This document shows, piece by piece, positions 1-59,091 of a stretch of DNA of 59,091 nucleotides. This DNA is from Acidimicrobiales bacterium. Lineage in GTDB: Bacteria > Actinomycetota > Acidimicrobiia > Acidimicrobiales > SHLQ01. The stretch spans positions 200,643 through 259,733 of the forward strand of contig JAHDEJ010000002.1 in assembly GCA_020628865.1 (NCBI GenBank), given 5' to 3'. The translations under genes were made by a program, and so were the position numbers. Position 1 is the stretch's first letter; each line of letters opens with the position of its first letter. The notes under the pieces were generated by a model. The model searched no databases. It was given only the letters and a program-made list of their open reading frames with translations, and was not told where the DNA came from.

Positions 1-121
1 CGTCGAACATGAACGACGTGGACCAGTAGATCGGGACCGCGCGAGCGCCCGTCTCCTGATCGGGCTGATGACCTGCATGCAGGCTCAGCGTGTTGAATCG
101 CAGAAAATCGGGCTCGACCAT
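1..121 (-). CDS. metY: O-acetylhomoserine sulfhydrylase (MetY), N-terminal 40 residues, cut by the window edge
   Basis: The reverse strand from the ATG at 121 reads 40 codons without a stop to the edge. The segment LSLHAGHQPD followed by TGARAVPIY is the typical N-terminus of the PLP-dependent Cys/Met metabolism family, O-acetylhomoserine aminocarboxypropyltransferase type, which makes homocysteine from O-acetylhomoserine and sulfide in the cytoplasm. A purine-rich AAAGGGGAA lies about seven bases before the ATG and acts as the ribosome binding site. It is divergent from the acyltransferase gene. The PLP lysine and the rest lie outside the window, so the exact subfamily rests on the N-terminus only. 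Confidence 0.8.
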   Translation of the reverse strand, partial: MVEPDFLRFNTLSLHAGHQPDQETGARAVPIYWSTSFMFD

Positions 122-189
122 GCGTGTGTTCCCCTTTCGGTCCTCGCAGCGTATCCGGCAGCAATACCGGGGTCGTCGACGGGGAGGGC

Positions 190-195
190 TACACT
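190..195 (+). promoter_or_regulatory. Putative -10 box (TACACT) for a leaderless acyltransferase mRNA
   Basis: TACACT ends seven bases before the GTG at 203, the spacing expected when transcription starts at the start codon. No convincing -35 element is seen. It supports choosing GTG 203 as the start. Confidence 0.5.
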
Positions 196-202
196 CTCGC
201 CC

Positions 203-895
203 GTGCAGATCCAGCACTACTCCACGGGCGAGGCCCGCACGGCTTTCAGCCCCACCGGCCACGACAAATTCTTCAAGGCATCAGTTGCCGGTTCCCGGGT
301 CCTCTCCCGGCTCACGTCCGAGGTGGTGCTGCCCGACTCGCTCCCGCTGCCGACCGATCGCCCCGTCCTGATCGCAGCGAACCACTCGAGCATGTTCGAC
401 CTGCCGGCGGCCCTGATCCTGCTCGGACACTTTGGGCTCACCACGGCCATCGGGGTGAACTCCAGATACTTCAAGGGTCCCGTCGGGCCGTTCTTCCGCA
501 AGCTGGGCTGCATTCCGTTCAGCCGAGAAGACCGTGAAAGTGCTGAGGAGGCCATGGTCGCCGCACTGGTCGACAACCAGACCTGCGCCATCATGCCCGA
601 AGGCAAGATCGTCCGCGAGAAGGACTGGGTCGACGGCCACGTCGGGCCCGCCCGGCCGGGTGTGTCACGAATCGCCCGACGCGCCGGCGCTGCCGTACTC
701 CCGGTCGGATTCGCCCACTCGAACACCGCGTGGCCGCCCGGTACGCCGTTGCCGAAGGTTCGGAACCGCCGTCAGCCCATCGTCGGCACCGCCGGCGAAC
801 TGCTCTGGTTCGACACCGACGACCACGAAGCGAACGCCGCCGCCGTCATGGCCGCCATCTCCGACTGCGTACGCGCCGGCCGCAACACCCCCTGA
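203..895 (+). CDS. 1-acylglycerol-3-phosphate acyltransferase (PlsC-type)
   Basis: Acyltransferase of the PlsC/LPLAT family, about 230 residues, expected to transfer an acyl group to a lysophospholipid or related acceptor at the membrane. The catalytic motif NHSSMFD (the NHxxxxD box) is followed by GCIPFSRED and the acceptor-binding stretch IMPEGKI, the usual order for the family. Longer starts are possible from 68, but GTG 203 has a -10-like TACACT seven bases upstream and begins just before recognisable protein, so it is preferred. The gene is divergent from metY and convergent with the small membrane protein gene ending at 1029. The acceptor substrate cannot be told from sequence. Confidence 0.8.
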   Translation: MQIQHYSTGEARTAFSPTGHDKFFKASVAGSRVLSRLTSEVVLPDSLPLPTDRPVLIAANHSSMFDLPAALILLGHFGLTTAIGVNSRYFKGPVGPFFRKLGCIPFSREDRESAEEAMVAALVDNQTCAIMPEGKIVREKDWVDGHVGPARPGVSRIARRAGAAVLPVGFAHSNTAWPPGTPLPKVRNRRQPIVGTAGELLWFDTDDHEANAAAVMAAISDCVRAGRNTP

Positions 896-907
896 CCCAA
901 CGCTCAG

Positions 908-1015
908 GTTCTGTGCAGCGCCAGATGTCGCACAGGCACCCACAGCTGCACAGATTTCGACGCGCTAGTTCTGTGCAGCCCCAGGTGTCACGCAGACACC
1001 CACCGCTGCACAGAT
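908..1015. repeat. Two tandem 48-base hairpin repeats with exact 60-base period
   Basis: Units at 908-955 and 968-1015 are near-identical. Each is bounded by the perfect 10-base inverted repeat TCTGTGCAGC ... GCTGCACAGA; the second unit has an inner GGTGTC/GACACC pair. They fill the space between two convergent genes and may act as a bidirectional terminator or a REP-like element. Confidence 0.75.
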
Positions 1016-1028
1016 CGGGTGGGGTTGG

Positions 1029-1430
1029 TCAGATGACGTAGCCGAGGAACATGGCGACGAGCGCCGCCAGGAAGCCGATGCCGCCGGTGGCGCCCTTCAC
1101 GGCGGGCTTGTCCGTCTTCTGATGCACGAACGCGGCGACACCGGAGATCAGCACGAACAGGAACTTGAAGCCGAAGGCCATGTTCCAGCCGGTCGTGTTG
1201 TCGCTCTCGATCGCCAGGAGGTTCCACACACCGGTCACCACGGCGAGTCCGTAGGCCGGCCACGCCACCCGCTGGAAGCCGCCGGCGACTCGTGCGGCAA
1301 GCCCGTCGACACCCTCGGAACGGAGGATGGGCATGAGGGACAGCATCACGATCTGGCCACCGATCCAGACGGTCACACCCAGGACATGAAGGAAGATGCG
1401 AATGGTGTCGGCATTGAGGTTTGCGCTCAT
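1029..1430 (-). CDS. Small integral membrane protein, CopD/DUF2269-like
   Basis: A 133-residue protein with about four hydrophobic segments. The first contains FLHVLGVTVWIGGQIV, resembling the HxxxxxxWxG pattern of CopD-type and related DUF membrane proteins. The ATG at 1430 is preferred over one ten codons upstream because AAGGTG lies about six bases before it and the protein then starts close to the first helix. Copper handling is known for CopD itself, but no copper-ligand set beyond the lone histidine is evident here, so no function is assigned. It is divergent from acetoacetyl-CoA synthetase, with 83 bases between the start codons. Confidence 0.6.
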   Translation of the reverse strand: MSANLNADTIRIFLHVLGVTVWIGGQIVMLSLMPILRSEGVDGLAARVAGGFQRVAWPAYGLAVVTGVWNLLAIESDNTTGWNMAFGFKFLFVLISGVAAFVHQKTDKPAVKGATGGIGFLAALVAMFLGYVI

Positions 1431-1500
1431 CGGCACACCTTCACACCGAGGCGCCGACAAGGCAAGTCAGCCGGTGTCAGACTCGGACGCTCCGTCCGCA

Positions 1501-1506
1501 TAGATT
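1501..1506 (+). promoter_or_regulatory. Putative -10 box (TAGATT) for leaderless acetoacetyl-CoA synthetase mRNA
   Basis: TAGATT ends seven bases before the ATG at 1514, and there is no Shine-Dalgarno sequence in between. The spacing repeats at many genes in this window. Confidence 0.5.
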
Positions 1507-1513
1507 CGTCGTC

Positions 1514-3457
1514 ATGACCAAGTTGTGGGAACCGACCACCGAACAGATCGATCGCACGGAGGTTGCTGCGCTCTGCCGCGATCTCGATCTTCCCGTCAGT
1601 TTCGACGCGTTGCACGAATGGTCGGTCAACGAGCCCGACGCCTTCTGGGCAACGCTCTGGGACCGATACGGCATCATCGGCGACCGTTCCGACACGGTGA
1701 TCGATCGCAGCGCATCCTTCCGAGAGACCCGCTTCTTCCCCGGCGCGAAGCTCTGCGTCGCCGAGAACCTGCTCGCCGACCGGTCACGAGACGCCGCCAC
1801 CCACGAGGCCATGTCGTTCTCCAACGAAACCGGCCACGTCCGCTCCCTCACCCTGGCCAACCTCCAGGACCTCGTCTCCGTCTTGCAGCAGGCGATGCGA
1901 GACGCCGGCGTGCAACCGGGAGACGTCGTTGCCGCCTGGCTCCCCAACCTCCCGGAGACGATGGCCATCTTCCTGGCGGCCAACTCGCTCGGAGCAACCT
2001 TCACCTCGAGCTCCCCGGACTTCGGTACCAACGGCGTCGTGGACCGGTTCGGCCAGATCGAGCCGAAGCTGCTCTTCGCAACCAATGCCTACCTCTACGC
2101 ACAGAAGCGCCACGACACGCTCGGCCGCCTCGCCGAGATCCAGGAACGACTGCCCTCGCTGGAATCCACCATCCTCGTCCCGTACCTCGACGAGGACATC
2201 GACCACGACCTCGCCAACACCATCCAGCTCGGCGAGTTCCTCGGCGACCGCACGCCAACCGAACTCACCTTCGACCGGCAGGACATCGACCACCCGGCGT
2301 TCGTGCTCTTCTCGTCGGGCACAACCGGCGCGCCGAAGGCAATCGTCCATCGTGCCGGCGGCGTGCTGCTCAAGCTGCTGTCCGAGCACCGCGTGCATTG
2401 CGACATCCAGCCCGGTGACCGCGTCTTCTACTTCACAACCGCCGGCTGGATGATGTGGAACTGGCTCGTTGGCGTGCTCGCCAGCGAAGCCACCCTGATC
2501 CTCTACGACGGGTCGCCATTCCATCCGGACGGCAACGTCCTCTTCGACCTCGCCGACCGAGAGAAGCCCACGCTGTTCGGCGTCTCAGCCAAGTTCATCG
2601 ATGCGGTCAACAAGGCGGGGCTTCGTCCGGCCGAGACCCACGACCTCTCCACCATTCGTACCGTTTGCTCCACCGGCTCCACGCTGGTTCACGAGAGCTT
2701 CCGCTTCGTCTACGAGCACGTGAAGTCCGACGTGCACCTGGCGTCCATGTCCGGCGGAACCGACCTGTGCGGCTGCCTCGTCGCCGGCAACCCGATCGGT
2801 GCCGTCCACGCCGGAGAAATCCAAGCGCCCGGCATCGGCCTCGACATCGGCGTCATCGACGACGACGGCAACCGACTCGACCCCGGAGAACAGGGCGAGC
2901 TCATCTGCTGGTCGCCGTTCCCCTCCATCCCGCTGCGGTTCGTGAACGACCCCGGCGACGAACGGTTCAACTCCAGCTACTTCACCCGCTTCCCCGGCGC
3001 CTGGCACCAGGGGGACTTCGCCGAGTGGAGCGACGGCGGCGGCATGGTGATCTCCGGCCGCAGTGATGCCACGCTCAACCCGGGCGGTGTCCGGATCGGC
3101 ACCGCCGAGATCTACCGGCAGGTCGAGCAGCTCGAGGAGATCGAGGAAGGTCTCGTCATCGGCCAGGCGTGGGACGACGACACCCGCATCGTGCTCTTCG
3201 TCCGCCTGTCGCCGGGCGTGACCCTCGACGACGACCTGCAGGCCCGCATTCGTTCGACCATCCGCACCGGGGCATCGCCCCGCCACGTGCCGGCACGAAT
3301 CGTGGCGGTCGACGACATCCCCCGGACGAGGTCGGGCAAGATCTCCGAACTGGCCGTCCGGGACATCGTCGCCGGGCGAGCGGTGAAGAACACCGAGGCT
3401 CTCGCGAACCCCGAGGCACTCGAGCTCTACAAGGACCTGCCTGAGCTTCAGCAGTGA
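1514..3457 (+). CDS. aacS: Acetoacetyl-CoA synthetase (acetoacetate--CoA ligase)
   Basis: A 647-residue AMP-forming ligase, the usual length for AacS, predicted to activate acetoacetate to acetoacetyl-CoA using ATP in the cytoplasm. The ANL-family P-loop is SSGTTGAPKAIVHRAGG, and the C-terminal SGKISE carries the adenylation lysine. The N-terminal LWEPTTEQI and the NEPDAFWATLWD segment match the ACS_N region of AacS rather than acetyl-CoA synthetase. The ATG at 1514 is chosen over an earlier in-frame start at 1421 because family similarity begins there and a -10-like TAGATT sits seven bases upstream. It faces the MaoC gene, ending eight bases from it. Short-chain acids other than acetoacetate remain possible. 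Confidence 0.85.
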   Translation: MTKLWEPTTEQIDRTEVAALCRDLDLPVSFDALHEWSVNEPDAFWATLWDRYGIIGDRSDTVIDRSASFRETRFFPGAKLCVAENLLADRSRDAATHEAMSFSNETGHVRSLTLANLQDLVSVLQQAMRDAGVQPGDVVAAWLPNLPETMAIFLAANSLGATFTSSSPDFGTNGVVDRFGQIEPKLLFATNAYLYAQKRHDTLGRLAEIQERLPSLESTILVPYLDEDIDHDLANTIQLGEFLGDRTPTELTFDRQDIDHPAFVLFSSGTTGAPKAIVHRAGGVLLKLLSEHRVHCDIQPGDRVFYFTTAGWMMWNWLVGVLASEATLILYDGSPFHPDGNVLFDLADREKPTLFGVSAKFIDAVNKAGLRPAETHDLSTIRTVCSTGSTLVHESFRFVYEHVKSDVHLASMSGGTDLCGCLVAGNPIGAVHAGEIQAPGIGLDIGVIDDDGNRLDPGEQGELICWSPFPSIPLRFVNDPGDERFNSSYFTRFPGAWHQGDFAEWSDGGGMVISGRSDATLNPGGVRIGTAEIYRQVEQLEEIEEGLVIGQAWDDDTRIVLFVRLSPGVTLDDDLQARIRSTIRTGASPRHVPARIVAVDDIPRTRSGKISELAVRDIVAGRAVKNTEALANPEALELYKDLPELQQ

Positions 3458-3464
3458 GTCGAGC

Positions 3465-3926
3465 TCAGCCGAGCAGCAGGACGAGGCTTTCGTAGACGAG
3501 CGCGGGGCTGTCGTTGCCCACCTCGTGGATCACGACCTCCTGCTTCATGAGGATGCCCGTGCTCTTCTCGGTGATCTCGACCACCCGGGAGCGGGCGTGG
3601 ACCTGGCTGTTTGCCGGAACCGGGCTGAGGAAACGCAGCTTGTCGGCGCCGTAGTTGAGACCGCCCATGACGCCCTCGATGCGGGGGCCGATCATGGTCG
3701 ACAGGTGCGAGACGAGGCTCAACGTCAGGAAACCGTGTGCGATGGGACCGCCGAACGGCCCGGCGTTCGCCTTCTCCAGGTCGACGTGGATCCACTGGTG
3801 ATCATGGGTGACATCGGCGAACGTGTTGATCATGTCCTGGGTGATGTCGACCGGCTCACTCCAGTCGGTCCACTCCTCGGTGATCAGACCCTTCAGCCCG
3901 TCGATGTCCTTGATCGAAACGCTCAT
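3465..3926 (-). CDS. MaoC-type hydratase (R-specific enoyl-CoA hydratase-like)
   Basis: A 153-residue single hot-dog domain protein. The signature THDHQWIHVD followed by GPFGGPIAHGFLTLSL matches the MaoC/NodN-like dehydratase family, with the Asp-His pair that activates water for hydration of trans-2-enoyl-CoA. It is probably cytoplasmic and could serve beta-oxidation or polyester precursor supply. GGGGAG about ten bases upstream is a good ribosome binding site. The neighbouring acetoacetyl-CoA synthetase is convergent, so the two are not one operon, but both act on short acyl-CoAs. Substrate chain length is not predictable here. Confidence 0.8.
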   Translation of the reverse strand: MSVSIKDIDGLKGLITEEWTDWSEPVDITQDMINTFADVTHDHQWIHVDLEKANAGPFGGPIAHGFLTLSLVSHLSTMIGPRIEGVMGGLNYGADKLRFLSPVPANSQVHARSRVVEITEKSTGILMKQEVVIHEVGNDSPALVYESLVLLLG

Positions 3927-4006
3927 CTGACTCGCTCCCCTGTCCTCGGCGATGACGTGCGCTCACGCTAGCCGAGGCGGGTTGCGGTCGCCGGGTTGCG
4001 CCGGGC

Positions 4007-7000
4007 TCAGCCCTGGATTGCTGCCTTCGCAGTGGCGACCTCGGCCCGGTAGCGCTCCACATTGGCCAGCTTGACCTCGTCGAACCCTCGCACCATGTCG
4101 GCCAGGTCGAGCAGTTCCACGGCGCGCTCGTGGCGCTCGGCCGTGAGTCCGGAAGCGACGGTGCGCACCAGGGCGATGTACTCGTCGATGAGCTCCCGTT
4201 CCATGCGTCGCTCGGCGCTCCGGCCGAACGGATCGAGGCGGGTCCCGCGCAACCGCTTCGTGCGGAGCAGTCCGGCGAAGGCCGTCACCCCCGAACGTTC
4301 CGGAACAGCGATCTTCTTCTTCAGCCCGACCGTCTTCAGGCTCGGCGGGTGCAGCATGAAGCTGACCTTCGCATTCGGACCGAACCGCTTGCGCGCCTCG
4401 GCGCCCATGTCGTGTTCGAGCGCGAGCCGGGCCACCTCGTACTCGTCCTTGTAGGTCATGAACTTGTACAGGCCGCGGGCCGCTGCCTGGCTGAGATCGG
4501 TACCACTGACGCCGATGCGCTGTTCGGCCGAACGGATGCGAACGATCTCGTCGACCCACCGTTGCGCCCATGCCTCGTCGTCCCAGGCGATGAGTTCGGG
4601 CAGACGCCACAGCGCGACTTCGGTCAGGGCATCGTCGGGCTCGGGAATCCGGTCCAGCAGCCGCTGGACGGTCGGCGTCGGCGCCGGCGGCGTCGGCGCC
4701 ACCGTGGCCGCCTCGGCGGAGATCCGCTCGCCAAGCTCCGGATCGGCACCGATCCGACGACCGAGAACGAATGCACGACGGTTCGTCTCCACCGCCACAC
4801 CGTTGACCTCGATCGCCTGCTCGATCGCCGACACCGAGACGGGAATCCGCCCCATCTGGTGCGCGACGCCGAGCATCAACATGTTGGCGGCGGGCTGGGA
4901 GGCGAACACGTGCCGGGCGATGCCCTCGGCGTCGAGCCACCGATTACTGGCGGCGTCGGTCGTTGCGTCGATGGCCGCCCGGAACCGATCCGCCTCAGGG
5001 AACGACTCCTCGCTGGTTTGCGTGACCATCGTGCCGGTCGGAACCCGGCTGGTGGAGACGACGGCGACGGTCTCCTGCCCGGCCCGGGCCAGCACCGCCG
5101 GGGAGGTTCCGCCGATGACGTCAAAGACGAGCATCGTGGTTGCGCCGTCGGGGCCGACCTTCGCCGCACCGTCGTGCTCCGCCGGGCCGATGTGCAGGTT
5201 GGAGACGACCTGGCCGCCCTTTTGCGCAAGCCCGGTCTGGTCGAGGCTGGTGGAGACCCGGCCGTCCAACATCGCTGCGGTCGACAGCACCTGGCTCACG
5301 GTGACCACTCCGGTGCCGCCGATACCGACGATCAGCAGGTCAGCGGCATCGGGAACGGCTGCTTCGGGTGGAGCGGTTCCGATCGCGTGGTCCGCTCCGG
5401 AGATCTCCTTCGCCACCTGATCGTTCGGATCGATCTCGACCGTCACGAAGGCCGGACAGTTTCCGTTGACGCACGTCAGGTCGAAGTTGCACGACTCCTG
5501 GTGGATACGGGTCTTGCGACCGAACGGCGTCTCCACCGGATGCACGCTCATGCAGTTGGAGACCTCGCCGCAATCGCCGCAGCCCTCGCAGATCGCCTCG
5601 TTGATCATGATGCGCGTGGTCGGCGTGACGACCTTGCCCCGCTTGCGATTCCGCCGGAGATCGGCGGCGCAACTCTGGTCGTAGATCAGCGCCGTCACCC
5701 CGGAGACGTCGCGCAGTTCGCGCTGCACGTCGTCAAGCTCCTCGCGATCGACCACCCGACTCGTCGGCGACCAGCGAACACCCGAGTCGTACTTGTCGAC
5801 GTCGTCCGTCACCACAACGGTCTGCACCACGCCCTCGGCATCGAGCCAGCGGGTGAGCTCGGGCACCGGCATCTCGCCGGCAGCGTCCTGCCCACCGGTC
5901 ATGGCGACAACGCCGTTGTAGAGGATCTTGTAAGTGAGGTTCGTTCCCGCCGCAACGGCCTGGCGGATTGCGAGAGATCCGGAATGGAAGAACGTGCCGT
6001 CGCCCAGGTTCTGGAAGCGATGTTCGTTCCCGACGAACGGCGCCGTGCCCACCCACTGCGCACCCTCGGCTCCCATGTGGGTGAGCCCTTCGGTGTCTCG
6101 GTCCATGTAGAGCGCCATGCTGTGGCAGCCAATGCCACCCAGGGCGGTCGAGCCTTCCGGTACGACTGTCGAGCGGTTGTGGGGGCAACCCGAGCAGTAG
6201 TACGGCGTACGACTCGGAAGCTCGTCCGAGGCCGCCAGGAGCGGGATGCGCTCACGCTCACGGGCGAGGCGGCTCGGATCGATTCGCGCTTCCAACAACT
6301 GGCGCAGCGGACCAACCAGCACGTCGGCCGAGATGACCCCTGAGGACGAGAGGAGGCGCTCCCGGTTCGGACCGAACTTGCCATAGACCGCAGGCGTGTC
6401 CGGGCCGCCATAGAGGACGTCGCGCACCTGGGTTTCGAGGAACGGCCGCTTCGCCTCGACGACGAAGATGGTGTCGAGCCCTTCGGCGAAGGCACGCAGA
6501 CCCTGCGGCTCGAGCGGCGACATCACGGCGGGCACGTACACCCGAATGCCGAGGTCGGCGAGATCCGAATCGGACAAGCCCAGCTTCGCGAGTGCGTCCC
6601 GGACGTCGCCGTGCGGCTTCCCGGAGACCACGATGCCGAACCATGCGTCGGACGCACCGTAGGAACGGTCCAGCGGGTTGGCCCGAATGAAGCCGGTTGC
6701 CGCATCCATCCGGTGGCCGAAGAGTTCCTCTTCCAACGCCATGGAGATCGGGTTGAGCAGCCGGTTGTCGACTGTGGGCGACCACGGAGCGCCATCGACC
6801 TCGTGCACGGTCGGCACGATGTTGACCTCGCCCGAGTCCGCCGGAATCGTGGCGAAGCCGTCGGCGACATCGGTGTGCACCTTGACGCCCACCCAGAGTC
6901 CGCTCGCCCGCGACAGTTCGAACCCGTACCGGCCGAACCGCAACGCCTCGGCGACCGTGCCCGGATACAGCACCGGCATCCCGAGGTCGGCCAGCTGTCC

Positions 7001-7480
7001 CTCGCTCGCCGACGGGAGGGTGGAGGACTTGCATTCCGGATCGTCGCCGGCGAGTGCGAGCACACCGCCGTTCGGGTGCACGCCGGCAAACATGGCGTGG
7101 CGAATCGCATCGCCGGCACGGTCCACACCAGGGCCCTTGCCGTACCAGATGCCCTTGACCCCATCGACGGTTGCGTTCGCCTCGAGCGCGGTCATCTGCG
7201 AACCCCAGATGACGGTTGCGGCAAGGTCTTCGTTCACTCCGTTGATGAAGCGAACATCCGCAGCCTCGAGCTCGGCCCGATGCTGCTGATACACACCTTC
7301 GACCCCTCCGAGCGGCGAACCGCGGTAACCGCAGATCACCGTGGACGTCTGCAAGCCTCGGGCGAGATCGGCCCGGTACTGGTCGATCGGTGAGCGCAGA
7401 AGCGCCTGCACCCCCGACAGCGTGATCATCCCATCTGTGGCCGACATGCGATCGGCGAGGTTGAACTCCGTGGTGGCCAT
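4007..7480 (-). CDS. Indolepyruvate ferredoxin oxidoreductase family protein, fused large form
   Basis: A 1,157-residue single-chain 2-oxoacid:ferredoxin oxidoreductase of the indolepyruvate type, which oxidatively decarboxylates aryl or branched 2-oxoacids to acyl-CoA and reduces ferredoxin. The N-terminal third has the pyrimidine-binding start ICGYRGSPLGGVEG. A thiamine diphosphate half follows, with CSGCPHNRST and GIGCHSMAL. A cysteine cluster (CEGCGDCGEVSNC, then further cysteines in CNFDLTCVNGNC, about residues 640-685) suggests an Fe-S centre, and the C-terminal gamma-like domain contains GIGGTGVVT. The length matches the family's fused actinobacterial and proteobacterial members. GGGAGA precedes the ATG. 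The hypothetical gene upstream ends 14 bases before it and may be cotranscribed. The exact 2-oxoacid is unknown. Confidence 0.85.
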   Translation of the reverse strand: MATTEFNLADRMSATDGMITLSGVQALLRSPIDQYRADLARGLQTSTVICGYRGSPLGGVEGVYQQHRAELEAADVRFINGVNEDLAATVIWGSQMTALEANATVDGVKGIWYGKGPGVDRAGDAIRHAMFAGVHPNGGVLALAGDDPECKSSTLPSASEGQLADLGMPVLYPGTVAEALRFGRYGFELSRASGLWVGVKVHTDVADGFATIPADSGEVNIVPTVHEVDGAPWSPTVDNRLLNPISMALEEELFGHRMDAATGFIRANPLDRSYGASDAWFGIVVSGKPHGDVRDALAKLGLSDSDLADLGIRVYVPAVMSPLEPQGLRAFAEGLDTIFVVEAKRPFLETQVRDVLYGGPDTPAVYGKFGPNRERLLSSSGVISADVLVGPLRQLLEARIDPSRLARERERIPLLAASDELPSRTPYYCSGCPHNRSTVVPEGSTALGGIGCHSMALYMDRDTEGLTHMGAEGAQWVGTAPFVGNEHRFQNLGDGTFFHSGSLAIRQAVAAGTNLTYKILYNGVVAMTGGQDAAGEMPVPELTRWLDAEGVVQTVVVTDDVDKYDSGVRWSPTSRVVDREELDDVQRELRDVSGVTALIYDQSCAADLRRNRKRGKVVTPTTRIMINEAICEGCGDCGEVSNCMSVHPVETPFGRKTRIHQESCNFDLTCVNGNCPAFVTVEIDPNDQVAKEISGADHAIGTAPPEAAVPDAADLLIVGIGGTGVVTVSQVLSTAAMLDGRVSTSLDQTGLAQKGGQVVSNLHIGPAEHDGAAKVGPDGATTMLVFDVIGGTSPAVLARAGQETVAVVSTSRVPTGTMVTQTSEESFPEADRFRAAIDATTDAASNRWLDAEGIARHVFASQPAANMLMLGVAHQMGRIPVSVSAIEQAIEVNGVAVETNRRAFVLGRRIGADPELGERISAEAATVAPTPPAPTPTVQRLLDRIPEPDDALTEVALWRLPELIAWDDEAWAQRWVDEIVRIRSAEQRIGVSGTDLSQAAARGLYKFMTYKDEYEVARLALEHDMGAEARKRFGPNAKVSFMLHPPSLKTVGLKKKIAVPERSGVTAFAGLLRTKRLRGTRLDPFGRSAERRMERELIDEYIALVRTVASGLTAERHERAVELLDLADMVRGFDEVKLANVERYRAEVATAKAAIQG

Positions 7481-7494
7481 CGAATCTCCCGCGT

Positions 7495-8088
7495 TCAGCG
7501 CCCGTCGACCTGCTCGATTGCATCCTCGATGCGCTTCTCGATCTTCGCACGGGCGGAGCCCAACACGCGACCCAGGTCGCCGGCGACGACGGAGGATGCG
7601 GGAGGTGCGGGTGCCGGCAGCGGCGGAGACGCGGGTGCCGGCATCGGCGGGGCGTCGTCGCGGACACGGCCGGGCGCTGCAGGCGCCGCGATTGCCGGAG
7701 GCGGCGGCGCACCCTTGGGAAGTCGGCTCGCGTGATCCCGCTGGTCGACCACGGTTGCGTCGGCGGTCCCGGCCGAGCGCGGCGTGGCCGTCACGAACGA
7801 ACTGCCGGGCCGGGGAACCGGCGTTGCCGGGCGTGGAGCGGCGGGCGGCGGGACGTGCACCTTGGCGCTGCCATCGTCGGCCGTGACCTCGAAGCTGTCG
7901 CTCATCCGCTGCGCCGCGCCGCTCAGCATCGACTTCGCCCCGTGAAGCGCCGAGGATCCCTTGTGATCCGGCGCCGGAGGAAGGGCTGTTCGGTTCCAGC
8001 CCTTGGGCCGGCTGTTGCTCGGGTACCAGCGCCCGTTCGAAGCGAGCCAGTCACCGTCCTTGCGTTGCTCCCAGCTCACTCCGCTCAT
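7495..8088 (-). CDS. Hypothetical protein with WYPS-type N-terminal motif and Pro/Ala-rich middle
   Basis: A 197-residue protein of unknown function. The first 35 residues contain DGDWLASNGRWYPS, similar to the short W-x(n)-GxWYPP motif (DUF2510-like) common at the ends of actinobacterial membrane and regulatory proteins. The middle (about residues 75-160) is low-complexity Pro/Ala, and the last 35 residues form a charged helix (RAKIEKRIEDAIEQ). There is no signal peptide or membrane segment. ATG 8088 is preferred over 8115 because TACGAT sits six bases upstream, a leaderless arrangement. It ends 14 bases before the oxidoreductase gene, so the two may share an mRNA. Confidence 0.6.
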   Translation of the reverse strand: MSGVSWEQRKDGDWLASNGRWYPSNSRPKGWNRTALPPAPDHKGSSALHGAKSMLSGAAQRMSDSFEVTADDGSAKVHVPPPAAPRPATPVPRPGSSFVTATPRSAGTADATVVDQRDHASRLPKGAPPPPAIAAPAAPGRVRDDAPPMPAPASPPLPAPAPPASSVVAGDLGRVLGSARAKIEKRIEDAIEQVDGR

Positions 8089-8094
8089 CGCACG

Positions 8095-8100
8095 ATCGTA
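8095..8100 (-). promoter_or_regulatory. Putative -10 box (TACGAT, reverse strand) for the hypothetical gene
   Basis: The reverse strand reads TACGAT, six bases, then ATG at 8088. No Shine-Dalgarno sequence is present, as for other leaderless candidates here. Confidence 0.45.
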
Positions 8101-8122
8101 GCCCACAGGGTCCAATCGTTCG

Positions 8123-9550
8123 TCAGAGCGCGATTCCTGCCGTCTTGGTTTCGAGGTACTCCATCAGGCCCTCCCGGCCACCTTCGCGGCCGAGCCCGGA
8201 GTCCTTCATGCCGCCGAACGGCACCGACGCCGAGGTCGGGTTCACATCGTTCACACCGATGATCCCGAACCGGAGCGCCTCGATCGCATGCAACGCCGTC
8301 TTCAGGTCGTTCGTGTAGACGTAGGAGGCCAACCCGTAGTTCGTGTCGTTTGCGAGATCGATCACCTGGTCGACGTCGTCGTAGGTGAGGATCGGCGCGA
8401 CCGGGCCGAAGGTCTCCTCCCGGGCGATGACCATGTCGGCGGTGACCCCGCCCAGCACGGTGGGGGCGAAGAAGTGGCCGTTGCCGAAGTCGCCCTCGGT
8501 CAACCGATGGCCGCCGACCAGAGCCGCTGCACCCTTCGCGACGGCATCGTCCACCTGCGCCTCGACCTTGGCCACGGCGGCATCGTTCACCAGCGGACCA
8601 CAGCCCACGCCGTCCTCCATGCCGTTGCCGGCCTGCACCCGACCGACTCGTTGCGCCATCGTTTCGGTGAAGGCTTCTGCGGCATCCCGGTGGACGTAGA
8701 TCCGGTTGGGGCTGATGCAGGCCTGACCGGCGTTCAGGAACTTGAGCGCGGCGGCCCCCTTCGCTGCATGCACCGGGTCCGCATCCGGGAACACGATGAA
8801 CGGCGCATGGCCTCCGAGCTCGACGGAGATCCGCTTGAGCGATGCACCTGCCGCGGCCGCCAGCGTTCGCCCGACCGCTGTCGAACCCGTGAAGGTGACC
8901 TTGGCGACCCGAGGGTCCGACGTGAAGACGTCACCGATCGGCCGCGGGTCCGAGGTCGTCACCAGATTCACGACGCCGGGCGGGAAGCCAGCATCGTGGA
9001 AGACATCGATGATCGCCCGGGCATTGAGCGGCGTCGCCTCGGCGGGCTTCAGCACGATCGTGCAGCCCGCCGCGAGCGCCGGCCCCATCTTCCGGGTGAG
9101 CATCGACATCGGATAGTTCCACGGCGTCACGGCGGCAACCACGCCGACCGGCGCCTGCAACGACAGAAAGCGCTGGTTCGCCCGAGCGGACGGCAACCAC
9201 TCCCCCGTCAAGCGGCGGCCCTCTTCCGCGAACCACCGCAGGAAGTCGGCGCCGTAGTTCACCTCAGCCCGCGACGCCTTCAGCGGCTTGCCCTGTTCGA
9301 CCGTCATGAGTTCGGCCAGCTCACCGGCCCGTTCGCGCATGAGGTTCCAGGCCGCCATCAGCAGGTCAGCCCGCTCGTACGGGCTCGTTCGCGACCACGC
9401 CGGGAAGGCGGCCTCCGCCGCTGCGATCGCCGCTTCGGCGTCGGCCGCGCCGCCATCGGGCACCGAGCCGATCACCTCGCCGGTCGCCGGATTGGTCACC
9501 TCGAACGTCTGACCCGACACGGCGTCGAGCCACTCCCCATTGATGTACAT
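8123..9550 (-). CDS. NAD(P)-dependent aldehyde dehydrogenase, succinate-semialdehyde dehydrogenase type
   Basis: A 475-residue aldehyde dehydrogenase superfamily enzyme, the normal length. The catalytic glutamate lies in SVELGGHAPFIVF and the nucleophilic cysteine in NAGQACISPNR. The cofactor motif FTGSTAVGR and the PWNYP segment are intact. The GQACISPNR sequence and overall pattern fit the GabD-like group that oxidises succinate semialdehyde, though other small aldehydes are possible. It is cytoplasmic. Its start codon lies 23 bases from that of the divergent PaaI thioesterase, and it has a TAATGT box six bases upstream with no ribosome binding site. Confidence 0.8.
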   Translation of the reverse strand: MYINGEWLDAVSGQTFEVTNPATGEVIGSVPDGGAADAEAAIAAAEAAFPAWSRTSPYERADLLMAAWNLMRERAGELAELMTVEQGKPLKASRAEVNYGADFLRWFAEEGRRLTGEWLPSARANQRFLSLQAPVGVVAAVTPWNYPMSMLTRKMGPALAAGCTIVLKPAEATPLNARAIIDVFHDAGFPPGVVNLVTTSDPRPIGDVFTSDPRVAKVTFTGSTAVGRTLAAAAGASLKRISVELGGHAPFIVFPDADPVHAAKGAAALKFLNAGQACISPNRIYVHRDAAEAFTETMAQRVGRVQAGNGMEDGVGCGPLVNDAAVAKVEAQVDDAVAKGAAALVGGHRLTEGDFGNGHFFAPTVLGGVTADMVIAREETFGPVAPILTYDDVDQVIDLANDTNYGLASYVYTNDLKTALHAIEALRFGIIGVNDVNPTSASVPFGGMKDSGLGREGGREGLMEYLETKTAGIAL

Positions 9551-9556
9551 GCCGAC

Positions 9557-9566
9557 ACATTACGAT
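9557..9566. promoter_or_regulatory. Two overlapping divergent -10 boxes between the aldehyde dehydrogenase and thioesterase genes
   Basis: The plus strand has TACGAT at 9561-9566, seven bases before ATG 9574. The minus strand has TAATGT at 9562-9557, six bases before ATG 9550. The two hexamers share the central TA at 9561-9562. Only 23 bases separate the two start codons. Confidence 0.5.
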
Positions 9567-9573
9567 CGCGTCC

Positions 9574-9951
9574 ATGGAGAAACGTGATCCGGCCGTCGAC
9601 CGTCTCGGCATCGAGGTCGTCGCCGCAGAACCCGGACGTGCCGTCGCGACGATGACCGTGACCGAGGACATGTTGAACAGCCACGGCGTCTGCCACGGAG
9701 GGATCCTGTTCCTCCTCGCCGACACGACCATGGACTACGCCACGAACTCGGGCGACGAAATGGCCTTCGCCGCCCACGCCGAGATCGACTACCTGCGCCC
9801 CGCCATGGTCGACGACCGCATCCAGGCAACCGGAGAGGCCCAGGAACGCTGGGGCCGGTCGACGCTGCTCGACGCCACGATCGTGAACGCAGATTCTGGC
9901 GTGACCATCGCCCGCTTCCGGGGCCGCACACGAACCACCGGGAGTCGATGA
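9574..9951 (+). CDS. PaaI-type hot-dog thioesterase
   Basis: A 125-residue hot-dog fold thioesterase. NSHGVCHGGILFLLADTT is the PaaI signature (HGG plus the catalytic Asp further on), as in hydroxyphenylacetyl-CoA thioesterase, which rescues CoA from dead-end acyl-CoAs in aromatic acid breakdown. It has no ribosome binding site; TACGAT lies seven bases before the ATG, so it is probably leaderless. Its TGA overlaps the ATG of the second thioesterase by four bases (ATGA), indicating translational coupling. No other phenylacetate genes are in view, so the natural substrate is open. Confidence 0.8.
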   Translation: MEKRDPAVDRLGIEVVAAEPGRAVATMTVTEDMLNSHGVCHGGILFLLADTTMDYATNSGDEMAFAAHAEIDYLRPAMVDDRIQATGEAQERWGRSTLLDATIVNADSGVTIARFRGRTRTTGSR

Positions 9952-10385
9952 TGGGCGCCCGCGTGTCCGTCGAAGAGGTCAACGAGTACCTCACCAACGT
10001 CGGTTCGTTCGTCCGATCGAACTCGGTCACGGTGGAGGCCCTGGACGAGGGCCTGGTGGAGGCCCGCTGGACCTACAACCCGGACGTCTTGCGTCCGGGT
10101 GGCTACATATCCGGGCCGACCCTGTTCGCGGTCGCCGACCTCGTTGGCTGGGTGCTGTGTTTCACGACCGACGGCATCGTGCCCATGGCCGTCACCTGGG
10201 ATCTGCACATCACGTTCCTGCGACCGGCCAAGGGCGGTGACGTGATCGCCCGCGGCCGCCAGCTCAAGCGGGGCCGCAACCTCATCTACGGCGATGTCGA
10301 AATGTTCATCGAAGGCGCCGAAGACAAACCCGTCGCCCACGCCACCGTCACCTACGCCCTCCCCAAAGAGGTGCCTGGCACCTAA
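9948..10385 (+). CDS. Second PaaI-family hot-dog thioesterase; C-terminus formed by a palindromic repeat
   Basis: A 145-residue hot-dog protein with LRPGGYISGPTLFAVADLVGW in the thioesterase position. It is divergent in sequence from its upstream partner and lacks the HGG histidine (YISGP instead), so it may be a non-catalytic or differently specific partner subunit. It overlaps the first thioesterase by four bases. Two in-frame ATG codons occur at 9948 and 9951; the first is used here because of the overlap. The last codons and the TAA stop lie inside a copy of the GGTGCCTGGCACC element, so the final residues EVPGT are repeat-encoded. Confidence 0.75.
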   Translation: MMGARVSVEEVNEYLTNVGSFVRSNSVTVEALDEGLVEARWTYNPDVLRPGGYISGPTLFAVADLVGWVLCFTTDGIVPMAVTWDLHITFLRPAKGGDVIARGRQLKRGRNLIYGDVEMFIEGAEDKPVAHATVTYALPKEVPGT

Positions 10386-10475
10386 GCCGTCTTCGTGGCA
10401 ACAAGAACGCTGATTTTTCAACGATTCACTTCTCAGGTGCCTGGCACCTAACACCCCCTTAGGTGCCAGGCACCT
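10369..10475. repeat. Palindromic GGTGCC(T/A)GGCACC elements, three copies
   Basis: AGGTGCCTGGCACCTAA occurs at 10369-10385 and 10435-10451, and its exact reverse complement at 10459-10475. The last two form a perfect 17-base-pair hairpin with a seven-base loop. Each 15-base core is itself a palindrome around one base. They lie between the convergent thioesterase and bioB genes. Related pairs occur at 29285-29415. Confidence 0.85.
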
Positions 10476-10534
10476 AAGGGGTTGGATCAGAGGAACGGCG
10501 GGGCGATTTCGGAGCGAAGCGCGCAGAGGACGAC

Positions 10535-10564
10535 CGCGTTTCGGCCCTCCAGGGCCGAAACGCG
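10535..10564 (-). terminator. Perfect 14-base-pair dyad directly after bioB
   Basis: CGCGTTTCGGCCCT (10535-10548) and its reverse complement at 10551-10564 flank a two-base spacer, beginning right after the bioB stop. There is no clear T-run, so this is either an L-shaped terminator or a bidirectional end with the palindromes beyond it. Confidence 0.5.
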
Positions 10565-11680
10565 CTAAGTGACGAGGCCCTCGGGGCCGAGGAACGACGG
10601 ACGGAGGTCGTCGATGGTCTTGATCACGCTGTTGCCGGCGAGCTCCACGGGCTGTTCGTCCGCTGCCCGTTCGGCCTGGGCCACGAGCGACTCGGCCGAG
10701 TATTCGCTGACGATCTCGAATCCGTTGTCGGTGATCATCTGGTAGGTCCGATTCGATGCGGCGCCCTTCGCATTCAGATAGCCCTCGAGGAACAGCGAGT
10801 TCGCCGGATAGAGCGCAAGCGGCTCCAACGAGCGCAGGTGAAATTCTCGGCCGGCGGCGATCCGGATCTCTGCGGTCGGGTTCGCGAACCGGAACATGCA
10901 CAACACCCGCAAGCAGTACTCGGGGGTCAGTCCGGTCGGTTCCACGAGGTCGTTGCCCTCGAACGGGAGGAGGAAGTTCACCGGGATCGATTCGGCTTCC
11001 AGGTCGCGAAGCGTTTGTGCGATCTCGACGAGGTCGGACGCCGGCTCGCCCATGCCGGCGATGAGCCCGGAGCACGCCTCGATGCCGTTTCGCTTCGCCG
11101 CCCGAAGCGTCTCGAGGCGGTCCTGGTACGTGTGCGTGGTGCAGATCTCGGCGTAGTGCTCCTCGGACGTGTTCAGGTTGTGGTTCAACCGGTCCAGTCC
11201 CGCCTCGGCCAGCACGGCCGCCTTCGGGTCGTCGAGCAGCCCGGCGGACACGCACACCTCGATCGGCCAGCGATCCTTGATCTCCCGTACGAGTGATGCC
11301 AGTTCGTCGGTCCGGGTGTTCGACGGACCGCGGCCGGAGAACACCATGCAGTACCGGAACGCGCCGTTCTCGTGGGCTCGCTGGGCTTCGGCCAGAATCT
11401 CTTCGCGGGACTTCATCGAGTACTCCTCGATGTCCACGGAGCTGTTCTTGCCCTGCGTGCAGTAGCTGCAATCCTCCGGGCACTTGCCGTTGGCTGCGTT
11501 GTTGATGATGTGCACCTGGACCGTGCGGCCCCAGCGGGCCTCGCGCACCTGCCACGCGGCGTGGACGAGCGAGAGCAGGTCGATGTTCGGGTCCGTCAGG
11601 ATCGCCAGCGCATCCTCAGAACGAAGCCGCTCACCGGCCAGCGCCCCCGAAACAAGAGAATCCAATTCAAGAATGGTCAT
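10565..11680 (-). CDS. bioB: Biotin synthase
   Basis: A 371-residue radical SAM enzyme that inserts sulfur into dethiobiotin to make biotin. The radical SAM motif CPEDCSYC is intact, preceded by VQVHIINNAANGK, which resembles the BioB N-terminal region. The conserved GLDRLNHNLNTS and NFLLPFEG segments of the family are also present. ATG 11680 is chosen because MTILELDSLV starts the family-like region; an upstream start at 11731 adds residues with no similarity. No ribosome binding site or -10 box is obvious. It lies downstream of the transporter operon but behind a terminator, so it is probably transcribed separately. No bioA, bioD or bioF gene is in the window. Confidence 0.93.
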   Translation of the reverse strand: MTILELDSLVSGALAGERLRSEDALAILTDPNIDLLSLVHAAWQVREARWGRTVQVHIINNAANGKCPEDCSYCTQGKNSSVDIEEYSMKSREEILAEAQRAHENGAFRYCMVFSGRGPSNTRTDELASLVREIKDRWPIEVCVSAGLLDDPKAAVLAEAGLDRLNHNLNTSEEHYAEICTTHTYQDRLETLRAAKRNGIEACSGLIAGMGEPASDLVEIAQTLRDLEAESIPVNFLLPFEGNDLVEPTGLTPEYCLRVLCMFRFANPTAEIRIAAGREFHLRSLEPLALYPANSLFLEGYLNAKGAASNRTYQMITDNGFEIVSEYSAESLVAQAERAADEQPVELAGNSVIKTIDDLRPSFLGPEGLVT

Positions 11681-11787
11681 GCAATCCCAGTCTGCCGGAT
11701 CGCCAAAGACAACCACCAACCAGCAACCCAAACGGGGCAGTCAGCAACAGTCCACGACCGCGGGTTGGCGTTTTCGGAGCGCAGCGG

Positions 11788-11819
11788 AGAAAAGGCCGTT
11801 AGTGAGCGAAGCGAACGGC
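11788..11819 (-). terminator. Putative intrinsic terminator after the transporter operon
   Basis: On the reverse strand GCCGTT, a 13-base loop, AACGGC and then CTTTTCT follow within 40 bases of the last transporter gene's stop. The stem is short but the T-run is in the right place. Confidence 0.45.
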
Positions 11820-11830
11820 GCGAAGCGACG

Positions 11831-12607
11831 CTAGCCGGTGAGCTCTCCGCCGAGGTAGGCGGCGATGACGTCCGGGTTCTTCTGGATGTCCTCGGGCAGG
11901 CCCTCGGCGATCTTCTGGCCGAAGTCGAGCACCATGATGCGATCGGCGATGTCCATGACGAGGCCCATGTCGTGTTCGACCATGATCATGGCGATACCGA
12001 GTTCGCGGCGGATGTCGAGGATGAACCGAGCCATGTCCTCGGTCTCTTCCTGGTTCATGCCGGCCACCGGCTCGTCGAGGAGCAGCAGCACCGGGTCCAT
12101 CGCCAGGGCACGGCCGAGCTCCACCCGCTTCTGGATGCCGTATGGCAGCAGCGCCACCGGGCTCTTGCGGTACTGCTCGATCTCGAGGAAGTCGATGATG
12201 TCTTCCACCTTCAGGCGGTTCTCCATCTCTTCCTTCTTGGCCGGCCCGAACCAGAACGCTCCGGCGAGCCAGGAGTTCTTCATCCGAACGTGGCGACCGG
12301 TCAGGAGGTTGTCGACGACGGTCATGTTGGCGAACAGTTCGATGTTCTGGAAGGTGCGGGCGATCCCGAGCTCGGCGACCTTGTCGGGCCGCTGACCCAT
12401 GATGGATTGGCCCTTCCACCGGATGTCGCCCTCCTGCGGGCGGTACACCTGCGAGAGGGTGTTGAAGATCGACGTCTTGCCGGCACCGTTCGGTCCGATG
12501 ATGGAGAACAGTTCGCCGTCGTTCACGTGGAATCCGACGCTGTCGATGGCGGTCACGCCTCCGAACCGCAGCGTGATGTCGTCGACCTCGAGCAGATGAT
12601 CAGCCAT
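11831..12607 (-). CDS. Branched-chain amino acid-type ABC transporter ATPase (LivG-like)
   Basis: A 258-residue ABC ATPase, last gene of the transporter operon. The Walker A motif is GPNGAGKTS. The signature region is atypical, with LLPYGIQKRVELGRAL in place of a canonical LSGGQ, as often seen in LivG proteins; Walker B and the catalytic Glu are in LLLLDEPVAGM, and the H-loop is MVEHDM. The C-terminal AAYLGG is typical of LivG. It powers import with the LivF-like partner at the inner face of the membrane. It starts 11 bases after the LivF-like gene. Confidence 0.88.
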   Translation of the reverse strand: MADHLLEVDDITLRFGGVTAIDSVGFHVNDGELFSIIGPNGAGKTSIFNTLSQVYRPQEGDIRWKGQSIMGQRPDKVAELGIARTFQNIELFANMTVVDNLLTGRHVRMKNSWLAGAFWFGPAKKEEMENRLKVEDIIDFLEIEQYRKSPVALLPYGIQKRVELGRALAMDPVLLLLDEPVAGMNQEETEDMARFILDIRRELGIAMIMVEHDMGLVMDIADRIMVLDFGQKIAEGLPEDIQKNPDVIAAYLGGELTG

Positions 12608-12618
12608 GTGCAGTCCTC

Positions 12619-13416
12619 CTACGACAGCCAGCGCTTGCGGCGCTTGTAGTGCTTGACGTCCCGGAAGCTCTTGCGCTCCCCGGACTCATCGGTGTGCAGG
12701 CCCAGGTAGAACTCCTGCACGTCTTCATCGTTGCGAAGCTTCTCGGCGTCACCGTCGAGCACGACCTTGCCGGTCTCGAGGATGTAGCCGTAGTTGGCGA
12801 TGGACAGTGCCATCGCCGCGTTCTGCTCGATCAGCAGCACGCTCACGCCGCTCTTGTTGATCTCGACCACGATGTCGCGGATCTGCTCCACCAACAGCGG
12901 GGCGAGGCCGAGCGACGGCTCGTCGAGGATGAGCAGTTCGGGGTCGGCCATCATCGCCCGTCCGATGGCGAGCATCTGCTGTTCGCCACCCGACAGGTAG
13001 CCGGCTCGCTGATCACGGCGTTCCTTGAGCACCGGGAACAGTTCCATCGTGCGCTCGTAGGCGGTGTCGATCGACGCCTTGTCGGTGTTGGTGAACGCAC
13101 CGGTCTGCAGGTTCTCTTCGACGGTGAGCTCGGCGAACACCCGCCGGCCCTCCATCACCTGCGTGATGCCCGACTTCACGATGTCAGCCGGGTTCTTGTG
13201 ACTGATCACCTCACCCTTCCAGGAGATGGAGCCCTTGGTGATGTTGCCTTCGTGAACATCGAGCAGGCCGCTGATGGCACGCAGTGTTGTGGTCTTGCCG
13301 GCGCCATTGCCGCCCAGCAGGGCGACGATCTGGCCTTCGGGCACTTCGATCGAGAGGCCTCGCAGAACGAGGATCACGTCGTTGTACACCACTTCGAGGT
13401 TGGCGACTTCGAGCAC
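12619..13416 (-). CDS. Branched-chain amino acid-type ABC transporter ATPase (LivF-like)
   Basis: A 265-residue ABC ATPase with GGNGAGKTT (Walker A), YLSGGEQQML (signature) and LLILDEPSLGLAP (Walker B), the last being typical of LivF. It starts with GTG. The C-terminal 25 residues are unusually basic (KHYKRRKRWLS), an extension beyond the usual LivF end. It follows the substrate-binding protein gene after a strong hairpin, which may lower its expression relative to the binding protein. Confidence 0.88.
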   Translation of the reverse strand: MLEVANLEVVYNDVILVLRGLSIEVPEGQIVALLGGNGAGKTTTLRAISGLLDVHEGNITKGSISWKGEVISHKNPADIVKSGITQVMEGRRVFAELTVEENLQTGAFTNTDKASIDTAYERTMELFPVLKERRDQRAGYLSGGEQQMLAIGRAMMADPELLILDEPSLGLAPLLVEQIRDIVVEINKSGVSVLLIEQNAAMALSIANYGYILETGKVVLDGDAEKLRNDEDVQEFYLGLHTDESGERKSFRDVKHYKRRKRWLS

Positions 13417-13457
13417 AGGGGTCTCCGGGAAAGGTCAGGTGAGCAGGGTTTCTGGGC

Positions 13458-13496
13458 GGCCGCCCGCCGGGGAGCATGGCTCCCCGGCGGACGGCC
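13458..13496 (-). terminator. Long GC hairpin between the binding-protein gene and LivF-like gene
   Basis: GCCGGGGAGC and GCTCCCCGGC (13466-13475 and 13479-13488) pair around the loop ATG, and pairing continues outward with one mismatch. There is no T-run. It is probably an mRNA-stabilising or attenuating stem that lets the binding protein be made in excess. Confidence 0.55.
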
Positions 13497-13512
13497 CCAG
13501 GAATGGGTTGAA

Positions 13513-14979
13513 TCAGCCCTCGCTGATGAAGCAGGGCTCGTTGAACTCGTACGATGCTGCGACGTCGCCGACGAACGGGCCCTCGACCAGCACGAGGCCG
13601 GAGGAACCGGGCTCGGTGATCGGGGTCGCCACGGTGGCGTCAGCCAGAACGACGTCGTAGATGTACGACTCGCGGACGGCGAAGTCGTTCGGGTCGCCTG
13701 ACCACTGCTGATCCGGGGCGAGACCCTGGAAGTCCACCGAGACGCTGTTGGCGGCGGCGACAACGCCGGCACGGGTCATGTCACCGGCTTCCGCAGCTGC
13801 ACGCAGCACGGTCTCGGTGAAGATGGCCTCGGTCCAACCGACGATGAACGTGTCAGCCTGGGCGTAGTTGGCGGTCGGGAGACGCTCGGTGAGGGTCTCC
13901 ATCATGTCGACCATGCCGGGCTCCTCGTTGGCTCCCCACAGCGCCGTGTAGGTGCTGTGGAAGTAGGCAGCGTCGAGCGCCGGGCCAACGGCCGTGTCGA
14001 GGAGCGCCACGTTGTACGACGGGGAGCTACCGGACCAGATGGCCGAGGTCAGACCGCCGGCGAATGCGCCGCCGATGATCTGCGCCGTCTGCGACGGAGC
14101 GGTAGTGATCCACACGATGTCGGGCTGTGCAGCGACGAGCTCGGTGATGATCGGGGTGAAGTCGTCACCCTCCACGGCACCTTCGCCGTCGTACACGATC
14201 TCGAGACCGAGGGCCTCGGCTGCGATCTTCGCACCGGCGGCACCGTCCTGGCCGTACTCACCCGGGCGGGTGACGACGGCGAGGGTCGGGCTGGCGGCTT
14301 CGGACTGACCGGCGAGGAACTCCACGCCGTTCATGCCCTCGAAGCAGTAGTTCGTGTAGAGCTCGAACACGTTGCCACCGAAGTCCGGGTCGACCCAGCC
14401 GGAGTACCACGAAAGCGGCACGGCGAGCAGGTCGTCGTCGGCAAGGTCGGCTGCGATGGCCGAGGTGTGCGGCGAACCGGTCGACTGGCTGATCATCACG
14501 ACGCCCTCTTCGCTCTCCTCGGAAAGCTCGGCGTAGTTGTCCAGCTGCGTCGGCACGTCGTATGCGTTGTCGAGAATGACCAGCTCGACCTCGCGGCCGG
14601 CGATGCCACCGTTCTCGTTCACACGGTCGAAGTAGGCGACCTGTGCATCCACGATCACCGAGGTGAGGGCAGCAAACGGGCCGGAGAGGTCAGCCGACAT
14701 ACCGACACGGATCGTGTCTTCGGTGACGCCATAGTCGGATGCGAGCTCTGCCGGCTCCTCCATGGCTTCCTCTTCTTCCATGGCTTCTTCTTCCATGGCT
14801 TCTTCTTCGTCGTCGCCAGTGACTTCTTCGACGACATCTTCTGCCGCGTCCGTTGCCGCGTCGGCGGCATCACCGGCTGCATCGGTGGCCGTCTCTGCAG
14901 CATCCTCGGCAGCGCTGCATGCAGCGGCGAAGAGGCTCAGGACGGCGACCATTGCCACCAACCATCGCATTCGTTTCAT
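13513..14979 (-). CDS. Periplasmic-type substrate-binding lipoprotein (LivK-like)
   Basis: A 488-residue type I periplasmic-binding-fold lipoprotein. A basic start and hydrophobic segment end in the lipobox FAAAC (Cys21), followed by an acidic low-complexity linker with repeated EEAMEE units (about residues 50-75). The ligand-binding domain then starts near IRVGMSADLSGPFAAL. Typical family features follow (NENGGIAGREVELV, then VVTRPGEYGQDG). It captures the substrate outside the membrane for the two permeases. The family binds branched-chain amino acids, amides, urea or aromatic acids; the ligand here is unknown, and the co-transcribed acyl-CoA ligase argues for a carboxylic acid. AGGAGGGGAA is a strong ribosome binding site. 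Confidence 0.88.
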   Translation of the reverse strand: MKRMRWLVAMVAVLSLFAAACSAAEDAAETATDAAGDAADAATDAAEDVVEEVTGDDEEEAMEEEAMEEEEAMEEPAELASDYGVTEDTIRVGMSADLSGPFAALTSVIVDAQVAYFDRVNENGGIAGREVELVILDNAYDVPTQLDNYAELSEESEEGVVMISQSTGSPHTSAIAADLADDDLLAVPLSWYSGWVDPDFGGNVFELYTNYCFEGMNGVEFLAGQSEAASPTLAVVTRPGEYGQDGAAGAKIAAEALGLEIVYDGEGAVEGDDFTPIITELVAAQPDIVWITTAPSQTAQIIGGAFAGGLTSAIWSGSSPSYNVALLDTAVGPALDAAYFHSTYTALWGANEEPGMVDMMETLTERLPTANYAQADTFIVGWTEAIFTETVLRAAAEAGDMTRAGVVAAANSVSVDFQGLAPDQQWSGDPNDFAVRESYIYDVVLADATVATPITEPGSSGLVLVEGPFVGDVAASYEFNEPCFISEG

Positions 14980-15002
14980 TTGTTCCCCTCCTGGGATTTG
15001 GT

Positions 15003-15087
15003 GGAGTCCGAAGACTCCGGGTTTTCTCTGCGGGGGATGGACACCCCCGAAGACCAGTGTTGTGGACGGAACGACGCATGGTGCGTC
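15003..15087 (-). other. Three consecutive hairpins in the leader of the binding-protein gene
   Basis: On the reverse strand these are GACGCA-TGCGTC (15073-15087), CGGGGG-CCCCCG (15031-15049) and GGAGTC-TTCG-GACTCC (15003-15018). The last is a stem closed by a UUCG tetraloop 23 bases upstream of the ATG. They probably mark mRNA processing or stabilisation between permease and binding-protein genes. Confidence 0.55.
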
Positions 15088-15097
15088 ACCCCACGGG

Positions 15098-16450
15098 CTA
15101 GTACGTGAACGGCCAGCCCTTCCAGTAGTTGCGGATCTTGATCCAGATGCCGAACAGACCGAGCGGTTCGAAGATCAGGAAGACGACGATGAGCACGCCG
15201 TAGATGACGATGTTCCAGTCGAACACATTCAATGCCCATCCTGGAGCGACGTTCGCCGTCGACACGGGACCAAAGTCCCCGGGTCCTTCCGTGAGCACGA
15301 AGTCCGCGATGGCCCCCGTGATTCCCGACTCCTGTTCGGCCAGCCACTCCGTGCCCTTCTCGACGAGTTCCGGAAGGATGATCACGAAGAAGGTTCCAAG
15401 CAGCGTTCCCGACACCGTGCCGGCACCGCCGATCAGCAAGATGGCGATGAACTCCACAGAGAGGAACAGGTTGAACTGGTTGCCGGCGATCTTGCCCACG
15501 AAGCTGGCGAACAGCGCACCGGCAACTCCGGCGTAGAAGCTCGAGATCGCGAAGGCGATCATCTTGTACTTCACCTCGTTGACGCCCATCACCTCGGCGG
15601 CGATGTCGCGATCGCGGATGGCCTGCAGCGCCCGACCGGTGCGGGACCGGATCAGGTTCTTGGCCAGGAACGCCATGAAGATGAGCACGATCAGACAGAA
15701 GAAGTACGTCTTTTGTCGGTCGGTCACTTCAAACGTGTTGAGCCCGAGGATGCCGGTCACCGTGTCGTCGGACGAGACGTTGATGAGCGGCGTCTCCTCC
15801 TTCCAGAGCCGGATGTCGAACTCCGGGTACCGGCGGCCGGCCTCGGTGTCGCCCGAGATCTGCGGGAACACACGGGACAGGTGGATACCGATGAAGACCA
15901 GACCGAGCGTGACGATGCCGAGATACAACCCTCGGAGTTTTACGGCCGTTGGCGACACGAGGATTCCGACCAGGGCGGCGGCGATGCCGGCACCCGGGAG
16001 CCAGATCCAGACCGGGAGGCCGAGGCCCCACAGCTTCTCGGAGCTCTGTCCGCCGAGCACGGCAGCGGTGCTGGCACCGACGCCCATGAAGAAGGCGTGA
16101 CCCAGCGACACCTGTCCACCGACGCCGGCGAGGATGTTGAGGCCCAACGCCGCCGTGGCGATGATGAACACCTCGGTCATCGGCCGGAGCCAGTTGCCGT
16201 CACCCAGGAATCGGATGAGCGGGATGCCCTCGTTGAGGATGGGGATCTGGCCGAGGATCGTGTACCGACCTCCGATGATCGCCCAATCGTCCGGGAACGC
16301 TCGGGGCACCGGCCCCGAGATGAACGGGATGTCGAATGGCATCAGGAAGAGGATGAGCACTCCCAGGCCGACGAGCACCTTCTGTGTCCGTGTCGGGAAG
16401 ATGGCCGCATCTGCGGCGTATGACGTGAAGAGTTTGGGACGTCCCTGCAT
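15098..16450 (-). CDS. Branched-chain amino acid-type ABC permease (LivM-like)
   Basis: A 450-residue polytopic permease. About ten hydrophobic segments include the conserved LNILAGVGGQVSLGHAFFMGVGA motif region near residue 135, typical of LivM, and the EAA-like loop RTGRALQAIRDRDIAAEVMGVN that contacts the ATPase. The N-terminus is extended by about 90 residues relative to small LivM proteins and contains one extra hydrophobic segment. It follows the LivH-like gene after two bases. Together they form the membrane channel. Confidence 0.88.
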   Translation of the reverse strand: MQGRPKLFTSYAADAAIFPTRTQKVLVGLGVLILFLMPFDIPFISGPVPRAFPDDWAIIGGRYTILGQIPILNEGIPLIRFLGDGNWLRPMTEVFIIATAALGLNILAGVGGQVSLGHAFFMGVGASTAAVLGGQSSEKLWGLGLPVWIWLPGAGIAAALVGILVSPTAVKLRGLYLGIVTLGLVFIGIHLSRVFPQISGDTEAGRRYPEFDIRLWKEETPLINVSSDDTVTGILGLNTFEVTDRQKTYFFCLIVLIFMAFLAKNLIRSRTGRALQAIRDRDIAAEVMGVNEVKYKMIAFAISSFYAGVAGALFASFVGKIAGNQFNLFLSVEFIAILLIGGAGTVSGTLLGTFFVIILPELVEKGTEWLAEQESGITGAIADFVLTEGPGDFGPVSTANVAPGWALNVFDWNIVIYGVLIVVFLIFEPLGLFGIWIKIRNYWKGWPFTY

Positions 16451-16452
16451 GA

Positions 16453-17811
16453 TCAGACCCTCCGAATCTCAGGCGTGCCGTACAGACCAAAGGGTCGCAC
16501 GAGCAACACCCCCAACATGACGACATAGGGAACGATCTGCTGGTAACCGGGACCGAGCACATCGACGTAACCGGACAGATACTCGCCGGCGAAGATCTCC
16601 GCCAGCCCGATGAGCACGCCGCCGATGAGTGCGCCCTGGACCGAGTCCAACCCGCCGAGGATGACCGCCGGGAGGGCCCGGAAGGCCACCAACACGGTGG
16701 TTGCGCTGACCGCACCGGTCGCCTCGATCGGCGGCTGTGTGGCGAACACACCGCCGAGCACGGCGAGCCCGGCGCCTGCGGCCCAGGCGATGGCGAACAC
16801 CTGGCCGACGTTGATGCCCTGGGCCATCGCTGCTTCCTGGTCGAAGGAGACCGCCCGCATCGCGACGCCCAGCTTGGACCGATAGAAGAAGTAGACCGCC
16901 ACGAACGACAGGAGCGTGGCGATGATGATCATGAAGTAGCTCCAGAAGTAGAACGCTCCGAAGAGGCTGAAGCCACCGTCTGAATCCGGGTTGCCGATCT
17001 CCGCCGACCACGGCGATTCGACCGAGCGCTGGAGGATCTTCACCGAGTCGTTGGTGAACACTCGCAGTGCGATCTCGAGGCCGAGCGTGATCACCGCCAT
17101 GGAGAACAGCGGCTGACCTACCATCGGCCGGATGGCCACCCGCTCGAGCGCCATGCCGAGCAGCGCACCGAAGACCACGGCGATGATGAGGTTGCCGATC
17201 CACTCGATCCAGGTGGAGTCGAGGGCGGCGATGATCACCATCGCAACGAACGTGATCGCGGCGCCGATGGGCAGTCGGTTGCTCGGCCGCCAGCCCGTTG
17301 CGAGACCCGCACCCACGCCGATCACGAGGGCGATGATGAGGCTGATCAGCGGTTCCTCGAGCCAGGTGAAGCCTTGGCGGGTCGCCAACCACCGGCAGGC
17401 CAGGAACGCAGCCATGCCGGCAAGCAGCGACTTGCCCGGGATCGTTCCGCCGGTCAGCAGCGACCAGAGCAGGCCGGCCAGGAAGGCGACGAACACGATC
17501 GAGGCCCACTGCTCACCGATCTCGGGAAGACCATCGCCGGCGAACGGCGCCCGCCACCAGGTACCCGGCGTGATACCCGCCGGGCTCGCCTGATCCGGAC
17601 GATCGAACACGAGGAAGGACACGAACAGACCACCGGCAGCGGCCAACGCACCTTGTGCGAAGTTCACGACCTGGGTGGCTTTGAAGATGATGACGAAGCC
17701 GAGCGCAATGATGGCGTAGACGCCACCGATCGAGACGCCACGAACGATGGTGTTCAGCAGTCTCGAGAAGAACCCGATGTCACCCGCCTGAGCGAGAAGT
17801 TCTCCGATCAT
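16453..17811 (-). CDS. Branched-chain amino acid-type ABC permease (LivH-like)
   Basis: A 452-residue permease of the LivH family, longer than the usual 300 because of an insertion of about 130 residues (from near residue 75) carrying extra hydrophobic segments. Family features are VSIGGVYAIIALGFVIIFKATQ at the N-terminus, the ATPase-contact loop KLGVAMRAVSFDQEAAMAQGINV, and QGALIGGVLIGLAE near the end. Its ATG shares one base with the TGA of the acyl-CoA ligase gene, so the two are translationally coupled. Confidence 0.88.
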   Translation of the reverse strand: MIGELLAQAGDIGFFSRLLNTIVRGVSIGGVYAIIALGFVIIFKATQVVNFAQGALAAAGGLFVSFLVFDRPDQASPAGITPGTWWRAPFAGDGLPEIGEQWASIVFVAFLAGLLWSLLTGGTIPGKSLLAGMAAFLACRWLATRQGFTWLEEPLISLIIALVIGVGAGLATGWRPSNRLPIGAAITFVAMVIIAALDSTWIEWIGNLIIAVVFGALLGMALERVAIRPMVGQPLFSMAVITLGLEIALRVFTNDSVKILQRSVESPWSAEIGNPDSDGGFSLFGAFYFWSYFMIIIATLLSFVAVYFFYRSKLGVAMRAVSFDQEAAMAQGINVGQVFAIAWAAGAGLAVLGGVFATQPPIEATGAVSATTVLVAFRALPAVILGGLDSVQGALIGGVLIGLAEIFAGEYLSGYVDVLGPGYQQIVPYVVMLGVLLVRPFGLYGTPEIRRV

Positions 17812-19682
17812 CAGTACATCGACTCCACGAGGTCGCCGAACATGTCGAGCATCGCGGAGCGCTTCAGCTTCTGTGTGGCCGTGAGCTCACCGTCTTCGTG
17901 GTCGAGCTCCTTGGGGATCATCCGGAACTTCTTGATGCCCTCGACCCGAGCGAACTTGCCGTTCGTCTCGTCGACGATGTTCTGCACCATCTCGAGGACC
18001 TCGGCCTTCTCGGTGAGATCCCGATAGGTCGTGTACGGAATGTTCTTGCGCAGAGCCCAGTCGCCGACCACATCGAGCTCGATGCCGATCAGCGCCGTCA
18101 GATACTTGCGTCCGTCGCCGATCACCATTGCTTCCTTGATGAATGGCGATGCCTTGAGGCTGTTCTCGATCTCGGATGGAGAGATGTTCTTGCCGCCCGA
18201 CGTGATGATGATGTCCTTCATGCGGTCGACGATCTTGACGTGCGTGCCGTCGACCCATTCGCCGACGTCGCCGGTCTTGAGCCATCCGTCTTCCGTGAAG
18301 GTCTCGGCGGTCTTGTCGGGCTTGTTCCAGTAGCCCTTGAAGACGCCGGGGTGCTTGGTCTGGATCTCGCCGGTTTCCTCGTCGATCCGCAGGCCGATGT
18401 CGTCGTAGGCCTCGCCGACGGTGCCGAGCTTGGTGCGGCCCGGGTAGTTGACTGTGGCCACAGCCGAGTTCTCGGTCATGCCGTAGAGCTCGTACACGTC
18501 CACGCCGATGCCCATGAAGAACTGGAGCACCTCGGGGGCGATGGGGGCAGCACCACTCGATGCACGGCGGCAGTGCCGGAGACCCACGCGTTCCTGCAGA
18601 GCACGGAAGACGAGCGGGTAGAAGATCCAATGCAGGATGCGGCTCTGTGCGGTGTGGTTGCCACCGTTCTCGACCTTGGCCTTGCCGATCTTGTCGGCGG
18701 CCTTCATGGCCATGCCCAACCACAGCGCCTTGAAGCGAGTGGCGTCTGAACCCCGGATCTGCACGCCGGCGTGGAGCCGCTCCCAGATTCGGGGAACCGC
18801 GAAGAACAGCGTGGGCTGGATTTCGCGGAGGTTGATGGCGACGGTTTCGATCGATTCGGCGAAGTTCAGCGTCGGACCGCCGGAGAGCATCGTCCACGTG
18901 GAGAAGATCCGCTCGGCGACATGGCACAACGGGAGGTAGGTGAGGATCTGGTCGCTCGTGTTCGGTGCGGTGTTGTCGGGGTACGCACGCTTCTCGTCGA
19001 TGATCTTGTTCATCGCGTACATCGAGTTGGCGTTGGTGAGCATTGCGCCCTTGGGCGGGCCCGTCGTTCCAGAGGTGTAGACGAGCGTCATCACGTCGTC
19101 GTCCTCGGCGGCGGCCATGCGGGCGGCGACGGCGCCGGGGTTGGCGGCACGATGCTGCCGGCCGGCTTCGAGGAAGTTCTCCCAGAAGATCAGGCGCTCG
19201 TCGGTGAAGTCGGAGAAGCCACGGGGCTCGACGTAGATGAGCGAGCGGACCGACGGGATCTTGCTCGGGTCGATCTCGAAGACCTTGTCCACCTGCTCCT
19301 GGTCTTCGACCAGATGCACGACAGCGCCGGAGTCCTGGAGCATGTACTCGACCTCGGCGGCCGGGTTGGTCGGGTAGAGCCCGACCGTGATGCCGCGAAC
19401 CGCCACAGCGGCGATGTCGAGGATGACCCATTCCGGCCGGTCCTCGGCATGGATGGTGACCCGGTCGCCGACCTCGACGCCGAGCGAGAGCAGCCCGTGG
19501 GCGGCAACCTCGATCAGTTCCCAGGCGTCCGCCCAGCTGTACTCCTGCCAGATGCCGAAGTCCTTTTCGCGGAAGGCGATGTGGTTCGGGTCCTTCTGTG
19601 CCCAGTCCCGTGCCAGCGATGCAACGGTCTTGGCGCCAGCGCCGGATGGAGTCGGCGCAACCCGATCCTCGACAACTGTCAT
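17811..19682 (-). CDS. Long-chain-type AMP-forming acyl-CoA ligase (FadD-like)
   Basis: A 623-residue ligase and the first gene of the transporter operon. The P-loop is LVYTSGTTGPPKGAML, the adenylation motif is YGMTENSAV, GWLKTGDVGEW precedes the hinge, and the C-terminal SGGKNISPSEIEN follows. The domain pattern matches COG1022-type long-chain ligases, which act at the cytoplasmic membrane face. AGGGGGGAAGC before the ATG is a strong ribosome binding site. One-base overlap with the permease gene suggests that it activates the imported compound to its CoA ester, trapping it inside. The acid could be fatty, terpenoid or aromatic. Confidence 0.87.
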   Translation of the reverse strand: MTVVEDRVAPTPSGAGAKTVASLARDWAQKDPNHIAFREKDFGIWQEYSWADAWELIEVAAHGLLSLGVEVGDRVTIHAEDRPEWVILDIAAVAVRGITVGLYPTNPAAEVEYMLQDSGAVVHLVEDQEQVDKVFEIDPSKIPSVRSLIYVEPRGFSDFTDERLIFWENFLEAGRQHRAANPGAVAARMAAAEDDDVMTLVYTSGTTGPPKGAMLTNANSMYAMNKIIDEKRAYPDNTAPNTSDQILTYLPLCHVAERIFSTWTMLSGGPTLNFAESIETVAINLREIQPTLFFAVPRIWERLHAGVQIRGSDATRFKALWLGMAMKAADKIGKAKVENGGNHTAQSRILHWIFYPLVFRALQERVGLRHCRRASSGAAPIAPEVLQFFMGIGVDVYELYGMTENSAVATVNYPGRTKLGTVGEAYDDIGLRIDEETGEIQTKHPGVFKGYWNKPDKTAETFTEDGWLKTGDVGEWVDGTHVKIVDRMKDIIITSGGKNISPSEIENSLKASPFIKEAMVIGDGRKYLTALIGIELDVVGDWALRKNIPYTTYRDLTEKAEVLEMVQNIVDETNGKFARVEGIKKFRMIPKELDHEDGELTATQKLKRSAMLDMFGDLVESMY

Positions 19683-19715
19683 GCTTCCCCCCTGGAATCA
19701 GTCAGTGATGAGCGC

Positions 19716-19721
19716 AAGGTA
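19716..19721 (-). promoter_or_regulatory. Possible -10 box (TACCTT) for the ligase-transporter operon
   Basis: The reverse strand reads TACCTT about 33 bases before the ATG, leaving room for the ribosome binding site in the leader. A TTTCAA sequence lies 19 bases further upstream. Weak match. Confidence 0.3.
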
Positions 19722-19758
19722 GCACGGCGCCGGAGACCGATTGAAACTCGTGGGCTTG

Positions 19759-19781
19759 CAACCGGCAGGAACTGCCGGTTG
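19759..19781 (-). terminator. 10-base-pair hairpin between the regulator gene and the ligase gene
   Basis: CAACCGGCAG and CTGCCGGTTG flank the loop GAA. It lies 34 bases after the regulator's stop and has no T-run. It could end the regulator mRNA or sit in front of the operon promoter. Confidence 0.45.
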
Positions 19782-19814
19782 GCAGTGGCGACCGATTCCG
19801 GCCGGCACGACCGC

Positions 19815-20768
19815 TCAGATGTCGTCGAGAAGGCCGGTTCGAGCGGCGATCATGACCGCCTCGACCCGGTTTCGGGCCTCGAGCTTCTGGAGCACCGACT
19901 CCATGTACGCCTTGACCGTTCCGCGAGCGAGAAACAGCTCGGCCGCGATCTCCGGGTTCGACAACCCGCAGGCCGCGAGACGGACGACTTCGAGTTCCCT
20001 CGGGGTCAGACACGACGGAGCCGGGTTTGGCTCGGGCACGACGAGGCCGGAAACGGAACACCGCAACGCAGTCGACGCGCTCCCGGCGGTCTCGATGATC
20101 GACGTGGCCTGGGCGATCAGCGAGGAGGAGCTCTCCGGATCCGCGGCGATCGACTTTGCGATTCGGAGGATCTGCCCCAGGTGTTCCCCGACCGAAGCAT
20201 CGAGCGCCCGAACCGTGCGCTCACGTTCCACCTCGATTGCGGCCTCGGTCAGCTGACGCGACCGATCCGCCATGGACAACGCCAGCCGGGCGGACTCGAC
20301 CGCGGTGAGGACCCGGTCCAGTTGCGTGTCGGAGTAGACGGTCGGAACGCGGTCGGACACGTAGGCGACACCGATCAGGTCGTCGCTCACGACAAGCGGC
20401 ATGCACAACACACCCGCAAGGCCCTCGTGGGCGATCGGCGCGTCGTAGTCGTGCGTGATCGAATCGGCCACCGTGTAGTCCGACACGAAATCAGGGCCAC
20501 CTTCGGCCAGCACCTTCCCACCGAGCCCGCGCCCGCGCTCGACCTGCAGCGATTCCAGCGCTCCGGTTTCGCCGCCGTACACGCCGGTCAGGCGGAGCTT
20601 GTCCGGTCCGTCGAGAAGCCCGACGAACCCGAGATCGGCGCCGATGGCGTCGGCGGCCGCCCGCCCGATGGACCCGATGACCGCGTCTCGCTCCAGCGGT
20701 GCGGCCAGCTCCTCGACCGCGCGCAATGCGTCGGCGACCTCGTTCGGAGCTTCTTCATCCGTTGCCAT
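19815..20768 (-). CDS. GAF-LuxR transcriptional regulator
   Basis: A 317-residue protein. An N-terminal GAF domain (about residues 20-165, with DLGFVGLLDG and VLCMPLVVSDDLIGVAYV) should sense a small ligand or redox state. A C-terminal LuxR-type helix-turn-helix (LTPRELEVVRLAACGLSNPEIAAEL, about 250-310) binds DNA. There is no receiver domain. ATG 20768 is preferred over longer starts because TACTAT lies six bases upstream and family similarity starts there. It is on the same strand and 132 bases upstream of the ligase-transporter operon, so it is the natural candidate to control it, though no operator could be identified. Confidence 0.8.
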   Translation of the reverse strand: MATDEEAPNEVADALRAVEELAAPLERDAVIGSIGRAAADAIGADLGFVGLLDGPDKLRLTGVYGGETGALESLQVERGRGLGGKVLAEGGPDFVSDYTVADSITHDYDAPIAHEGLAGVLCMPLVVSDDLIGVAYVSDRVPTVYSDTQLDRVLTAVESARLALSMADRSRQLTEAAIEVERERTVRALDASVGEHLGQILRIAKSIAADPESSSSLIAQATSIIETAGSASTALRCSVSGLVVPEPNPAPSCLTPRELEVVRLAACGLSNPEIAAELFLARGTVKAYMESVLQKLEARNRVEAVMIAARTGLLDDI

Positions 20769-20774
20769 GTGCTG

Positions 20775-20780
20775 ATAGTA
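20775..20780 (-). promoter_or_regulatory. Putative -10 box (TACTAT) for the GAF-LuxR gene
   Basis: The reverse strand reads TACTAT, six bases, then the ATG at 20768. This is a leaderless arrangement without a ribosome binding site. Confidence 0.5.
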
Positions 20781-20847
20781 GGCAGACGAGCGCGCACAAC
20801 ACCGAGCAGGACGCGGGCGACCACGGCGAATGTGGTACGACGGACAG

Positions 20848-21624
20848 GTGCAGATCGTGTCGTGGAACCTGAACTCGATCCGGTCGCGGGCAGCGCTCGT
20901 CGAGGCGCTGCTGGCAGAGGAGACACCCGACGTGCTCGCCATGCAGGAGACGCGGTGCACCGATGCAACGTTTCCCTGGACGATGTTCGAACACGCCGGG
21001 TACGAGGTGGCGCATCTCGGCACCGGAGGACACGCCGGCGTGGCCCTCGCCAGCCGTGTCGGGCTCGATCGCGTCTCCTATGGCTTCGGCGGCGAGCACG
21101 GCCCACCGTTCGACCAGCCCCGGCTCATCGCCGCCGACTGCGACGGCGTGCGGGTCGCATCGGTGTACGCCCCGAACGGGCAGCGCATCCGGTCGGCCGC
21201 ATGGTTCGCCAAGCTTGCGTGGTTTCAGCTCCTCGCGGTCGAGATGGAGCTCGAACTCGAGGCAGCCCATGATCTCCTGCTCATCGGCGATTTCAACGTG
21301 TGCCCGGCACCGATCGACGTGTACGACCCGATTCGCAAACGCGACCGCAACCTCGTCAGCTCGGAGGAACGTGCCGCGGTGGCGGCCCTCCTCGATCTGG
21401 GCCTCCACGATCTGGCACGCGAACTCGATGAGGACGAGCCGGGATTCACCTGGTTCAGCTTCGCCGCCGGCCAGCTCGAGGCGAATCGGGGCTACCGGTT
21501 GGACCTTGCGCTCGGCAGCCGAACGGTGCGGGAGCGGTCGACCGAGTGCCGGCCGCTGCTGCGCTGGCGTGAACCGGATCTGCGTCCGTCGGACCACGCT
21601 CCACTGTCGCTCCTTCTGGACTGA
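20848..21624 (+). CDS. xthA: Exodeoxyribonuclease III family nuclease
   Basis: A 258-residue endonuclease/exonuclease/phosphatase-fold protein of the ExoIII type, which repairs abasic sites. The motif order is complete: SWNLNSIRSR (Asn), LAMQETRC (catalytic Glu), YAPNGQ, LLIGDFNVCP (Asp and Asn), and RLDLALGSR near the end with the final SDHAPLSLLL (Asp-His). GTG 20848 is chosen over ATG 20830 because family proteins start at this WN motif. TACGAC lies six bases upstream, hinting at a leaderless start although the sixth base is off consensus. It is divergent from the regulator gene. Confidence 0.88.
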   Translation: MQIVSWNLNSIRSRAALVEALLAEETPDVLAMQETRCTDATFPWTMFEHAGYEVAHLGTGGHAGVALASRVGLDRVSYGFGGEHGPPFDQPRLIAADCDGVRVASVYAPNGQRIRSAAWFAKLAWFQLLAVEMELELEAAHDLLLIGDFNVCPAPIDVYDPIRKRDRNLVSSEERAAVAALLDLGLHDLARELDEDEPGFTWFSFAAGQLEANRGYRLDLALGSRTVRERSTECRPLLRWREPDLRPSDHAPLSLLLD

Positions 21625-21631
21625 CGCGCCG

Positions 21632-21661
21632 ATGGCCGCCCGGGGCGAACCGGACGGCCAT
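21632..21661. terminator. Hairpin between convergent xthA and the WXG-like gene
   Basis: ATGGCCG ... CGGCCAT pairs, with CCGG/CCGG continuing the stem after one mismatch around the six-base loop GGCGAA. It lies eight bases after the xthA stop and 39 bases beyond the WXG-like gene's stop, so it could serve both strands. Confidence 0.45.
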
Positions 21662-21699
21662 GGACGGGCGGGCGGTGGGAGACCCGCCGGGCGATTCGG

Positions 21700-22194
21700 T
21701 CAGCCGATCGTCTGGTCGGCCGCAGCGAAGTTGTCTCGCGTGGCTCGCGCCGCACGGGCGAGTTCCAGGTAGCGGTCGTTCGCCTGCTGCATGACGGCCG
21801 CGTACTGCTGCTCGACGGTGGCCACCAGCTCCTCGGAGCGGGAGACGAATGCCATCTTCTCGGAGAGCATCATGTCGGTTGCCGCCGTCAGAACACGGTC
21901 CACTTCAGCCTGCAGTTCGGTCTTGATCTCGAGGGCGCGTTCCCGGGAGTTGCCGCTCCAGTCCGTGCCTTCGAGACGGGCGTGCGCTGCGCCGATGTCG
22001 GCTCGCAGCGTGTCGGCGGTCGTGCCGAACCGGTTCACGAGGGTCGACGTTGCCTCCGTGACTGCTGCGCTGAGTTCGTTGACCTGCGCGCCCGCCTCGG
22101 TTCCGCTGACCAGGGCCGAGGCCCCGGTCTCGTCGAGCACCGCCGCACTCGACTCCATGTCGTCGAGGTTGCCTCCGATGAATCCGTTTGCCAT
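21700..22194 (-). CDS. WXG100-like secreted protein candidate
   Basis: A 164-residue, mostly helical, Ala/Glu/Thr-rich protein with no signal peptide. A W-S-G turn (W79) lies between two long helices, as in WXG100/ESAT-6-family substrates of type VII secretion, though it is longer than the usual 100 residues. No clear YxxxD/E export signal follows the second helix. ATG 22194 has AAAGGG about nine bases upstream; two further in-frame ATGs upstream add only ten residues. It lies just downstream of, and on the same strand as, the FHA-FtsK ATPase gene, the usual pairing. The assignment rests on helix pattern, WxG and neighbour. Confidence 0.6.
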   Translation of the reverse strand: MANGFIGGNLDDMESSAAVLDETGASALVSGTEAGAQVNELSAAVTEATSTLVNRFGTTADTLRADIGAAHARLEGTDWSGNSRERALEIKTELQAEVDRVLTAATDMMLSEKMAFVSRSEELVATVEQQYAAVMQQANDRYLELARAARATRDNFAAADQTIG

Positions 22195-22245
22195 GTCTTG
22201 ACCCTTTCGCATCTTTGAATGCACTTCAGTAACTTTCGTTCACCG

Positions 22246-22274
22246 ACGATCGCGCATTAGGGCGCGCGAGTCAA
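22246..22274 (-). promoter_or_regulatory. Possible promoter of the WXG-like gene
   Basis: On the reverse strand TTGACT (22274-22269) is followed after 17 bases by GATCGT (22251-22246), a weak -10. It would give a 5' leader of about 40 bases with the ribosome binding site inside. A perfect tandem repeat lies directly upstream. Confidence 0.35.
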
Positions 22275-22280
22275 GCAAAA

Positions 22281-22300
22281 TGCATGAAAGTGCATGAAAG
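22281..22300. repeat. Perfect tandem TGCATGAAAG x2 upstream of the WXG-like gene
   Basis: Two identical abutting 10-base units sit six bases upstream of the TTGACT -35 candidate. Ten-base spacing puts both on one DNA face, as expected for an activator site. Confidence 0.6.
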
Positions 22301-22353
22301 AGTCGATTGGTGCTCGAAGCGTCGATGGATTCGCGCGAGTGCCCGACCGGCGC

Positions 22354-25300
22354 TCAGTCGGGCTGCGCCACCTGCACGAGCGTCGCCTCACCGGCGTGCA
22401 CCAACCAACCCCGACCGGGAACCTCAGTGCGCTCACCCCGGGGAAGCCGGACACCGAGCAGCTCCGCGTCCATCACGGGATCGGCATTGAGCAACAGCCC
22501 CACGCCGCTCCCCCGCACGGACCGCAACCATCGGGGCCATTCGGACCGGCTGGAGTTCGTTCGCACCGACGCAACCACGTGCAACCCGGCCGGAGCCGAT
22601 CGAACGAGCCGGTGCAACACCTCGTCCGGATCGGCACATCGCTCGGCGTCATCGACGAACACCACCCAGGGTCGGCCGGTCTGTGCAGCCGCCCGCTCGA
22701 GCACGCCAGACACTTCAGCCAGCGTGCCTCCGGCATCGAACGGACCGTCGACCCCGTCGCTGATCAACCCAGCGTCACCGGCAACGACGCCGACGAGAAC
22801 GAGGTCGGCCGACGCCCGCCGCATCTGGATAGCAAGCGAACGCAGCGCCGTGGTCCGCCCACTGCGCGCCGGACCCGCTACCAGCGCATGCTCACTCTCG
22901 CGAAGGCGGAGCGACGCCGGCTCCCGTCTCCGATCGTCGACCGCAAACGGAACGTGCACACCGGCAGCGTCCACCAGCACATCACCCACCGTTGACAACG
23001 GGATCGCATCACCGAGCGGAGCAACCGACGGCGGCAACGCGGCGAGCTCCGGACCGGCCAGCTCGCGCTGATCGACCACCTGGGCCACCATCTCGCCCGA
23101 ACCGAACAACGCCCGGCCGGGAAGGAACGCCGGCAGTGACTGCCGTCGTACACCGAGCACACCGAGGTCCAACGGGTCGGCCAGCGACAGCACCACCCGG
23201 TCCCGAACGCTCGCCAGAAGCGCCTTCGGCATGTCCGACGGACGGCTCGCACCAGCCACGAACACCACGCCCAGAGCCGGCCCGTCCCGGATGATCCGGG
23301 CGAGTCGTTCCGCATTGACGCCGCCCGGGGCTCCGTCGATGCGATCGACGAAACCGGCGATGCCATCCACGAGAAGCACGAGCAACGGCCCGCGGTCGCC
23401 CGACCGCGCCCGTTCGCCGAGATGATCGTCGACGAGATCCAGGAGACGAAGGTGGCCGGCATCATCGGCGGGGTCCAGCACACAGGACACGTGTGGGCGC
23501 TCTCGCAGCGGTCCGAGGCTCCCATCGCCGTGGTCCGCGGCGAACACCCAGGCCACGCGTCCGCCCACCCCGTGCTGAAGCCGATTCCCGACGCTGCACA
23601 ACGTCGTGGACACCCCGGATCCGACCCCGCCCATGACCGCAAGCGACCCTGCCGCCGGGTCCCAGCCGAGGGCTACTCGGCGCTGATTGTCTGGATCATC
23701 GCCCACGACGATTGGCACGATGCCGTCCGGCAGCGGCTCGAGCGCCTCGAACGCTGCCGGCGCGATCGTCGCCGGCAGGTCGGGCAGCCACGGGCGTCGC
23801 GGAGGCGGCCGGTCTGCACCAGCGGCTCGCATGGCGGCAACGGCAGCTTCGATCACGGTCCCGCCAGTCGAGCGGGCCCGTTCGGGGAGCCGTGGCGCCC
23901 GTCCATCACCGAGGGACACCGGAGTCACCACCACGCCGGGAGCACGCTCGTCCAGAGGAGGCACCGACGACAACGCCGCCTGCACGAGTGTGAGATCACC
24001 GGTTCCGCGGCGGACCCATGCCCGGCCCGGCACGGACCTCGGAATGTCGACGGCGGCGCGATCGTCGATCACATCGAGCGCGTCGGCGTCGGTCTGTACT
24101 CGCAGTGCGATGCGCAGGTTGGTGTTCGCCCGAATGTTCGCATCCACGGCGCCGGCCGGACGTTGTGTCGCCAGCACGAGATGCACGCCGAGGCTCCGGC
24201 CTCGCTGTGCGATGCCGACGAGTGCGTCGACGAAATTCGGCAGCTCGGCTCGCAAGGTCGCGAACTCATCGATCACCACGACGAGGCGCGGCATCGGACC
24301 TCCGGGGCTGCCGGCTCGCCGGTAGTCGCCGACATCACTGACGGCGGCAGCGGCAAGTGCCCGCTCGCGGTACCGCAGCTCCGACTCCAGGGAACGAAGC
24401 GCGCGCTCGGCCAGGTGGGCATCCAGGTCGGTGACCATCCCCACCACGTGCGGCAGGTTGCGCAGCGCGTCGAACGCCGCTCCGCCCTTGTAGTCGATCA
24501 ACACGAAGACCACGTCTTGGGGGCCGTAGCGATGGGCGAGGCCGAGCAGCCAGGTCCGGAGCAGCTCCGACTTTCCTGCTCCCGTCGTTCCGGCCACCAA
24601 CGCATGTGGCCCGTCGGCGACGAGGTCCACGTCGAAGCGGCCGTCTGCCGCCAGCCCGAGTGGGGTGGACAGCGAGCCAGATGCATCGGCGGATGCCCAT
24701 CGTTCGCTGATCAGGGCGGGCGTCCGTGGAACGCCAAAGATCTCGGCCGCCTCCACGGAGGACGGCACCCCGCCGGCGCCCAACGGCTGTTCCGGATCCT
24801 CCCACCGCGCCATGGAACGGGCGACGCTGGAGGCGGTGGACATCGACATCGCGTCAGCGATGCCGTTCTCGTTTCCGGTCGAGGCCGCCGGTCGACGAAC
24901 CTCCATTCGCCCGTCCGGAGTCTGCAGATCAACGATGGTGGCGACCGATGCGGGAAGCTGCGCTTCGTTGGGAGCGACGACCAGCCCGAGTACGCCGCGC
25001 CCGGTCGATGCGAGGAGTGTGCGCAAGGTGCTGGCGCGTTCGTGCACGAGCGAGATTTCGTCGACGACGAACAGCCAGTGGTGGTTGTTGCCGTCCTCGA
25101 GACCGTCTTCGAGCGCGGCGGCGAGCGGCACGGCAACGTCTGGCGTCAGGATGCGCACGGCGTCACCGGAATCGCGGACGTGCGGAAGCCAGCGGGCCCA
25201 GCGCCACGAGTCGAGGCGAGCCTGATCGGCGACGATCACGACCGAGAGGTCGGCGGGTCCGTGATGAACGCACAGCTGCGCAATGACACTGCGCAGGACG

Positions 25301-26508
25301 CCGTCTGCGAGCTCCGCATCACCGATAACGCCGAGCGGGCCATCCCGCAGATCGGCGAGAAGTCGAGCGCCGTCGAGCGCAGCATGTTCGTCGAGAAGCT
25401 CCTGACATTCCGGTGCGAACTCGGACGAGCGGCCGACCGTCTCGATCGGCGGGGACCATGCGGCCCGGCCGGCACCCAGCCCGACCGTGAACGCGTCCGC
25501 ATGCGTCGGACGACGTTCCCACAGCCGCACGGACGGCAGGCCGGCACGTCGGTGCACCTCCGCAAGATGTGGTGCGATCGAGCGACGACGGGCACGCTCC
25601 TGTTCGTCCGCAGCGTGGAGCTCGCCGGCGAGGCGCTCCAGCCCGTCAGCGAAGGATTCCTGATCCTTCTCTCGTTCTGCGGCGACCCGGCGCCGGTTGG
25701 TCAGCCAACCGCTCAGCAACATCACGGGGGACAGCACGGCGAATAGTGCGTATCGCCAGCTGCCGAGCACCAGCACCATCACGATGCCGAAGAGGATTGG
25801 CGCAACGAGCGCGATGGGCGAGAAGAAGGGATTCGCCCGCTCCGGACGGGCATCCGGAACGACGATTGCGCTCGGGGCGACCGGACCCGTCTCCCGCGGC
25901 GGGCGATTGAGCAGTACCCGGCCGTTGTCGTCTGCGTGGATGGGATCGACGCCAACGGGACGGTCGCCGTCGGCGGGCGCCCCCAACCGAAGGTCGATCG
26001 ATCCGACTCGGACCGTCACGGGAAGCGCAAGCTCCGTGACCCCGTCGACCGGAACCTCCGTGGGGTCGCCATCGAGTCGCACCCAGGTGCCGTTTCGGGA
26101 TTCGAGATCCTCGATGGTCAGCCGGTCGGCGTCCAGGCGGATGACGGCGTGCCGGGACGAAACGGTCGGGTTGTCGAGCAAGATGTCGCTCTCGCGGTCA
26201 CGGCCGAGGACGATCACGTCGGTACCCGACAGCGACCGGAGCTGGCCGGCATCGGGCCCGGCCACCGCAGCGACCTCGACGGCCGCTGTCCCCCATGCGG
26301 TTTCGTCGCCATGGTCGATCACCGAGCCGTGCATCACCGGCGACTCCGACAGCGGGGTCGCCCGCTCCACCATCTGCCCGTCGACACGGATCGTGTGGCC
26401 CTCGGGGATCTGCAATGCGTCGGCGAGCTCACCGACCGTGCCGTGGGCGCGACCGTTTGCGACCGCGACCTGTCCCCCGATTCCCGCTCGCCTCGCCTCG
26501 ACCCACAT
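22354..26508 (-). CDS. FHA-FtsK/SpoIIIE ATPase of type VII secretion (EssC-like layout)
   Basis: A 1,384-residue membrane ATPase. Residues 1-80 form a ubiquitin- or FHA-like domain and residues 95-145 a clear FHA domain (VLGRDRESDILLD, SSRHA, SRNGTW). Two membrane helices follow at about 232-270, then an EccC-like N-terminal ATPase region and three FtsK-type ATPase domains. The first has a full Walker A (GTTGAGKSE, K646), Walker B VVVIDEF and ATQRP. The second (GGVGSGVST) and third (GPARSGRTT) lack the Walker lysine, as expected for substrate-binding modules. FHA domains before the helices are the EssC (Firmicutes) layout; mycobacterial EccC lacks them. ATG 26508 is preferred; GTG 26511 is also possible. 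No other secretion component is nearby. Confidence 0.85.
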   Translation of the reverse strand: MWVEARRAGIGGQVAVANGRAHGTVGELADALQIPEGHTIRVDGQMVERATPLSESPVMHGSVIDHGDETAWGTAAVEVAAVAGPDAGQLRSLSGTDVIVLGRDRESDILLDNPTVSSRHAVIRLDADRLTIEDLESRNGTWVRLDGDPTEVPVDGVTELALPVTVRVGSIDLRLGAPADGDRPVGVDPIHADDNGRVLLNRPPRETGPVAPSAIVVPDARPERANPFFSPIALVAPILFGIVMVLVLGSWRYALFAVLSPVMLLSGWLTNRRRVAAEREKDQESFADGLERLAGELHAADEQERARRRSIAPHLAEVHRRAGLPSVRLWERRPTHADAFTVGLGAGRAAWSPPIETVGRSSEFAPECQELLDEHAALDGARLLADLRDGPLGVIGDAELADGVLRSVIAQLCVHHGPADLSVVIVADQARLDSWRWARWLPHVRDSGDAVRILTPDVAVPLAAALEDGLEDGNNHHWLFVVDEISLVHERASTLRTLLASTGRGVLGLVVAPNEAQLPASVATIVDLQTPDGRMEVRRPAASTGNENGIADAMSMSTASSVARSMARWEDPEQPLGAGGVPSSVEAAEIFGVPRTPALISERWASADASGSLSTPLGLAADGRFDVDLVADGPHALVAGTTGAGKSELLRTWLLGLAHRYGPQDVVFVLIDYKGGAAFDALRNLPHVVGMVTDLDAHLAERALRSLESELRYRERALAAAAVSDVGDYRRAGSPGGPMPRLVVVIDEFATLRAELPNFVDALVGIAQRGRSLGVHLVLATQRPAGAVDANIRANTNLRIALRVQTDADALDVIDDRAAVDIPRSVPGRAWVRRGTGDLTLVQAALSSVPPLDERAPGVVVTPVSLGDGRAPRLPERARSTGGTVIEAAVAAMRAAGADRPPPRRPWLPDLPATIAPAAFEALEPLPDGIVPIVVGDDPDNQRRVALGWDPAAGSLAVMGGVGSGVSTTLCSVGNRLQHGVGGRVAWVFAADHGDGSLGPLRERPHVSCVLDPADDAGHLRLLDLVDDHLGERARSGDRGPLLVLLVDGIAGFVDRIDGAPGGVNAERLARIIRDGPALGVVFVAGASRPSDMPKALLASVRDRVVLSLADPLDLGVLGVRRQSLPAFLPGRALFGSGEMVAQVVDQRELAGPELAALPPSVAPLGDAIPLSTVGDVLVDAAGVHVPFAVDDRRREPASLRLRESEHALVAGPARSGRTTALRSLAIQMRRASADLVLVGVVAGDAGLISDGVDGPFDAGGTLAEVSGVLERAAAQTGRPWVVFVDDAERCADPDEVLHRLVRSAPAGLHVVASVRTNSSRSEWPRWLRSVRGSGVGLLLNADPVMDAELLGVRLPRGERTEVPGRGWLVHAGEATLVQVAQPD

Positions 26509-26581
26509 CACAACAGACAGAGAGTACGTGGTCACTCCCGGTGGGGAAAGCTCGAAATTTGACCACATGCCCACTTGGGGT

Positions 26582-26601
26582 GGGTGGGGCCAGCCCCACC
26601 C
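26582..26601. repeat. Perfect 9-base inverted repeat in the divergent ATPase/CrtA-like promoter region
   Basis: GGGTGGGGC and GCCCCACCC flank CA. It lies 76 bases before the CrtA-like start and 74 bases before the ATPase start. It may be an operator or leader hairpin. No clear promoter elements were found on the plus strand. Confidence 0.45.
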
Positions 26602-26676
26602 TCGTTCCTCCCGAGGCCTCCATTGTCCCCGTCGTCTTCGATCCGCACGCTGAAGGAAACGGCGAAAGGCACGGAC

Positions 26677-27393
26677 ATGCTCGCAACGATTCACCTGACC
26701 GACGGGTCGGCCACCGACTTCTGGAAGTCCACGGCACCCGAGCCGGGCGAGACCCCCGGCCTGATCAGCGCACAGAAGCTCACCGCTGCGCCGTTCACCG
26801 GCAAGACCGTCGGCATACCCGATCTCGGCCGCAACGGTTTCCTCGGGTTCTGGGAGAGTGACGAGGCGATCAGCGCCCACCTCGCCCGGCCCGAATCGGC
26901 CCCCCTCCGTGCGGGCTGGCACGTTCGATGCGTGCCCGTCCGTGCGTTGGGCCGCTGGCCCGGCCTGCCCGACGACATCGAGCGCAGCCCCGAGGTGACC
27001 TGGAACGGCCCGACCGTCGGACTGAGCATCGGCCCGGTCCGGGCCACCAAGGCGGTCGGGTTCAACCGCCTCAACACGCAGGTCGAACGACAGCTCCTGA
27101 CCTCACCCGGCGTGCTGTGGGCTTCCGGCATGTTCTGCCCACCCAACATGTTGTGCAGCCTGTCGTTCTGGGAGACCGCAACGCACCTCGAGGCGTTCGC
27201 CCGCAAAGGCGCCCACGCGGAAGCCATGCAGCGCAGCCTGGATCCGGACTTCGACCCGTCGCTTCCGAACGGCACGAAGTACTTCGGCACCGATCTCGCC
27301 TTCGCCCGGTTCCGGCCCTACCTCACCGCGGGATCGCTGGCCGGAGACAACCCGATCCCGGAGAACCTGTTCGGCGAACTCGTCACCGACTGA
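26677..27393 (+). CDS. CrtA-like (spheroidene monooxygenase family) protein
   Basis: A 238-residue protein resembling the spheroidene monooxygenase/CrtA-like family. Features are GRNGFLGFWESDEAI in the first half, TKAVGFNRLNTQVERQLLTSPGVL in the middle, and LSFWETATHLEAFARKGAHAEAM near the end, a ferredoxin-like duplicated dimeric barrel pattern. In phototrophs CrtA oxidises carotenoids using haem; no other carotenoid gene is present, so a different oxidation or haem-related role is as likely. ATG 26677 is chosen because AAAGG lies about seven bases upstream; a start at 26575 would include an inverted repeat. It overlaps the end of the convergent RNA methyltransferase gene by 11 bases. Confidence 0.65.
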   Translation: MLATIHLTDGSATDFWKSTAPEPGETPGLISAQKLTAAPFTGKTVGIPDLGRNGFLGFWESDEAISAHLARPESAPLRAGWHVRCVPVRALGRWPGLPDDIERSPEVTWNGPTVGLSIGPVRATKAVGFNRLNTQVERQLLTSPGVLWASGMFCPPNMLCSLSFWETATHLEAFARKGAHAEAMQRSLDPDFDPSLPNGTKYFGTDLAFARFRPYLTAGSLAGDNPIPENLFGELVTD

Positions 27394-28558
27394 GGCCGAC
27401 CACCGTCTCGATGTGGTTCGTGTCCGGGAAGGCATCGACCACTTCGACGGAATCCAACCCGTAGCCGGCCGCAACCAACAGGCCGACGTCGCGGCCGAGC
27501 GACCCGGTGTCGCAGCTGACCAGCACGAACCTGTCGGCCCGGCAGGCGTCGAGCGTGGCCACACCCTCAGCCCCCAACCCGGAGCGTGCCGGATCCGCGA
27601 TCACGAGGTCGGCGAGCACCGGATCCCATTGCTCGACCGGCAGGCCCACCACGGTCACGTGGTCGTCGAGGTTGTCGCGCGCATCGTCGGCCGAGCTTCC
27701 CTCACGTTCGATGGCCGTGACCGAGTGCGCCGAGGTTGCGACGGTTCCGGCGAACAGGCCGACCCCGCAATAGGCGTCCACCACGTGGCCCCCGTCGATC
27801 GGGCCCGCCGCGGCGGCGACGGCGTCGACGAGTGCTGTTGCGGCCGCCGGCCCGGCCTGGAAGAACGATCCGGCCGACACCTGCCACGTCCGCCCGCCGG
27901 CCTCTTCGGTGATGGTGCGGATGGCTCCGGCGTCCACCTCGGCACGTGTGATGAGATCCACGTCGATGGGAACCTCGACACCGTCGAGCGGGCCGGTCAC
28001 GACGGCAAGCCGCTCACCGCTGGCTTCGCTCACCCGAAGCATCACCTCGTCAGCCCCGTCGAAACGGCCGTCGCGAAGCAATGACTCGATGCCTTCGTGG
28101 GCGACCCGACACTCGGACGCGGGAATCACGTCGTGGCTCCACCGCCGTCGATATCCGGCGACGCCCTCGTGCACGGCAGCCCGCACCGTCGTTCGGTACG
28201 AGTGTTCGCGAGTGCCACGGAGGCCGACGTCCGGGAAGCTCTCGAGTCGGGCGATCCGGGTCAGTGCATCCTCCACCACCCGGCGCTTCATGTCGTGCTG
28301 CAGGTCCAGCGACGCGTGCGCCAGATCGCAGCCGCCGCATCCGGCCAACGCGGTCGCACACGCAGGTTCGATTCGGCCCGGCGCTGCCTCGAGCACCCGT
28401 CGGACCCGACCCTTCGCGAACCGTTTCTTCTGCACCTGCAGGTCCGCCACGACCGTCTCGCCGGGCAATCCGCCCTCGACGAAGACGGCCCGACCGTCGG
28501 CATCGCGGCCGACGGAGGCGCCCTGGCCGGAAGGAGCGTCCAAGTGCAGTTCGATCAT
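27383..28558 (-). CDS. TrmA/RumA-family RNA (uracil-5-)-methyltransferase
   Basis: A 391-residue class I SAM methyltransferase of the TrmA/RlmD group, which makes 5-methyluridine in tRNA or 23S rRNA. An N-terminal TRAM-like region (GASVGRDADGRAVFVEGGLPGE) is followed by an Fe-S cluster set ACATALAGCGGCD. The SAM-binding motif is VDAYCGVGLFA and DPARSGLG follows. The nucleophilic cysteine lies in VLVSCDTGSLGRDV and the C-terminal glutamate in HIETVVGL. ATG 28558 is chosen because TACGCT lies six bases upstream and the TRAM region follows. The RNA target cannot be told. It is divergent from rpe with 37 bases between the start codons. Confidence 0.82.
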   Translation of the reverse strand: MIELHLDAPSGQGASVGRDADGRAVFVEGGLPGETVVADLQVQKKRFAKGRVRRVLEAAPGRIEPACATALAGCGGCDLAHASLDLQHDMKRRVVEDALTRIARLESFPDVGLRGTREHSYRTTVRAAVHEGVAGYRRRWSHDVIPASECRVAHEGIESLLRDGRFDGADEVMLRVSEASGERLAVVTGPLDGVEVPIDVDLITRAEVDAGAIRTITEEAGGRTWQVSAGSFFQAGPAAATALVDAVAAAAGPIDGGHVVDAYCGVGLFAGTVATSAHSVTAIEREGSSADDARDNLDDHVTVVGLPVEQWDPVLADLVIADPARSGLGAEGVATLDACRADRFVLVSCDTGSLGRDVGLLVAAGYGLDSVEVVDAFPDTNHIETVVGLSR

Positions 28559-28564
28559 GTGGGC

Positions 28565-28588
28565 AGCGTACGCACGACCACGTAGCCT
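28565..28588. promoter_or_regulatory. Back-to-back -10 boxes of divergent leaderless genes (methyltransferase and rpe)
   Basis: The minus strand has TACGCT at 28570-28565, six bases before ATG 28558. The plus strand has TAGCCT at 28583-28588, seven bases before ATG 28596. Both promoters must fit within and beyond a 37-base gap, so each -35 region lies near or inside the other gene's start. Confidence 0.5.
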
Positions 28589-28595
28589 GCGGGCC

Positions 28596-29270
28596 ATGCC
28601 GCGCAAGATCGAGATCGTTCCGTCCGTCCTCCCCGCCGACTTCGCCAACCTCGGCGAGGAATGCCGTCGTCTCGGCGAGGCGGGCGTGGACCGCATTCAG
28701 TGGGACGTGATGGACGGCAACTTCGTCCCGAACCTGACGTTCGGACCGGACGTCATCGCGGCCTGCCGTCCGCATACCGATGTGCGGTTCGAGGCCCATC
28801 TGATGGTCGCCGACCCCGACCTGATGGCGAAGCAGTACATCGATGCCGGCTGCGACCTGCTCATCGTGCACGCCGAATCTGCCCAGCACTTGCATCGCAC
28901 CCTCGCGAACGTCGCCGACCTCGGCGGCAACGCCGCGGTTGCGCTGAACCCGTCGACACCGTTGAGCGAAATCGAACACGTTCTCGACCTGGTCGAGATG
29001 GTGCTCATCATGACGGTGAACCCGGGCTTCGGCGGCCAGGCGTACATCTCCACGATGGAACCGAAGATCGCAGCGTGCCGAGCCATGCTCGACGCAAGCG
29101 GGTACGACATCGACCTCGAGGTCGATGGTGGCATCAGCAAGGACACGATCGCCGGCGCGGCCGCGGCAGGAGCCAACGTCCTCATCTCGGGAAGCGCACT
29201 CTTCAAGTACCCGTCCCTCGCTGAAGGCGTTCAGGACCTCCGCTCCCGCGCCGAAGCCGCCCAAGCCTGA
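28596..29270 (+). CDS. rpe: Ribulose-phosphate 3-epimerase
   Basis: A 224-residue TIM-barrel enzyme, the normal length, interconverting ribulose 5-phosphate and xylulose 5-phosphate in the pentose phosphate pathway. The signature segments are complete: PSVLPADFANLGEE, WDVMDGNFVPNLTFG (metal-binding His is replaced in order by the family pattern; Asp present), FEAHLMV, TVNPGFGGQAYI, and LEVDGGIS with the catalytic Asp. ATG 28596 has TAGCCT seven bases upstream and no ribosome binding site. It is convergent with clpP, separated by two palindromic hairpins. Confidence 0.93.
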   Translation: MPRKIEIVPSVLPADFANLGEECRRLGEAGVDRIQWDVMDGNFVPNLTFGPDVIAACRPHTDVRFEAHLMVADPDLMAKQYIDAGCDLLIVHAESAQHLHRTLANVADLGGNAAVALNPSTPLSEIEHVLDLVEMVLIMTVNPGFGGQAYISTMEPKIAACRAMLDASGYDIDLEVDGGISKDTIAGAAAAGANVLISGSALFKYPSLAEGVQDLRSRAEAAQA

Positions 29271-29284
29271 CCCCTCACCCCACA

Positions 29285-29415
29285 AGGTGCCTGGCACCTA
29301 ACGACCGCTTAGGTGCCAGGCACCTAACGACGGGTGGTGGCGCGAATCGTTGCATTTGCGCGAAAACGCGCAAAGGGGCCTGGCACCTTTCGTGGTGAAA
29401 GGTGCCAGGCCCCTT
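29285..29415. repeat. Two palindromic hairpins of the GGTGCC(T/A)GGCACC family
   Basis: The first pair, AGGTGCCTGGCACCTAA (29285-29301) and its reverse complement (29309-29325), is identical to the pair near 10450 and also has a seven-base loop. The second pair (29373-29390 and 29398-29415) is a variant with GGGGCCTGGCACC and again a seven-base loop. Both lie between convergent rpe and clpP and could terminate both mRNAs. Confidence 0.85.
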
Positions 29416-29426
29416 GGGCGTTCGAA

Positions 29427-30029
29427 TCAGCTCATGTCGCCGCGGCGCTCGATCACGTGATCGATGATGCCGTACTCCTTGGCCTCGGCCGCGGTGAACC
29501 AGCGGTCACGATCCGAGTCGGCCTCGATCGTCTCGACGCTCTGACCGGTGTGATCGGCAATGAGTGCCTGCAGGAGCTTCTTGGTGTTGGCCATCTGCTC
29601 CGCCTGGATGGCGATGTCGGTGGCCTGGCCCTGCACGCCGCCGAGCGGCTGATGCATCATGATGCGAGCGTGCGGCAGCGCATAGCGCTTGCCCTTGGCA
29701 CCGGCACCCAACAGGAACTGGCCCATCGAGGCGCCAAGACCCATGCAGATCGTGCCGACATCCGGACCGACGAACTGCATCGTGTCGTAGATGGCCATGC
29801 CTGCGGTGACGGAACCACCGGGCGAGTTGATGTACAGCCAGATCGGCTTCTCCGGATCCTGACCCTCGAGGTACAGCATCTGTGCGGTGATGAAGTTGGC
29901 AATGTCGTCGTTGACGTCGGTGCCGAGGAACACGATCCGGTCTTTCAGCAGCCGGTTGTAGATGTCCATGCGGGACACGTCTTCGGTGATGCTGGCTGCG
30001 TACGCGGTTCCGGGGTTTTCGATGCCCAT
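29427..30029 (-). CDS. clpP: ATP-dependent Clp protease proteolytic subunit
   Basis: A 200-residue serine protease subunit that forms the barrel of Clp protease with ClpX or ClpC ATPases. The catalytic triad is visible: Ser in [11 protein letters not shown], His in [10 protein letters not shown] and Asp in [13 protein letters not shown]. The oligomerisation segment [17 protein letters not shown] is intact. Two adjacent ATGs occur at 30032 and 30029; AGGAG lies four bases before the second, which is preferred. Actinobacteria usually carry two clpP genes in tandem; only one is seen here, with no clpX beside it. Confidence 0.92.
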
Positions 30030-30233
30030 CATTCTCCTGGCTCTCGGGTCTGTGACCCTCACACAACGCCTGTGCGCTGCGTGCATTCCGGTCGATTGGT
30101 GAATGTTCAGGGTACCGAGTCCGGCCGGGGGTAGGTGCGACCGTGGCGCCCTGAACTCATTCCCCATCGGCAGGTGGCCGCACGGAGTGAAATCGCCCGC
30201 GACCAAGACTGGGTTCACCACCGCCCGGGGTTG

Positions 30234-30239
30234 TAGTGT
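30234..30239 (+). promoter_or_regulatory. Possible -10 box (TAGTGT) of the tRNA-Leu/GGDEF-EAL transcript
   Basis: TAGTGT ends 12 bases before the tRNA, with no clear -35. The position would give a short precursor 5' end for RNase P to trim. Confidence 0.35.
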
Positions 30240-30251
30240 GCGTGTTGGACT

Positions 30252-30335
30252 GCGGACGTGGCGGAACTGGCAGACGCGCCAGGTTTAGGTCCTGGTGCCC
30301 GAAAGGGCATGGGGGTTCGATTCCCCCCGTCCGCA
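30252..30335 (+). tRNA. tRNA-Leu (anticodon TAG)
   Basis: A class II tRNA of 84 bases. The acceptor stem GCGGACG pairs with CGTCCGC. The anticodon stem CCAGG/CCTGG holds the loop TTTAGGT with anticodon TAG at 30286-30288. A long variable arm TGCCC-GAAA-GGGCA and a standard GGTTCGATTCC T-arm follow. The discriminator is A. CCA is not encoded and must be added after processing. Confidence 0.96.
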
Positions 30336-30346
30336 CGGACCGAGCA

Positions 30347-33127
30347 ATGACAGAGCAGAACCCGAACACCCAACCAAATCCAGATGTGGTGCAGGATCTG
30401 CTCCGCAGCGCCCCCTTCGGCATCCTCGCTGCCGACACGGTGGGCCGGATCACGGCGTCCAACGAGGCGGCGGCCGCACTGGTCGGCCGGACGCCGGAGG
30501 CACTGGTGGGATCGCATCTGGTCGACCTGCTCGCCGATACCGGCGACGCGCCATTGCTCGACGAGACGGTGCGCACCGCCGCCGGCGGGAACCAGGTGCG
30601 GCGGACCTTCCAGATTTCGGCCAACGGCGTGCTGCGCTCGATCGATCTGCAGTGCTGGTCAGAGGTGGCCGGCGACGGCACCCGGTCGGTGCTGGCCATG
30701 CTCGAACCCGCCGCCGCCGACGATCAGCTCAAGCAGGTCACTGCGCTGATCGCCCGGTCGCCGAGCGGCATGGCGCAGTTGGCCGCGGACCTCACCATGG
30801 TCGACGTCAACGAGCGTTGGTCCGAGATCACCGGGCAGTCCACAGCGGAGGCGCTCGGACTGGGCTGGCTGAGCCGGGTGGACGAGGACGGACGGGCCGA
30901 CTTCATCGATGCCCTCGCCGCCTCGCTCGCGGCAACCGAGGGCATCCGGGGACGCCTGCGGATCCTGACGCCCGACGGCCACTATCGCTGGCTCGAGATC
31001 AGCACCACTCCCCTCGATGCACCGGCCGGCGCGCTGCTGTCGTTCGAGGACACGACCGACGATCAGGACGCTGCCCGGCGGGCCGAGGAGCTCTCACGGG
31101 TGCTCGAAGCGACGAAGGACCTCGTCGGCATCCTGTCCGCCGATGGCACGTCGCTCGTCTGGTTGAACGACACATTCGGCCACTTCCTCCCCGAGGAAGC
31201 GCTGTCCACCCCGTTCGTTCAGCATCTCGATCACTACTCCCAGTCCCAGTACGTGGCCACCGCCCTCCCGGCCGTCCACCAGTCGGGCAGCTGGCGGGGC
31301 GAACTGAACGTGATCCGCTCCGACGGTCAGCTCACGCCGATGTCGACGATGCTCGTGGCGCACCTCGACGACTCGGGTGCAGCCGAAGCGATCTCCATCG
31401 TCGCCCGCGACGTCAGCGACATCCGCGATGCCCAAGCGCTCGTCGCCGCTTCCGAGACCCGCATGGCGGCGCTCGTCGAGCATGCGTCGGACCTCGTCGT
31501 GCTCATCGATCGGGCCGGCACAGTCATCTACGCCTCCCCCGCCGTCGAGCGGGTGCTCGGCCACCCGCCGGGGAGCCTGGACGGTGTCGACGTACTCGAG
31601 CTGGTGCATCCGGAGGACCTGCAGGACGCCTACGAGATGGCGGCCAGCATCACCGACGGAACCGGCGAGTCGCGCACGTCCCAGCTGCGCATCGCCCACG
31701 GCAACGGCGCCTACCGACACCTCGAAGTCGTAGCCAACAACCTGCTCGACAACCCGGCCGTCGGTGGCATCGTCCTCAACGCGAAGGACGTGACCGACCA
31801 GGTCGAGGCGGCCGCCCAACTCGAAGAGCGAACCTTCCACGACGACCTCACCGGCCTGCCGAATCGGGCGCTGCTCGTCGAGCGCATGCGCGAAGCCCTC
31901 CGCCGGGCTCGCGAACGTCGCCTGCTCGTCGGGCTCCTGTTCCTGGATCTCGACCGGTTCAAGGTCGTCAACGAATCGCTCGGCCATTCGGCCGGCGACG
32001 AGCTGCTGTCCGAGGTGGCGTCCCGCATCGAGGACGTCATCCGACCCGGCGACACGGTCGCCCGACTCGGCGGCGACGAGTTCGCCGTCGTGATCGGCGA
32101 CATGCTGCGGCGCGGCGACGCCGTGGTGGCAGCGCGCCGCCTCCGCAAGGCGCTCACCCAGCCGATTCGCGTCGGCGACGACAACACGGTCATCACCACC
32201 TCGATCGGCATCGCCATCGCCGAAGGCAACGAGGACCCCAACGATCTGCTCCGCGACGCCGATACGGCTCTCTACCGGGCGAAGGAGAAGGGACGCGACG
32301 TCGCCGTCGTGTTCGACGATCACCTTCGCGACAAGGCCGTGCGCCGGCTCGAGCTCGAGCGGAAACTGCGCCGAGCCATCGACACCGACAATCTGGTCGT
32401 GCACTACCAGCCGGTGCTCGACGTTGCGTCCGGCCGACTCGCCGGTGCCGAGGCACTCGTGCGGATTCGCAACGAGGACGGCTCCGTCATCATGCCCGGC
32501 GAGTTCATCGACGTCGCCGAGGACTCCGGGCTCATCGCCCACCTCGGCCATCAGGTGCTGGTGAAGGCGATCCGTCAGACCGCCGAGTGGACGCACCTGC
32601 ACGTGCCGGGCCAGGACCCGCTGTCCATCGCCGTCAACGTGTCAGCCCGACAGCTCACCGACCCGTCGTATCCGGATCAGCTCGCCGCCGAGCTTCAGAG
32701 CGCGGGCCTCGCTCCAACCCAACTCTCGCTCGAGCTCACCGAGAGCGCGCTGATCGACGGCAACCCGACGACCGAACGATCGCTGCTCAAGCTGCGAGAC
32801 CTCGGCGTGCGCATCGGCCTCGACGACTTCGGCACCGGGTTCTCGTCACTCGCCTACCTCAAGCGATTCCCGATCAGCTTCCTCAAGGTGGACAAGAGCT
32901 TCGTCGGCGGCCTCGGCTCTGACGAGAACGACTCGGCAATCGTCCGAGGCACCATTGCGCTGGCACACGGACTCAACCTTCGGGTCGTGGCCGAGGGCGT
33001 GGAGACGGAACGCCAACTCGAGCTCCTCGCCGAGCTCGACTGCGATCTCGTGCAGGGCTACCTGTTCTCGAAGGCGGCATCGCCCGACGAGTTCCGCACC
33101 TACCTCGGCATGCGCTGGAACAATTAG
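30347..33127 (+). CDS. PAS(x4)-GGDEF-EAL cyclic-di-GMP signalling protein
   Basis: A 926-residue soluble signalling protein. Four PAS-like sensor segments lie at about residues 14-120, 130-240, 250-360 and 370-490, followed by a GGDEF domain (about 495-650) and an EAL domain (about 665-920). The GGDEF active site is intact (LGGDEFAV, about 575) and a product-inhibition site RPGD lies exactly five residues before it. The EAL domain keeps GAEALVRI, the loop DDFGTGFSSL and KVDKSFV, so both synthesis and breakdown of c-di-GMP are possible. No membrane helix is seen. The ATG lies 11 bases after the tRNA 3' end with no ribosome binding site. The stop overlaps that of the convergent rdgB by three bases. 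Confidence 0.9.
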   Translation: MTEQNPNTQPNPDVVQDLLRSAPFGILAADTVGRITASNEAAAALVGRTPEALVGSHLVDLLADTGDAPLLDETVRTAAGGNQVRRTFQISANGVLRSIDLQCWSEVAGDGTRSVLAMLEPAAADDQLKQVTALIARSPSGMAQLAADLTMVDVNERWSEITGQSTAEALGLGWLSRVDEDGRADFIDALAASLAATEGIRGRLRILTPDGHYRWLEISTTPLDAPAGALLSFEDTTDDQDAARRAEELSRVLEATKDLVGILSADGTSLVWLNDTFGHFLPEEALSTPFVQHLDHYSQSQYVATALPAVHQSGSWRGELNVIRSDGQLTPMSTMLVAHLDDSGAAEAISIVARDVSDIRDAQALVAASETRMAALVEHASDLVVLIDRAGTVIYASPAVERVLGHPPGSLDGVDVLELVHPEDLQDAYEMAASITDGTGESRTSQLRIAHGNGAYRHLEVVANNLLDNPAVGGIVLNAKDVTDQVEAAAQLEERTFHDDLTGLPNRALLVERMREALRRARERRLLVGLLFLDLDRFKVVNESLGHSAGDELLSEVASRIEDVIRPGDTVARLGGDEFAVVIGDMLRRGDAVVAARRLRKALTQPIRVGDDNTVITTSIGIAIAEGNEDPNDLLRDADTALYRAKEKGRDVAVVFDDHLRDKAVRRLELERKLRRAIDTDNLVVHYQPVLDVASGRLAGAEALVRIRNEDGSVIMPGEFIDVAEDSGLIAHLGHQVLVKAIRQTAEWTHLHVPGQDPLSIAVNVSARQLTDPSYPDQLAAELQSAGLAPTQLSLELTESALIDGNPTTERSLLKLRDLGVRIGLDDFGTGFSSLAYLKRFPISFLKVDKSFVGGLGSDENDSAIVRGTIALAHGLNLRVVAEGVETERQLELLAELDCDLVQGYLFSKAASPDEFRTYLGMRWNN

Positions 33128-33723
33128 GCCGTTCGTTTGAGCGCTTCCTTGAGCGCTCGGAAGGCTCGGCCTCGGTGGGAGATGGCGTGCTTGGCTTCCG
33201 GGTCCATTTCGGCGAACGTGACTCCGGGGCCGTCGACGGGGATGAAGATCGGGTCGTAGCCGAAGCCGCCGTCGCCCGACGGTTCGAGGGCAATGCGCCC
33301 CTCGACGACGCCGTGGCACACGAGTTCGTCGCCGTTCGGGTGGCGTAGCAGGGCCACCGTCCGGAATCGGGCGGTGCGGTCCTGCAAGGCAACCCCGTCG
33401 AGCACCTCGAGGGTCTTCGCGACGTTGTCTGCGTAAGTGGCGCCCTCGCCGGCGAAGCGGGCCGTGTAGACGCCGGGAGCGCCGTCGAGGTGGTCGATTT
33501 CGAGTCCGGTGTCGTCGGCGATGGCGGGCATGCCGGTTGCGTCGGCGATGGCCTTCGCCTTGAGCCTGGCGTTGCCCTCGAGCGTGTCGGCATCTTCGAC
33601 GACGTCGGGGATTTCCGGCGGGCGCGGCGCGATGTCCACGACGTCCTGCATGAGCAGCGCGATTTCGGCGACCTTGTCCGGGTTGGCGCTCGCCATCACC
33701 ACCTGGGGACGGGCGGCGGTCAT
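33124..33723 (-). CDS. rdgB: XTP/dITP diphosphatase (RdgB/HAM1)
   Basis: A 199-residue enzyme that hydrolyses non-canonical purine triphosphates (ITP, XTP) to keep them out of DNA. Motifs are [10 protein letters not shown] at the N-terminus, [20 protein letters not shown] with the metal-binding acids, FGYDPIF, and [11 protein letters not shown] near the end. ATG 33723 overlaps the rph TGA by four bases, a common pairing, and the longer reading from 33987 is only rph in another frame. The gene is cotranscribed with rph. Confidence 0.92.
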
Positions 33724-34448
33724 CGGCCGGGAAGCTCTGCGGGCGGGTCTGCGAGAATGGCTCGCTGCGCCTCGGTGATCGTGGCGATGCCGCCGGCGGC
33801 GAGATCGAGCATGTCGTTCAAGCGGTCTCGGCCGAACACGGCACCCTCGGCCGTGCCCTGGATCTCGATGAAGTTGCCGGCGCCGTCCATGACCACGTTC
33901 ATGTCGACCTCGGCCGTCGAGTCTTCGACGTAGGGCAGGTCGAGCACCGGCTGGCCCTCGCAGATGCCCACGGAAATTGCGGCGCACTCGGTCCGGATCG
34001 GGTTCGCCGGGAGCGTGCCGGCCTGCACGAGACGGGTGAGTGCGTCGTGCAGCGCCACGTAACCACCGGTGATCGATGCGGTGCGGGTGCCACCGTCGGC
34101 CTGCAGGACATCGCAGTCGACGACGATCTCGAGGTCGGGCATGGCGTCGAGGTCCACCACGGCGCGCAGGCTGCGGCCGATCAGGCGCTGGATCTCCTGG
34201 CTGCGGCCAGAGGTCCGGCGGCGGATCCGCTCGGGGCTCGAACCGGGAAGCATCGAGTACTCGGCGGTGACCCAGCCCTTGCCGGAGTCACGGAGCCAGC
34301 GAGGTACATCGTCGTTGACCGAAGCCGTGCACAACACTCGCGTCCGGCCGAACGACACGAGAGCCGACCCGGCGCACGTGTCGACGAAGTCCCGATGGAA
34401 GGCGAGCGGACGGAGTTCGTCGGCCTGGCGGCCGTCGGGACGTGACAT
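33720..34448 (-). CDS. rph: Ribonuclease PH
   Basis: A 242-residue phosphorolytic 3'-5' exoribonuclease that trims tRNA precursors. Family segments include [44 protein letters not shown] and [21 protein letters not shown] lies nine bases before ATG 34448. It is first in the rph-rdgB pair, with the murI cluster further upstream on the same strand. Confidence 0.93.
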
Positions 34449-34517
34449 GGATTGCAGCTCCTGGTTCGTGGTCGCACCTGCCTGGTGCGCCTCGAACACT
34501 AGCTGCGAAAACGACGG

Positions 34518-34554
34518 CTCGGGCCCGCCGGCACGAGGTGCTGGCAGGCCCGAG
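34518..34554 (-). terminator. Strong hairpin after the vWA lipoprotein gene
   Basis: A 37-base hairpin is formed by CTCGGGCC, GCC and GCAC on one arm and their complements on the other, with two single mismatches and the loop GAG. It lies 35 bases after the stop, and the reverse strand then shows a short TTTT. Confidence 0.6.
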
Positions 34555-34589
34555 GCCGGTCCCCTCCGGGGGAGTTGGAGGGTGGTGGA

Positions 34590-36389
34590 TCAGCGGTAGG
34601 AGGCGACTGCGTCGACCATGTCGGCGAAGTCGTCGAACTCGTCGGTGTCGACGTCACGGGCGAGGCTGTCGACCTCGTCGGCGAGGTCGTCGATGTCCAC
34701 GGCGTCGGCGTACGGGTTGTCTCGCAGCACCTCGGCGAGCGTGGCGACGACGACGGCCTGCTGGAAGCTGGTCGACGTGCGAGTCCAGTTGGGCTCGATG
34801 TCTCGCATGTCGATGTCGGTGTCGATCTCCTCGACGTCACCGGAGTCGGGGTCTTCCCACCGAAGCCGGACCACACCGAGTTCGAGACGGTCGTCGACGT
34901 CCACGCCACGAGCGAGTTCGATCTCGTAGATGGCGGTGGCCTGGTGGCCGGCACCGAGTTCACCGGCGTCGACCTCGTCGTTGCGGAAGTCCTGGTCGAG
35001 GACGCCGCGGTTCTCGTAGCCGATCAGGCGGTACTCCTCGACGACGTCGGGATCGAACTCGACCTGGATCTTGGCGTCGATGGCTGCCGTGATGAGCGTG
35101 GAAGTGAGGTCTTCTTCGAAGAGGCGCTCGGCCTCGTCGACCGAATCGACGTAGGCGTAGAAGCCATCGCCCTGGTCGGCAAGCTGTTCCATGGTCGTGT
35201 CGTTGAAGCCACGGAGGCCATAGCCGACGGTCACGATGCCGATGCCGTCGTCGGCGTCGTCACGGATGCGCTCGGCGAGACGGTCGACGTCGGTGATGCC
35301 GGCGTTGGCGAGGCCGTCGGAGGCGACGATCACCCGGTTGACGCCGTCGGAACGGAAGGCCTCCCGGGCGAGGTCGTAGCCGGTGTCGAGGCCGGCCTGG
35401 AGGTTGGTGGAGCCACCGGCTCGCATGCCGTCGATGGCGTCGATGATCTCGTCTCGGTTGCGGACGGCAGTCGGCTCGAGGACGATGCCCGAGTCACCGG
35501 AGTAGGTGACGATGGCGACGGTGTCGTCCCGCTCGAGCTCCTCGACGAGGATGATGAGCGATTCCTTGACCAGACCGAGGCGGTCCGGGCTGTTCATCGA
35601 GCCGGAGGTGTCGACGACGAAGGTGAGAGCGACGGGCTGACGCTCGCGGTCCGGGATCTCCTCGGACGAGACGCCGACCCGGATCAGCCAGGTGTCCTCA
35701 TCGAACGGTGACGGGCCGCCGTCGACCTGCACGTCGAGGCCGTCGCGGGGCGATTCGTAGTCGTAGTCGAAGGCGTTGACGTATTCCTCGACCCGGACGG
35801 ACGCACGGGGCGGCAGGCTGCCTTCGTTCACGTAGCGCTTGCCGATCGTGTACGAGCCGGTGTCGACGTCGAGGCTGAAGGTGGACAGTGGGTCGTCGTC
35901 GGTGTCGATGAACGTGCGGATGCCGTAGTCGGTGAAGCGCGGATCGGGGCTGGAGGGAACCACGATCTCGGCCTCGTCGTCTTCGTCGACGGTGCCGAAC
36001 AGGCCGCCGCCATCCGAGTCTTCTTCCTCCCGGGCCGCCGGCGCGACCGTGGTGGTCGAGGCGACCAGTCCCGTCTCGGCGTCATCGGAGTCCACGGTGA
36101 TGCGCTCTTCCGAGGTGCCCGAATCCTCCATGGCCTCCTCTTCCTCCATGGCGTCGTCCTCCATCGCCTGTTCGACGACCTCTTCGGCCGAGTCGGTGGT
36201 CTCGACGCCGCTGCTGAAGGACTCTTCGGCGTCGTCGGATGCGTCCGACGCTTCGTCGACGGCGAACTCTCCCTCTGCATCGGCGACGTCGGCCGAGTCG
36301 GATCCGCATGCTGATGCCAGCATCACGATGGACAGCACCACAGCCAGGAGCCGCAGCAGGTTTGAGGTGTTGTGTGTGTTCGTAGCCAT
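34590..36389 (-). CDS. vWA-domain lipoprotein (YfbK-like)
   Basis: A 599-residue surface lipoprotein. A signal peptide ends in the lipobox LASAC (Cys28), followed by an acidic linker (to about residue 150) containing AMEEEEAMED-type units and a short Thr/Ala stretch. An N-terminal YfbK-like region follows (STFSLDVDTGSYTIGKRYVNEGSLPP). A von Willebrand factor A domain (about 250-430) has the complete MIDAS DTSGSMN, and a DUF3520-like C-terminal domain ends the protein. It may bind metals and protein partners outside the membrane; no enzymatic function is known. The leader has no convincing ribosome binding site. Confidence 0.85.
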   Translation of the reverse strand: MATNTHNTSNLLRLLAVVLSIVMLASACGSDSADVADAEGEFAVDEASDASDDAEESFSSGVETTDSAEEVVEQAMEDDAMEEEEAMEDSGTSEERITVDSDDAETGLVASTTTVAPAAREEEDSDGGGLFGTVDEDDEAEIVVPSSPDPRFTDYGIRTFIDTDDDPLSTFSLDVDTGSYTIGKRYVNEGSLPPRASVRVEEYVNAFDYDYESPRDGLDVQVDGGPSPFDEDTWLIRVGVSSEEIPDRERQPVALTFVVDTSGSMNSPDRLGLVKESLIILVEELERDDTVAIVTYSGDSGIVLEPTAVRNRDEIIDAIDGMRAGGSTNLQAGLDTGYDLAREAFRSDGVNRVIVASDGLANAGITDVDRLAERIRDDADDGIGIVTVGYGLRGFNDTTMEQLADQGDGFYAYVDSVDEAERLFEEDLTSTLITAAIDAKIQVEFDPDVVEEYRLIGYENRGVLDQDFRNDEVDAGELGAGHQATAIYEIELARGVDVDDRLELGVVRLRWEDPDSGDVEEIDTDIDMRDIEPNWTRTSTSFQQAVVVATLAEVLRDNPYADAVDIDDLADEVDSLARDVDTDEFDDFADMVDAVASYR

Positions 36390-36493
36390 GCGTCTTCTAC
36401 GACGTTGGCCCGAACCCAGTTCCCGAATTCTTCAACAAATCGATCGCGATGGTTTGCGACGCCCCTGTTTGCGGGGAAATTCGGACCCGAAGT

Positions 36494-37252
36494 TCAGGCG
36501 ACGAAACAGCGACCGGGCGCAGCAAGCGTGGCCGTCTGGCCGAATCCCTTGGCGGCCGCATCGAGCCGTTCCTCCCGGTCCTCACCAGGGGGAACATGGG
36601 TGAGTACGAGCGTGCCGACGCCTGCGGCTCGAGCCCGTTCTCCGGCTTCTCGTCCGGAGACGTGCGGGATCCCATCGCCCTCGGCGGCAACGGTGATCGA
36701 GGCTTCGTACACCATCAGATCGATGGGGGCATCAAAGCGTTCCGGCGACCAGTCCGGGCCGGTATCGGCGGAATAGACCAGCGATCGGCCGCCGCATTCG
36801 GCTCGAATGGCCAACGTCTCGACGGGATGATCGGTCGTGGAGAACGTGAAGGTGATGTCGCCAACGGTGACGCGCGAACGTTCGTTGATGACCGTCCATT
36901 CGAACGCATGCTCGAGCGCTTCGGGGATGACGGCGTGGAGGAGATCGCGGGTGCCCTGTGTGCCGTAGGTGGGTACGTGGAAGCGCCGGATCCCCCATCG
37001 GAATGCGTGATAGAGCGTGGGGAGTTCCGTCCAATGGTCGGCGTGCTCGTGGCTCAGGATGAAGGCGTCGATGTCTTCGAGTGCGATGTGGCGCTGCAGC
37101 TCCATCGAGGTGCCCGGGCCGGCGTCGAGGACCACGGACGTGGTGGCCGACTGCACGAGATATCCGGAGCATGCGGACTCGGGCGAGGCATACGTGCCCG
37201 AGCAGCCGAGCACGGTGATTCGGAGGCCGGGTTCGTCCTGATTTTCGTTCAT
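36494..37252 (-). CDS. Metallo-beta-lactamase-fold hydrolase, RNase Z-like
   Basis: A 252-residue MBL-fold protein with the zinc motif LSHEHADHW and further ligands in FSTTDHPVE, YSADTGPD and VLTHVPPG. The compact length and the GCSGTYASPESACSGYLVQ start match the actinobacterial MBL group next to murI and rph, often labelled RNase Z-like or cyclic nucleotide phosphodiesterase-like. The long RNase Z exosite arm is not evident, so tRNA 3' processing is not assumed. ATG 37252 overlaps the murI TGA by four bases, so both are translated together. Confidence 0.82.
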   Translation of the reverse strand: MNENQDEPGLRITVLGCSGTYASPESACSGYLVQSATTSVVLDAGPGTSMELQRHIALEDIDAFILSHEHADHWTELPTLYHAFRWGIRRFHVPTYGTQGTRDLLHAVIPEALEHAFEWTVINERSRVTVGDITFTFSTTDHPVETLAIRAECGGRSLVYSADTGPDWSPERFDAPIDLMVYEASITVAAEGDGIPHVSGREAGERARAAGVGTLVLTHVPPGEDREERLDAAAKGFGQTATLAAPGRCFVA

Positions 37253-38067
37253 GAGGTCTCTCCCACCGAGCCGTGTTTCCACGTTCGGACCTCGACCATC
37301 TCTGGGCCGAGCAGCATACGACCGATTCGCTCGAACTCGCCAACGTCGCCGGAGGAAAGAAAGACGGGTGGCACGGTCGCACCTTCACGTTCTTCCTTAC
37401 GATCGGCGAGCATGGCCCGCACCTGAAACGCGGTTTCGTCGGCGGAGGAGATGAGCGTGACGTCGCGGCCGACGACGTCGGAGATGGTTCGGGCGAGGAA
37501 CGGATAGTGGGTGCAGCCGAGGAGAAGCGCATCGACCTTTGCATCGATGACCGGTGCAAGAAGGCGCTGCGCCAGGACCCGAACCTGGTCGCTCCGGAGC
37601 TCCCCGCGCTCGACGAATTCGACGAACCCCGGGCAGGCAGCGCAGGTGAGCCGAAGCGTGTCGTCGACCTCCGCCACGGCCGCCTGGTAGGCGCCACTGC
37701 CGATCGTGCCGACCGTCCCGATCACGCCGACGTTGCGGCTGTCCGACGCCATCACGAGCGACCGAACCCCGGCGTCGATCACCCCGACGATGGGCGTGTC
37801 GAACCGTTCCTGCAACGATTCGAGGGCGGCGGCTGAGGCCGTGTTGCAGGCCACCACGACGAGCTTGACGTCGTGCGTTTCGACCAGCCATTCGGTGATC
37901 TCATGAGCGTACGCCCGGACCTCATCCTGCGGCTTCGATCCGTACGGATAGCGGCCCGTGTCGCCCACGTAGATCAGCTGCTCGTGCGGGAGCAGATCGA
38001 TCAGCGCTCGAGCAACGGTGAGTCCACCGAAGCCGCTGTCGAAGACGCCTATTGGCCGCGGGTCCAT
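37249..38067 (-). CDS. murI: Glutamate racemase
   Basis: A 272-residue cofactor-independent racemase supplying D-glutamate for peptidoglycan. The catalytic cysteines are in VVACNTASA and LLGCTHYPF; the N-terminal GVFDSGFGGLTV and PYGS are also present. ATG 38067 is chosen because TACCCT lies eight bases upstream and the family start follows immediately; ten further codons upstream add nothing recognisable. It is coupled to the MBL-fold gene by an ATGA overlap. Confidence 0.93.
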   Translation of the reverse strand: MDPRPIGVFDSGFGGLTVARALIDLLPHEQLIYVGDTGRYPYGSKPQDEVRAYAHEITEWLVETHDVKLVVVACNTASAAALESLQERFDTPIVGVIDAGVRSLVMASDSRNVGVIGTVGTIGSGAYQAAVAEVDDTLRLTCAACPGFVEFVERGELRSDQVRVLAQRLLAPVIDAKVDALLLGCTHYPFLARTISDVVGRDVTLISSADETAFQVRAMLADRKEEREGATVPPVFLSSGDVGEFERIGRMLLGPEMVEVRTWKHGSVGETS

Positions 38068-38075
38068 CACCGTTG

Positions 38076-38081
38076 AGGGTA
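38076..38081 (-). promoter_or_regulatory. Putative -10 box (TACCCT) for murI
   Basis: The reverse strand reads TACCCT, eight bases, then the ATG at 38067, with no ribosome binding site. It lies in the 48-base gap after the JAB peptidase gene. Confidence 0.4.
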
Positions 38082-38115
38082 GTGCACACGCTGACACCGC
38101 CCGGTGTGGGAGCGG

Positions 38116-38586
38116 TCACGCAGACGTGTCACCGGCCACGACGGGGAGCTCCACCATGTCGACCGCCTCCGGGCCGTTCAGACGCCAGATGCGGATCGTG
38201 GGAGCGAAGCCCTGCATCGAGACGAGCGCATGTATGAACCGATGGTGTGGGTCCCATCGTTGGGCGTCGGCCCGATCGGTGGCCGAGGGGACGGCCTGGC
38301 TGGTCGGGTGCGAGTGGAAGACCCCGATGACGGTCTGGCCTGCGGCGTCGATTCGGTCCTCGGCGTCGAGCATCCCCGAGCCGTCGAGTGCGAACCGGTG
38401 GGGCGACCGCAGCGAGTTCGCGACCGGCCAGACCGCCTCGACCGAGACGGGGCCGTTGGCGTCCGCCGGCGCCGGCCCGGCCAGCAGCCCGCACGCTTCG
38501 TTCGGCAACGCCGCCCGAGCGATCGCGATCAACCGGTCGTGAACGCCGGCGGCCAGTTCGCAGGCGGGCGCGGGTCTCATGGACAT
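38116..38586 (-). CDS. M67 (JAB/MPN+) metallopeptidase
   Basis: A 156-residue JAB-domain isopeptidase-like protein. The JAMM zinc set is complete: Glu in NEACGLLAG, then GVFHSHPTSQAVPSATDRADA with the HxH and downstream Ser/Asp. In actinobacteria such proteins act on sulfur-carrier proteins (as Mec does with CysO) or ubiquitin-like proteins; no such partner is adjacent here. ATG 38586 has TAACCT six bases upstream, so it is probably leaderless; an ATG two codons later is also possible. Confidence 0.82.
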   Translation of the reverse strand: MSMRPAPACELAAGVHDRLIAIARAALPNEACGLLAGPAPADANGPVSVEAVWPVANSLRSPHRFALDGSGMLDAEDRIDAAGQTVIGVFHSHPTSQAVPSATDRADAQRWDPHHRFIHALVSMQGFAPTIRIWRLNGPEAVDMVELPVVAGDTSA

Positions 38587-38592
38587 GGGGTG

Positions 38593-38602
38593 AGGTTACG
38601 CT
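38593..38602. promoter_or_regulatory. Overlapping divergent -10 boxes between the JAB peptidase gene and smpB
   Basis: The plus strand has TACGCT (38597-38602), six bases before the smpB GTG. The minus strand has TAACCT (38598-38593), six bases before the peptidase ATG. They share the TA at 38597-38598. Only 22 bases separate the two start codons. Confidence 0.5.
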
Positions 38603-38608
38603 CGACGT

Positions 38609-39136
38609 GTGGCGACATCGAGCGCGAACAAGCGGAAGAAGAACGGCAAGCAGAAGCCGGGCATCACGGGCAACGAAAAGAAGATCGTTGCCACCAACCG
38701 TCGCGCCCGTCGGGACTTCACCATCATGGACACCTACGAGTGCGGGATGGTGCTGCGAGGGTCCGAGGTCAAGTCGCTTCGCGAGGCCAACGTGCAGATG
38801 ACCGAGGCCTACGGTCGGATCGACGACGGCGAGATGTGGCTGCTCGGCCTGAACATCTCGCCCTACGCCTCGACCGGCTCGTCCGCGTTCGGCCACGTGC
38901 CCGATCGTCACCGCAAGCTGCTGCTCCATCGCACCGAACTGAACCGGATCGATGCGCGTGTGCAGCGGGAACGCCTCGCCCTCGTGGCGCTGTCGATCTA
39001 CTTCATCGGCGGCCGCGCAAAGGTCGAGATCGGCCTGGCCAAGGGTAAGAAGGAATTCGACCGGCGTCAGGACATCGCCCGTCGAGACTCCGATCGGGAC
39101 ACCGAACGGGCGATGGCGCAGTACCGCAAGTTCTGA
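38609..39136 (+). CDS. smpB: SsrA-binding protein SmpB
   Basis: A 175-residue partner of tmRNA in ribosome rescue. Conserved parts are [48 protein letters not shown] and the basic C-terminal [19 protein letters not shown] tail that enters the mRNA channel. The first 25 residues are a basic extension. It starts at GTG 38609, with TACGCT six bases upstream and no ribosome binding site. The tmRNA gene itself begins at 58957 in the same window. Confidence 0.95.
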
Positions 39137-39266
39137 CCACCGAGCCCAGCGACCTCTTGGCCACTCCCCGAGCCGGGAAGCCTCCACAACTAGCGTGGGT
39201 TGCCGTCTCCGCTTGAGTTCCGCGACGAACGGACCGACGGAGCATCACGGCGCAGGAGGTCTTCCG

Positions 39267-40883
39267 ATGATCAACAGTTCGAACGAGTGGGTGGCGCTGA
39301 ACGCCCACCACGAGGCGATGTCCACCACGACGCTCCGAGAGCTCTTCGCAGCGGATGCGGATCGGGCATCGGCGCTCACCTTCGAGACCGACGGGTTGGT
39401 GGTCGACGCGTCCAAGAACCTCGTCACCACGGAAACGCTGGATCTCCTGGTTGCTCTGGCCGAGGCGGCTGGGCTCCCGGCGAAGATCGAGGCGATGTTC
39501 ACCGGCGAACACATCAACTCGACCGAGGATCGCGCCGTGCTCCACACCGCGCTCCGGGCTCCGGCCGAGACGGAACTGATGGTCGATGGCCAGGACGTCA
39601 TCGCCGACGTTCATGGCGTGCTGTCGCACATGGGTGATTTCGCCGAGCGTGTGCGCAGCGGCGAGTGGACGGGCCACACCGGCAAGCCCATCCGAACGGT
39701 CGTGAACATCGGCATCGGCGGTTCCGACCTCGGTCCGCTGATGGCGTACCGCGCGCTCATGCCGTGGCGGCACGAAACGATCGAAGCTCGCTTCGTCTCG
39801 AACGTCGACGGCACACACCTCCATCAGGCCATCCACGATCTCGATCCGGCGGAGACGCTCTTCATCGTCGCCTCGAAGACGTTCACCACACTCGAGACCC
39901 TGTCGAACGCCAAGAGCGCCCGAGCCTGGCTCGTGGACGCGCTCGGCGATGACGCCGCCGTCGCCAAGCACTTCGCTGCGCTCTCGACCAATGCCGAGGG
40001 TGTGGCGGCGTTCGGAATCGACACCGCCAACATGTTCGAGTTCTGGGACTGGGTGGGCGGCCGTTACAGCATGGACTCGGCGATCGGCCTGTCGCTCATG
40101 ATCGCGGTGGGCCCCGACGCGTACGGCGAGATGCTCGCCGGGTTCCATGGGATGGATTCCCACTTCCGCTCCACGCCGCTGCGACAGAACGTGCCGGCGC
40201 TCCTCGGCCTCATCGGCATCTGGTATCGCAACTTCGCCGGATGGCCGACCCATGCCGTCCTCCCCTACTGCCAACTGCTCGAGCGGTTCCCCGCATACCT
40301 CCAACAGTTGGACATGGAGAGCAACGGCAAGCAGACCACCATCGATGGCGAGACCGTCACCTACGACACGGGTGCCATCCTATGGGGCGAGCCGGGCACC
40401 AACGGCCAGCACGCCTTCTACCAACTCATTCACCAGGGGACGACGCCGATTCCCGCCGACCTCATCGGCTTCTACGAGCCGGACTTCCCCGAGGTCGACC
40501 ACCACGACGCCCTCATCGCCAACCTCTTTGCGCAGGCGGAGGCGCTCGCCTTCGGCAAGTCCGCCGAGGAGGTCGCCGCCGACGGCGTGCCGGCCGACCT
40601 GATCGCCCACAAGACGTTCCCCGGCAACCGACCGACCACCATGATGATGGCCGAGCGCCTCACCCCGTTCGTGCTCGGCCAGCTCGTGGCTCTCTACGAA
40701 CACCGCACGTTCACGCAGGGCGTCGTATGGGGTGTGAACAGCTTCGACCAGTGGGGTGTCGAACTCGGCAAGGTCCTCGCCAAGGCGATCATTCCCGAAC
40801 TCGAAGACGGCGCCACGGAGCTGGCTCACGACAGCTCGACGAACGCGCTGATCGAGCGGTACCGGCAGCACCACCGCCGCTGA
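39267..40883 (+). CDS. pgi: Glucose-6-phosphate isomerase
   Basis: A 538-residue isomerase of the long bacterial type, interconverting glucose 6-phosphate and fructose 6-phosphate. Family signatures are [28 protein letters not shown], the active-site region [13 protein letters not shown] and ESNGKQ, and [14 protein letters not shown] near the end. AGGAGG eight bases before ATG 39267 decides the start. A possible -10 (TAGCGT, 39191-39196) lies about 70 bases upstream. It sits just upstream of the sugar-oxidation operon but is separated from it by 80 bases containing a repressor operator. Confidence 0.95.
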
Positions 40884-40926
40884 AACGTCGGGCTCCGGTT
40901 CTCCACCACTGGGCCGGCGTGGCAAA

Positions 40927-40942
40927 CTGGGAGCGCTCCCAG
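40927..40942. promoter_or_regulatory. CebR-type operator upstream of the sugar-oxidation operon
   Basis: CTGGGAGCGCTCCCAG is a perfect 16-base palindrome; its inner TGGGAGCGCTCCCA is the known CebR/CelR box of Streptomyces and Thermobifida. It lies 21 bases before the lactonase ATG, inside the 80-base gap after pgi. No strong -10/-35 pair was found nearby. The same core occurs twice at 55498-55521. Confidence 0.85.
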
Positions 40943-40963
40943 CCTGCTGGCGAAAGGCCCGAG

Positions 40964-42034
40964 ATGGATCGAACACTGTTGTTTGTCGGCGGATACACCC
41001 ACGACGACCGCCCCGGCGTCTCCCTGTTCGATGCGTCCGACCCGACCGGCGATATCGAGCTGCTGGGCACAGCCGGCGGTGTCGAACATCCGTCGTTCCT
41101 CGCCCTTCACCCGACGCTCCCTGTGCTCTACGCCGTCAGCGAGACCGACACGTTCGAAGGATCGCCCGGCGGCGGCCTCGTTGCCTATTGCGTGGACGCT
41201 GCAGCTGGCACGCTGGCCGAGATCGCCCGCACACCCAGCCTCGGCGTCGCACCGTGTCACGTGACGGTGAAGGCCGATGGTTCGGTGCTGTACGTGGCGA
41301 ACTACATGGGCGGATCAATGACCGCCATTTCGCTCGCGGCCGACGGCTCCTTTGGCGACCGATTGGCGCACCATCGCCACCTCGGTCACGGTCCGAGTCC
41401 ACGACAGGAAGCGCCGCACGCACACTGCGTGCGCCCCGGACCCGATGGTCGTTCCGTGTACGTGGCCGACCTCGGCACGGACGAGGTCATCCGCTATGAA
41501 CACACGACCGTCGACGACCTCGAGCGCTCATCGTCCTTCGGCTTCGCTCCGGGTGCCGGACCCCGACAGATCGCCTTCCATCCCACCCGGCCCCTGGCGA
41601 TCACGTTGTGCGAACTCGATTCCACGGCGGTGTTGTCGGCAGTCGACGGCTCGACCGGAGAGCTCACCCTGATCGAGACCCATTCCACGCTTCCTTGCGA
41701 TGCCAGCGGCGAATCGATCGCAGCCGACGTGCAATTCACGCCGGATGGCACACACGTGTACTGCAGCAATCGCGGGGATGACAGCATCGCCGCTTTTGCG
41801 GTCGGAGCCGGCGACCGGCTCGAGCCGTTGGGGCATGTGTCCAGCGGCGGCCGGACACCGCGCAGCATTCTCGTGCATCCAACAGGACGAAGCCTGCTCG
41901 TCGCCAACCAGGAGAGCGACAACATCGTCGTATTCGACCTGACGGGTGACCGAGGGTTGCCGCAGCGTTTGCTCGAATCGCGCCACTCCCCTGCCGCCCC
42001 CACCTGCCTGCTGACCCTGGTCGTGCCTTCATGA
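40964..42034 (+). CDS. Lactonase family beta-propeller protein (6-phosphogluconolactonase-like)
   Basis: A 356-residue seven-bladed beta-propeller of the Pgl/YbhE lactonase family. Repeated blades begin with HPSFLALHPTLPVLYAVSE, followed by PCHVTVKADGSVLYVANYMGG, PHAHCVRPGPDGRSVYVADLG and a final SILVHPTGRSLLVANQESD. It is predicted to open a sugar lactone to the acid in the cytoplasm. In this operon the likely substrate is the lactone made by the next gene's dehydrogenase, not necessarily a phosphorylated one. AAAGG before the ATG is the ribosome binding site. Its stop overlaps the next start by four bases. Confidence 0.85.
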   Translation: MDRTLLFVGGYTHDDRPGVSLFDASDPTGDIELLGTAGGVEHPSFLALHPTLPVLYAVSETDTFEGSPGGGLVAYCVDAAAGTLAEIARTPSLGVAPCHVTVKADGSVLYVANYMGGSMTAISLAADGSFGDRLAHHRHLGHGPSPRQEAPHAHCVRPGPDGRSVYVADLGTDEVIRYEHTTVDDLERSSSFGFAPGAGPRQIAFHPTRPLAITLCELDSTAVLSAVDGSTGELTLIETHSTLPCDASGESIAADVQFTPDGTHVYCSNRGDDSIAAFAVGAGDRLEPLGHVSSGGRTPRSILVHPTGRSLLVANQESDNIVVFDLTGDRGLPQRLLESRHSPAAPTCLLTLVVPS

Positions 42035-42873
42035 GTGTTCGCATCCTCGTGACCGGCGCTGCGGGTCGACTCGGCCGCGTCGTGGCCGCCCGATTCCACG
42101 AGCGCGGCCACGATGTCCTCGCCACCGACGTCGTCGATCACCCGAACACGCCCTATCGGTTCGAACAGGCCGACCTACTCGACCACGAGCGCACGCTCGA
42201 ACTCCTGGCCGACATCGACGTCGTGGCGCACATCGGCAACCTTCCCGGGATCGGACCGGCGCCCCCACAGACCGTGTTCAACCACAACGTGTCGATCAAT
42301 CAGAACGTCTTCCAGGGCGCAGCCGAACGTGGGGTCGAGCGGATCGTGTTCGCAAGCACGCTTCAACTGATCGGGTCGCACGTCGACGACCGGACCGTGA
42401 CGGTGGCGCCGAAGCCACCCCTCTTTCCCCTCTCGGGCTCGACCACGCCCGACCCGTCGAACGTCTATGCACTCTCGAAGACGGTCAGCGAGGTGATGTT
42501 GCGGTACTACGCCGAGCGTTGCGGCGTCCACGGAATCGCCCTCCGATTCCCGCTGCTGCATCACGATGAGGACCGCTACTTCGTCCGAGCCGGGGCCGAG
42601 ACCTCCATCGATGTGTTCGAGGGTTTCACCGGCCTCACCTACACGGACGCCGCCGATCTCTTTCTCGCCGTCGTCGATCGGGAACTCACCGGCTACCGAG
42701 TCTTCATGGCGGGCGCCGCACACCGCCACCTCGACCACACCGTTGCCGAACTGATCGAACGGTTCTACCCCGACACTCCATCCGACACAGATGACCTCAT
42801 CGACCTGACCGAGGTCACCGCCAGCACGGGGTGGACCCCGTCGCCCCGACCCACGAAGGACCACGACTCATGA
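42031..42873 (+). CDS. Extended SDR sugar dehydrogenase/epimerase-like protein
   Basis: A 280-residue NAD(P)-dependent extended short-chain dehydrogenase. The Rossmann motif is VTGAAGRLGR and the catalytic pair is YALSK; IVFAST precedes it. The pattern (VERIVFASTLQ, short C-terminal domain) is closer to uronate or aldose dehydrogenases of this family than to UDP-sugar epimerases. Flanked by a lactonase and a sugar-acid dehydratase, it probably oxidises an aldose or uronate to its lactone. Coupled on both sides by ATGA overlaps. Exact sugar is inferred only. Confidence 0.7.
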   Translation: MSVRILVTGAAGRLGRVVAARFHERGHDVLATDVVDHPNTPYRFEQADLLDHERTLELLADIDVVAHIGNLPGIGPAPPQTVFNHNVSINQNVFQGAAERGVERIVFASTLQLIGSHVDDRTVTVAPKPPLFPLSGSTTPDPSNVYALSKTVSEVMLRYYAERCGVHGIALRFPLLHHDEDRYFVRAGAETSIDVFEGFTGLTYTDAADLFLAVVDRELTGYRVFMAGAAHRHLDHTVAELIERFYPDTPSDTDDLIDLTEVTASTGWTPSPRPTKDHDS

Positions 42874-44075
42874 GCAGGCCGATCACGATCGAAGACGTTC
42901 GCGTCATCCTCACCCAACCCGGCTCCGCCCGCCTCGCGGTGGTGAAGGTCATCACGTCGGAGCCAGGACTTCACGGCGTCGGCTGCGCCACGTTCACCCA
43001 ACGCATCCACGCGGTGGCGGCAGCGATCGAGCACCACCTGAAGCCGTTCCTGCTCGGACGAGATGTCGCCCGGATCGAGGAAATCTGGCAGATGTCGATG
43101 GTCCACGGCTACTGGCGCAACGGCCCGGTGCTCAACAACGCCATCTCGGGCGTCGACCAGGCGCTGTGGGACATCAAGGGCAAACGGGCCAACATGCCGG
43201 TGTACGACCTGTTGGGCGGCAAGTGCCGAGAAGCCGCCAACGTCTACGTGCACGCTGACGGACCCACACCAAGCGACGTTGCCGATCGGGTCAAGAGCTC
43301 CATGGACGACGGCTACCGGTACGTACGAGTCCAGCAAGGCATGTACGGCGGCAACACCGAGACGTTCGTCCAGCCCGAAGGGGCGCCTCCGGGCGCCTAC
43401 TTCGACCCGAAGCGGTATCGCCGGGACACGCTGACCATGCTCGAGCATGTGCGGGCAGAGGTCGGCGACGACGTCGAACTGCTCCACGACGTACACGAGC
43501 GGCTGCACCCTGCCGACGCCATCTCGTTCGCCAAAGCGGTCGAACCGATCGGCCTCTACTTTCTCGAGGATCTCCTCGCTCCCGAAGACCTCGCATGGTT
43601 CGAGCGGGTTCGGGCCGCCTGCTCGACCCCGTTGGCCATGGGCGAACTCTTCAACCATCCGAGCGAATGGCAAACCGTCGCCGAGCAGAAACTCGTCGAC
43701 TTCCTCCGTATGCACGTCAGTCAGATGGGCGGCATCACACCAGCCCGGAAGGCCGCTGACCTCGCCCATCGACACGGCCTCCGCACCGCCTGGCACGGCC
43801 CCGCCGACACCTCGCCGGTTGGGCACGCCGCCAACCTCCACCTGGACCTGTGGGCCCCGGCGTTCGGGATCCAGGAGTGGTACCAGCCGAGCGACCTCGA
43901 CCGAACGGTGTTCCCCGGGTTGCCGGAGGTCCGAAACGGCTATCTGTACCCCAACGATGCACCCGGTCTGGGCATCGATGTGGACGAAGCGCTGGCCGCC
44001 GAATATCCCATCGTCGACGGTGTCGAGCAGTGGACACAGACCCGCTTGCCCGACGGTTCGCCCGTCCGCCCATGA
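42870..44075 (+). CDS. Enolase-superfamily sugar-acid dehydratase (ManD/RspA type)
   Basis: A 401-residue member of the mannonate dehydratase subgroup. Metal ligands are visible in ELLHDVHERL (Asp), FLEDLLAPED (Glu) and AMGELFNHP (Glu). The catalytic His is in TAWHGPADTSPVGHAANLHLDL, and FGIQEWYQ is the subgroup signature. Members dehydrate D-mannonate and/or D-gluconate to 2-keto-3-deoxygluconate. The following aldolase and kinase genes fit this product. ATG 42870 overlaps the previous TGA by four bases, which decides the start. Confidence 0.83.
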   Translation: MSRPITIEDVRVILTQPGSARLAVVKVITSEPGLHGVGCATFTQRIHAVAAAIEHHLKPFLLGRDVARIEEIWQMSMVHGYWRNGPVLNNAISGVDQALWDIKGKRANMPVYDLLGGKCREAANVYVHADGPTPSDVADRVKSSMDDGYRYVRVQQGMYGGNTETFVQPEGAPPGAYFDPKRYRRDTLTMLEHVRAEVGDDVELLHDVHERLHPADAISFAKAVEPIGLYFLEDLLAPEDLAWFERVRAACSTPLAMGELFNHPSEWQTVAEQKLVDFLRMHVSQMGGITPARKAADLAHRHGLRTAWHGPADTSPVGHAANLHLDLWAPAFGIQEWYQPSDLDRTVFPGLPEVRNGYLYPNDAPGLGIDVDEALAAEYPIVDGVEQWTQTRLPDGSPVRP

Positions 44076-44728
44076 GCTCCACACGATCGTCGGCTCGGTC
44101 CACGCTCGACATGATCCGTGACCTTGGCGTGGTGCCCGTCATCACCGTCGACGTTCCAACGGTCGCCGAGCCACTGGCCGACGCCCTCCAGCGTGGTGGC
44201 CTGCCCGTGGCCGAGATCACGCTGCGGACCGACGCCGGACTCGAGACCATCAGCCGCATCCGGGAGACGAACCCCGCCGTCCTCGTCGGTGCCGGCACGG
44301 TCTGCACGGCAGCCGAAGCCCACGCAGCCATCGAAGCTGGAGCCCGGTTTCTCGTGTCGCCCGGCCTGGACAAGCAGGTCGTCGACACGGCTCACGCCGC
44401 CGACGTTGCGATCCTGCCTGGCGTCGCCACCGCCACCGAACTCATGCGTGCACGCTCGATGGAACTGTCCGTCCTCAAGCTCTTCCCGGCGGAAGCCGTT
44501 GGGGGCATTCGCACGCTGGCCGCGTTCGCGTCCGTGTTTCCCGACGTCCGATTCGTCCCCACCGGCGGCATCTCTCCCACCACCGCCGCCGCCTACCTGC
44601 AACTCGGCTCGGTACTCGCTGTCGGCGGCTCGTGGATCGCTGATTCTGCAACGATCCGAGCCGGCGAATGGGCGGAGATCGAACAGCGCGCCCACAACGC
44701 TGTGCGGCTCGTGGAGACGTCTCGATGA
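44072..44728 (+). CDS. eda: 2-keto-3-deoxy-6-phosphogluconate aldolase
   Basis: A 218-residue class I aldolase splitting KDPG into pyruvate and glyceraldehyde 3-phosphate. The Schiff-base lysine is in VLKLFPAEAVGG and the proton-transfer glutamate in VAEITLRT; the phosphate site follows in FVPTGGIS. There is an ATGA overlap with both neighbours. Its substrate would come from the kinase encoded next. Confidence 0.9.
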   Translation: MSSTRSSARSTLDMIRDLGVVPVITVDVPTVAEPLADALQRGGLPVAEITLRTDAGLETISRIRETNPAVLVGAGTVCTAAEAHAAIEAGARFLVSPGLDKQVVDTAHAADVAILPGVATATELMRARSMELSVLKLFPAEAVGGIRTLAAFASVFPDVRFVPTGGISPTTAAAYLQLGSVLAVGGSWIADSATIRAGEWAEIEQRAHNAVRLVETSR

Positions 44729-45756
44729 CCACCGACCTTCGCCCTGCCGGCTCCTGCCGTTATGACGTGCTCACCCTCGGCGAGGTGATGCTGCGACTCG
44801 ACCCCAGCGACGACCGGGTCCGAACCACCCGTAGCTTCCGTGTGCATGAGGGAGGCGGCGAATACAACGTGGGTCGAGCGCTGCGGCGTTGCTTCGGACA
44901 TCGTGTGGCCCACGTGACCGCCATCGGCGACAACGAGGTCGGCCGTCTGCTCGAAGACCTGATGTTGCAGGGCGGTGTCAACCTCGACCATGTCGTCTGG
45001 AAGGAGGGCGACGAGATCGGCCGCACCAATCGCACACCGCTCAACTTCACCGAGCGGGGCTTCGGAGTTCGGGCAGCGCAAGGGGTGTACGACCGAGCCC
45101 ATTCAGCCACGTCCGGACTGACACCTGACGACGTCGACTGGGACGAGCTCTTTGGCGGGCTCGGCGTGCGATGGTTCCACACCGGAGGCATCTTCGCCGG
45201 CCTCTCCCCGTCCACGTTCGACACGGCCCGGACAGCCATCGATTCCGCACGACGCCACGGCACCATCGTCTCCTACGACATCAACTTCCGGCCGAGCCTG
45301 TGGGCCGCGGCCGGCGGCGCCGAGGCTGCGGCACAACGCAACGCGGAACTGTATGAGCGGGCCGATGTGGTGTTCGGACTGCCGGCGGCCCAGATCGAGG
45401 ATCGACCGTCGCTACCGGAGACGACCCGAGCACAGGCGGTCCTCGCGTCGCCTCGCCGGGTCGTGCACTCGGCGTCGGTGAACGACTGGGGAGGCCTTGC
45501 CTGGTCGCCGGCCGACGGCCTCCTCGAGGGCTCCACACACAACCGCATGCAGGTGTTCGACCGCGTCGGTGGCGGCGATGGATTCGCGGCTGGCTTCGTC
45601 CACGGACTCCTCGATGGATCGTCGATCACCCGCTCGCTCGAACTCGCTATCGCGCACGGCGCACTCGTGATGACAACGCCCGGTGACACGTCGTCGGCCA
45701 CTCGCCTGGAGGTCGAACGCCTGGCCGATGGCGGCGACTTCTCGGCCCGACGCTGA
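44725..45756 (+). CDS. kdgK: PfkB-family 2-keto-3-deoxygluconate kinase
   Basis: A 343-residue ribokinase-family kinase. The start TLGEVMLRLDPSD and the GGGEYNVGRALRR segment fit KDG kinases. The C-terminal signature DRVGGGDGFAAGFVHGLL holds the catalytic Asp, with Gly-Gly in place of the usual Gly-Ala. It would phosphorylate KDG to KDPG for the aldolase. It is the last gene of the operon and ends 18 bases from the convergent phosphorylase-like gene; no terminator hairpin fits in the gap. Confidence 0.82.
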   Translation: MTTDLRPAGSCRYDVLTLGEVMLRLDPSDDRVRTTRSFRVHEGGGEYNVGRALRRCFGHRVAHVTAIGDNEVGRLLEDLMLQGGVNLDHVVWKEGDEIGRTNRTPLNFTERGFGVRAAQGVYDRAHSATSGLTPDDVDWDELFGGLGVRWFHTGGIFAGLSPSTFDTARTAIDSARRHGTIVSYDINFRPSLWAAAGGAEAAAQRNAELYERADVVFGLPAAQIEDRPSLPETTRAQAVLASPRRVVHSASVNDWGGLAWSPADGLLEGSTHNRMQVFDRVGGGDGFAAGFVHGLLDGSSITRSLELAIAHGALVMTTPGDTSSATRLEVERLADGGDFSARR

Positions 45757-45774
45757 CATTCCTGGAACGGCTGT

Positions 45775-48700
45775 TTACCCGGGGATCTGCCACTCCACCC
45801 GTTGAATCTCGCCGGCGCGGGAGAACAGCGCCGCCGACTCCTCGACCGTGAGCGAATCGCCGCTGCGCGAGGTGACGCCTTCTGCCGTGACCACCGAAAC
45901 CTTCCGGTCCTGGCCCAGGCCAACGACCATGGGAACCCCACACAGCGTGAAACGGGCCTCCGGGGTGCTGTCCTGGAACCGGAAGAGTTCGTCGGCTGGC
46001 AACAGCTCTGGATGCAAATGCACCTGCCCCGCTCGGATACTCAGCCCAAGCTCGCCGAGACGGCTCAGCACCTCCTCCTTGACCTGACCGGTCATTCCCG
46101 GTTGCTGGGCGCCTGAGTGTGCCGGCGAGTGGGAGTAGCAGTCGACCGGAAAGGCCCCGAACACGGCTGGATCCTTGGTGAAGCCAAGGCCCACGCGGAT
46201 CCGGCGGTACGCCGCAGCGAGGCGTTCCACGTCGGCCGACCTGGCGTCGGCGTCGCGAGCATCCCAATAGACCTCCTGTACCGCGAGCAGGAGCTTCGAA
46301 ACCATGTGCCAGTAGATGGACCCGATGCCCTCGTAGCCGTACATGCTTCCGGAGCGCCCGGTGAACGACGCGTGCTGGAAGACCTGTTCGTAGACCTCCC
46401 GTATCGTGTTTCGGTCCTGCTCGGGCACATCGTCGGCGTCGAGCAGCCCAGCGAGTGCATCGGCGTTGGCAGCAGCTGGACGGAAGCGAAGGACACCGTT
46501 GCCGTCGCGAACGAACACGCTCGGCATGCTGAGCTCGATCGCGTCGGGCAGCGCCCCGTCGGGAACCCGGTTCCGTTCGCGGAACGGATCGATCTCTGCA
46601 ACCGGGTAGAGCATGAATGAATCGAGGTCGGCCCGAAACATTTCTGAGGCGTACAACGCATCGATTCTGCGCACGGCGTCGGCTGGGCTGAAGAGCCGAC
46701 AGGAAAGCGCTGCCACCTGGCCCTCGAGCATCGGCCCGAGCTGCTCCACCTCGAGTGTGGTGTCGGTGGGGAACGAGACGAGGTTGTACGAATCGACCAG
46801 TCCATCGGGACGAACCGAGGCCCGGATCGCCGCTTCGAGTGCGTCCACGGCCAGGTCCACGAACCCGAGGATCGAACTTGCCGGGAGGTCGACAAGCTCG
46901 GATCGAACGCCTGCCAGGACGCGCCGCCCCTGTGCATCTGCCGCAACGCCCAACGCATCGACGAGCGCTCGCCGCTCCCCGGCGTCCAACGACGCGGCAT
47001 CGTGACGGCGGTAGATCTCGATGAGGTCTCGGAGCCAAGCGGTTACGGCTGGGCTCAGACACACCGTGTCGCGCCCGGCGAGTACGCCTCGCAGGAACTC
47101 GAGGTACCGATGAAGGTGGAACACGGTCACCATCGACACGCCCGGTCCGGCAAGCGCATTGTTGGCGTCGTTCCACTCCGGCCGCTGCGTGTTCATCCAG
47201 ATGCCCGCACCGGGAATCAGGTTGCTCATCTTGGCCAGCGCCGGGACGAGCAACTTCTCACCCAGCCCGACCCGGAACAGATCACCGCCGGTGTCGACGA
47301 CGAGCCGCCCGTCACCACCGAGCTTCGCCTCCCGTTCCGCCACCGCCTCGGCTCGGTCGTGCAGGTAGGTGATGGTGTTGCGAGGGTCGGCGATCATCTG
47401 TGAACGGTCGCTGATGCGATAGGGCACGTCGGCATAGACGAACGCTGGCCGATCCAGCCAGCTGGCCAACGCTCCCGGTTCGAACCGCTCCCAGCCTTCG
47501 AGGAGTCGCAACAGGTAGATGATCTGGTGGTCGCCCCAATAGCCGATGTTTGCCCACGGATCGTGTGGGTCCGGCTCTTCCCAGTCCACACCTTCGCGGG
47601 AGATCCGATACGGGTTGTAGCCGTCGAGGGTGGATGCGTTCACAAACTTGGCAACGACGTGACCGAAGTAGGTGGGGTACGCGTGCAGCAGCGCTTCCCA
47701 GTTCTGAAAGATGTCCCGCCAGTTCCCTTCATAACGAAGAATCTCGCTGCCATCGTCATGAGTCACGTGAATCGAGAAGCGATTCCATGGCCGGCTCGGG
47801 TCACCGTGCCGACGCGAGAAGGTCAGCGGCAGGTACTCGAGCACCAGCCGTTCAAGATCGGGATCTCCGTCCTCGGCTGCACGAGCTCGTAGCGCGGCCG
47901 CTTCCATCCACTGGCCGCCGCCGGCCCAGTCTCGGACCCGAGGCGCGACCAACCGGTTGCGTTGCTCGACGAACTGGACGAAATCCGTCATCGGGATCCG
48001 CTGCTCGTAGGGGAAGACACCGCCACGCATCGAGTTGAACAGGACGTTCGAAAGGTGGTGTGCGTCTGCCATCGGGTCGCCGGTCCGCTGCTCGGCATCG
48101 GCACCACGTAGCAGCTCACGCAGTCGGGCCGAGCCGTCCTTGAGATCATCAAGGACACGGGCAGCGATTCCCGGCGTCGCCACCGCCGCCGCCATCGACT
48201 CGATGGCAGCGTGGTCGAGCGCGGTGTCCAACACGAAGTTCCAGGACGTGCGAGCACCGGGCTCGAGCACTACCCCTCCCCGCAGGAGGTAGGCCCCTGG
48301 CCGACCCGCGATCTTCCCTGTCGCGACGGCTGGCCGACCGTCGCCGAAGGCACGGACACTCCGCTGGTCGAGGTCGACCGATGCGCCATCGAAGCCCCAC
48401 GACCACACTGCGGCCGCGGTGAGCGACTCGCCCGGCTCGGCTCGATCGGTGATCAGCGATTCGAGGTTGTACACGGCGAGCCGCTCAGCGCGAGGCACGG
48501 TCTCCGAGCGCTTGAAGGCGTCGACGAGGTTCGAACGGGTCTGCTCGAGGCCGGCGTCGACGCCTGACGGCATGATGTCGAGCAATCCATCGAGGACGTC
48601 GAGCTCCACGTGCCCGCCATCGTTTTCCAACTCAACGGAGCGCACCCAACCATGTGCACGCGACGGGGCCCACGTCGCCCGGTAGGTCAGACCCCAGGTC

Positions 48701-49137
48701 GGGTTTCGTTCTTCGAAGACGATCCGGTCACCGAGCACGCTCTTGGCGAGCGAGCGCCGGCAGCCCTCGTCTCGCTCCCGACCGAACGGCCTCCAGAGCT
48801 CTCGTGCTCCGTTCACCGTGCGGGCGACCAGCGTCACGGGGCCCACCGAGCCGGTTGCTCGATGAATCTGGTCGTCGGTGACGTACGGGAACAATGCCCG
48901 ATCGGCGTCGACTCGCCCGGCGGTGAGGGACCCCGCGCTCGACACGAACATCCACAGGTCGACATCGGACACAACCGTGCTGAGAAAGGGCTCCATGGCG
49001 TCGACGTCGATGATCTCGTAGTGGTCGACTCCGTCGATCGATCGGAATCGCCCGGTGGCCTCTCGACGGCCAACCATGCGCTCCAGATCCGAGTCGGAGG
49101 TCTGCGCCATCGGGTCATGGTTCTGTGTGGACACCAT
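45775..49137 (-). CDS. Putative beta-1,3-glucan phosphorylase (GH94/GH149/GH161-like, 1,120 residues)
   Basis: A very long cytoplasmic protein without signal or membrane segment. It appears to have an N-terminal beta-sandwich region (about residues 25-320), a helical linker, a large (alpha/alpha)-type barrel (about 360-950) and a C-terminal beta domain. This is the layout of inverting glycoside phosphorylases. Conserved-looking barrel motifs are GGQWMEAAALRA, the run RYEGNWRDIFQNWEALL (D475 a candidate acid), DGYNPYRI, IGYWGDHQIIYLL and, later, GYEGIGSIYWHM. Length matches GH149/GH161 rather than 800-residue cellobiose phosphorylases. Context with GH16 and GH3 suggests beta-1,3-glucan oligomers cleaved to glucose 1-phosphate. 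ATG 49137 shares one base with the GH3 stop, and AAGGAG lies eight bases upstream. Family call is inference. Confidence 0.5.
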   Translation of the reverse strand: MVSTQNHDPMAQTSDSDLERMVGRREATGRFRSIDGVDHYEIIDVDAMEPFLSTVVSDVDLWMFVSSAGSLTAGRVDADRALFPYVTDDQIHRATGSVGPVTLVARTVNGARELWRPFGRERDEGCRRSLAKSVLGDRIVFEERNPTWGLTYRATWAPSRAHGWVRSVELENDGGHVELDVLDGLLDIMPSGVDAGLEQTRSNLVDAFKRSETVPRAERLAVYNLESLITDRAEPGESLTAAAVWSWGFDGASVDLDQRSVRAFGDGRPAVATGKIAGRPGAYLLRGGVVLEPGARTSWNFVLDTALDHAAIESMAAAVATPGIAARVLDDLKDGSARLRELLRGADAEQRTGDPMADAHHLSNVLFNSMRGGVFPYEQRIPMTDFVQFVEQRNRLVAPRVRDWAGGGQWMEAAALRARAAEDGDPDLERLVLEYLPLTFSRRHGDPSRPWNRFSIHVTHDDGSEILRYEGNWRDIFQNWEALLHAYPTYFGHVVAKFVNASTLDGYNPYRISREGVDWEEPDPHDPWANIGYWGDHQIIYLLRLLEGWERFEPGALASWLDRPAFVYADVPYRISDRSQMIADPRNTITYLHDRAEAVAEREAKLGGDGRLVVDTGGDLFRVGLGEKLLVPALAKMSNLIPGAGIWMNTQRPEWNDANNALAGPGVSMVTVFHLHRYLEFLRGVLAGRDTVCLSPAVTAWLRDLIEIYRRHDAASLDAGERRALVDALGVAADAQGRRVLAGVRSELVDLPASSILGFVDLAVDALEAAIRASVRPDGLVDSYNLVSFPTDTTLEVEQLGPMLEGQVAALSCRLFSPADAVRRIDALYASEMFRADLDSFMLYPVAEIDPFRERNRVPDGALPDAIELSMPSVFVRDGNGVLRFRPAAANADALAGLLDADDVPEQDRNTIREVYEQVFQHASFTGRSGSMYGYEGIGSIYWHMVSKLLLAVQEVYWDARDADARSADVERLAAAYRRIRVGLGFTKDPAVFGAFPVDCYSHSPAHSGAQQPGMTGQVKEEVLSRLGELGLSIRAGQVHLHPELLPADELFRFQDSTPEARFTLCGVPMVVGLGQDRKVSVVTAEGVTSRSGDSLTVEESAALFSRAGEIQRVEWQIPG

Positions 49138-50948
49138 CAACTCGTCTCCTTCGTCCGCCGGTGAGTAATCGTTCGACCGTGGCCGACCGGCCACGGTTCT
49201 GGTAGTTCGGTTGTGTGGTTGTCCCGCACCTGTTCCATGGTGTGTTGCCACCGAACGGGAAGACGGCCACCGACTTCGGCGAGGCCGGTCAATACGTCGC
49301 CAACGCCATCGGCTTCACTGCCGGGCAGCCACGCTGCCACGATGGCATCGGCGTCCTCGAGAATCGGCGCGAGCACGACCGGCCGCCCGGACACAACGAC
49401 CACGATGAGTCGGTCGACTCGAGCTCGAACCCGGCGAAACACCTCGACCTGATCGTCGGGCAGGTTCAGGTTCGCTCGGTCTCCTCCACCTTCCACGTAC
49501 GGGAACTCGTGCACGGCGACGACACCCACCGTTGCTCGTACCGACCCCGAACCGTCGGCGGTGTGCGGAATCGACGCGCCGAGGGCCGTGCGAAGCCCGT
49601 CGAGGATCGTCCGGCCGTCGGTAATGGGGCCGACGCCGCCATCCCAGGAGATGGTCCAGCCGCCGCACGAAAGCCCGATGTCGTCAAGCGCGACGCCTGC
49701 GGCAACAACGTCCTCGCCGGGCCGAATGGGCAGCGCTCCATCGTCCTTCAACACCACGGCGGACGCAACGACGGCCCGACGGGCGAGCGCCCGGTGCGCG
49801 GCGCAGCCAACGACATCCAGCGGCACCTCGTCGCCCTGACCTGAGAGGAGGCCGAGCCGATCCTTCGCGTGCAGGATCCGACGGACTGCGTCGTCGACGC
49901 GCTGCACACTGATGCGCCCCTCGACAACAAGGCGCTCCACCGTCTCGATGAAGCCTCGAAAGTCGAACGGCACCATCACCATGTCGACTCCGGCGTTGAT
50001 CGATCGCTCGACGGCAACCTCGAAGTCGGCATCGATCTGGTTGACCGCCATCCAATCCGAGACGACAAATCCGTCGAAGCCGAGTTCCCCCTTGAGCACA
50101 TTCGTCAACAACTGATGGTGGGCGTGGAGGGGTACGTGCCGCCAGGTCGCGTAACACGCCATCACCGTGGCGACGCCCGCCGCAACGGCGGCGGCGAATG
50201 GTGGAAGGTGGGTGGACCGCAGCGCAGCTTCATCGAGCGAGATGTTGCCCTGGTCGATCTGCCACTCTTCGCCCCAACCATCCCACCAGTCGATCCAGGG
50301 GTGGCGGGCCCTTCCGGCGCTCCCCCATTCCATGGCGCCCTCGCCGACGAAGTGCTTGGCGCAGGCAAGCACGCCGCTGGCTGGAAGATCGGTGCCCTGC
50401 CAACCGCGAACTGCGGCCGCGCCGAGCTCGCTCACCACCGATGGGTCCTCCGAGAACCCTTCGTACGTTCGACCCCAGCGCGGGTCCTGAGGTACGGCGA
50501 GACACGGGGCGAACGACCACCGAGCGCCGGTTGCTGCCGTTTCGAGCGCAGATGCGCGAGCGATCGCTTCGACGAGATGCGGATCCCGAGTCGCACCGAG
50601 GCCAATGTGGTGCGGGAAGATCGTGGCCCCGAGCACGTTGTTGTGGCCGTGGACAGCGTCGGTGCCGTAGACAATGGGAATCCCAAGCCGGCTTTGCAAC
50701 GAGCCCTCGACGTAGGCGTCCACCCCCGCCCGCCAGTCCGCTGCGCTGCCGTCGCCGTGGTTGCCGCCACCACCGCTGAGCACCGAGCCGATTGCCCACT
50801 CACCCACCTGGTCCGGCGTGATGCTGCCGAACTCGACCTGGGTCATCTGCCCGATCTTCTCCCGCAACGTCATCTGACCGAGGAGGCGGTCGACATCGCT
50901 TGGCGGGAAGCGATGATCGGACGTGGCGTCCGCTGATCTGCCGCTCAT
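49137..50948 (-). CDS. GH3 family beta-glucosidase
   Basis: A 603-residue glycoside hydrolase family 3 enzyme with no signal peptide, so it is predicted to be cytoplasmic. The N-terminal barrel has IPIVYGTDAVHG, PCLAVPQDPRWGRTYEGFSED and LACAKHFVGEG; the nucleophile is D298 in FDGFVVSDWM. The C-terminal alpha/beta domain with GGWTISWDGG follows, where the acid/base residue usually lies. There is no third fibronectin domain. It would release glucose from imported beta-gluco-oligosaccharides. It overlaps the GH16 stop by four bases and the phosphorylase-like start by one. GH3 members also cleave beta-1,3-linked glucose and xylose, so linkage is inferred from the neighbours. Confidence 0.9.
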   Translation of the reverse strand: MSGRSADATSDHRFPPSDVDRLLGQMTLREKIGQMTQVEFGSITPDQVGEWAIGSVLSGGGGNHGDGSAADWRAGVDAYVEGSLQSRLGIPIVYGTDAVHGHNNVLGATIFPHHIGLGATRDPHLVEAIARASALETAATGARWSFAPCLAVPQDPRWGRTYEGFSEDPSVVSELGAAAVRGWQGTDLPASGVLACAKHFVGEGAMEWGSAGRARHPWIDWWDGWGEEWQIDQGNISLDEAALRSTHLPPFAAAVAAGVATVMACYATWRHVPLHAHHQLLTNVLKGELGFDGFVVSDWMAVNQIDADFEVAVERSINAGVDMVMVPFDFRGFIETVERLVVEGRISVQRVDDAVRRILHAKDRLGLLSGQGDEVPLDVVGCAAHRALARRAVVASAVVLKDDGALPIRPGEDVVAAGVALDDIGLSCGGWTISWDGGVGPITDGRTILDGLRTALGASIPHTADGSGSVRATVGVVAVHEFPYVEGGGDRANLNLPDDQVEVFRRVRARVDRLIVVVVSGRPVVLAPILEDADAIVAAWLPGSEADGVGDVLTGLAEVGGRLPVRWQHTMEQVRDNHTTELPEPWPVGHGRTITHRRTKETS

Positions 50949-51916
50949 TCGCCATCGACCTCTTGATAGACGCGAACCCAATCGACGAGATACGGGATCG
51001 GATACTCGAGTTCGGTGTCGATGACGCCGCCGAGCGTACCGCCGAACGCCAGGTTGAGGATCAGGAAGAACGACTTGTCGAAGACCCACTCACGTCGACC
51101 GAGATTGTCGGGACCGACCTCGGCGTACATTTCTCCGTCGAAGTACCAGCGGATGCCAGACTCGTCCCAGTCGATTGCGTACGTGTGCCAGTCCTCGGAG
51201 ACATCGAAGTCCTGCCGGAACCAGGTCGACTTGCCGCCGGCGCCGGCGTAGCCCGGCCCGTGGATCGTTCCGAGAATGAGATCGGGTTCCTTCCCGGTGT
51301 ACTCCATGATGTCGATCTCGCCGACGAAGGGCCATCGGCGCTCCTGCTCGGCGGCCTCCTGCTCGAATCCGGATCCGAGCATCCAGAAGGCGGGCCAGGT
51401 TCCCTTCCCCGCCGGCACCTTGATGCGAGCTTCGATCCGGCCGTACTGGAATTCGCGCAGCCCTTTGGTCAGCAACCGGGCGCTGGTGTACGAGTTGCCT
51501 TCAAACGACTCCTGGTGCAGTTCGATGACGAGCAGACCGTTCTGGGTGCGGGCGTTCTTCTCCCGGTCGGTGTAGTACTGGGCCTCACCGTTGCCCCAAC
51601 CCCATCCTCCGATGTCGAAGGTCCAGTTGGTGCGGTCGATCTCGTCGCCATCGAACTCGTCGCTCCACACAAGCTCCATACCCTCCGGCGCAGCGGGCGG
51701 GATGGGTTCGGGGGCGACCACTGTGGTCGTTGTGGGCGCCACGGTCGTGGTTGTGGTCGTCGTGGATTCTGTCGTTGCGACGGCCGTCGACTCCTCGGGT
51801 GCGGTGGGCTCTACCGGCGCGCCTCCTTCGACGGCACCAGAGCCACACGCTGCCGCACTCAGCACGACGCCGAGCAGCGCGGCCACAGATCGGATGGACA
51901 GGGGGTGTGTTCGCAT
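50945..51916 (-). CDS. GH16 family beta-1,3-glucanase-like lipoprotein
   Basis: A 323-residue secreted lipoprotein. The lipobox is SAAAC (Cys24), then a Thr/Val/Pro-rich linker (about residues 40-75), then a jelly-roll GH16 domain. The catalytic set GEIDIMEYTG gives E200, D202 and E205; GNGEAQYYTD, WPAFWMLG and NLAFGGTLGG are typical of laminarinase-like members (GH16_3). It should cut beta-1,3 (or mixed-linkage) glucan outside the cell, anchored to the membrane. AGGAA lies about six bases before ATG 51916. It follows the permease genes in the same operon. Confidence 0.88.
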   Translation of the reverse strand: MRTHPLSIRSVAALLGVVLSAAACGSGAVEGGAPVEPTAPEESTAVATTESTTTTTTTVAPTTTTVVAPEPIPPAAPEGMELVWSDEFDGDEIDRTNWTFDIGGWGWGNGEAQYYTDREKNARTQNGLLVIELHQESFEGNSYTSARLLTKGLREFQYGRIEARIKVPAGKGTWPAFWMLGSGFEQEAAEQERRWPFVGEIDIMEYTGKEPDLILGTIHGPGYAGAGGKSTWFRQDFDVSEDWHTYAIDWDESGIRWYFDGEMYAEVGPDNLGRREWVFDKSFFLILNLAFGGTLGGVIDTELEYPIPYLVDWVRVYQEVDGE

Positions 51917-51962
51917 GATGGTTCCTGGATGGGCGGAGGATGAGACGTCGTTGTCGGCTGGC

Positions 51963-52898
51963 TCAGCCCTTGATGGCACCAGATGTCAGGCCCGAGATGA
52001 TGTAACGCTGAAGGAACATGTAGAGCACGAGCATCGGGAACATCAGCATCAGCACCGCCGCGGCGAGCTTTGGCCAGTCGCTGCCGTAGACCCCTTCGAA
52101 GACAAGGAGTCCGCGTGTGATCGGGTAGTTGTCCTCGCTCGTCAGGTAGATGGTGGCGAGAATGAGCTCGTTCCAGATGCCGATCGCGTGAATCACGATC
52201 ACGGTGGCAAGTGCCGGACGGATCAACGGCATCAGAATTGTGAAGACGAATCGGGCGTAGCCGCATCCGTCGACTGCCGCCGACTCGTCGAGCTCACGCG
52301 GAATCGACTTGATGTAGTTGACGAGGATGATCAATCCGATCGGATTCGTCAGGAAGAGCAGGATGTACCCGGTGCGGGTGTTGAACAATCCCTGCTGCTC
52401 GCTGCCCTCCGGCCAGAAGCTGAAGAGCACGTCGCCGATGACCGGGATGTCGCCGAAGTTCAGGATCAGCTGGAACTGGGGGATCAGGGCCGGTGGCAGG
52501 AACAGCGCCACGACGTAGAGGGTGAGCAACGGTCCGGCTCCCTTCACATACCCCCGGGCAATCGGGAAGGCGACGAAGACGGACATGACCACAAACAACG
52601 TCGTGGCCACCACCGTGTAGATCAGCGAGTTGAACAGGTACTGAGGGAAGTTTGCAAGATCCCACGCCTCGGTGAAGTTGTTGACCTCCAAACCCTCCGG
52701 AAGTCCGGTGGGGTCGCGGAAGAACTCGGGCAACGTCTTGAGCGACGCCATGACCAGCATCAGCAGCGGGCCGACGTAGAAGATCGCAAAGGCCACCAGG
52801 ATGGAGTACGAGACGATCTTCCTGCGGGCTCGCCGCTTGCCGGCGCCGAAGTCGTCGTGGACGACGACCTCGGGTTCAGAATGCGTCAGCACGCTCAT
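51963..52898 (-). CDS. Carbohydrate ABC transporter permease (MalG/CebG-like)
   Basis: A 311-residue permease with six membrane helices. The ATPase-contact EAA loop is ELDESAAVDGCGYARFVFTILMPLIRPAL. An N-terminal tail of about 30 residues precedes the first helix. ATG 52898 overlaps the partner permease stop by four bases. The ATPase (MsiK-type) is not in the operon, as is usual for actinobacterial sugar transporters that share one. Confidence 0.88.
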   Translation of the reverse strand: MSVLTHSEPEVVVHDDFGAGKRRARRKIVSYSILVAFAIFYVGPLLMLVMASLKTLPEFFRDPTGLPEGLEVNNFTEAWDLANFPQYLFNSLIYTVVATTLFVVMSVFVAFPIARGYVKGAGPLLTLYVVALFLPPALIPQFQLILNFGDIPVIGDVLFSFWPEGSEQQGLFNTRTGYILLFLTNPIGLIILVNYIKSIPRELDESAAVDGCGYARFVFTILMPLIRPALATVIVIHAIGIWNELILATIYLTSEDNYPITRGLLVFEGVYGSDWPKLAAAVLMLMFPMLVLYMFLQRYIISGLTSGAIKG

Positions 52899-53818
52899 CC
52901 GAGGTACTTCCTTTCCCGACGGGTCACGACAAAGTTGGCGGCCATTCCCAGGACGAGGACCAGCAGGAACAAGACGATGGACGCCGCGGCTGCGTAGCCC
53001 TGACGGAACGACGAGGTGCCCTGCTGACCAAAGCCTTCGGCGTAAACGACGTAGCCGAGCACCTTCGTGCTGTTCGTGAATCCGGTGAGCACGAGGAAGA
53101 GCATCCAGGCCTGCAGGGAACCGATGATGTTGAGAAGAAAGTTCGTGTTGACCGCCGGCGTGAGCTGCGGCCAGGTCACGTTTTTGAACAATTGCCACCC
53201 GGTGGCACCGTCCACGGCCGCTGCCTCATTGAGCTCGGCGGGGATCGTCTGCATCCCGGCGAGGAACACGACCATCGTGAACCCGGCATTCGCCCAGATT
53301 TGGACCAGGACCACCCAGTAGAAGGCGCTTGGCCCGGCGAGGAATTGTGACTCGAGCCCGAGCCATCCGTAGATGGTGTCCATTGGTCCGCCGCCCGGGC
53401 GAAGGAAGAGCTTCCACATCAGGCCTTGCACGACGGCACCGAGAATCACCGGCACGAAGAAGAGGGTTCGGAACACCAGGCTGCCCTTGAGACGCTGGTT
53501 GACCAGGATGGCCATCAGGAGTCCGACGCCGAACTGGAGGACGGTGACGAGCACCATGAAGAGCAGGGTCCGTTGCACCGCGTCGAGGTTGTCTCGCGAT
53601 CGGGCGCCCTCGAATGCGAACTCGTTGTAGTTGTCGAAGCCGACCCAGTTGATCGGAAGCCCCCGCAAACCGGTGGCGTCGGTGAACGAGTAAAAGGCCG
53701 TGGCGATCGACGGGCCCACCGCCATCACGAGGTAGAAGCCGACGCCGGGAGCCAGGAGAAGCCACGGAATGAACCGGCGGCGGCCGGCGCCGAAGAGTGT
53801 TCGTTGCTGCGCAGTCAC
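52895..53818 (-). CDS. Carbohydrate ABC transporter permease (MalF/CebF-like)
   Basis: A 307-residue permease with six membrane helices and the EAA loop ELNEAAAVDGATGWQLFKNVTWPQLTPAV. It starts at GTG 53818 with GGGGGA a few bases upstream. It pairs with the MalG-like permease and the binding protein to import oligosaccharides. It lies after a long hairpin that separates it from the binding-protein gene. Confidence 0.88.
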   Translation of the reverse strand: MTAQQRTLFGAGRRRFIPWLLLAPGVGFYLVMAVGPSIATAFYSFTDATGLRGLPINWVGFDNYNEFAFEGARSRDNLDAVQRTLLFMVLVTVLQFGVGLLMAILVNQRLKGSLVFRTLFFVPVILGAVVQGLMWKLFLRPGGGPMDTIYGWLGLESQFLAGPSAFYWVVLVQIWANAGFTMVVFLAGMQTIPAELNEAAAVDGATGWQLFKNVTWPQLTPAVNTNFLLNIIGSLQAWMLFLVLTGFTNSTKVLGYVVYAEGFGQQGTSSFRQGYAAAASIVLFLLVLVLGMAANFVVTRRERKYLG

Positions 53819-53864
53819 AAGATCCCCCTGGTCCTCGTGTCGGTCGTGCAGAGAATTGGCGGCG

Positions 53865-53902
53865 TGCGGGCGGGTTGGCCCCGGAGGATCAACCCACCCG
53901 CA
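53865..53902 (-). terminator. Long hairpin between the sugar-binding protein gene and the permease genes
   Basis: TGCGGGCGGGTTG (53865-53877) pairs with CAACCCACCCGCA (53890-53902) with one mismatch, and GGCGG/CCGCC extends the stem. There is no T-run. It is likely an attenuator or stabiliser that favours binding-protein expression. Confidence 0.55.
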
Positions 53903-53916
53903 TCCGCCGGAGGGGA

Positions 53917-55359
53917 CTAGCCGCCGAGACCAGCCTCAAAATCGGCTTGCGCCTGGTCAGCGGCTTCCGCCGCATCGGCGAAGTCACCGTTGTAGAACCA
54001 GAGCGCACCCTGACCGGCGTTGGCCCACTGACCGGCGCCGGCGGGACCGATGAACCACTGCTCGTAGCCGACGGTGAAAGCACCTTCCTGCAGCAGCGGA
54101 GCAACTGCACGGCCGAGCGTGTTGTCGAGCGTGGCAGTCGGCTGCGTCGGGAGGAAGTTCACCGTGTTGGCGAAGTCGTTGTAGGTGTCGGGGTCCGAGA
54201 ACGCCGCGAGGTACGCCATGGCCAGGTCCTCTACCGGGGTACCCTCGGCAACTGCCCAACCCTGGTCGTACTTGCCGAACAGGATCTGGTTGTCGGCAGC
54301 GTTGTCGCTACCTGGGAATGGGATGTAGGTCCACTCGAACTCTGCCGGGGTCAGATCGGAGTCGGCGGCCGGTTCCATGACGCCGGCCTGCCAGTTGCCG
54401 GTCGGGGCGAAGGCGACGTCGCCAGCCTTGTAGCGTTCGATCGCGGCATCGTGACCGAGGCCGGCGGCCTGGTCCTCGAGCATCTCGTTGGCGTAGACCT
54501 CGTAGCGCTCGAACAGCTTTTGCCCCTGCTCGTCGTTCCATGCGGCCTCACCGGTCCAGAGACCCTCGACCAGGCCCTCCTGGTCCGGATAGAGCGAACC
54601 CAGCAGGCCGTAGGCGCCAACGAAGATCGGCCAGCCGTCGGCGCCGCCGGCGGTCATGCACTCGTAGCCGGCACCCTTGACGGTGTCGCAGGCTGCGACG
54701 AGTTCGCCCCAGGTCGTCGGAACGTCCACGCCGACCTCACCCAGGAGGTCGAGGTTGACGAACATGCCGCTGTAGGACACGCGGCCGAGGTTGAGCGAGT
54801 AGACGCCGCCGTCGTAGGAGCCGCCTTCCGCAATCGCGGCGTCGTCGTAGTTGCCGACAAAGTCCTGGCCGCTGAGATCCATCAGAAGACCGGCGTCGAT
54901 GAGCTGCTGCCAGTACGGTGGCTCGACGTCGGTCATGTACGGCTGCACCGGGTTGGCGAAACCGGTGACGGTGACCGTGGTGACGTCGACGTCGCCAGCC
55001 GAGAGACGCGTCTGGTTTGCGGTCGGCAGGTCGGCGGCGTCGATCACCGACAGATCGATGGTCACGCCGGGGTTGGCGGCTTCGAAGTCTGCGTTGAAGC
55101 TCTCGACCCACTCGACCATCGGCGGGTTCTGGTGGATCATGACGCGAAGCGTGCCTTCGAGGCCGGCCGCAGCCTCGGCAGTGTCGGTGTCGCCATCATC
55201 GCTCGACGAGCTGTCGTCGGACGCGGATTCGGTGGCCTCGGTGTCGGTGCTGCCGGCATCGCCGTCGGCATCGTCGGTGCTGGCGTCGCTGCCGCAGGCC
55301 GCGGCGACGAGCGCCAGTACGGCCAGCAGGAGCATCAGCTTCCTGAACGTGTGCTGCAT
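53917..55359 (-). CDS. Sugar-binding lipoprotein of the carbohydrate ABC transporter (CebE-like)
   Basis: A 480-residue family 1 extracellular solute-binding lipoprotein. A basic start and hydrophobic core end in the lipobox VAAAC (Cys22), followed by an Asp/Ser/Thr-rich acidic linker to about residue 65. The mature domain begins LEGTLRVMIHQNPP. Later features include VPTTWGELVAACDTVK and VAFAPTGNWQAGVME, usual for oligosaccharide-binding proteins. AGGGGAC before the ATG is the ribosome binding site. It is the first gene of the beta-glucan operon, about 130 bases downstream of the operator pair. Confidence 0.9.
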   Translation of the reverse strand: MQHTFRKLMLLLAVLALVAAACGSDASTDDADGDAGSTDTEATESASDDSSSSDDGDTDTAEAAAGLEGTLRVMIHQNPPMVEWVESFNADFEAANPGVTIDLSVIDAADLPTANQTRLSAGDVDVTTVTVTGFANPVQPYMTDVEPPYWQQLIDAGLLMDLSGQDFVGNYDDAAIAEGGSYDGGVYSLNLGRVSYSGMFVNLDLLGEVGVDVPTTWGELVAACDTVKGAGYECMTAGGADGWPIFVGAYGLLGSLYPDQEGLVEGLWTGEAAWNDEQGQKLFERYEVYANEMLEDQAAGLGHDAAIERYKAGDVAFAPTGNWQAGVMEPAADSDLTPAEFEWTYIPFPGSDNAADNQILFGKYDQGWAVAEGTPVEDLAMAYLAAFSDPDTYNDFANTVNFLPTQPTATLDNTLGRAVAPLLQEGAFTVGYEQWFIGPAGAGQWANAGQGALWFYNGDFADAAEAADQAQADFEAGLGG

Positions 55360-55388
55360 GGTTGTGGTGTCCCCTCCATAGGTGACCG

Positions 55389-55412
55389 TTCGACGTTCCC
55401 CGGAGCGTCGAA
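55389..55412 (-). other. Hairpin in the 5' leader of the sugar-binding protein mRNA
   Basis: TTCGACG (55389-55395) and CGTCGAA (55406-55412) pair around a ten-base loop in the leader, 30 bases before the start. It may stabilise the mRNA. Confidence 0.4.
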
Positions 55413-55497
55413 GTGGGCTGGACTCGTGGCCGACGCAGGATCGATTGGCGAACCGCCATCTCCCCTGAGTCGAGCCAATGCCCGCCGGTTAGTTTCT

Positions 55498-55521
55498 GGG
55501 AGCGCTCCCGGGAGCGCTCCC
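55498..55521. promoter_or_regulatory. Two abutting CebR-type operators at the beta-glucan operon promoter
   Basis: GGGAGCGCTCCC occurs twice with no gap (55498-55509 and 55510-55521). The first is flanked on one side by CT as in the full CebR box. They lie directly downstream of the -10 hexamer, over the expected transcription start, so bound repressor would block RNA polymerase. Confidence 0.85.
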
Positions 55522-55524
55522 GCG

Positions 55525-55554
55525 AATATACCCAGAAGTGAAATCCGGGGTCAA
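55525..55554 (-). promoter_or_regulatory. Core promoter of the beta-glucan operon
   Basis: On the reverse strand TTGACC (55554-55549), an 18-base spacer and TATATT (55530-55525) form the best sigma-70-type promoter in the window. It begins 11 bases after the LacI-family gene's end and reads into the sugar-binding protein gene. Confidence 0.75.
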
Positions 55555-55564
55555 GGGGTTTCGT

Positions 55565-56590
55565 TCAGGCCCGCTCCCGCAAGGCTCCGCAGGACTCGTT
55601 CACATCGAGTCGAGTAGGAAGCACCGTCAGGTGCGGTGCGTCGGCGTCGCCCATCAGCACCGCAACAGCGGCCTGCCCGACGTCAGACACGGGTTGCACG
55701 ACCGTGGTGAGCCGGGGGATGGTGAGCGGCGCACGTGGAAGTCCATCGAACCCGACGATCGCGACGTCTTCGGGCACACGCAACCCCCGCGCATCGAGAA
55801 CCTCGAGAACACCAATTGCCATCGTGTCGGTCGCAACATAGATCGCGTCCGGAGCCTCGGCCAACAACACCTCGGCTGCCGCCCGGCCTCCATCGGCCGT
55901 CGGTTCGGCCGTGTGGACCAACCGCTCCTCCACGGCTCGGCCGCCGGCCTCGATCGCGTCCCGGTACCCCTCACAACGTTCGGCACCGAAGACGTACTCA
56001 TCGGTCGGGCCGATGTAGGCCACGCTGCGGCGCCCGCGGTCCATCAGGTGACGGGTGGCCGTGGCGCTGCCGACACGATTGTCGACGTCGACACGCATCA
56101 GCCCTTCGTCATCGGCCGGGTGCCCGATGACGACCAGCCGGGAGCCTCGCGCCCGAAGATCGGCGATGAGCCCTTCACTGCGCGGACCAGCGGTGACGAT
56201 CACGCCATCGACGAAACCCTGCGCGAGCTGACGGGTGAGGAGGTTGGCATGGCTCCCCGTACCCAACACGGGAAAGATCGAGAAGACCAGCCCATGCTCC
56301 AGGCAGCCTTGTTGGATGCCGTGCACCAGCGCTGAGTAGTACGGATCGCCGAACAGTTCTTCTGCATCGGTCAGGATGACCAATCCAACCAGCCCACTCC
56401 TATTCGAAACGAGCGCCCGAGCGGCCTGATTCGGCATGTAGCCGGTCTCGGCGATGACCGCCTCGACCTTCTCGCGCACCTCTGGCCGCACGTCGGGGCG
56501 CTCGTTGAGCACGCGCGACACCGTTGAGCGGGACACCCCCGCCCGACGTCCGATCTCTTCGAGCGTGAGGTTCTTCGACCCACTGGCCAT
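55565..56590 (-). CDS. LacI-family repressor, probable CebR-type regulator of the beta-glucan locus
   Basis: A 341-residue repressor. The N-terminal helix-turn-helix and hinge are clear (LEEIGRRAGVSRSTVSRVLNE, then NQAARALVSNRSGLVG). A periplasmic-binding-like ligand domain follows, with DPYYSALVHGIQQ and IVGFDGLPRAPLTIPRLTTV. ATG 56590 has TATTCT six bases upstream; longer readings lack similarity. The gene ends 11 bases before the operon promoter. The operators at 40927 and 55498 match boxes bound by actinobacterial CebR/CelR proteins, so it is the obvious candidate; ligand release by a beta-glucan disaccharide is inferred. No operator is seen before its own start. Confidence 0.83.
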   Translation of the reverse strand: MASGSKNLTLEEIGRRAGVSRSTVSRVLNERPDVRPEVREKVEAVIAETGYMPNQAARALVSNRSGLVGLVILTDAEELFGDPYYSALVHGIQQGCLEHGLVFSIFPVLGTGSHANLLTRQLAQGFVDGVIVTAGPRSEGLIADLRARGSRLVVIGHPADDEGLMRVDVDNRVGSATATRHLMDRGRRSVAYIGPTDEYVFGAERCEGYRDAIEAGGRAVEERLVHTAEPTADGGRAAAEVLLAEAPDAIYVATDTMAIGVLEVLDARGLRVPEDVAIVGFDGLPRAPLTIPRLTTVVQPVSDVGQAAVAVLMGDADAPHLTVLPTRLDVNESCGALRERA

Positions 56591-56596
56591 CCGTCC

Positions 56597-56602
56597 AGAA
56601 TA
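56597..56602 (-). promoter_or_regulatory. Putative -10 box (TATTCT) for the LacI-family gene
   Basis: The reverse strand reads TATTCT, six bases, then the ATG at 56590. This is a leaderless arrangement. Confidence 0.45.
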
Positions 56603-56643
56603 GGCGCCCTCGGCTCCACTCCCCTGCTCCGGCGCGCGGATCG

Positions 56644-57312
56644 TCAAACGGTAGAGGTCGCCGTCTGTGCAGCCGAACCCGTGACCTTGCTGGCGAGCTG
56701 CTGACCGATGAGCAGAAGGCCGGCCTGCTTGATCTCGTTGTTGCGCTCGCCCAACTCGATGAGCCCACGGTGGCTCCACGTGCGGACCCGGATCGGGTCG
56801 CAGCTTTCGACCGTGGCGTTGGCGACTTCGCCGCTCACGAGGCTCATCTCTCCAACCACCTGAAGCGACCCCAACCGAACCACCTCGCCTGCTCGCGTCG
56901 TGACCTCGACCTCACCGTCGATCACCAGCATCAACCGGTCGGTGCGCTCGTCGCACACGATCATCTTCTGGTGGCTGTCGATCAGTTCCTCGCGACCGGC
57001 TGACCAGAGTTCGTGGAAGTCGACGTCGTTCAGCGTCGGGAAGAGCTCGGCGTGGATCTCTTGTTCCTCCTCGTCCAGGTCGACGGCCCACCGCGCCGCA
57101 AACAGGCGGTAGATCTGCACGGCGTGCATCACACCGAAGGGAATGTTCCACCACACGACGGAATGCACCCCGCTGGCCAGCCCGTAGGCGATGAAGAGGA
57201 ACGTTGCGGCCAGCAGGACGATGCGTGCTTGCAGCATTCGAGTGAACCCGGAGGACACCACGTACACCCCGTATGCCACGTTCAGCAGAATCCATCCGAG
57301 ATCGATGTCCAC
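56644..57312 (-). CDS. Popeye-domain (cyclic nucleotide-binding-like) membrane protein
   Basis: A 222-residue protein with three membrane helices in the first 75 residues (WILLNVAYGVYVV, VLLAATFLFIAYGL, VVWWNIPFGVMHAVQIYRLF). A cytoplasmic domain with LFPTLNDVDFHELWS and a cNMP-binding-like roll (DRLMLVIDGEVEV, GEMSLVSGEVANATVES) follows. Helices followed by this domain are the layout of Popeye proteins, best known in animals as cAMP-binding membrane proteins. GTG 57312 is preferred, with GGGGGA ten bases upstream; an upstream ATG adds 27 residues without similarity. It is probably a nucleotide-sensing membrane protein of unknown output. Confidence 0.7.
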   Translation of the reverse strand: MDIDLGWILLNVAYGVYVVSSGFTRMLQARIVLLAATFLFIAYGLASGVHSVVWWNIPFGVMHAVQIYRLFAARWAVDLDEEEQEIHAELFPTLNDVDFHELWSAGREELIDSHQKMIVCDERTDRLMLVIDGEVEVTTRAGEVVRLGSLQVVGEMSLVSGEVANATVESCDPIRVRTWSHRGLIELGERNNEIKQAGLLLIGQQLASKVTGSAAQTATSTV

Positions 57313-57433
57313 GTGCTCTGGTCCCCCACACTCCGGCCGGGTCGATCCCGGCGCGCGTTTGCCTGTGTGGACAGTGTGCGGATCGAGGCACATTCGGTCT
57401 GGCCACCCGTGGTCAATCCTCGGGTGGCGGGTG

Positions 57434-58786
57434 TCACCCGTCTTCGAAGATCTGCAGGACGCCCGAGTAGTTGGACACCCAGACGTTCGCGTTGTTGGGG
57501 TCGACTGTGATGCCGATCGGCTTGTCGGCCGTCCGCAACTCCTGGATCTCTTCCATCGTCGACGTGAGCACCTTCGACATCGTGTCGCTCACGTAGTTGA
57601 CCACGTACAGCACCTCGCCATCGGTGGACATGGCCATGGAGCGCGGGGCGTCGCCGGTTCGCACCCGCTCGACCACCTCACCCGTCGCCAGATCGATCTT
57701 GATGACGCGACCCTCGCCGTTCAACGTGGCGTACAGCGTCGAGTCATCGGGACTCAACACCACGGAACGCGGCCCGCGGCCGACGTCGCGGATCCAGCCG
57801 ATCTCGAAGTCCACACCCCACTCGCCGATGACCGCCTCCACGCTGTTCGGCGGGATGATCGCCACCTCCGGGCGCACGATCTCGTCCAGCGGGATGACGG
57901 CGATGTCCGTCCCGCCCATCTCGGTCACGTACGCCGTCGACGAATCCTGCGTGATCGCGATGCCACGAGGGTGCCGGCCGATGTCGATCCGAGCGATCTC
58001 ACGGCCATACGTGGTGTCGACGATGCTCAGGTCGTAGCTGCACCAGTTGCTGACCAGCACGTACTGGTCGTCCGGCGTGACCGCCAAGAACTTCGGAACC
58101 GCGCCAACCTCGATCACCTGGTCGATCTCGAGCGTGGTCGTGTCCACCCGATACAGGAAGCTGTTGTCCCACCCGGAATCGGCACAGCCGTCGCCCGGCT
58201 CCGGGCCGAACCCCGGGCCGTACATCGCATAGTTCGACACATAGACGTAGGCGCCGTCGCTCGTGGACGCGGCCTCGACCGGAGCGCCCCGAGCCACCAC
58301 GCCACCCTCGACGCCGTAGGCGGCCAGGTCGACCCGGTCCGGGATCGTCGCCAACAACGAGCCTTCCTGGTTGTAGACGGTGATCGAGTGGCGGTACATC
58401 ATGTTCTGCGCAAAGAACATGCCGTTCGGTGTCGCCACCACCGACTTCGGCGAAATGTTGCCCGCCACCGAATCGATACGAGCGAGCTCCCGGTCGGCCA
58501 GCGGAATCGTGGTCGTCGTCGTGGTCGTGGTGGTTGTCGTCGACGTGGTCGTCGTCGTGGTTGTGGTTGTCGTCGGTGCCACCGTCGTGGTCGGTACGAG
58601 GGTCGTCGTCGTGGTCGTTGCCACCACATCCGCGATCGCCACGTTCTCCGCGGTCGCCTTGAACATCATTCCGAGCACGCCGACGAGCACGAGCGAACCG
58701 AGCAGGCCGGCGTACGCGAACCCGTGCACACGCGCCCGGTCCGTCACCCCCTGCTTGCCTTGGCCCACACCGCGATCCGGATCCAC
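57434..58786 (-). CDS. Membrane-anchored extracellular beta-propeller protein with Thr-rich stalk
   Basis: A 450-residue protein. A short cytoplasmic start is followed by one membrane helix (about residues 24-42), a stalk of mostly threonine (about 55-95) and a seven-bladed YVTN-type beta-propeller (GAVPKFLAVTPDDQYVLVSNW, GRHPRGIAITQDSSTAYVTE, GRGPRSVVLSPDDSTLYATL and others). The propeller should sit outside the membrane on its stalk and bind a partner or polymer; no catalytic residues are recognised. It starts at GTG 58786 with TAGCAT seven bases upstream. The Thr stalk is encoded by imperfect GTCGTG-type repeats prone to length change. Confidence 0.8.
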   Translation of the reverse strand: MDPDRGVGQGKQGVTDRARVHGFAYAGLLGSLVLVGVLGMMFKATAENVAIADVVATTTTTTLVPTTTVAPTTTTTTTTTTSTTTTTTTTTTTIPLADRELARIDSVAGNISPKSVVATPNGMFFAQNMMYRHSITVYNQEGSLLATIPDRVDLAAYGVEGGVVARGAPVEAASTSDGAYVYVSNYAMYGPGFGPEPGDGCADSGWDNSFLYRVDTTTLEIDQVIEVGAVPKFLAVTPDDQYVLVSNWCSYDLSIVDTTYGREIARIDIGRHPRGIAITQDSSTAYVTEMGGTDIAVIPLDEIVRPEVAIIPPNSVEAVIGEWGVDFEIGWIRDVGRGPRSVVLSPDDSTLYATLNGEGRVIKIDLATGEVVERVRTGDAPRSMAMSTDGEVLYVVNYVSDTMSKVLTSTMEEIQELRTADKPIGITVDPNNANVWVSNYSGVLQIFEDG

Positions 58787-58793
58787 CGAACTG

Positions 58794-58799
58794 ATGCTA
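58794..58799 (-). promoter_or_regulatory. Putative -10 box (TAGCAT) for the beta-propeller gene
   Basis: The reverse strand reads TAGCAT, seven bases, then the GTG at 58786. Leaderless arrangement. Confidence 0.45.
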
Positions 58800-58956
58800 C
58801 GCGCCCAGACGACCGTTTCTGAACCGGGCTGGCGAGTTCACGGATTGGCAAGAACCCGGTACGGTGGAGGTTCGCCCAGTTTCGGCTGGGTGGTTTCTTG
58901 ACAAGCGAGCACGGCGACACCACTCCCCCGGGAGCGGCGTCGCCAACCTTGCACAC

Positions 58957-59091
58957 GGGGCTGATCGGTTTCGACGTTGAAGTCGGAAGTTTCTTCGTGC
59001 GACCGGAGTTGCTCAGACTCCTTAAACGGGGCAACAACAGAGACGCCAATCAGGACGATCTCGCTCTCGCCGTCTGACCTAGTCAGATAGC
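58957..59091 (+). ncRNA. ssrA: tmRNA (ssrA), 5' part including the tag reading frame; cut by the window edge
   Basis: GGGGCTGATCGGTTTCGACG is the typical tmRNA 5' end (tRNA-like acceptor strand and D-arm). A tag frame lies at about 59030-59077, reading GNNRDANQDDLALAV then TGA; the exact resume codon is uncertain. Bases after the stop (CTGACCTAGTCAG) form the start of the next stem. A TTGACA at 58898-58903 could be the -35 of its promoter, with a weak -10. The pseudoknots and 3' half lie outside the window. Its protein partner smpB is 20 kb upstream. Confidence 0.9.

Follow-up and report, generated by a model that had tools for sequence, protein, structure and literature searches.

A predicted minimal type VII-like export core in an Acidimicrobiales bacterium, with a ubiquitin-like domain likely fused to its FHA-bearing motor ATPase

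Type VII secretion systems (T7SSs) differ in the parts that accompany their motor ATPase. T7SSa (ESX) comprises EccB, C, D, E and MycP and has WXG hairpin substrates. T7SSb, of Bacillota, comprises EssC, EsxA, EsaB, EssA, EssB and EsaA. The T7SSd components TsdA, C, D, H and I were described from Olsenella and Bifidobacterium (PMC11217815). Loci with a solo WXG gene and a YueA-like ATPase are listed for other phyla in a table footnote (PMC3482391, footnote 6). A description of the lineage reported here, of Acidimicrobi* with a T7SS, or of a ubiquitin-ATPase fusion was not found in the open-access papers searched; the supplements of PMC11217815 may list the lineage.

The window is the whole stretch of DNA analyzed, 59,091 nt from a 5.36 Mb Acidimicrobiales assembly of 113 contigs (96% complete, parts not found could be unsampled). 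The original prediction placed a type VII secretion-like pair, an ATPase and a small protein, at 21700-26508, and both genes were found there, on the minus strand. The small-protein gene lies downstream of the ATPase gene with a spacing of 159 nt, and the flanking genes, named by eye, appear to have housekeeping roles (exonuclease III-like, branched-chain transporter, acyl-CoA ligase). A tRNA-Leu gene is present a few kb from the pair (window 30252-30336, plus strand). Features of the pair are as follows.

22354..26508, minus strand: EccC/EssC-like membrane ATPase, 1384 aa, ATG at 26508 (profiles, trees, dN/dS)
26299..26508, minus strand: predicted N-terminal ubiquitin-like (EsaB/YukD-like) beta-grasp domain, residues 1-70 (AlphaFold2, profile chain to YukD/TseB)
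25975..26283, minus strand: FHA domain, residues 76-178 (Pfam, 7e-13; VIA, Z 17)
25693..25821, minus strand: membrane segment, residues 230-272, probable helix pair with one strong hydropathy peak (Kyte-Doolittle)
24568..24591, minus strand: D1 Walker A GTTGAGKS, residues 640-647, intact (motif inspection)
24265..24270, minus strand: D1 Walker B Asp-Glu, residues 747-748 (motif inspection)
23605..23631, minus strand: degenerate Walker A of D2, GGVGSGVST, with Val in place of the lysine (motif inspection)
22849..22875, minus strand: degenerate Walker A of D3, GPARSGRTT, with Arg in place of the lysine (motif inspection)
21700..22194, minus strand: long WXG-type helical hairpin protein, 164 aa (AlphaFold2, iterative search, dN/dS)
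21952..21960, minus strand: W-S-G hinge motif, W and G invariant in 9 homologues, in the predicted turn
21715..21729, minus strand: F-x3-D near the C-terminus, perhaps a variant YxxxD/E export signal (sequence inspection)

In the broad sense a T7SS is an EccC/EssC-type ATPase beside a hairpin protein, and the window holds such a pair. Like T7SSb, it has an FHA-bearing membrane ATPase with D0-D3 and one WXG-type hairpin encoded nearby; unlike T7SSb, its ATPase falls outside the EssC clade, EssB was not found in the genome, a predicted ubiquitin-like domain and one canonical FHA stand in place of the two FHA-like domains of EssC, and the hairpin has 164 aa rather than about 100. With T7SSd it shares a home in Actinomycetota, an FHA with the conserved phosphothreonine motif, few components, and the lack of any separate ubiquitin-like protein that could be found. 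It differs in that the TsdD kinase, TsdH and the Ig-rich TsdI were not found beside the pair, and in that the N-terminal domain of Coriobacteriia T7SSd-like ATPases does not appear ubiquitin-like by sequence. The ATPase belongs to the same superfamily as that of T7SSa, WXG hairpins go with both, and in both systems a ubiquitin-like domain, here a predicted one, is fused to a membrane protein (EccD in ESX, the ATPase here), whereas EccC is without FHA and forms a separate clade. The solo loci of PMC3482391 resemble the window in having a hairpin and an ATPase without other T7 genes. The footnote places them in other phyla, describes no ubiquitin-like fusion, and gives only the middle of three ATPase domains as active, whereas D1 is the intact domain in the window.

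The ATPase domain order is a predicted ubiquitin-like domain, FHA, TM region, D0, D1, D2 and D3. Pfam identified FtsK_SpoIIIE (E=4.7e-36) and a single FHA domain (E=7e-13). Among NCBIfam models, EssC (TIGR03928) scored best at 431 bits and EccCa (TIGR03924) second at 322 bits, both below their cut-offs (778 and 509), vs. 68 bits for FtsK; the closest PDB sequences were 4nh0 (an FtsK/SpoIIIE entry of EccC type), YukB and EccC5. The FHA superposes onto FHA domains such as GarA (VIA, Z 17), and the phosphothreonine-binding residues GR, SxxH and NG are kept in it but not in the aligned Bacilli EssC proteins. As originally proposed, the Walker lysine is present only in the first ATPase domain (D2 K>V, D3 K>R), and degeneration in D2 or D3 is also present in relatives. 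The plural 'FHA-type domains' of that proposal had to be given up, as only residues 76-178 are FHA and residues 1-70 are predicted to be a ubiquitin-like beta-grasp. Its two membrane helices are probable as a pair at residues 230-272, where the Kyte-Doolittle profile has a single strong peak.

A ubiquitin-like component is likely, but not proven, to be fused to the ATPase N-terminus, judging from structure prediction and profile comparisons. The AlphaFold2 model (26 sequences, overall pLDDT 84) gave E2-7, E10-15, H25-31, E38-42, E45-47 and E63-68, a strand and helix order that fits the ubiquitin-like beta-grasp. Individual N-termini of the family gave weak matches to ThiS, YukD and other ubiquitin-like families. 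By profile, N-termini of the window group matched at 96% those of a further group of relatives, chiefly Micrococcales, and the latter matched YukD/TseB proteins of Bacillota loci at 45% (P=2e-4) over almost the full length; when the profile of the window-type N-terminus was compared with YukD directly, the match was very weak (6% probability). A paralogue in the same genome exceeded the cut-off of Pfam YukD once the pieces in its frame were added up (31.2 bits; 24.9 bits alone). The matches listed in a structure search with the ATPase N-terminal region were FHA domains and bear on the FHA part. No separate ubiquitin-like gene was found in the window genome.

For the small protein, AlphaFold2 predicted a long helical hairpin (H2-74 and H81-162, pLDDT 85; modeled without the initial Met, so that helix numbering is offset by one residue). 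Its DWSG motif, whose W and G do not vary among 9 homologues, falls in the predicted turn, so that the W-x-G at a hairpin hinge that typifies WXG100 (PF06013) is present in the model. L/F-x3-D occupies the equivalent C-terminal place in most aligned homologues. The protein is longer than the ~100 aa of WXG100 proteins, and homologues in the genus, as called, equal or exceed it in length. Because the single sequence scored 15.7 bits against Pfam WXG100 (gathering cut-off 27.3), likewise missed the NCBIfam WXG100 cut-off, and had no significant phmmer match, homologues and iteration had to be used. Iterative searching of 1687 small ORFs next to ATPases led from the hairpin to annotated WXG100 proteins of Mycobacterium marinum pRAW and a Streptomyces plasmid, and to EsxA-like proteins of Bacillota. 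Against the PDB, Foldseek gave nothing below E=0.001; its best row, at E=0.09, was a chain of the TelA-LXG/LapA3/LapA4 complex and was not taken as proof. The description of the small protein as WXG-like thus held on the predicted hairpin, its hinge and the iterative search, the Pfam match being weak. The hairpin is presumed to be the substrate or activator of the ATPase, and is the only such protein found in the genome, which has no Pfam WXG100 match.

ATPase trees were built from 36 and 41 sequences, in which T7SSc and T7SSf-j were not all sampled. The actinobacterial FHA ATPases, window included, formed one clade (support 100/99) apart from EssC-type ATPases and from EccC, itself a separate clade (100/100). 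'EssC-style' is only partly apt: the ATPase has the TM-D0-D3 layout of EccC and EssC and a position nearer EssC than EccC, but it falls in a clade of its own and its N-terminus is a predicted ubiquitin-like domain plus one FHA. In the tree, L056 of G034, a genome of this order, was identical to L103 of an uncultured Acidimicrobiales bin. The T7SSd-like references were Coriobacteriia loci, not shown to be Olsenella or Bifidobacterium, one of which carries a kinase and a 1651-aa Ig-rich TsdI-like protein. Bifidobacterium loci L142 and L143 had been tried as TsdC references and proved not TsdC-like, and the Coriobacteriia were used instead. The Coriobacteriia ATPases fell on the side of EssC, as neighbors of T7SSe-like ATPases (95/92), and their grouping with the window clade was rejected (AU test, p-AU 1e-5). 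One side locus (L121), in a bin named Deltaproteobacteria, has a T7SSe-like ATPase with several WXG neighbors and could reflect transfer or contamination.

Both genes were present in each of the 11 genus genomes sampled, mostly adjacent (~8 kb apart in G002, on separate contigs in G001). Compared with a sister genome, dN/dS was 0.02 for the hairpin and 0.08 for the ATPase; both genes are under purifying selection. Because of this and their presence throughout the sampled genus, the pairing is not chance. The long hairpin occurred in 13 of 25 ATPase-bearing genomes vs. 0 of 15 without the ATPase (Fisher p=5e-4, not corrected for relatedness), and several ATPase-bearing genomes have ~90-aa WXG100s in its place. 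Other genera, and distant relatives too, have a WXG hairpin gene next to that of the ATPase, and in sister genera ~90-aa WXG100-like proteins adjoin the ATPase. The lineage was found in about a third of the order (motor/paralogue search), and FHA-ATPase relatives occur across Actinomycetota, including many Actinomycetes, with loci in cultured genera such as Actinoplanes, Curtobacterium, Microbacterium and Streptomyces. The placement in an actinobacterium was thus correct but is not unusual, FHA-bearing T7SSd also being published (PMC11217815). In one plasmid record, a motor of the lineage is annotated just as 'FtsK/SpoIIIE domain-containing protein'.

Several loci of relatives have further neighbors. 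In four sister-genus genomes (L046, L047, L048, L050) a related secreted protein is encoded downstream of the ATPase, that of L048 being a subtilase (Peptidase_S8, 3.9e-22; mycosin model 61 bits, far below the cut-off of 279), and in most of the four a ~650-700-aa protein that fits no known family is encoded upstream. In Streptosporangiales (L079, L098, L104, L108, L112) the FHA-ATPase gene adjoins apparent Tad pilus genes, named by eye; T7SSg/h of Bacillota have been reported next to Tad pilus genes (PMC11217815). A secreted protein of 2700 aa, open at the locus end and with 15 SdrD-B-like stretches (L052:11402-19501), adjoins an ATPase and a WXG-like gene and may be an envelope-spanning part or a substrate. 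A 2937-aa open frame (L135:7406-16216; ATPase match 651 bits) could represent a motor that has been doubled or fused.

The pair is best read as a minimal type VII-like export core that belongs to a distinct actinobacterial lineage, apparently one without a name, and whose motor carries the ubiquitin-like component as a fused domain (probability roughly 0.68). Domain layout, motifs, predicted folds, phylogeny, conservation, co-occurrence and selection were the direct observations. Its type VII-like nature is well supported at the level of sequence and predicted structure, because the ATPase has the EccC/EssC layout (TM, D0, D1-D3) and is nearer EssC than EccC, and because its partner is a WXG hairpin. 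Neither objection foreseen in the original prediction arose: the small protein is modeled as a hairpin, and the ATPase stands apart from the FtsK-like ATPase of the genome.

Whether two genes are the whole system was judged from the rest of the genome. EssB/YukC was absent, with the B. subtilis positive control detected; EccB was not found either, a weak result as that search had no working positive control. Contig C17 (L054:8091-10930), however, encodes an ATPase-less motor paralogue of 631 aa (ubiquitin-like, degenerate FHA, TM, D0), whose gene overlaps by one base that of a 314-aa single-pass membrane protein with OmpA (E=2e-17) and BON (E=7e-5) domains. This is a candidate accessory platform, and with it in the genome the pair taken by itself may be incomplete. 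The original suggestion of a minimal or orphan system is accordingly plausible but not settled. That the T7SS is complete and merely split, with this paralogue and its BON-OmpA partner anchoring the channel to the cell wall, is a somewhat doubtful alternative. The two genes recur together in G008 and G001 of the genus and in G035 of another family, and all five paralogue-bearing genomes in a 40-genome sample also carry the ATPase. The paralogue, found in G003 as well, is nevertheless in just 4 of the 11 sampled genus genomes (several incomplete), which makes it hardly obligate across the genus, and some genomes of the order survey gave short ORFs only.

The ATPase could instead be regulatory or membrane-remodeling, with the hairpin as a cytosolic adaptor that stays inside. 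No membrane partner, obvious effector, protease or channel partner is encoded among the genes beside the pair, and the long hairpin, with no significant PDB match, could be an adaptor coiled coil; given the WXG hinge, the EccC/EssC descent of the ATPase and the iterative homology to exported WXG100 families, this is unlikely. Missing neighbors and two degenerate Walker motifs would also suit a decaying relic of a larger T7SS, a reading made quite improbable by the low dN/dS of both genes, their presence in every sampled genus genome, the intact D1, and Walker degeneration that is common to relatives. Least probable is an FtsK/TraB-like DNA translocase: the ATPase does contain an FtsK_SpoIIIE domain, but the FtsK-like ATPase of the same genome (contig C23) was a long outgroup in the tree, the EssC and EccC models far outscored FtsK, and the TM-D0-D1-D2-D3 layout comes with a WXG partner.

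For the minimal export core, a mechanism can be proposed. The ATPase would sit in the membrane as a hexamer, with its fused ubiquitin-like domain in the structural role held elsewhere by EsaB or the cytosolic domain of EccD, and the phosphothreonine-competent FHA may tie a Ser/Thr kinase to assembly or gating. As the sole member found in the genome, the WXG hairpin is probably a homodimer. Its C-terminus may dock on D3, and the docked hairpin would activate D1, which alone keeps the Walker lysine, and be exported through the pore.

More tentatively, the lineage may be a third major type VII lineage over Actinomycetota, in which an EsaB-like ubiquitin domain would be fused ahead of a phosphothreonine-binding FHA. 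This genus would make do with one extra-long WXG hairpin, without EccB/D or EssA/B as partners, and in some genomes the ATPase-less copy of the motor platform, with the peptidoglycan-binding BON-OmpA protein, would build the rest of the channel. Garrett and Palmer found T7SSd puzzling in that no ubiquitin-like protein could be found (PMC11217815). In the window lineage, which is separate from T7SSd and for which no separate ubiquitin-like gene was found in this genome either, fusion to the ATPase is the likely explanation. A system of two genes would reveal which parts type VII export can dispense with, and would offer a simple setting in which to study how the motor is driven by its WXG hairpin.

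Follow-up and report, generated by a model that had tools for sequence, protein, structure and literature searches.

The window, the whole 59,091-nucleotide stretch of DNA analysed here, comes from a bacterium known here from its genome alone. It carries two convergent operons: operon A (+ strand, five genes, 40964–45756, all overlapping) and operon B (− strand, six genes, 55359–45775), with a LacI-family regulator gene alongside (55565–56590, −). The gap between the stop codons of the two operons is 18 bp, and exact cores of a common operator box stand at three sites, which bears out the arrangement described in the sequence-only reading. The gene set listed there as ten genes is real, but it counts eleven plus the LacI gene.

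Operon B opens with a putative ABC solute-binding lipoprotein (53917–55359, −), which gave no Pfam match and is assigned from a lipobox (by eye), its position and its homologues in relatives (54–59% identical, adjoining permeases). Two ABC sugar permeases follow (52895–53818, −, PF00528; and 51963–52898, −, MalG-like), then a laminarinase-type GH16 lipoprotein (50945–51916, −; lipobox SAAAC by eye, catalytic motif EIDIME) closest to solved laminarinases (best PDB match 3azx), and a GH3 beta-glucosidase (49137–50948, −; start ATG at 50948, searches run from 50951). The top NCBIfam model of the GH3 protein, exo-beta-1,3/1,6-glucosidase, scored under its cut-off, and no signal peptide was seen by eye. 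The last gene (45775–49137, −; 1120 aa), earlier described as encoding a giant phosphorylase-like protein, encodes a GH149 beta-1,3-glucan phosphorylase, with 1211 bits against the curated model NF058639 (cut-off 1150; residues 26–1118, full length) and a match to PDB 6hq6 (E 3e-258). The hallmarks of GH149 given in passages of PMC6771811, a WND catalytic loop, an RD donor motif and a phosphate histidine, were found at W655-N656-D657, R474-D475 and H944, and were invariant in 12 aligned sequences. Because the GH149 score exceeds the cut-off and the active-site motifs are present, beta-1,3-glucan is a well supported predicted substrate of the locus; the laminarinase-type GH16 and the GH3 protein point the same way, in agreement with the laminarin-type substrate first proposed. 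The statement that no cellulase is present holds for the locus genes, among which profile searches found neither cellulase nor cellobiose phosphorylase, but the genome encodes one GH5-family protein (contig C54, without any listed box site). A GH6 search of the genome gave no match, and the same search was silent in control genomes too.

Operon A supplies the five enzyme families of the semi-phosphorylative Entner-Doudoroff route (sugar dehydrogenase, lactonase, aldonate dehydratase, KDG kinase and KDPG aldolase), and the same set is complete in G046, G270 and G294. A seven-bladed beta-propeller lactonase, proposed as gluconolactonase (40964–42034, +; PF10282, 295.8 bits, cut-off 21.7), is followed by an extended SDR of the NAD-epimerase family, proposed as glucose 1-dehydrogenase (42031–42873, +), a ManD-subgroup enolase-superfamily sugar-acid dehydratase, proposed as D-gluconate dehydratase (42870–44075, +; start ATG at 42870, searches run from 42873), the KDPG/KHG aldolase Eda (44072–44728, +; TIGR01182, 223 bits, cut-off 156) and a PfkB-family kinase, proposed as KDG kinase (44725–45756, +). 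The dehydratase reached the cut-off of none of the NCBIfam models listed, nor did the SDR and the kinase reach those of the named models; the top model of the SDR, the Azf NAD-dependent glucose-6-phosphate dehydrogenase, gave 74 bits, far under its cut-off of 400. Structure predictions of the dehydratase and the SDR were poor (pLDDT about 50). Among solved structures, we take PDB 3t6c and 3tw9 to be gluconate-linked.

The exact 12-bp core of the operator, GGGAGCGCTCCC, occurs in the window at 40929–40940, 55498–55509 and 55510–55521. Box A (40928–40941, no strand assigned), 22 bp 5' of the operon A start codon (ATG), matches the 14-bp operator TGGGAGCGCTCCCA perfectly, and the tandem boxes B1 and B2 (55498–55521, no strand assigned), 43 bp past the LacI stop and 138 bp 5' of the solute-binding protein gene, match it with 1 and 2 mismatches. 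The tandem pair starts 3 bp past the −10 element of a sigma-70-type promoter, TTGACC-18-TATATT (55525–55554, −; 1 found versus 0.0 expected from shuffles), and covers the likely start site. The exact 12-mer occurs four times in the whole 5.36-Mb genome (reversed control: 0), three times at this locus and once on contig C97, 19 bp upstream of a gene for a GH16/CBM11 protein, where the 14-mer is again perfect; promoter searches at box A and at the C97 box gave no match. Base composition predicts ~2.4 exact 12-mers and 0.07 exact 14-mers for the genome, versus 4 and 2 found, and the number of 12-mers is thus by itself unremarkable. The remarkable point is position: each of the four exact cores lies upstream of an operon or a gene of beta-1,3-glucan use. 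Within the window alone the box statistics were flat (9 boxes with up to two mismatches versus 9.3 by chance, little excess at three mismatches), so the tests were moved to the genome-wide and cross-genome scale. The genome itself holds 29 sites with up to two mismatches versus 18 for the reversed control, a modest gap, and these looser sites carry no part of the argument. In 298 kb of GH149 loci of the class, 18 boxes had one mismatch or none, versus no such box in five shuffles. The comparison set was 76 of the 80 named loci (L124, L125, L126 and L130 left out; L124 and L130 are also without a box).

Checking related genomes for co-occurrence, as had been suggested, gave clear associations. 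GH149 was found in 20 of the 296 genomes of the class sample, and in 10 of the 13 with an exact box (Fisher p = 4e-11; the 20 exclude G026 and G125, with partial matches of 36–38 bits, and all 22 give p = 1.3e-10). It is present in 7 of 9 genomes with the operon's dehydratase, on the same or different contigs (p = 7e-8), and in 8 of these 9 the dehydratase has around it a GH16 gene as well as relatives of the window's ABC permeases. The LacI gene and the common boxes likewise travel with the glucan genes, and the C97 gene is one further boxed target. The package of box, GH149 and dehydratase is not universal in the class: 13 of the 20 GH149 genomes are without a ManD-type dehydratase (E 1e-60) and 10 of the 20 without an exact box, though a box with a single mismatch is present in some and a number of the contigs are short. 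The neighbourhood set covered 18 of the 20 GH149 genomes with 20 stretches (G109 left out; G000 is the window's own).

These data bear on whether the two operons are merely independent neighbours with a coincidental common box. By chance, a genome this large should hold about two copies of a GC-rich 12-bp palindrome, and the reversed control pattern matches in 6 of the 296 class genomes; against this stand the placement of every genomic copy, the boxes in GH149 loci that shuffling abolished, and the class-wide pairing of dehydratase and GH149 irrespective of contig. We regard coincidence, already disfavoured, as highly improbable. The regulator could also be a true CebR/CelR orthologue still induced by cellobiose, whose regulon the beta-1,3-glucan genes joined later. 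The operator is identical to the CebR box in the published text of PMC4898821, and passages of PMC3377646 suggest that an endo-beta-1,3-glucanase of Nocardiopsis dassonvillei is under CelR-type control; CebR-like LacIs from Streptomyces-like genomes are 37–38% identical to that of the window, little under the 38–45% of GH149-linked LacIs. In the tree, however, the window protein joins the other GH149-linked LacIs (89/90), outside the CebR-like clade (99/95), a clade labelled by gene context in Streptomyces-like genomes with no named CebR in the tree; the window branch is long and the deep forks are weak. The recognition helix GVSRSTVSRV, shared by all 12 aligned LacIs from glucan loci of the class and by 0 of 4 other LacIs found in the genome of the window, also differs at two positions from the CebR-like GVGRGTVSRV or GVGRGTASRV, and the locus genes include no cellulase or cellobiose phosphorylase. 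Together these points make an orthologue unlikely, and this candidate was not retained, as the tree does not support it. The idea of a re-used cellobiose regulator is only partly supported, since the operator is that of CebR but the protein does not group with the CebR-like LacIs. The same helix is kept in 5 of 6 box-linked LacIs without GH149, and so marks the operator, not the sugar; the shared operator may stem from an older specificity among LacI proteins, not from a CebR that was borrowed. Left out of the helix alignment and the tree were, among others, L063 (partial), L065, L118, L130 and L253; L065, a LacI near GH149 in G284, has a different helix.

Operon A, for its part, might serve another sugar (mannonate, galactonate or uronate) and merely be co-regulated, for example if laminarin arrives with algal mannitol or alginate. 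The top model of the dehydratase is D-mannonate dehydratase (NF043051, 375.5 bits), whose cut-off of 550 was not reached and whose name is broad, and the SDR, which has only distant kin among characterised enzymes, counts uronate dehydrogenases among them. Yet uronate isomerase and mannonate oxidoreductase are absent from the locus genes, and an aldonate fits the kinase and the KDPG aldolase. In G030, G046, G198, G257, G270 and G278 a classical SDR (65–71% identical to the G046 copy) lies after the dehydratase, and the two copies scanned both exceeded the cut-off of NF005559, a family named 'glucose 1-dehydrogenase', which argues for a path from glucose through gluconate and KDG to KDPG. In three relatives (G030, G046 and G270) the cluster that holds GH16 also includes a lactonase of the SMP-30/gluconolactonase family. 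We consider service to another sugar rather unlikely. The locus does have its own downstream catabolism, as first thought, in the five genes of operon A, and the supposed sugar-acid route is best read, from family membership, as probable glucose oxidation via the semi-phosphorylative Entner-Doudoroff route. The idea that this route is needed for want of glucokinase was dropped: the genome has four ROK-family matches, one partial, and ordinary glucose phosphorylation may therefore exist.

The gene families, the GH149 motifs, the placing of the boxes, the single promoter match and the associations kept across genomes can all be read directly from the DNA. From them we infer repression, its inducer, where in the cell the enzymes work, and what the SDR, lactonase, dehydratase and kinase act on. 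The locus is quite probably a beta-1,3-glucan (laminarin-type) utilisation regulon with a LacI-family repressor, joined to oxidation of free glucose. The repressor would occupy the boxes over or close to the promoters of the two operons and the C97 gene until beta-1,3-gluco-oligosaccharides or laminaribiose freed the boxes. GH16 enzymes would cleave the glucan outside the cell, and the oligosaccharides would enter through the solute-binding lipoprotein and two permeases with an ATPase borrowed from another genome site. Inside the cell, GH149 would release glucose 1-phosphate from the chain by phosphorolysis, and GH3 and the last GH149 step would yield free glucose. This glucose would be oxidised without prior phosphorylation, to gluconolactone by the SDR and to gluconate by the lactonase, after which the dehydratase would form KDG, the kinase KDPG, and the aldolase pyruvate and glyceraldehyde 3-phosphate. 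For the class as a whole we lean slightly towards one joint claim: that glucose 1-phosphate enters the ordinary phosphorylated route while free glucose enters a dedicated, co-induced semi-phosphorylative Entner-Doudoroff operon, that dehydrogenase and lactonase each arose by repeated recruitment out of different families, and that a non-CebR LacI lineage controls all of this via the classical cellulose operator.

The semi-phosphorylative Entner-Doudoroff pathway is described in archaea. The same dehydrogenase, lactonase, dehydratase, KDG kinase and KDPG aldolase families stand here in a single operon; unlike the archaeal pathway, this one is bacterial and boxed with beta-1,3-glucan genes, its dehydratase belongs to the ManD subgroup, and its SDR in the window is Azf-like. 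GH149 type I clusters of Proteobacteria likewise combine GH149 with an ABC transporter and a regulator of LacI (or AraC) type and were read as serving beta-1,3-glucan use, but with ABC proteins of COG0747/0601/1173 and their own ATPases, whereas the permeases here are MalG-like with no ATPase gene; the excerpted text mentions neither a CebR-type box nor an oxidative route, both found here (PMC5827456). Clusters with GH161/GH94 beta-1,3-glucan phosphorylases resemble the locus in having a phosphorylase, a beta-glucosidase, GH16 and ABC permeases without an ATPase, but the phosphorylase family is another and the available passages mention no oxidative route (PMC6484121). The CebR/CelR cellulose regulons of Actinobacteria share the 14-bp operator and a LacI-family regulator adjoining an ABC sugar transporter; their targets, in the passages at hand, are mainly cellulases and cellobiose genes, in contrast to the GH149, GH16, GH3 and oxidative operon here, and the window regulator falls outside the CebR-like clade (PMC4898821, PMC3377646). 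Published work thus already covers GH149 clusters that have ABC transporters and LacI genes; what looks new is the operator, the host group and the coupling to an oxidative route.

According to passages of PMC10811738, no marine glycan is more abundant than laminarin, and the matches listed included no literature on laminarin use or glucose processing by Actinomycetota of this class, for which the locus predicts both a substrate and a full catabolic route. With the first oxidative steps swapped for other families among relatives, the glucose-to-gluconate reading is directly testable with a few purified proteins. The number of CebR boxes per genome has been used for predicting cellulose degradation, according to passages of PMC4898821; a warning for such prediction is that in this class the 'CebR box' mostly marks beta-1,3-glucan genomes (10/13). 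In the phylum sample, an exact box was found in 26 of 396 genomes, 10 of them from one genus, and the reversed control in 15 (the GH149 count there excludes G026, G420 and G507; for genus g171, 16 stretches from 4 genomes were examined). Outside the class, box, LacI and GH149 stand together on one contig in G592, G600 and G608.

The five genes of operon A (window 40964-45756, plus strand; proposed glucose oxidation) encode, in order, a lactonase, an SDR, a ManD-subgroup dehydratase, a KDPG aldolase and a PfkB kinase, each joint being a 4-base overlap. Operon B (55359-45775, minus strand), whose stop lies 18 bp from that of operon A, has six genes, for a solute-binding lipoprotein, two permeases, a GH16 lipoprotein, a GH3 enzyme and GH149. 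A perfect CebR/CelR-type operator, TGGGAGCGCTCCCA (box A, 40928-40941), lies 22 bp upstream of the first ATG of operon A, and two abutting copies of the 12-bp core GGGAGCGCTCCC (55498-55521) occupy the gap between operon B and the LacI gene (56590-55565, minus strand). The promoter scan of 55360-55620 gave a single minus-strand site, TTGACC-18-TATATT, whose end is at 55525 (shuffles: none). Since the tandem box begins 3 bp past the end of this match, it would cover the expected transcription start; this predicted operator is arranged as for a repressor. Promoter scans at box A and at the box on contig C97 (see below) gave no match. A phosphoglucose isomerase gene (39267-40883, plus strand) ends 44 bp before box A, outside the boxed operon and in the same sugar context. 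The gene directly upstream of LacI (56644-57393, minus strand) encodes a small membrane protein in which a Popeye-like (POPDC1-3) region is combined with a cyclic-nucleotide-binding domain; animals are the best-known source of Popeye domains. Near the contig end (57434-58786, minus strand) lies a gene for a beta-propeller protein with a lactonase-type propeller match and a long threonine-rich stretch near the N-terminus.

The 1120-residue product of the GH149 gene scored 1211 bits against NF058639 (NCBIfam, GH149 1,3-beta-D-glucan phosphorylase; cut-off 1150), and among solved structures it matches the GH149 enzyme 6hq6 best (E 3e-258). No second GH149 match was found in the window's own genome. 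At the top of the named GH149 matches listed (58% identity) is a MAG of Ilumatobacteraceae, a family within Acidimicrobiia, which agrees with the sequence-only placement of the window in that class. The residues described for 6hq6 in the available part of PMC6771811 (WND, RD and a histidine) are all kept in the window protein and are invariant across 12 aligned sequences. For the operon B GH16 protein, whose lipobox was assigned by eye, the nearest solved structures are laminarinases.

Exact GGGAGCGCTCCC occurs four times in the own genome (5.36 Mb, 113 contigs; reversed control: 0). Base composition alone predicts ~2.4 exact 12-mers and 0.07 exact 14-mers, so that the weight of evidence lies mainly in the site positions. 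The fourth core, on contig C97, belongs to a perfect 14-mer; 19 bp downstream of it is the first ATG of a 1789-residue open frame with a signal-like N-terminus, and a scan of the last 1770 residues of this frame found CBM11, Calx-beta and GH16 domains. We predict this gene to be a third target of the box, besides operons A and B.

Co-occurrence in related genomes, which the sequence-only reading had proposed as a check, was borne out for the box and GH149. Across 296 genomes of the class, GH149 matches were found in 22 (solid in 20), the exact 14-mer in 13 and the reversed control pattern in 6. GH149 was present in 10 of the 13 exact-box genomes (Fisher p = 4e-11 with the 20 solid matches, 1.3e-10 with all 22; a guide only, since genomes of one class share kinship). 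Eleven of the 15 exact sites adjoin beta-glucan or sugar-transport genes in GH149 genomes. One, in G243 (L100 1054-1067), has a UgpC/MalK-like ABC ATPase on one side and GH3 on the other, which suggests where, possibly under control of the box, the ATPase missing from these ABC transporters can come from. Of the remaining four sites, two lie in G193; the single sites of G110 and G060 had no neighbouring match to window proteins. In G193, one box lies between genes for LacI and a GH42 beta-galactosidase (L096 9435-9448) and the other before an ABC sugar operon (L095 7138-7151); the LacI beside GH42 has the helix GVSRGTVSRV, and here the same operator apparently serves another sugar in the same order. 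The 20 class GH149 stretches (298 kb) contained 18 boxes at ≤1 mismatch, spread over nine stretches (five shuffles: none). The 76 GH149 loci from other groups (1.44 Mb in all) had no such box; in their genomes, mostly of lower G+C, the box is rarer from composition alone. In one class stretch (L076, G278) the GH149 match is split in two near its start, by a frameshift or an assembly error.

Beyond the class, the box at ≤1 mismatch was found in 2 of 80 named GH149 loci, L125 (a Nitriliruptoraceae MAG) and L126, the latter apparently the same contig as C30 of class genome G046. Of 396 genomes sampled across the phylum, seven had solid GH149, 26 the exact box (reversed control: 15) and five both. 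Three of the five GH149 genomes outside the own class carry the box (hypergeometric p = 0.002), in each case on the GH149 contig, where a LacI gene is found at 39-41% identity; the GH149 contigs of the other two (G375, G410), of 3.4 and 8.9 kb, have no box. Within genus g171 (11 genomes, 6.1-9.9 Mb), 10 genomes carry between 1 and 10 exact boxes, and GH149 occurs in none; in stretches from three genomes (L263, L265, L269) LacI gene, box and permeases are consecutive. This genus appears Streptomyces-like, and its boxes would then be the published cellulose use of the box.

The sequence-only reading had suggested that the regulator is a cellobiose (CebR-type) protein re-used for laminarin. The helix GVSRSTVSRV is shared by all 12 LacIs aligned from glucan loci of the class and was seen in none of four other LacIs found in the own genome. 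A further LacI near GH149 (L065 of G284), the thirteenth and outside the alignment, differs in its helix; the four LacIs linked to GH149 outside the class read GVSRSTASR there. The window helix also occurs in five of six box-linked LacIs without GH149, and thus tracks the operator, not the sugar. In a tree of 30 LacI rows, with a long window branch and weak deep forks, the window protein falls together with eight LacIs linked to GH149 in class genomes (89/90). The CebR-like proteins make up a clade of their own (99/95), and two additional GH149-linked groups stand apart. The careful statement is that the predicted operator is shared with CebR, and orthology of the regulator to CebR is not supported.

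The ManD-subgroup dehydratase (E ≤1e-60) was found in nine of the 296 class genomes, seven of them with GH149 (p = 7e-8). In G126, one of the two without GH149, the enzyme is 40% identical and ABC permeases (27-28% identity) lie ~5 kb off; its 20-kb stretch had no GH16, GH3 or GH149 match. The other eight have a GH16 gene and window-related permeases around the dehydratase; in six these are immediate neighbours, and in the window and G294 they lie within ~15 kb. The five enzyme families of G294 are identical to the operon A set. In G030, G046, G198, G257, G270 and G278, a classical SDR lies directly 3' of the dehydratase instead of the window arrangement; the two copies scanned (G046, G030) exceed the cut-off of NF005559, a model broadly named glucose 1-dehydrogenase (227 and 231 bits vs 215). 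An SMP-30/gluconolactonase-family lactonase is additionally present in G030, G046 and G270 (confirmed by Pfam PF08450 for G046 and G030), as are KDPG aldolase and kinase in G046 and G270. The predicted route sugar → lactone → aldonate → KDG → KDPG is argued for most strongly by the finding that, next to one and the same dehydratase, two positions are each taken by different families; given the beta-glucan operon context, glucose is the most likely sugar. This route is optional, since 13 of the 20 GH149 class genomes lack the dehydratase; in one genome (G152) aldolase and kinase adjoin GH149 with no dehydratase match. Among the 80 named GH149 loci (stretches of ≤10 kb each side, often less), L126 alone has it.

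The combination was undescribed among the literature matches listed (titles and abstract starts, in a collection covering few subscription journals) and absent from the available portions of PMC5827456, PMC6484121, PMC6771811, PMC10811738 and PMC12503162. Its parts have precedents: as far as the accessible text goes, GH149 was reported beside ABC transporters and LacI genes in Proteobacteria in 2018 (PMC5827456), as in the window, and a 2012 paper raised CelR regulation of a beta-1,3-glucanase as a possibility (PMC3377646, available part).
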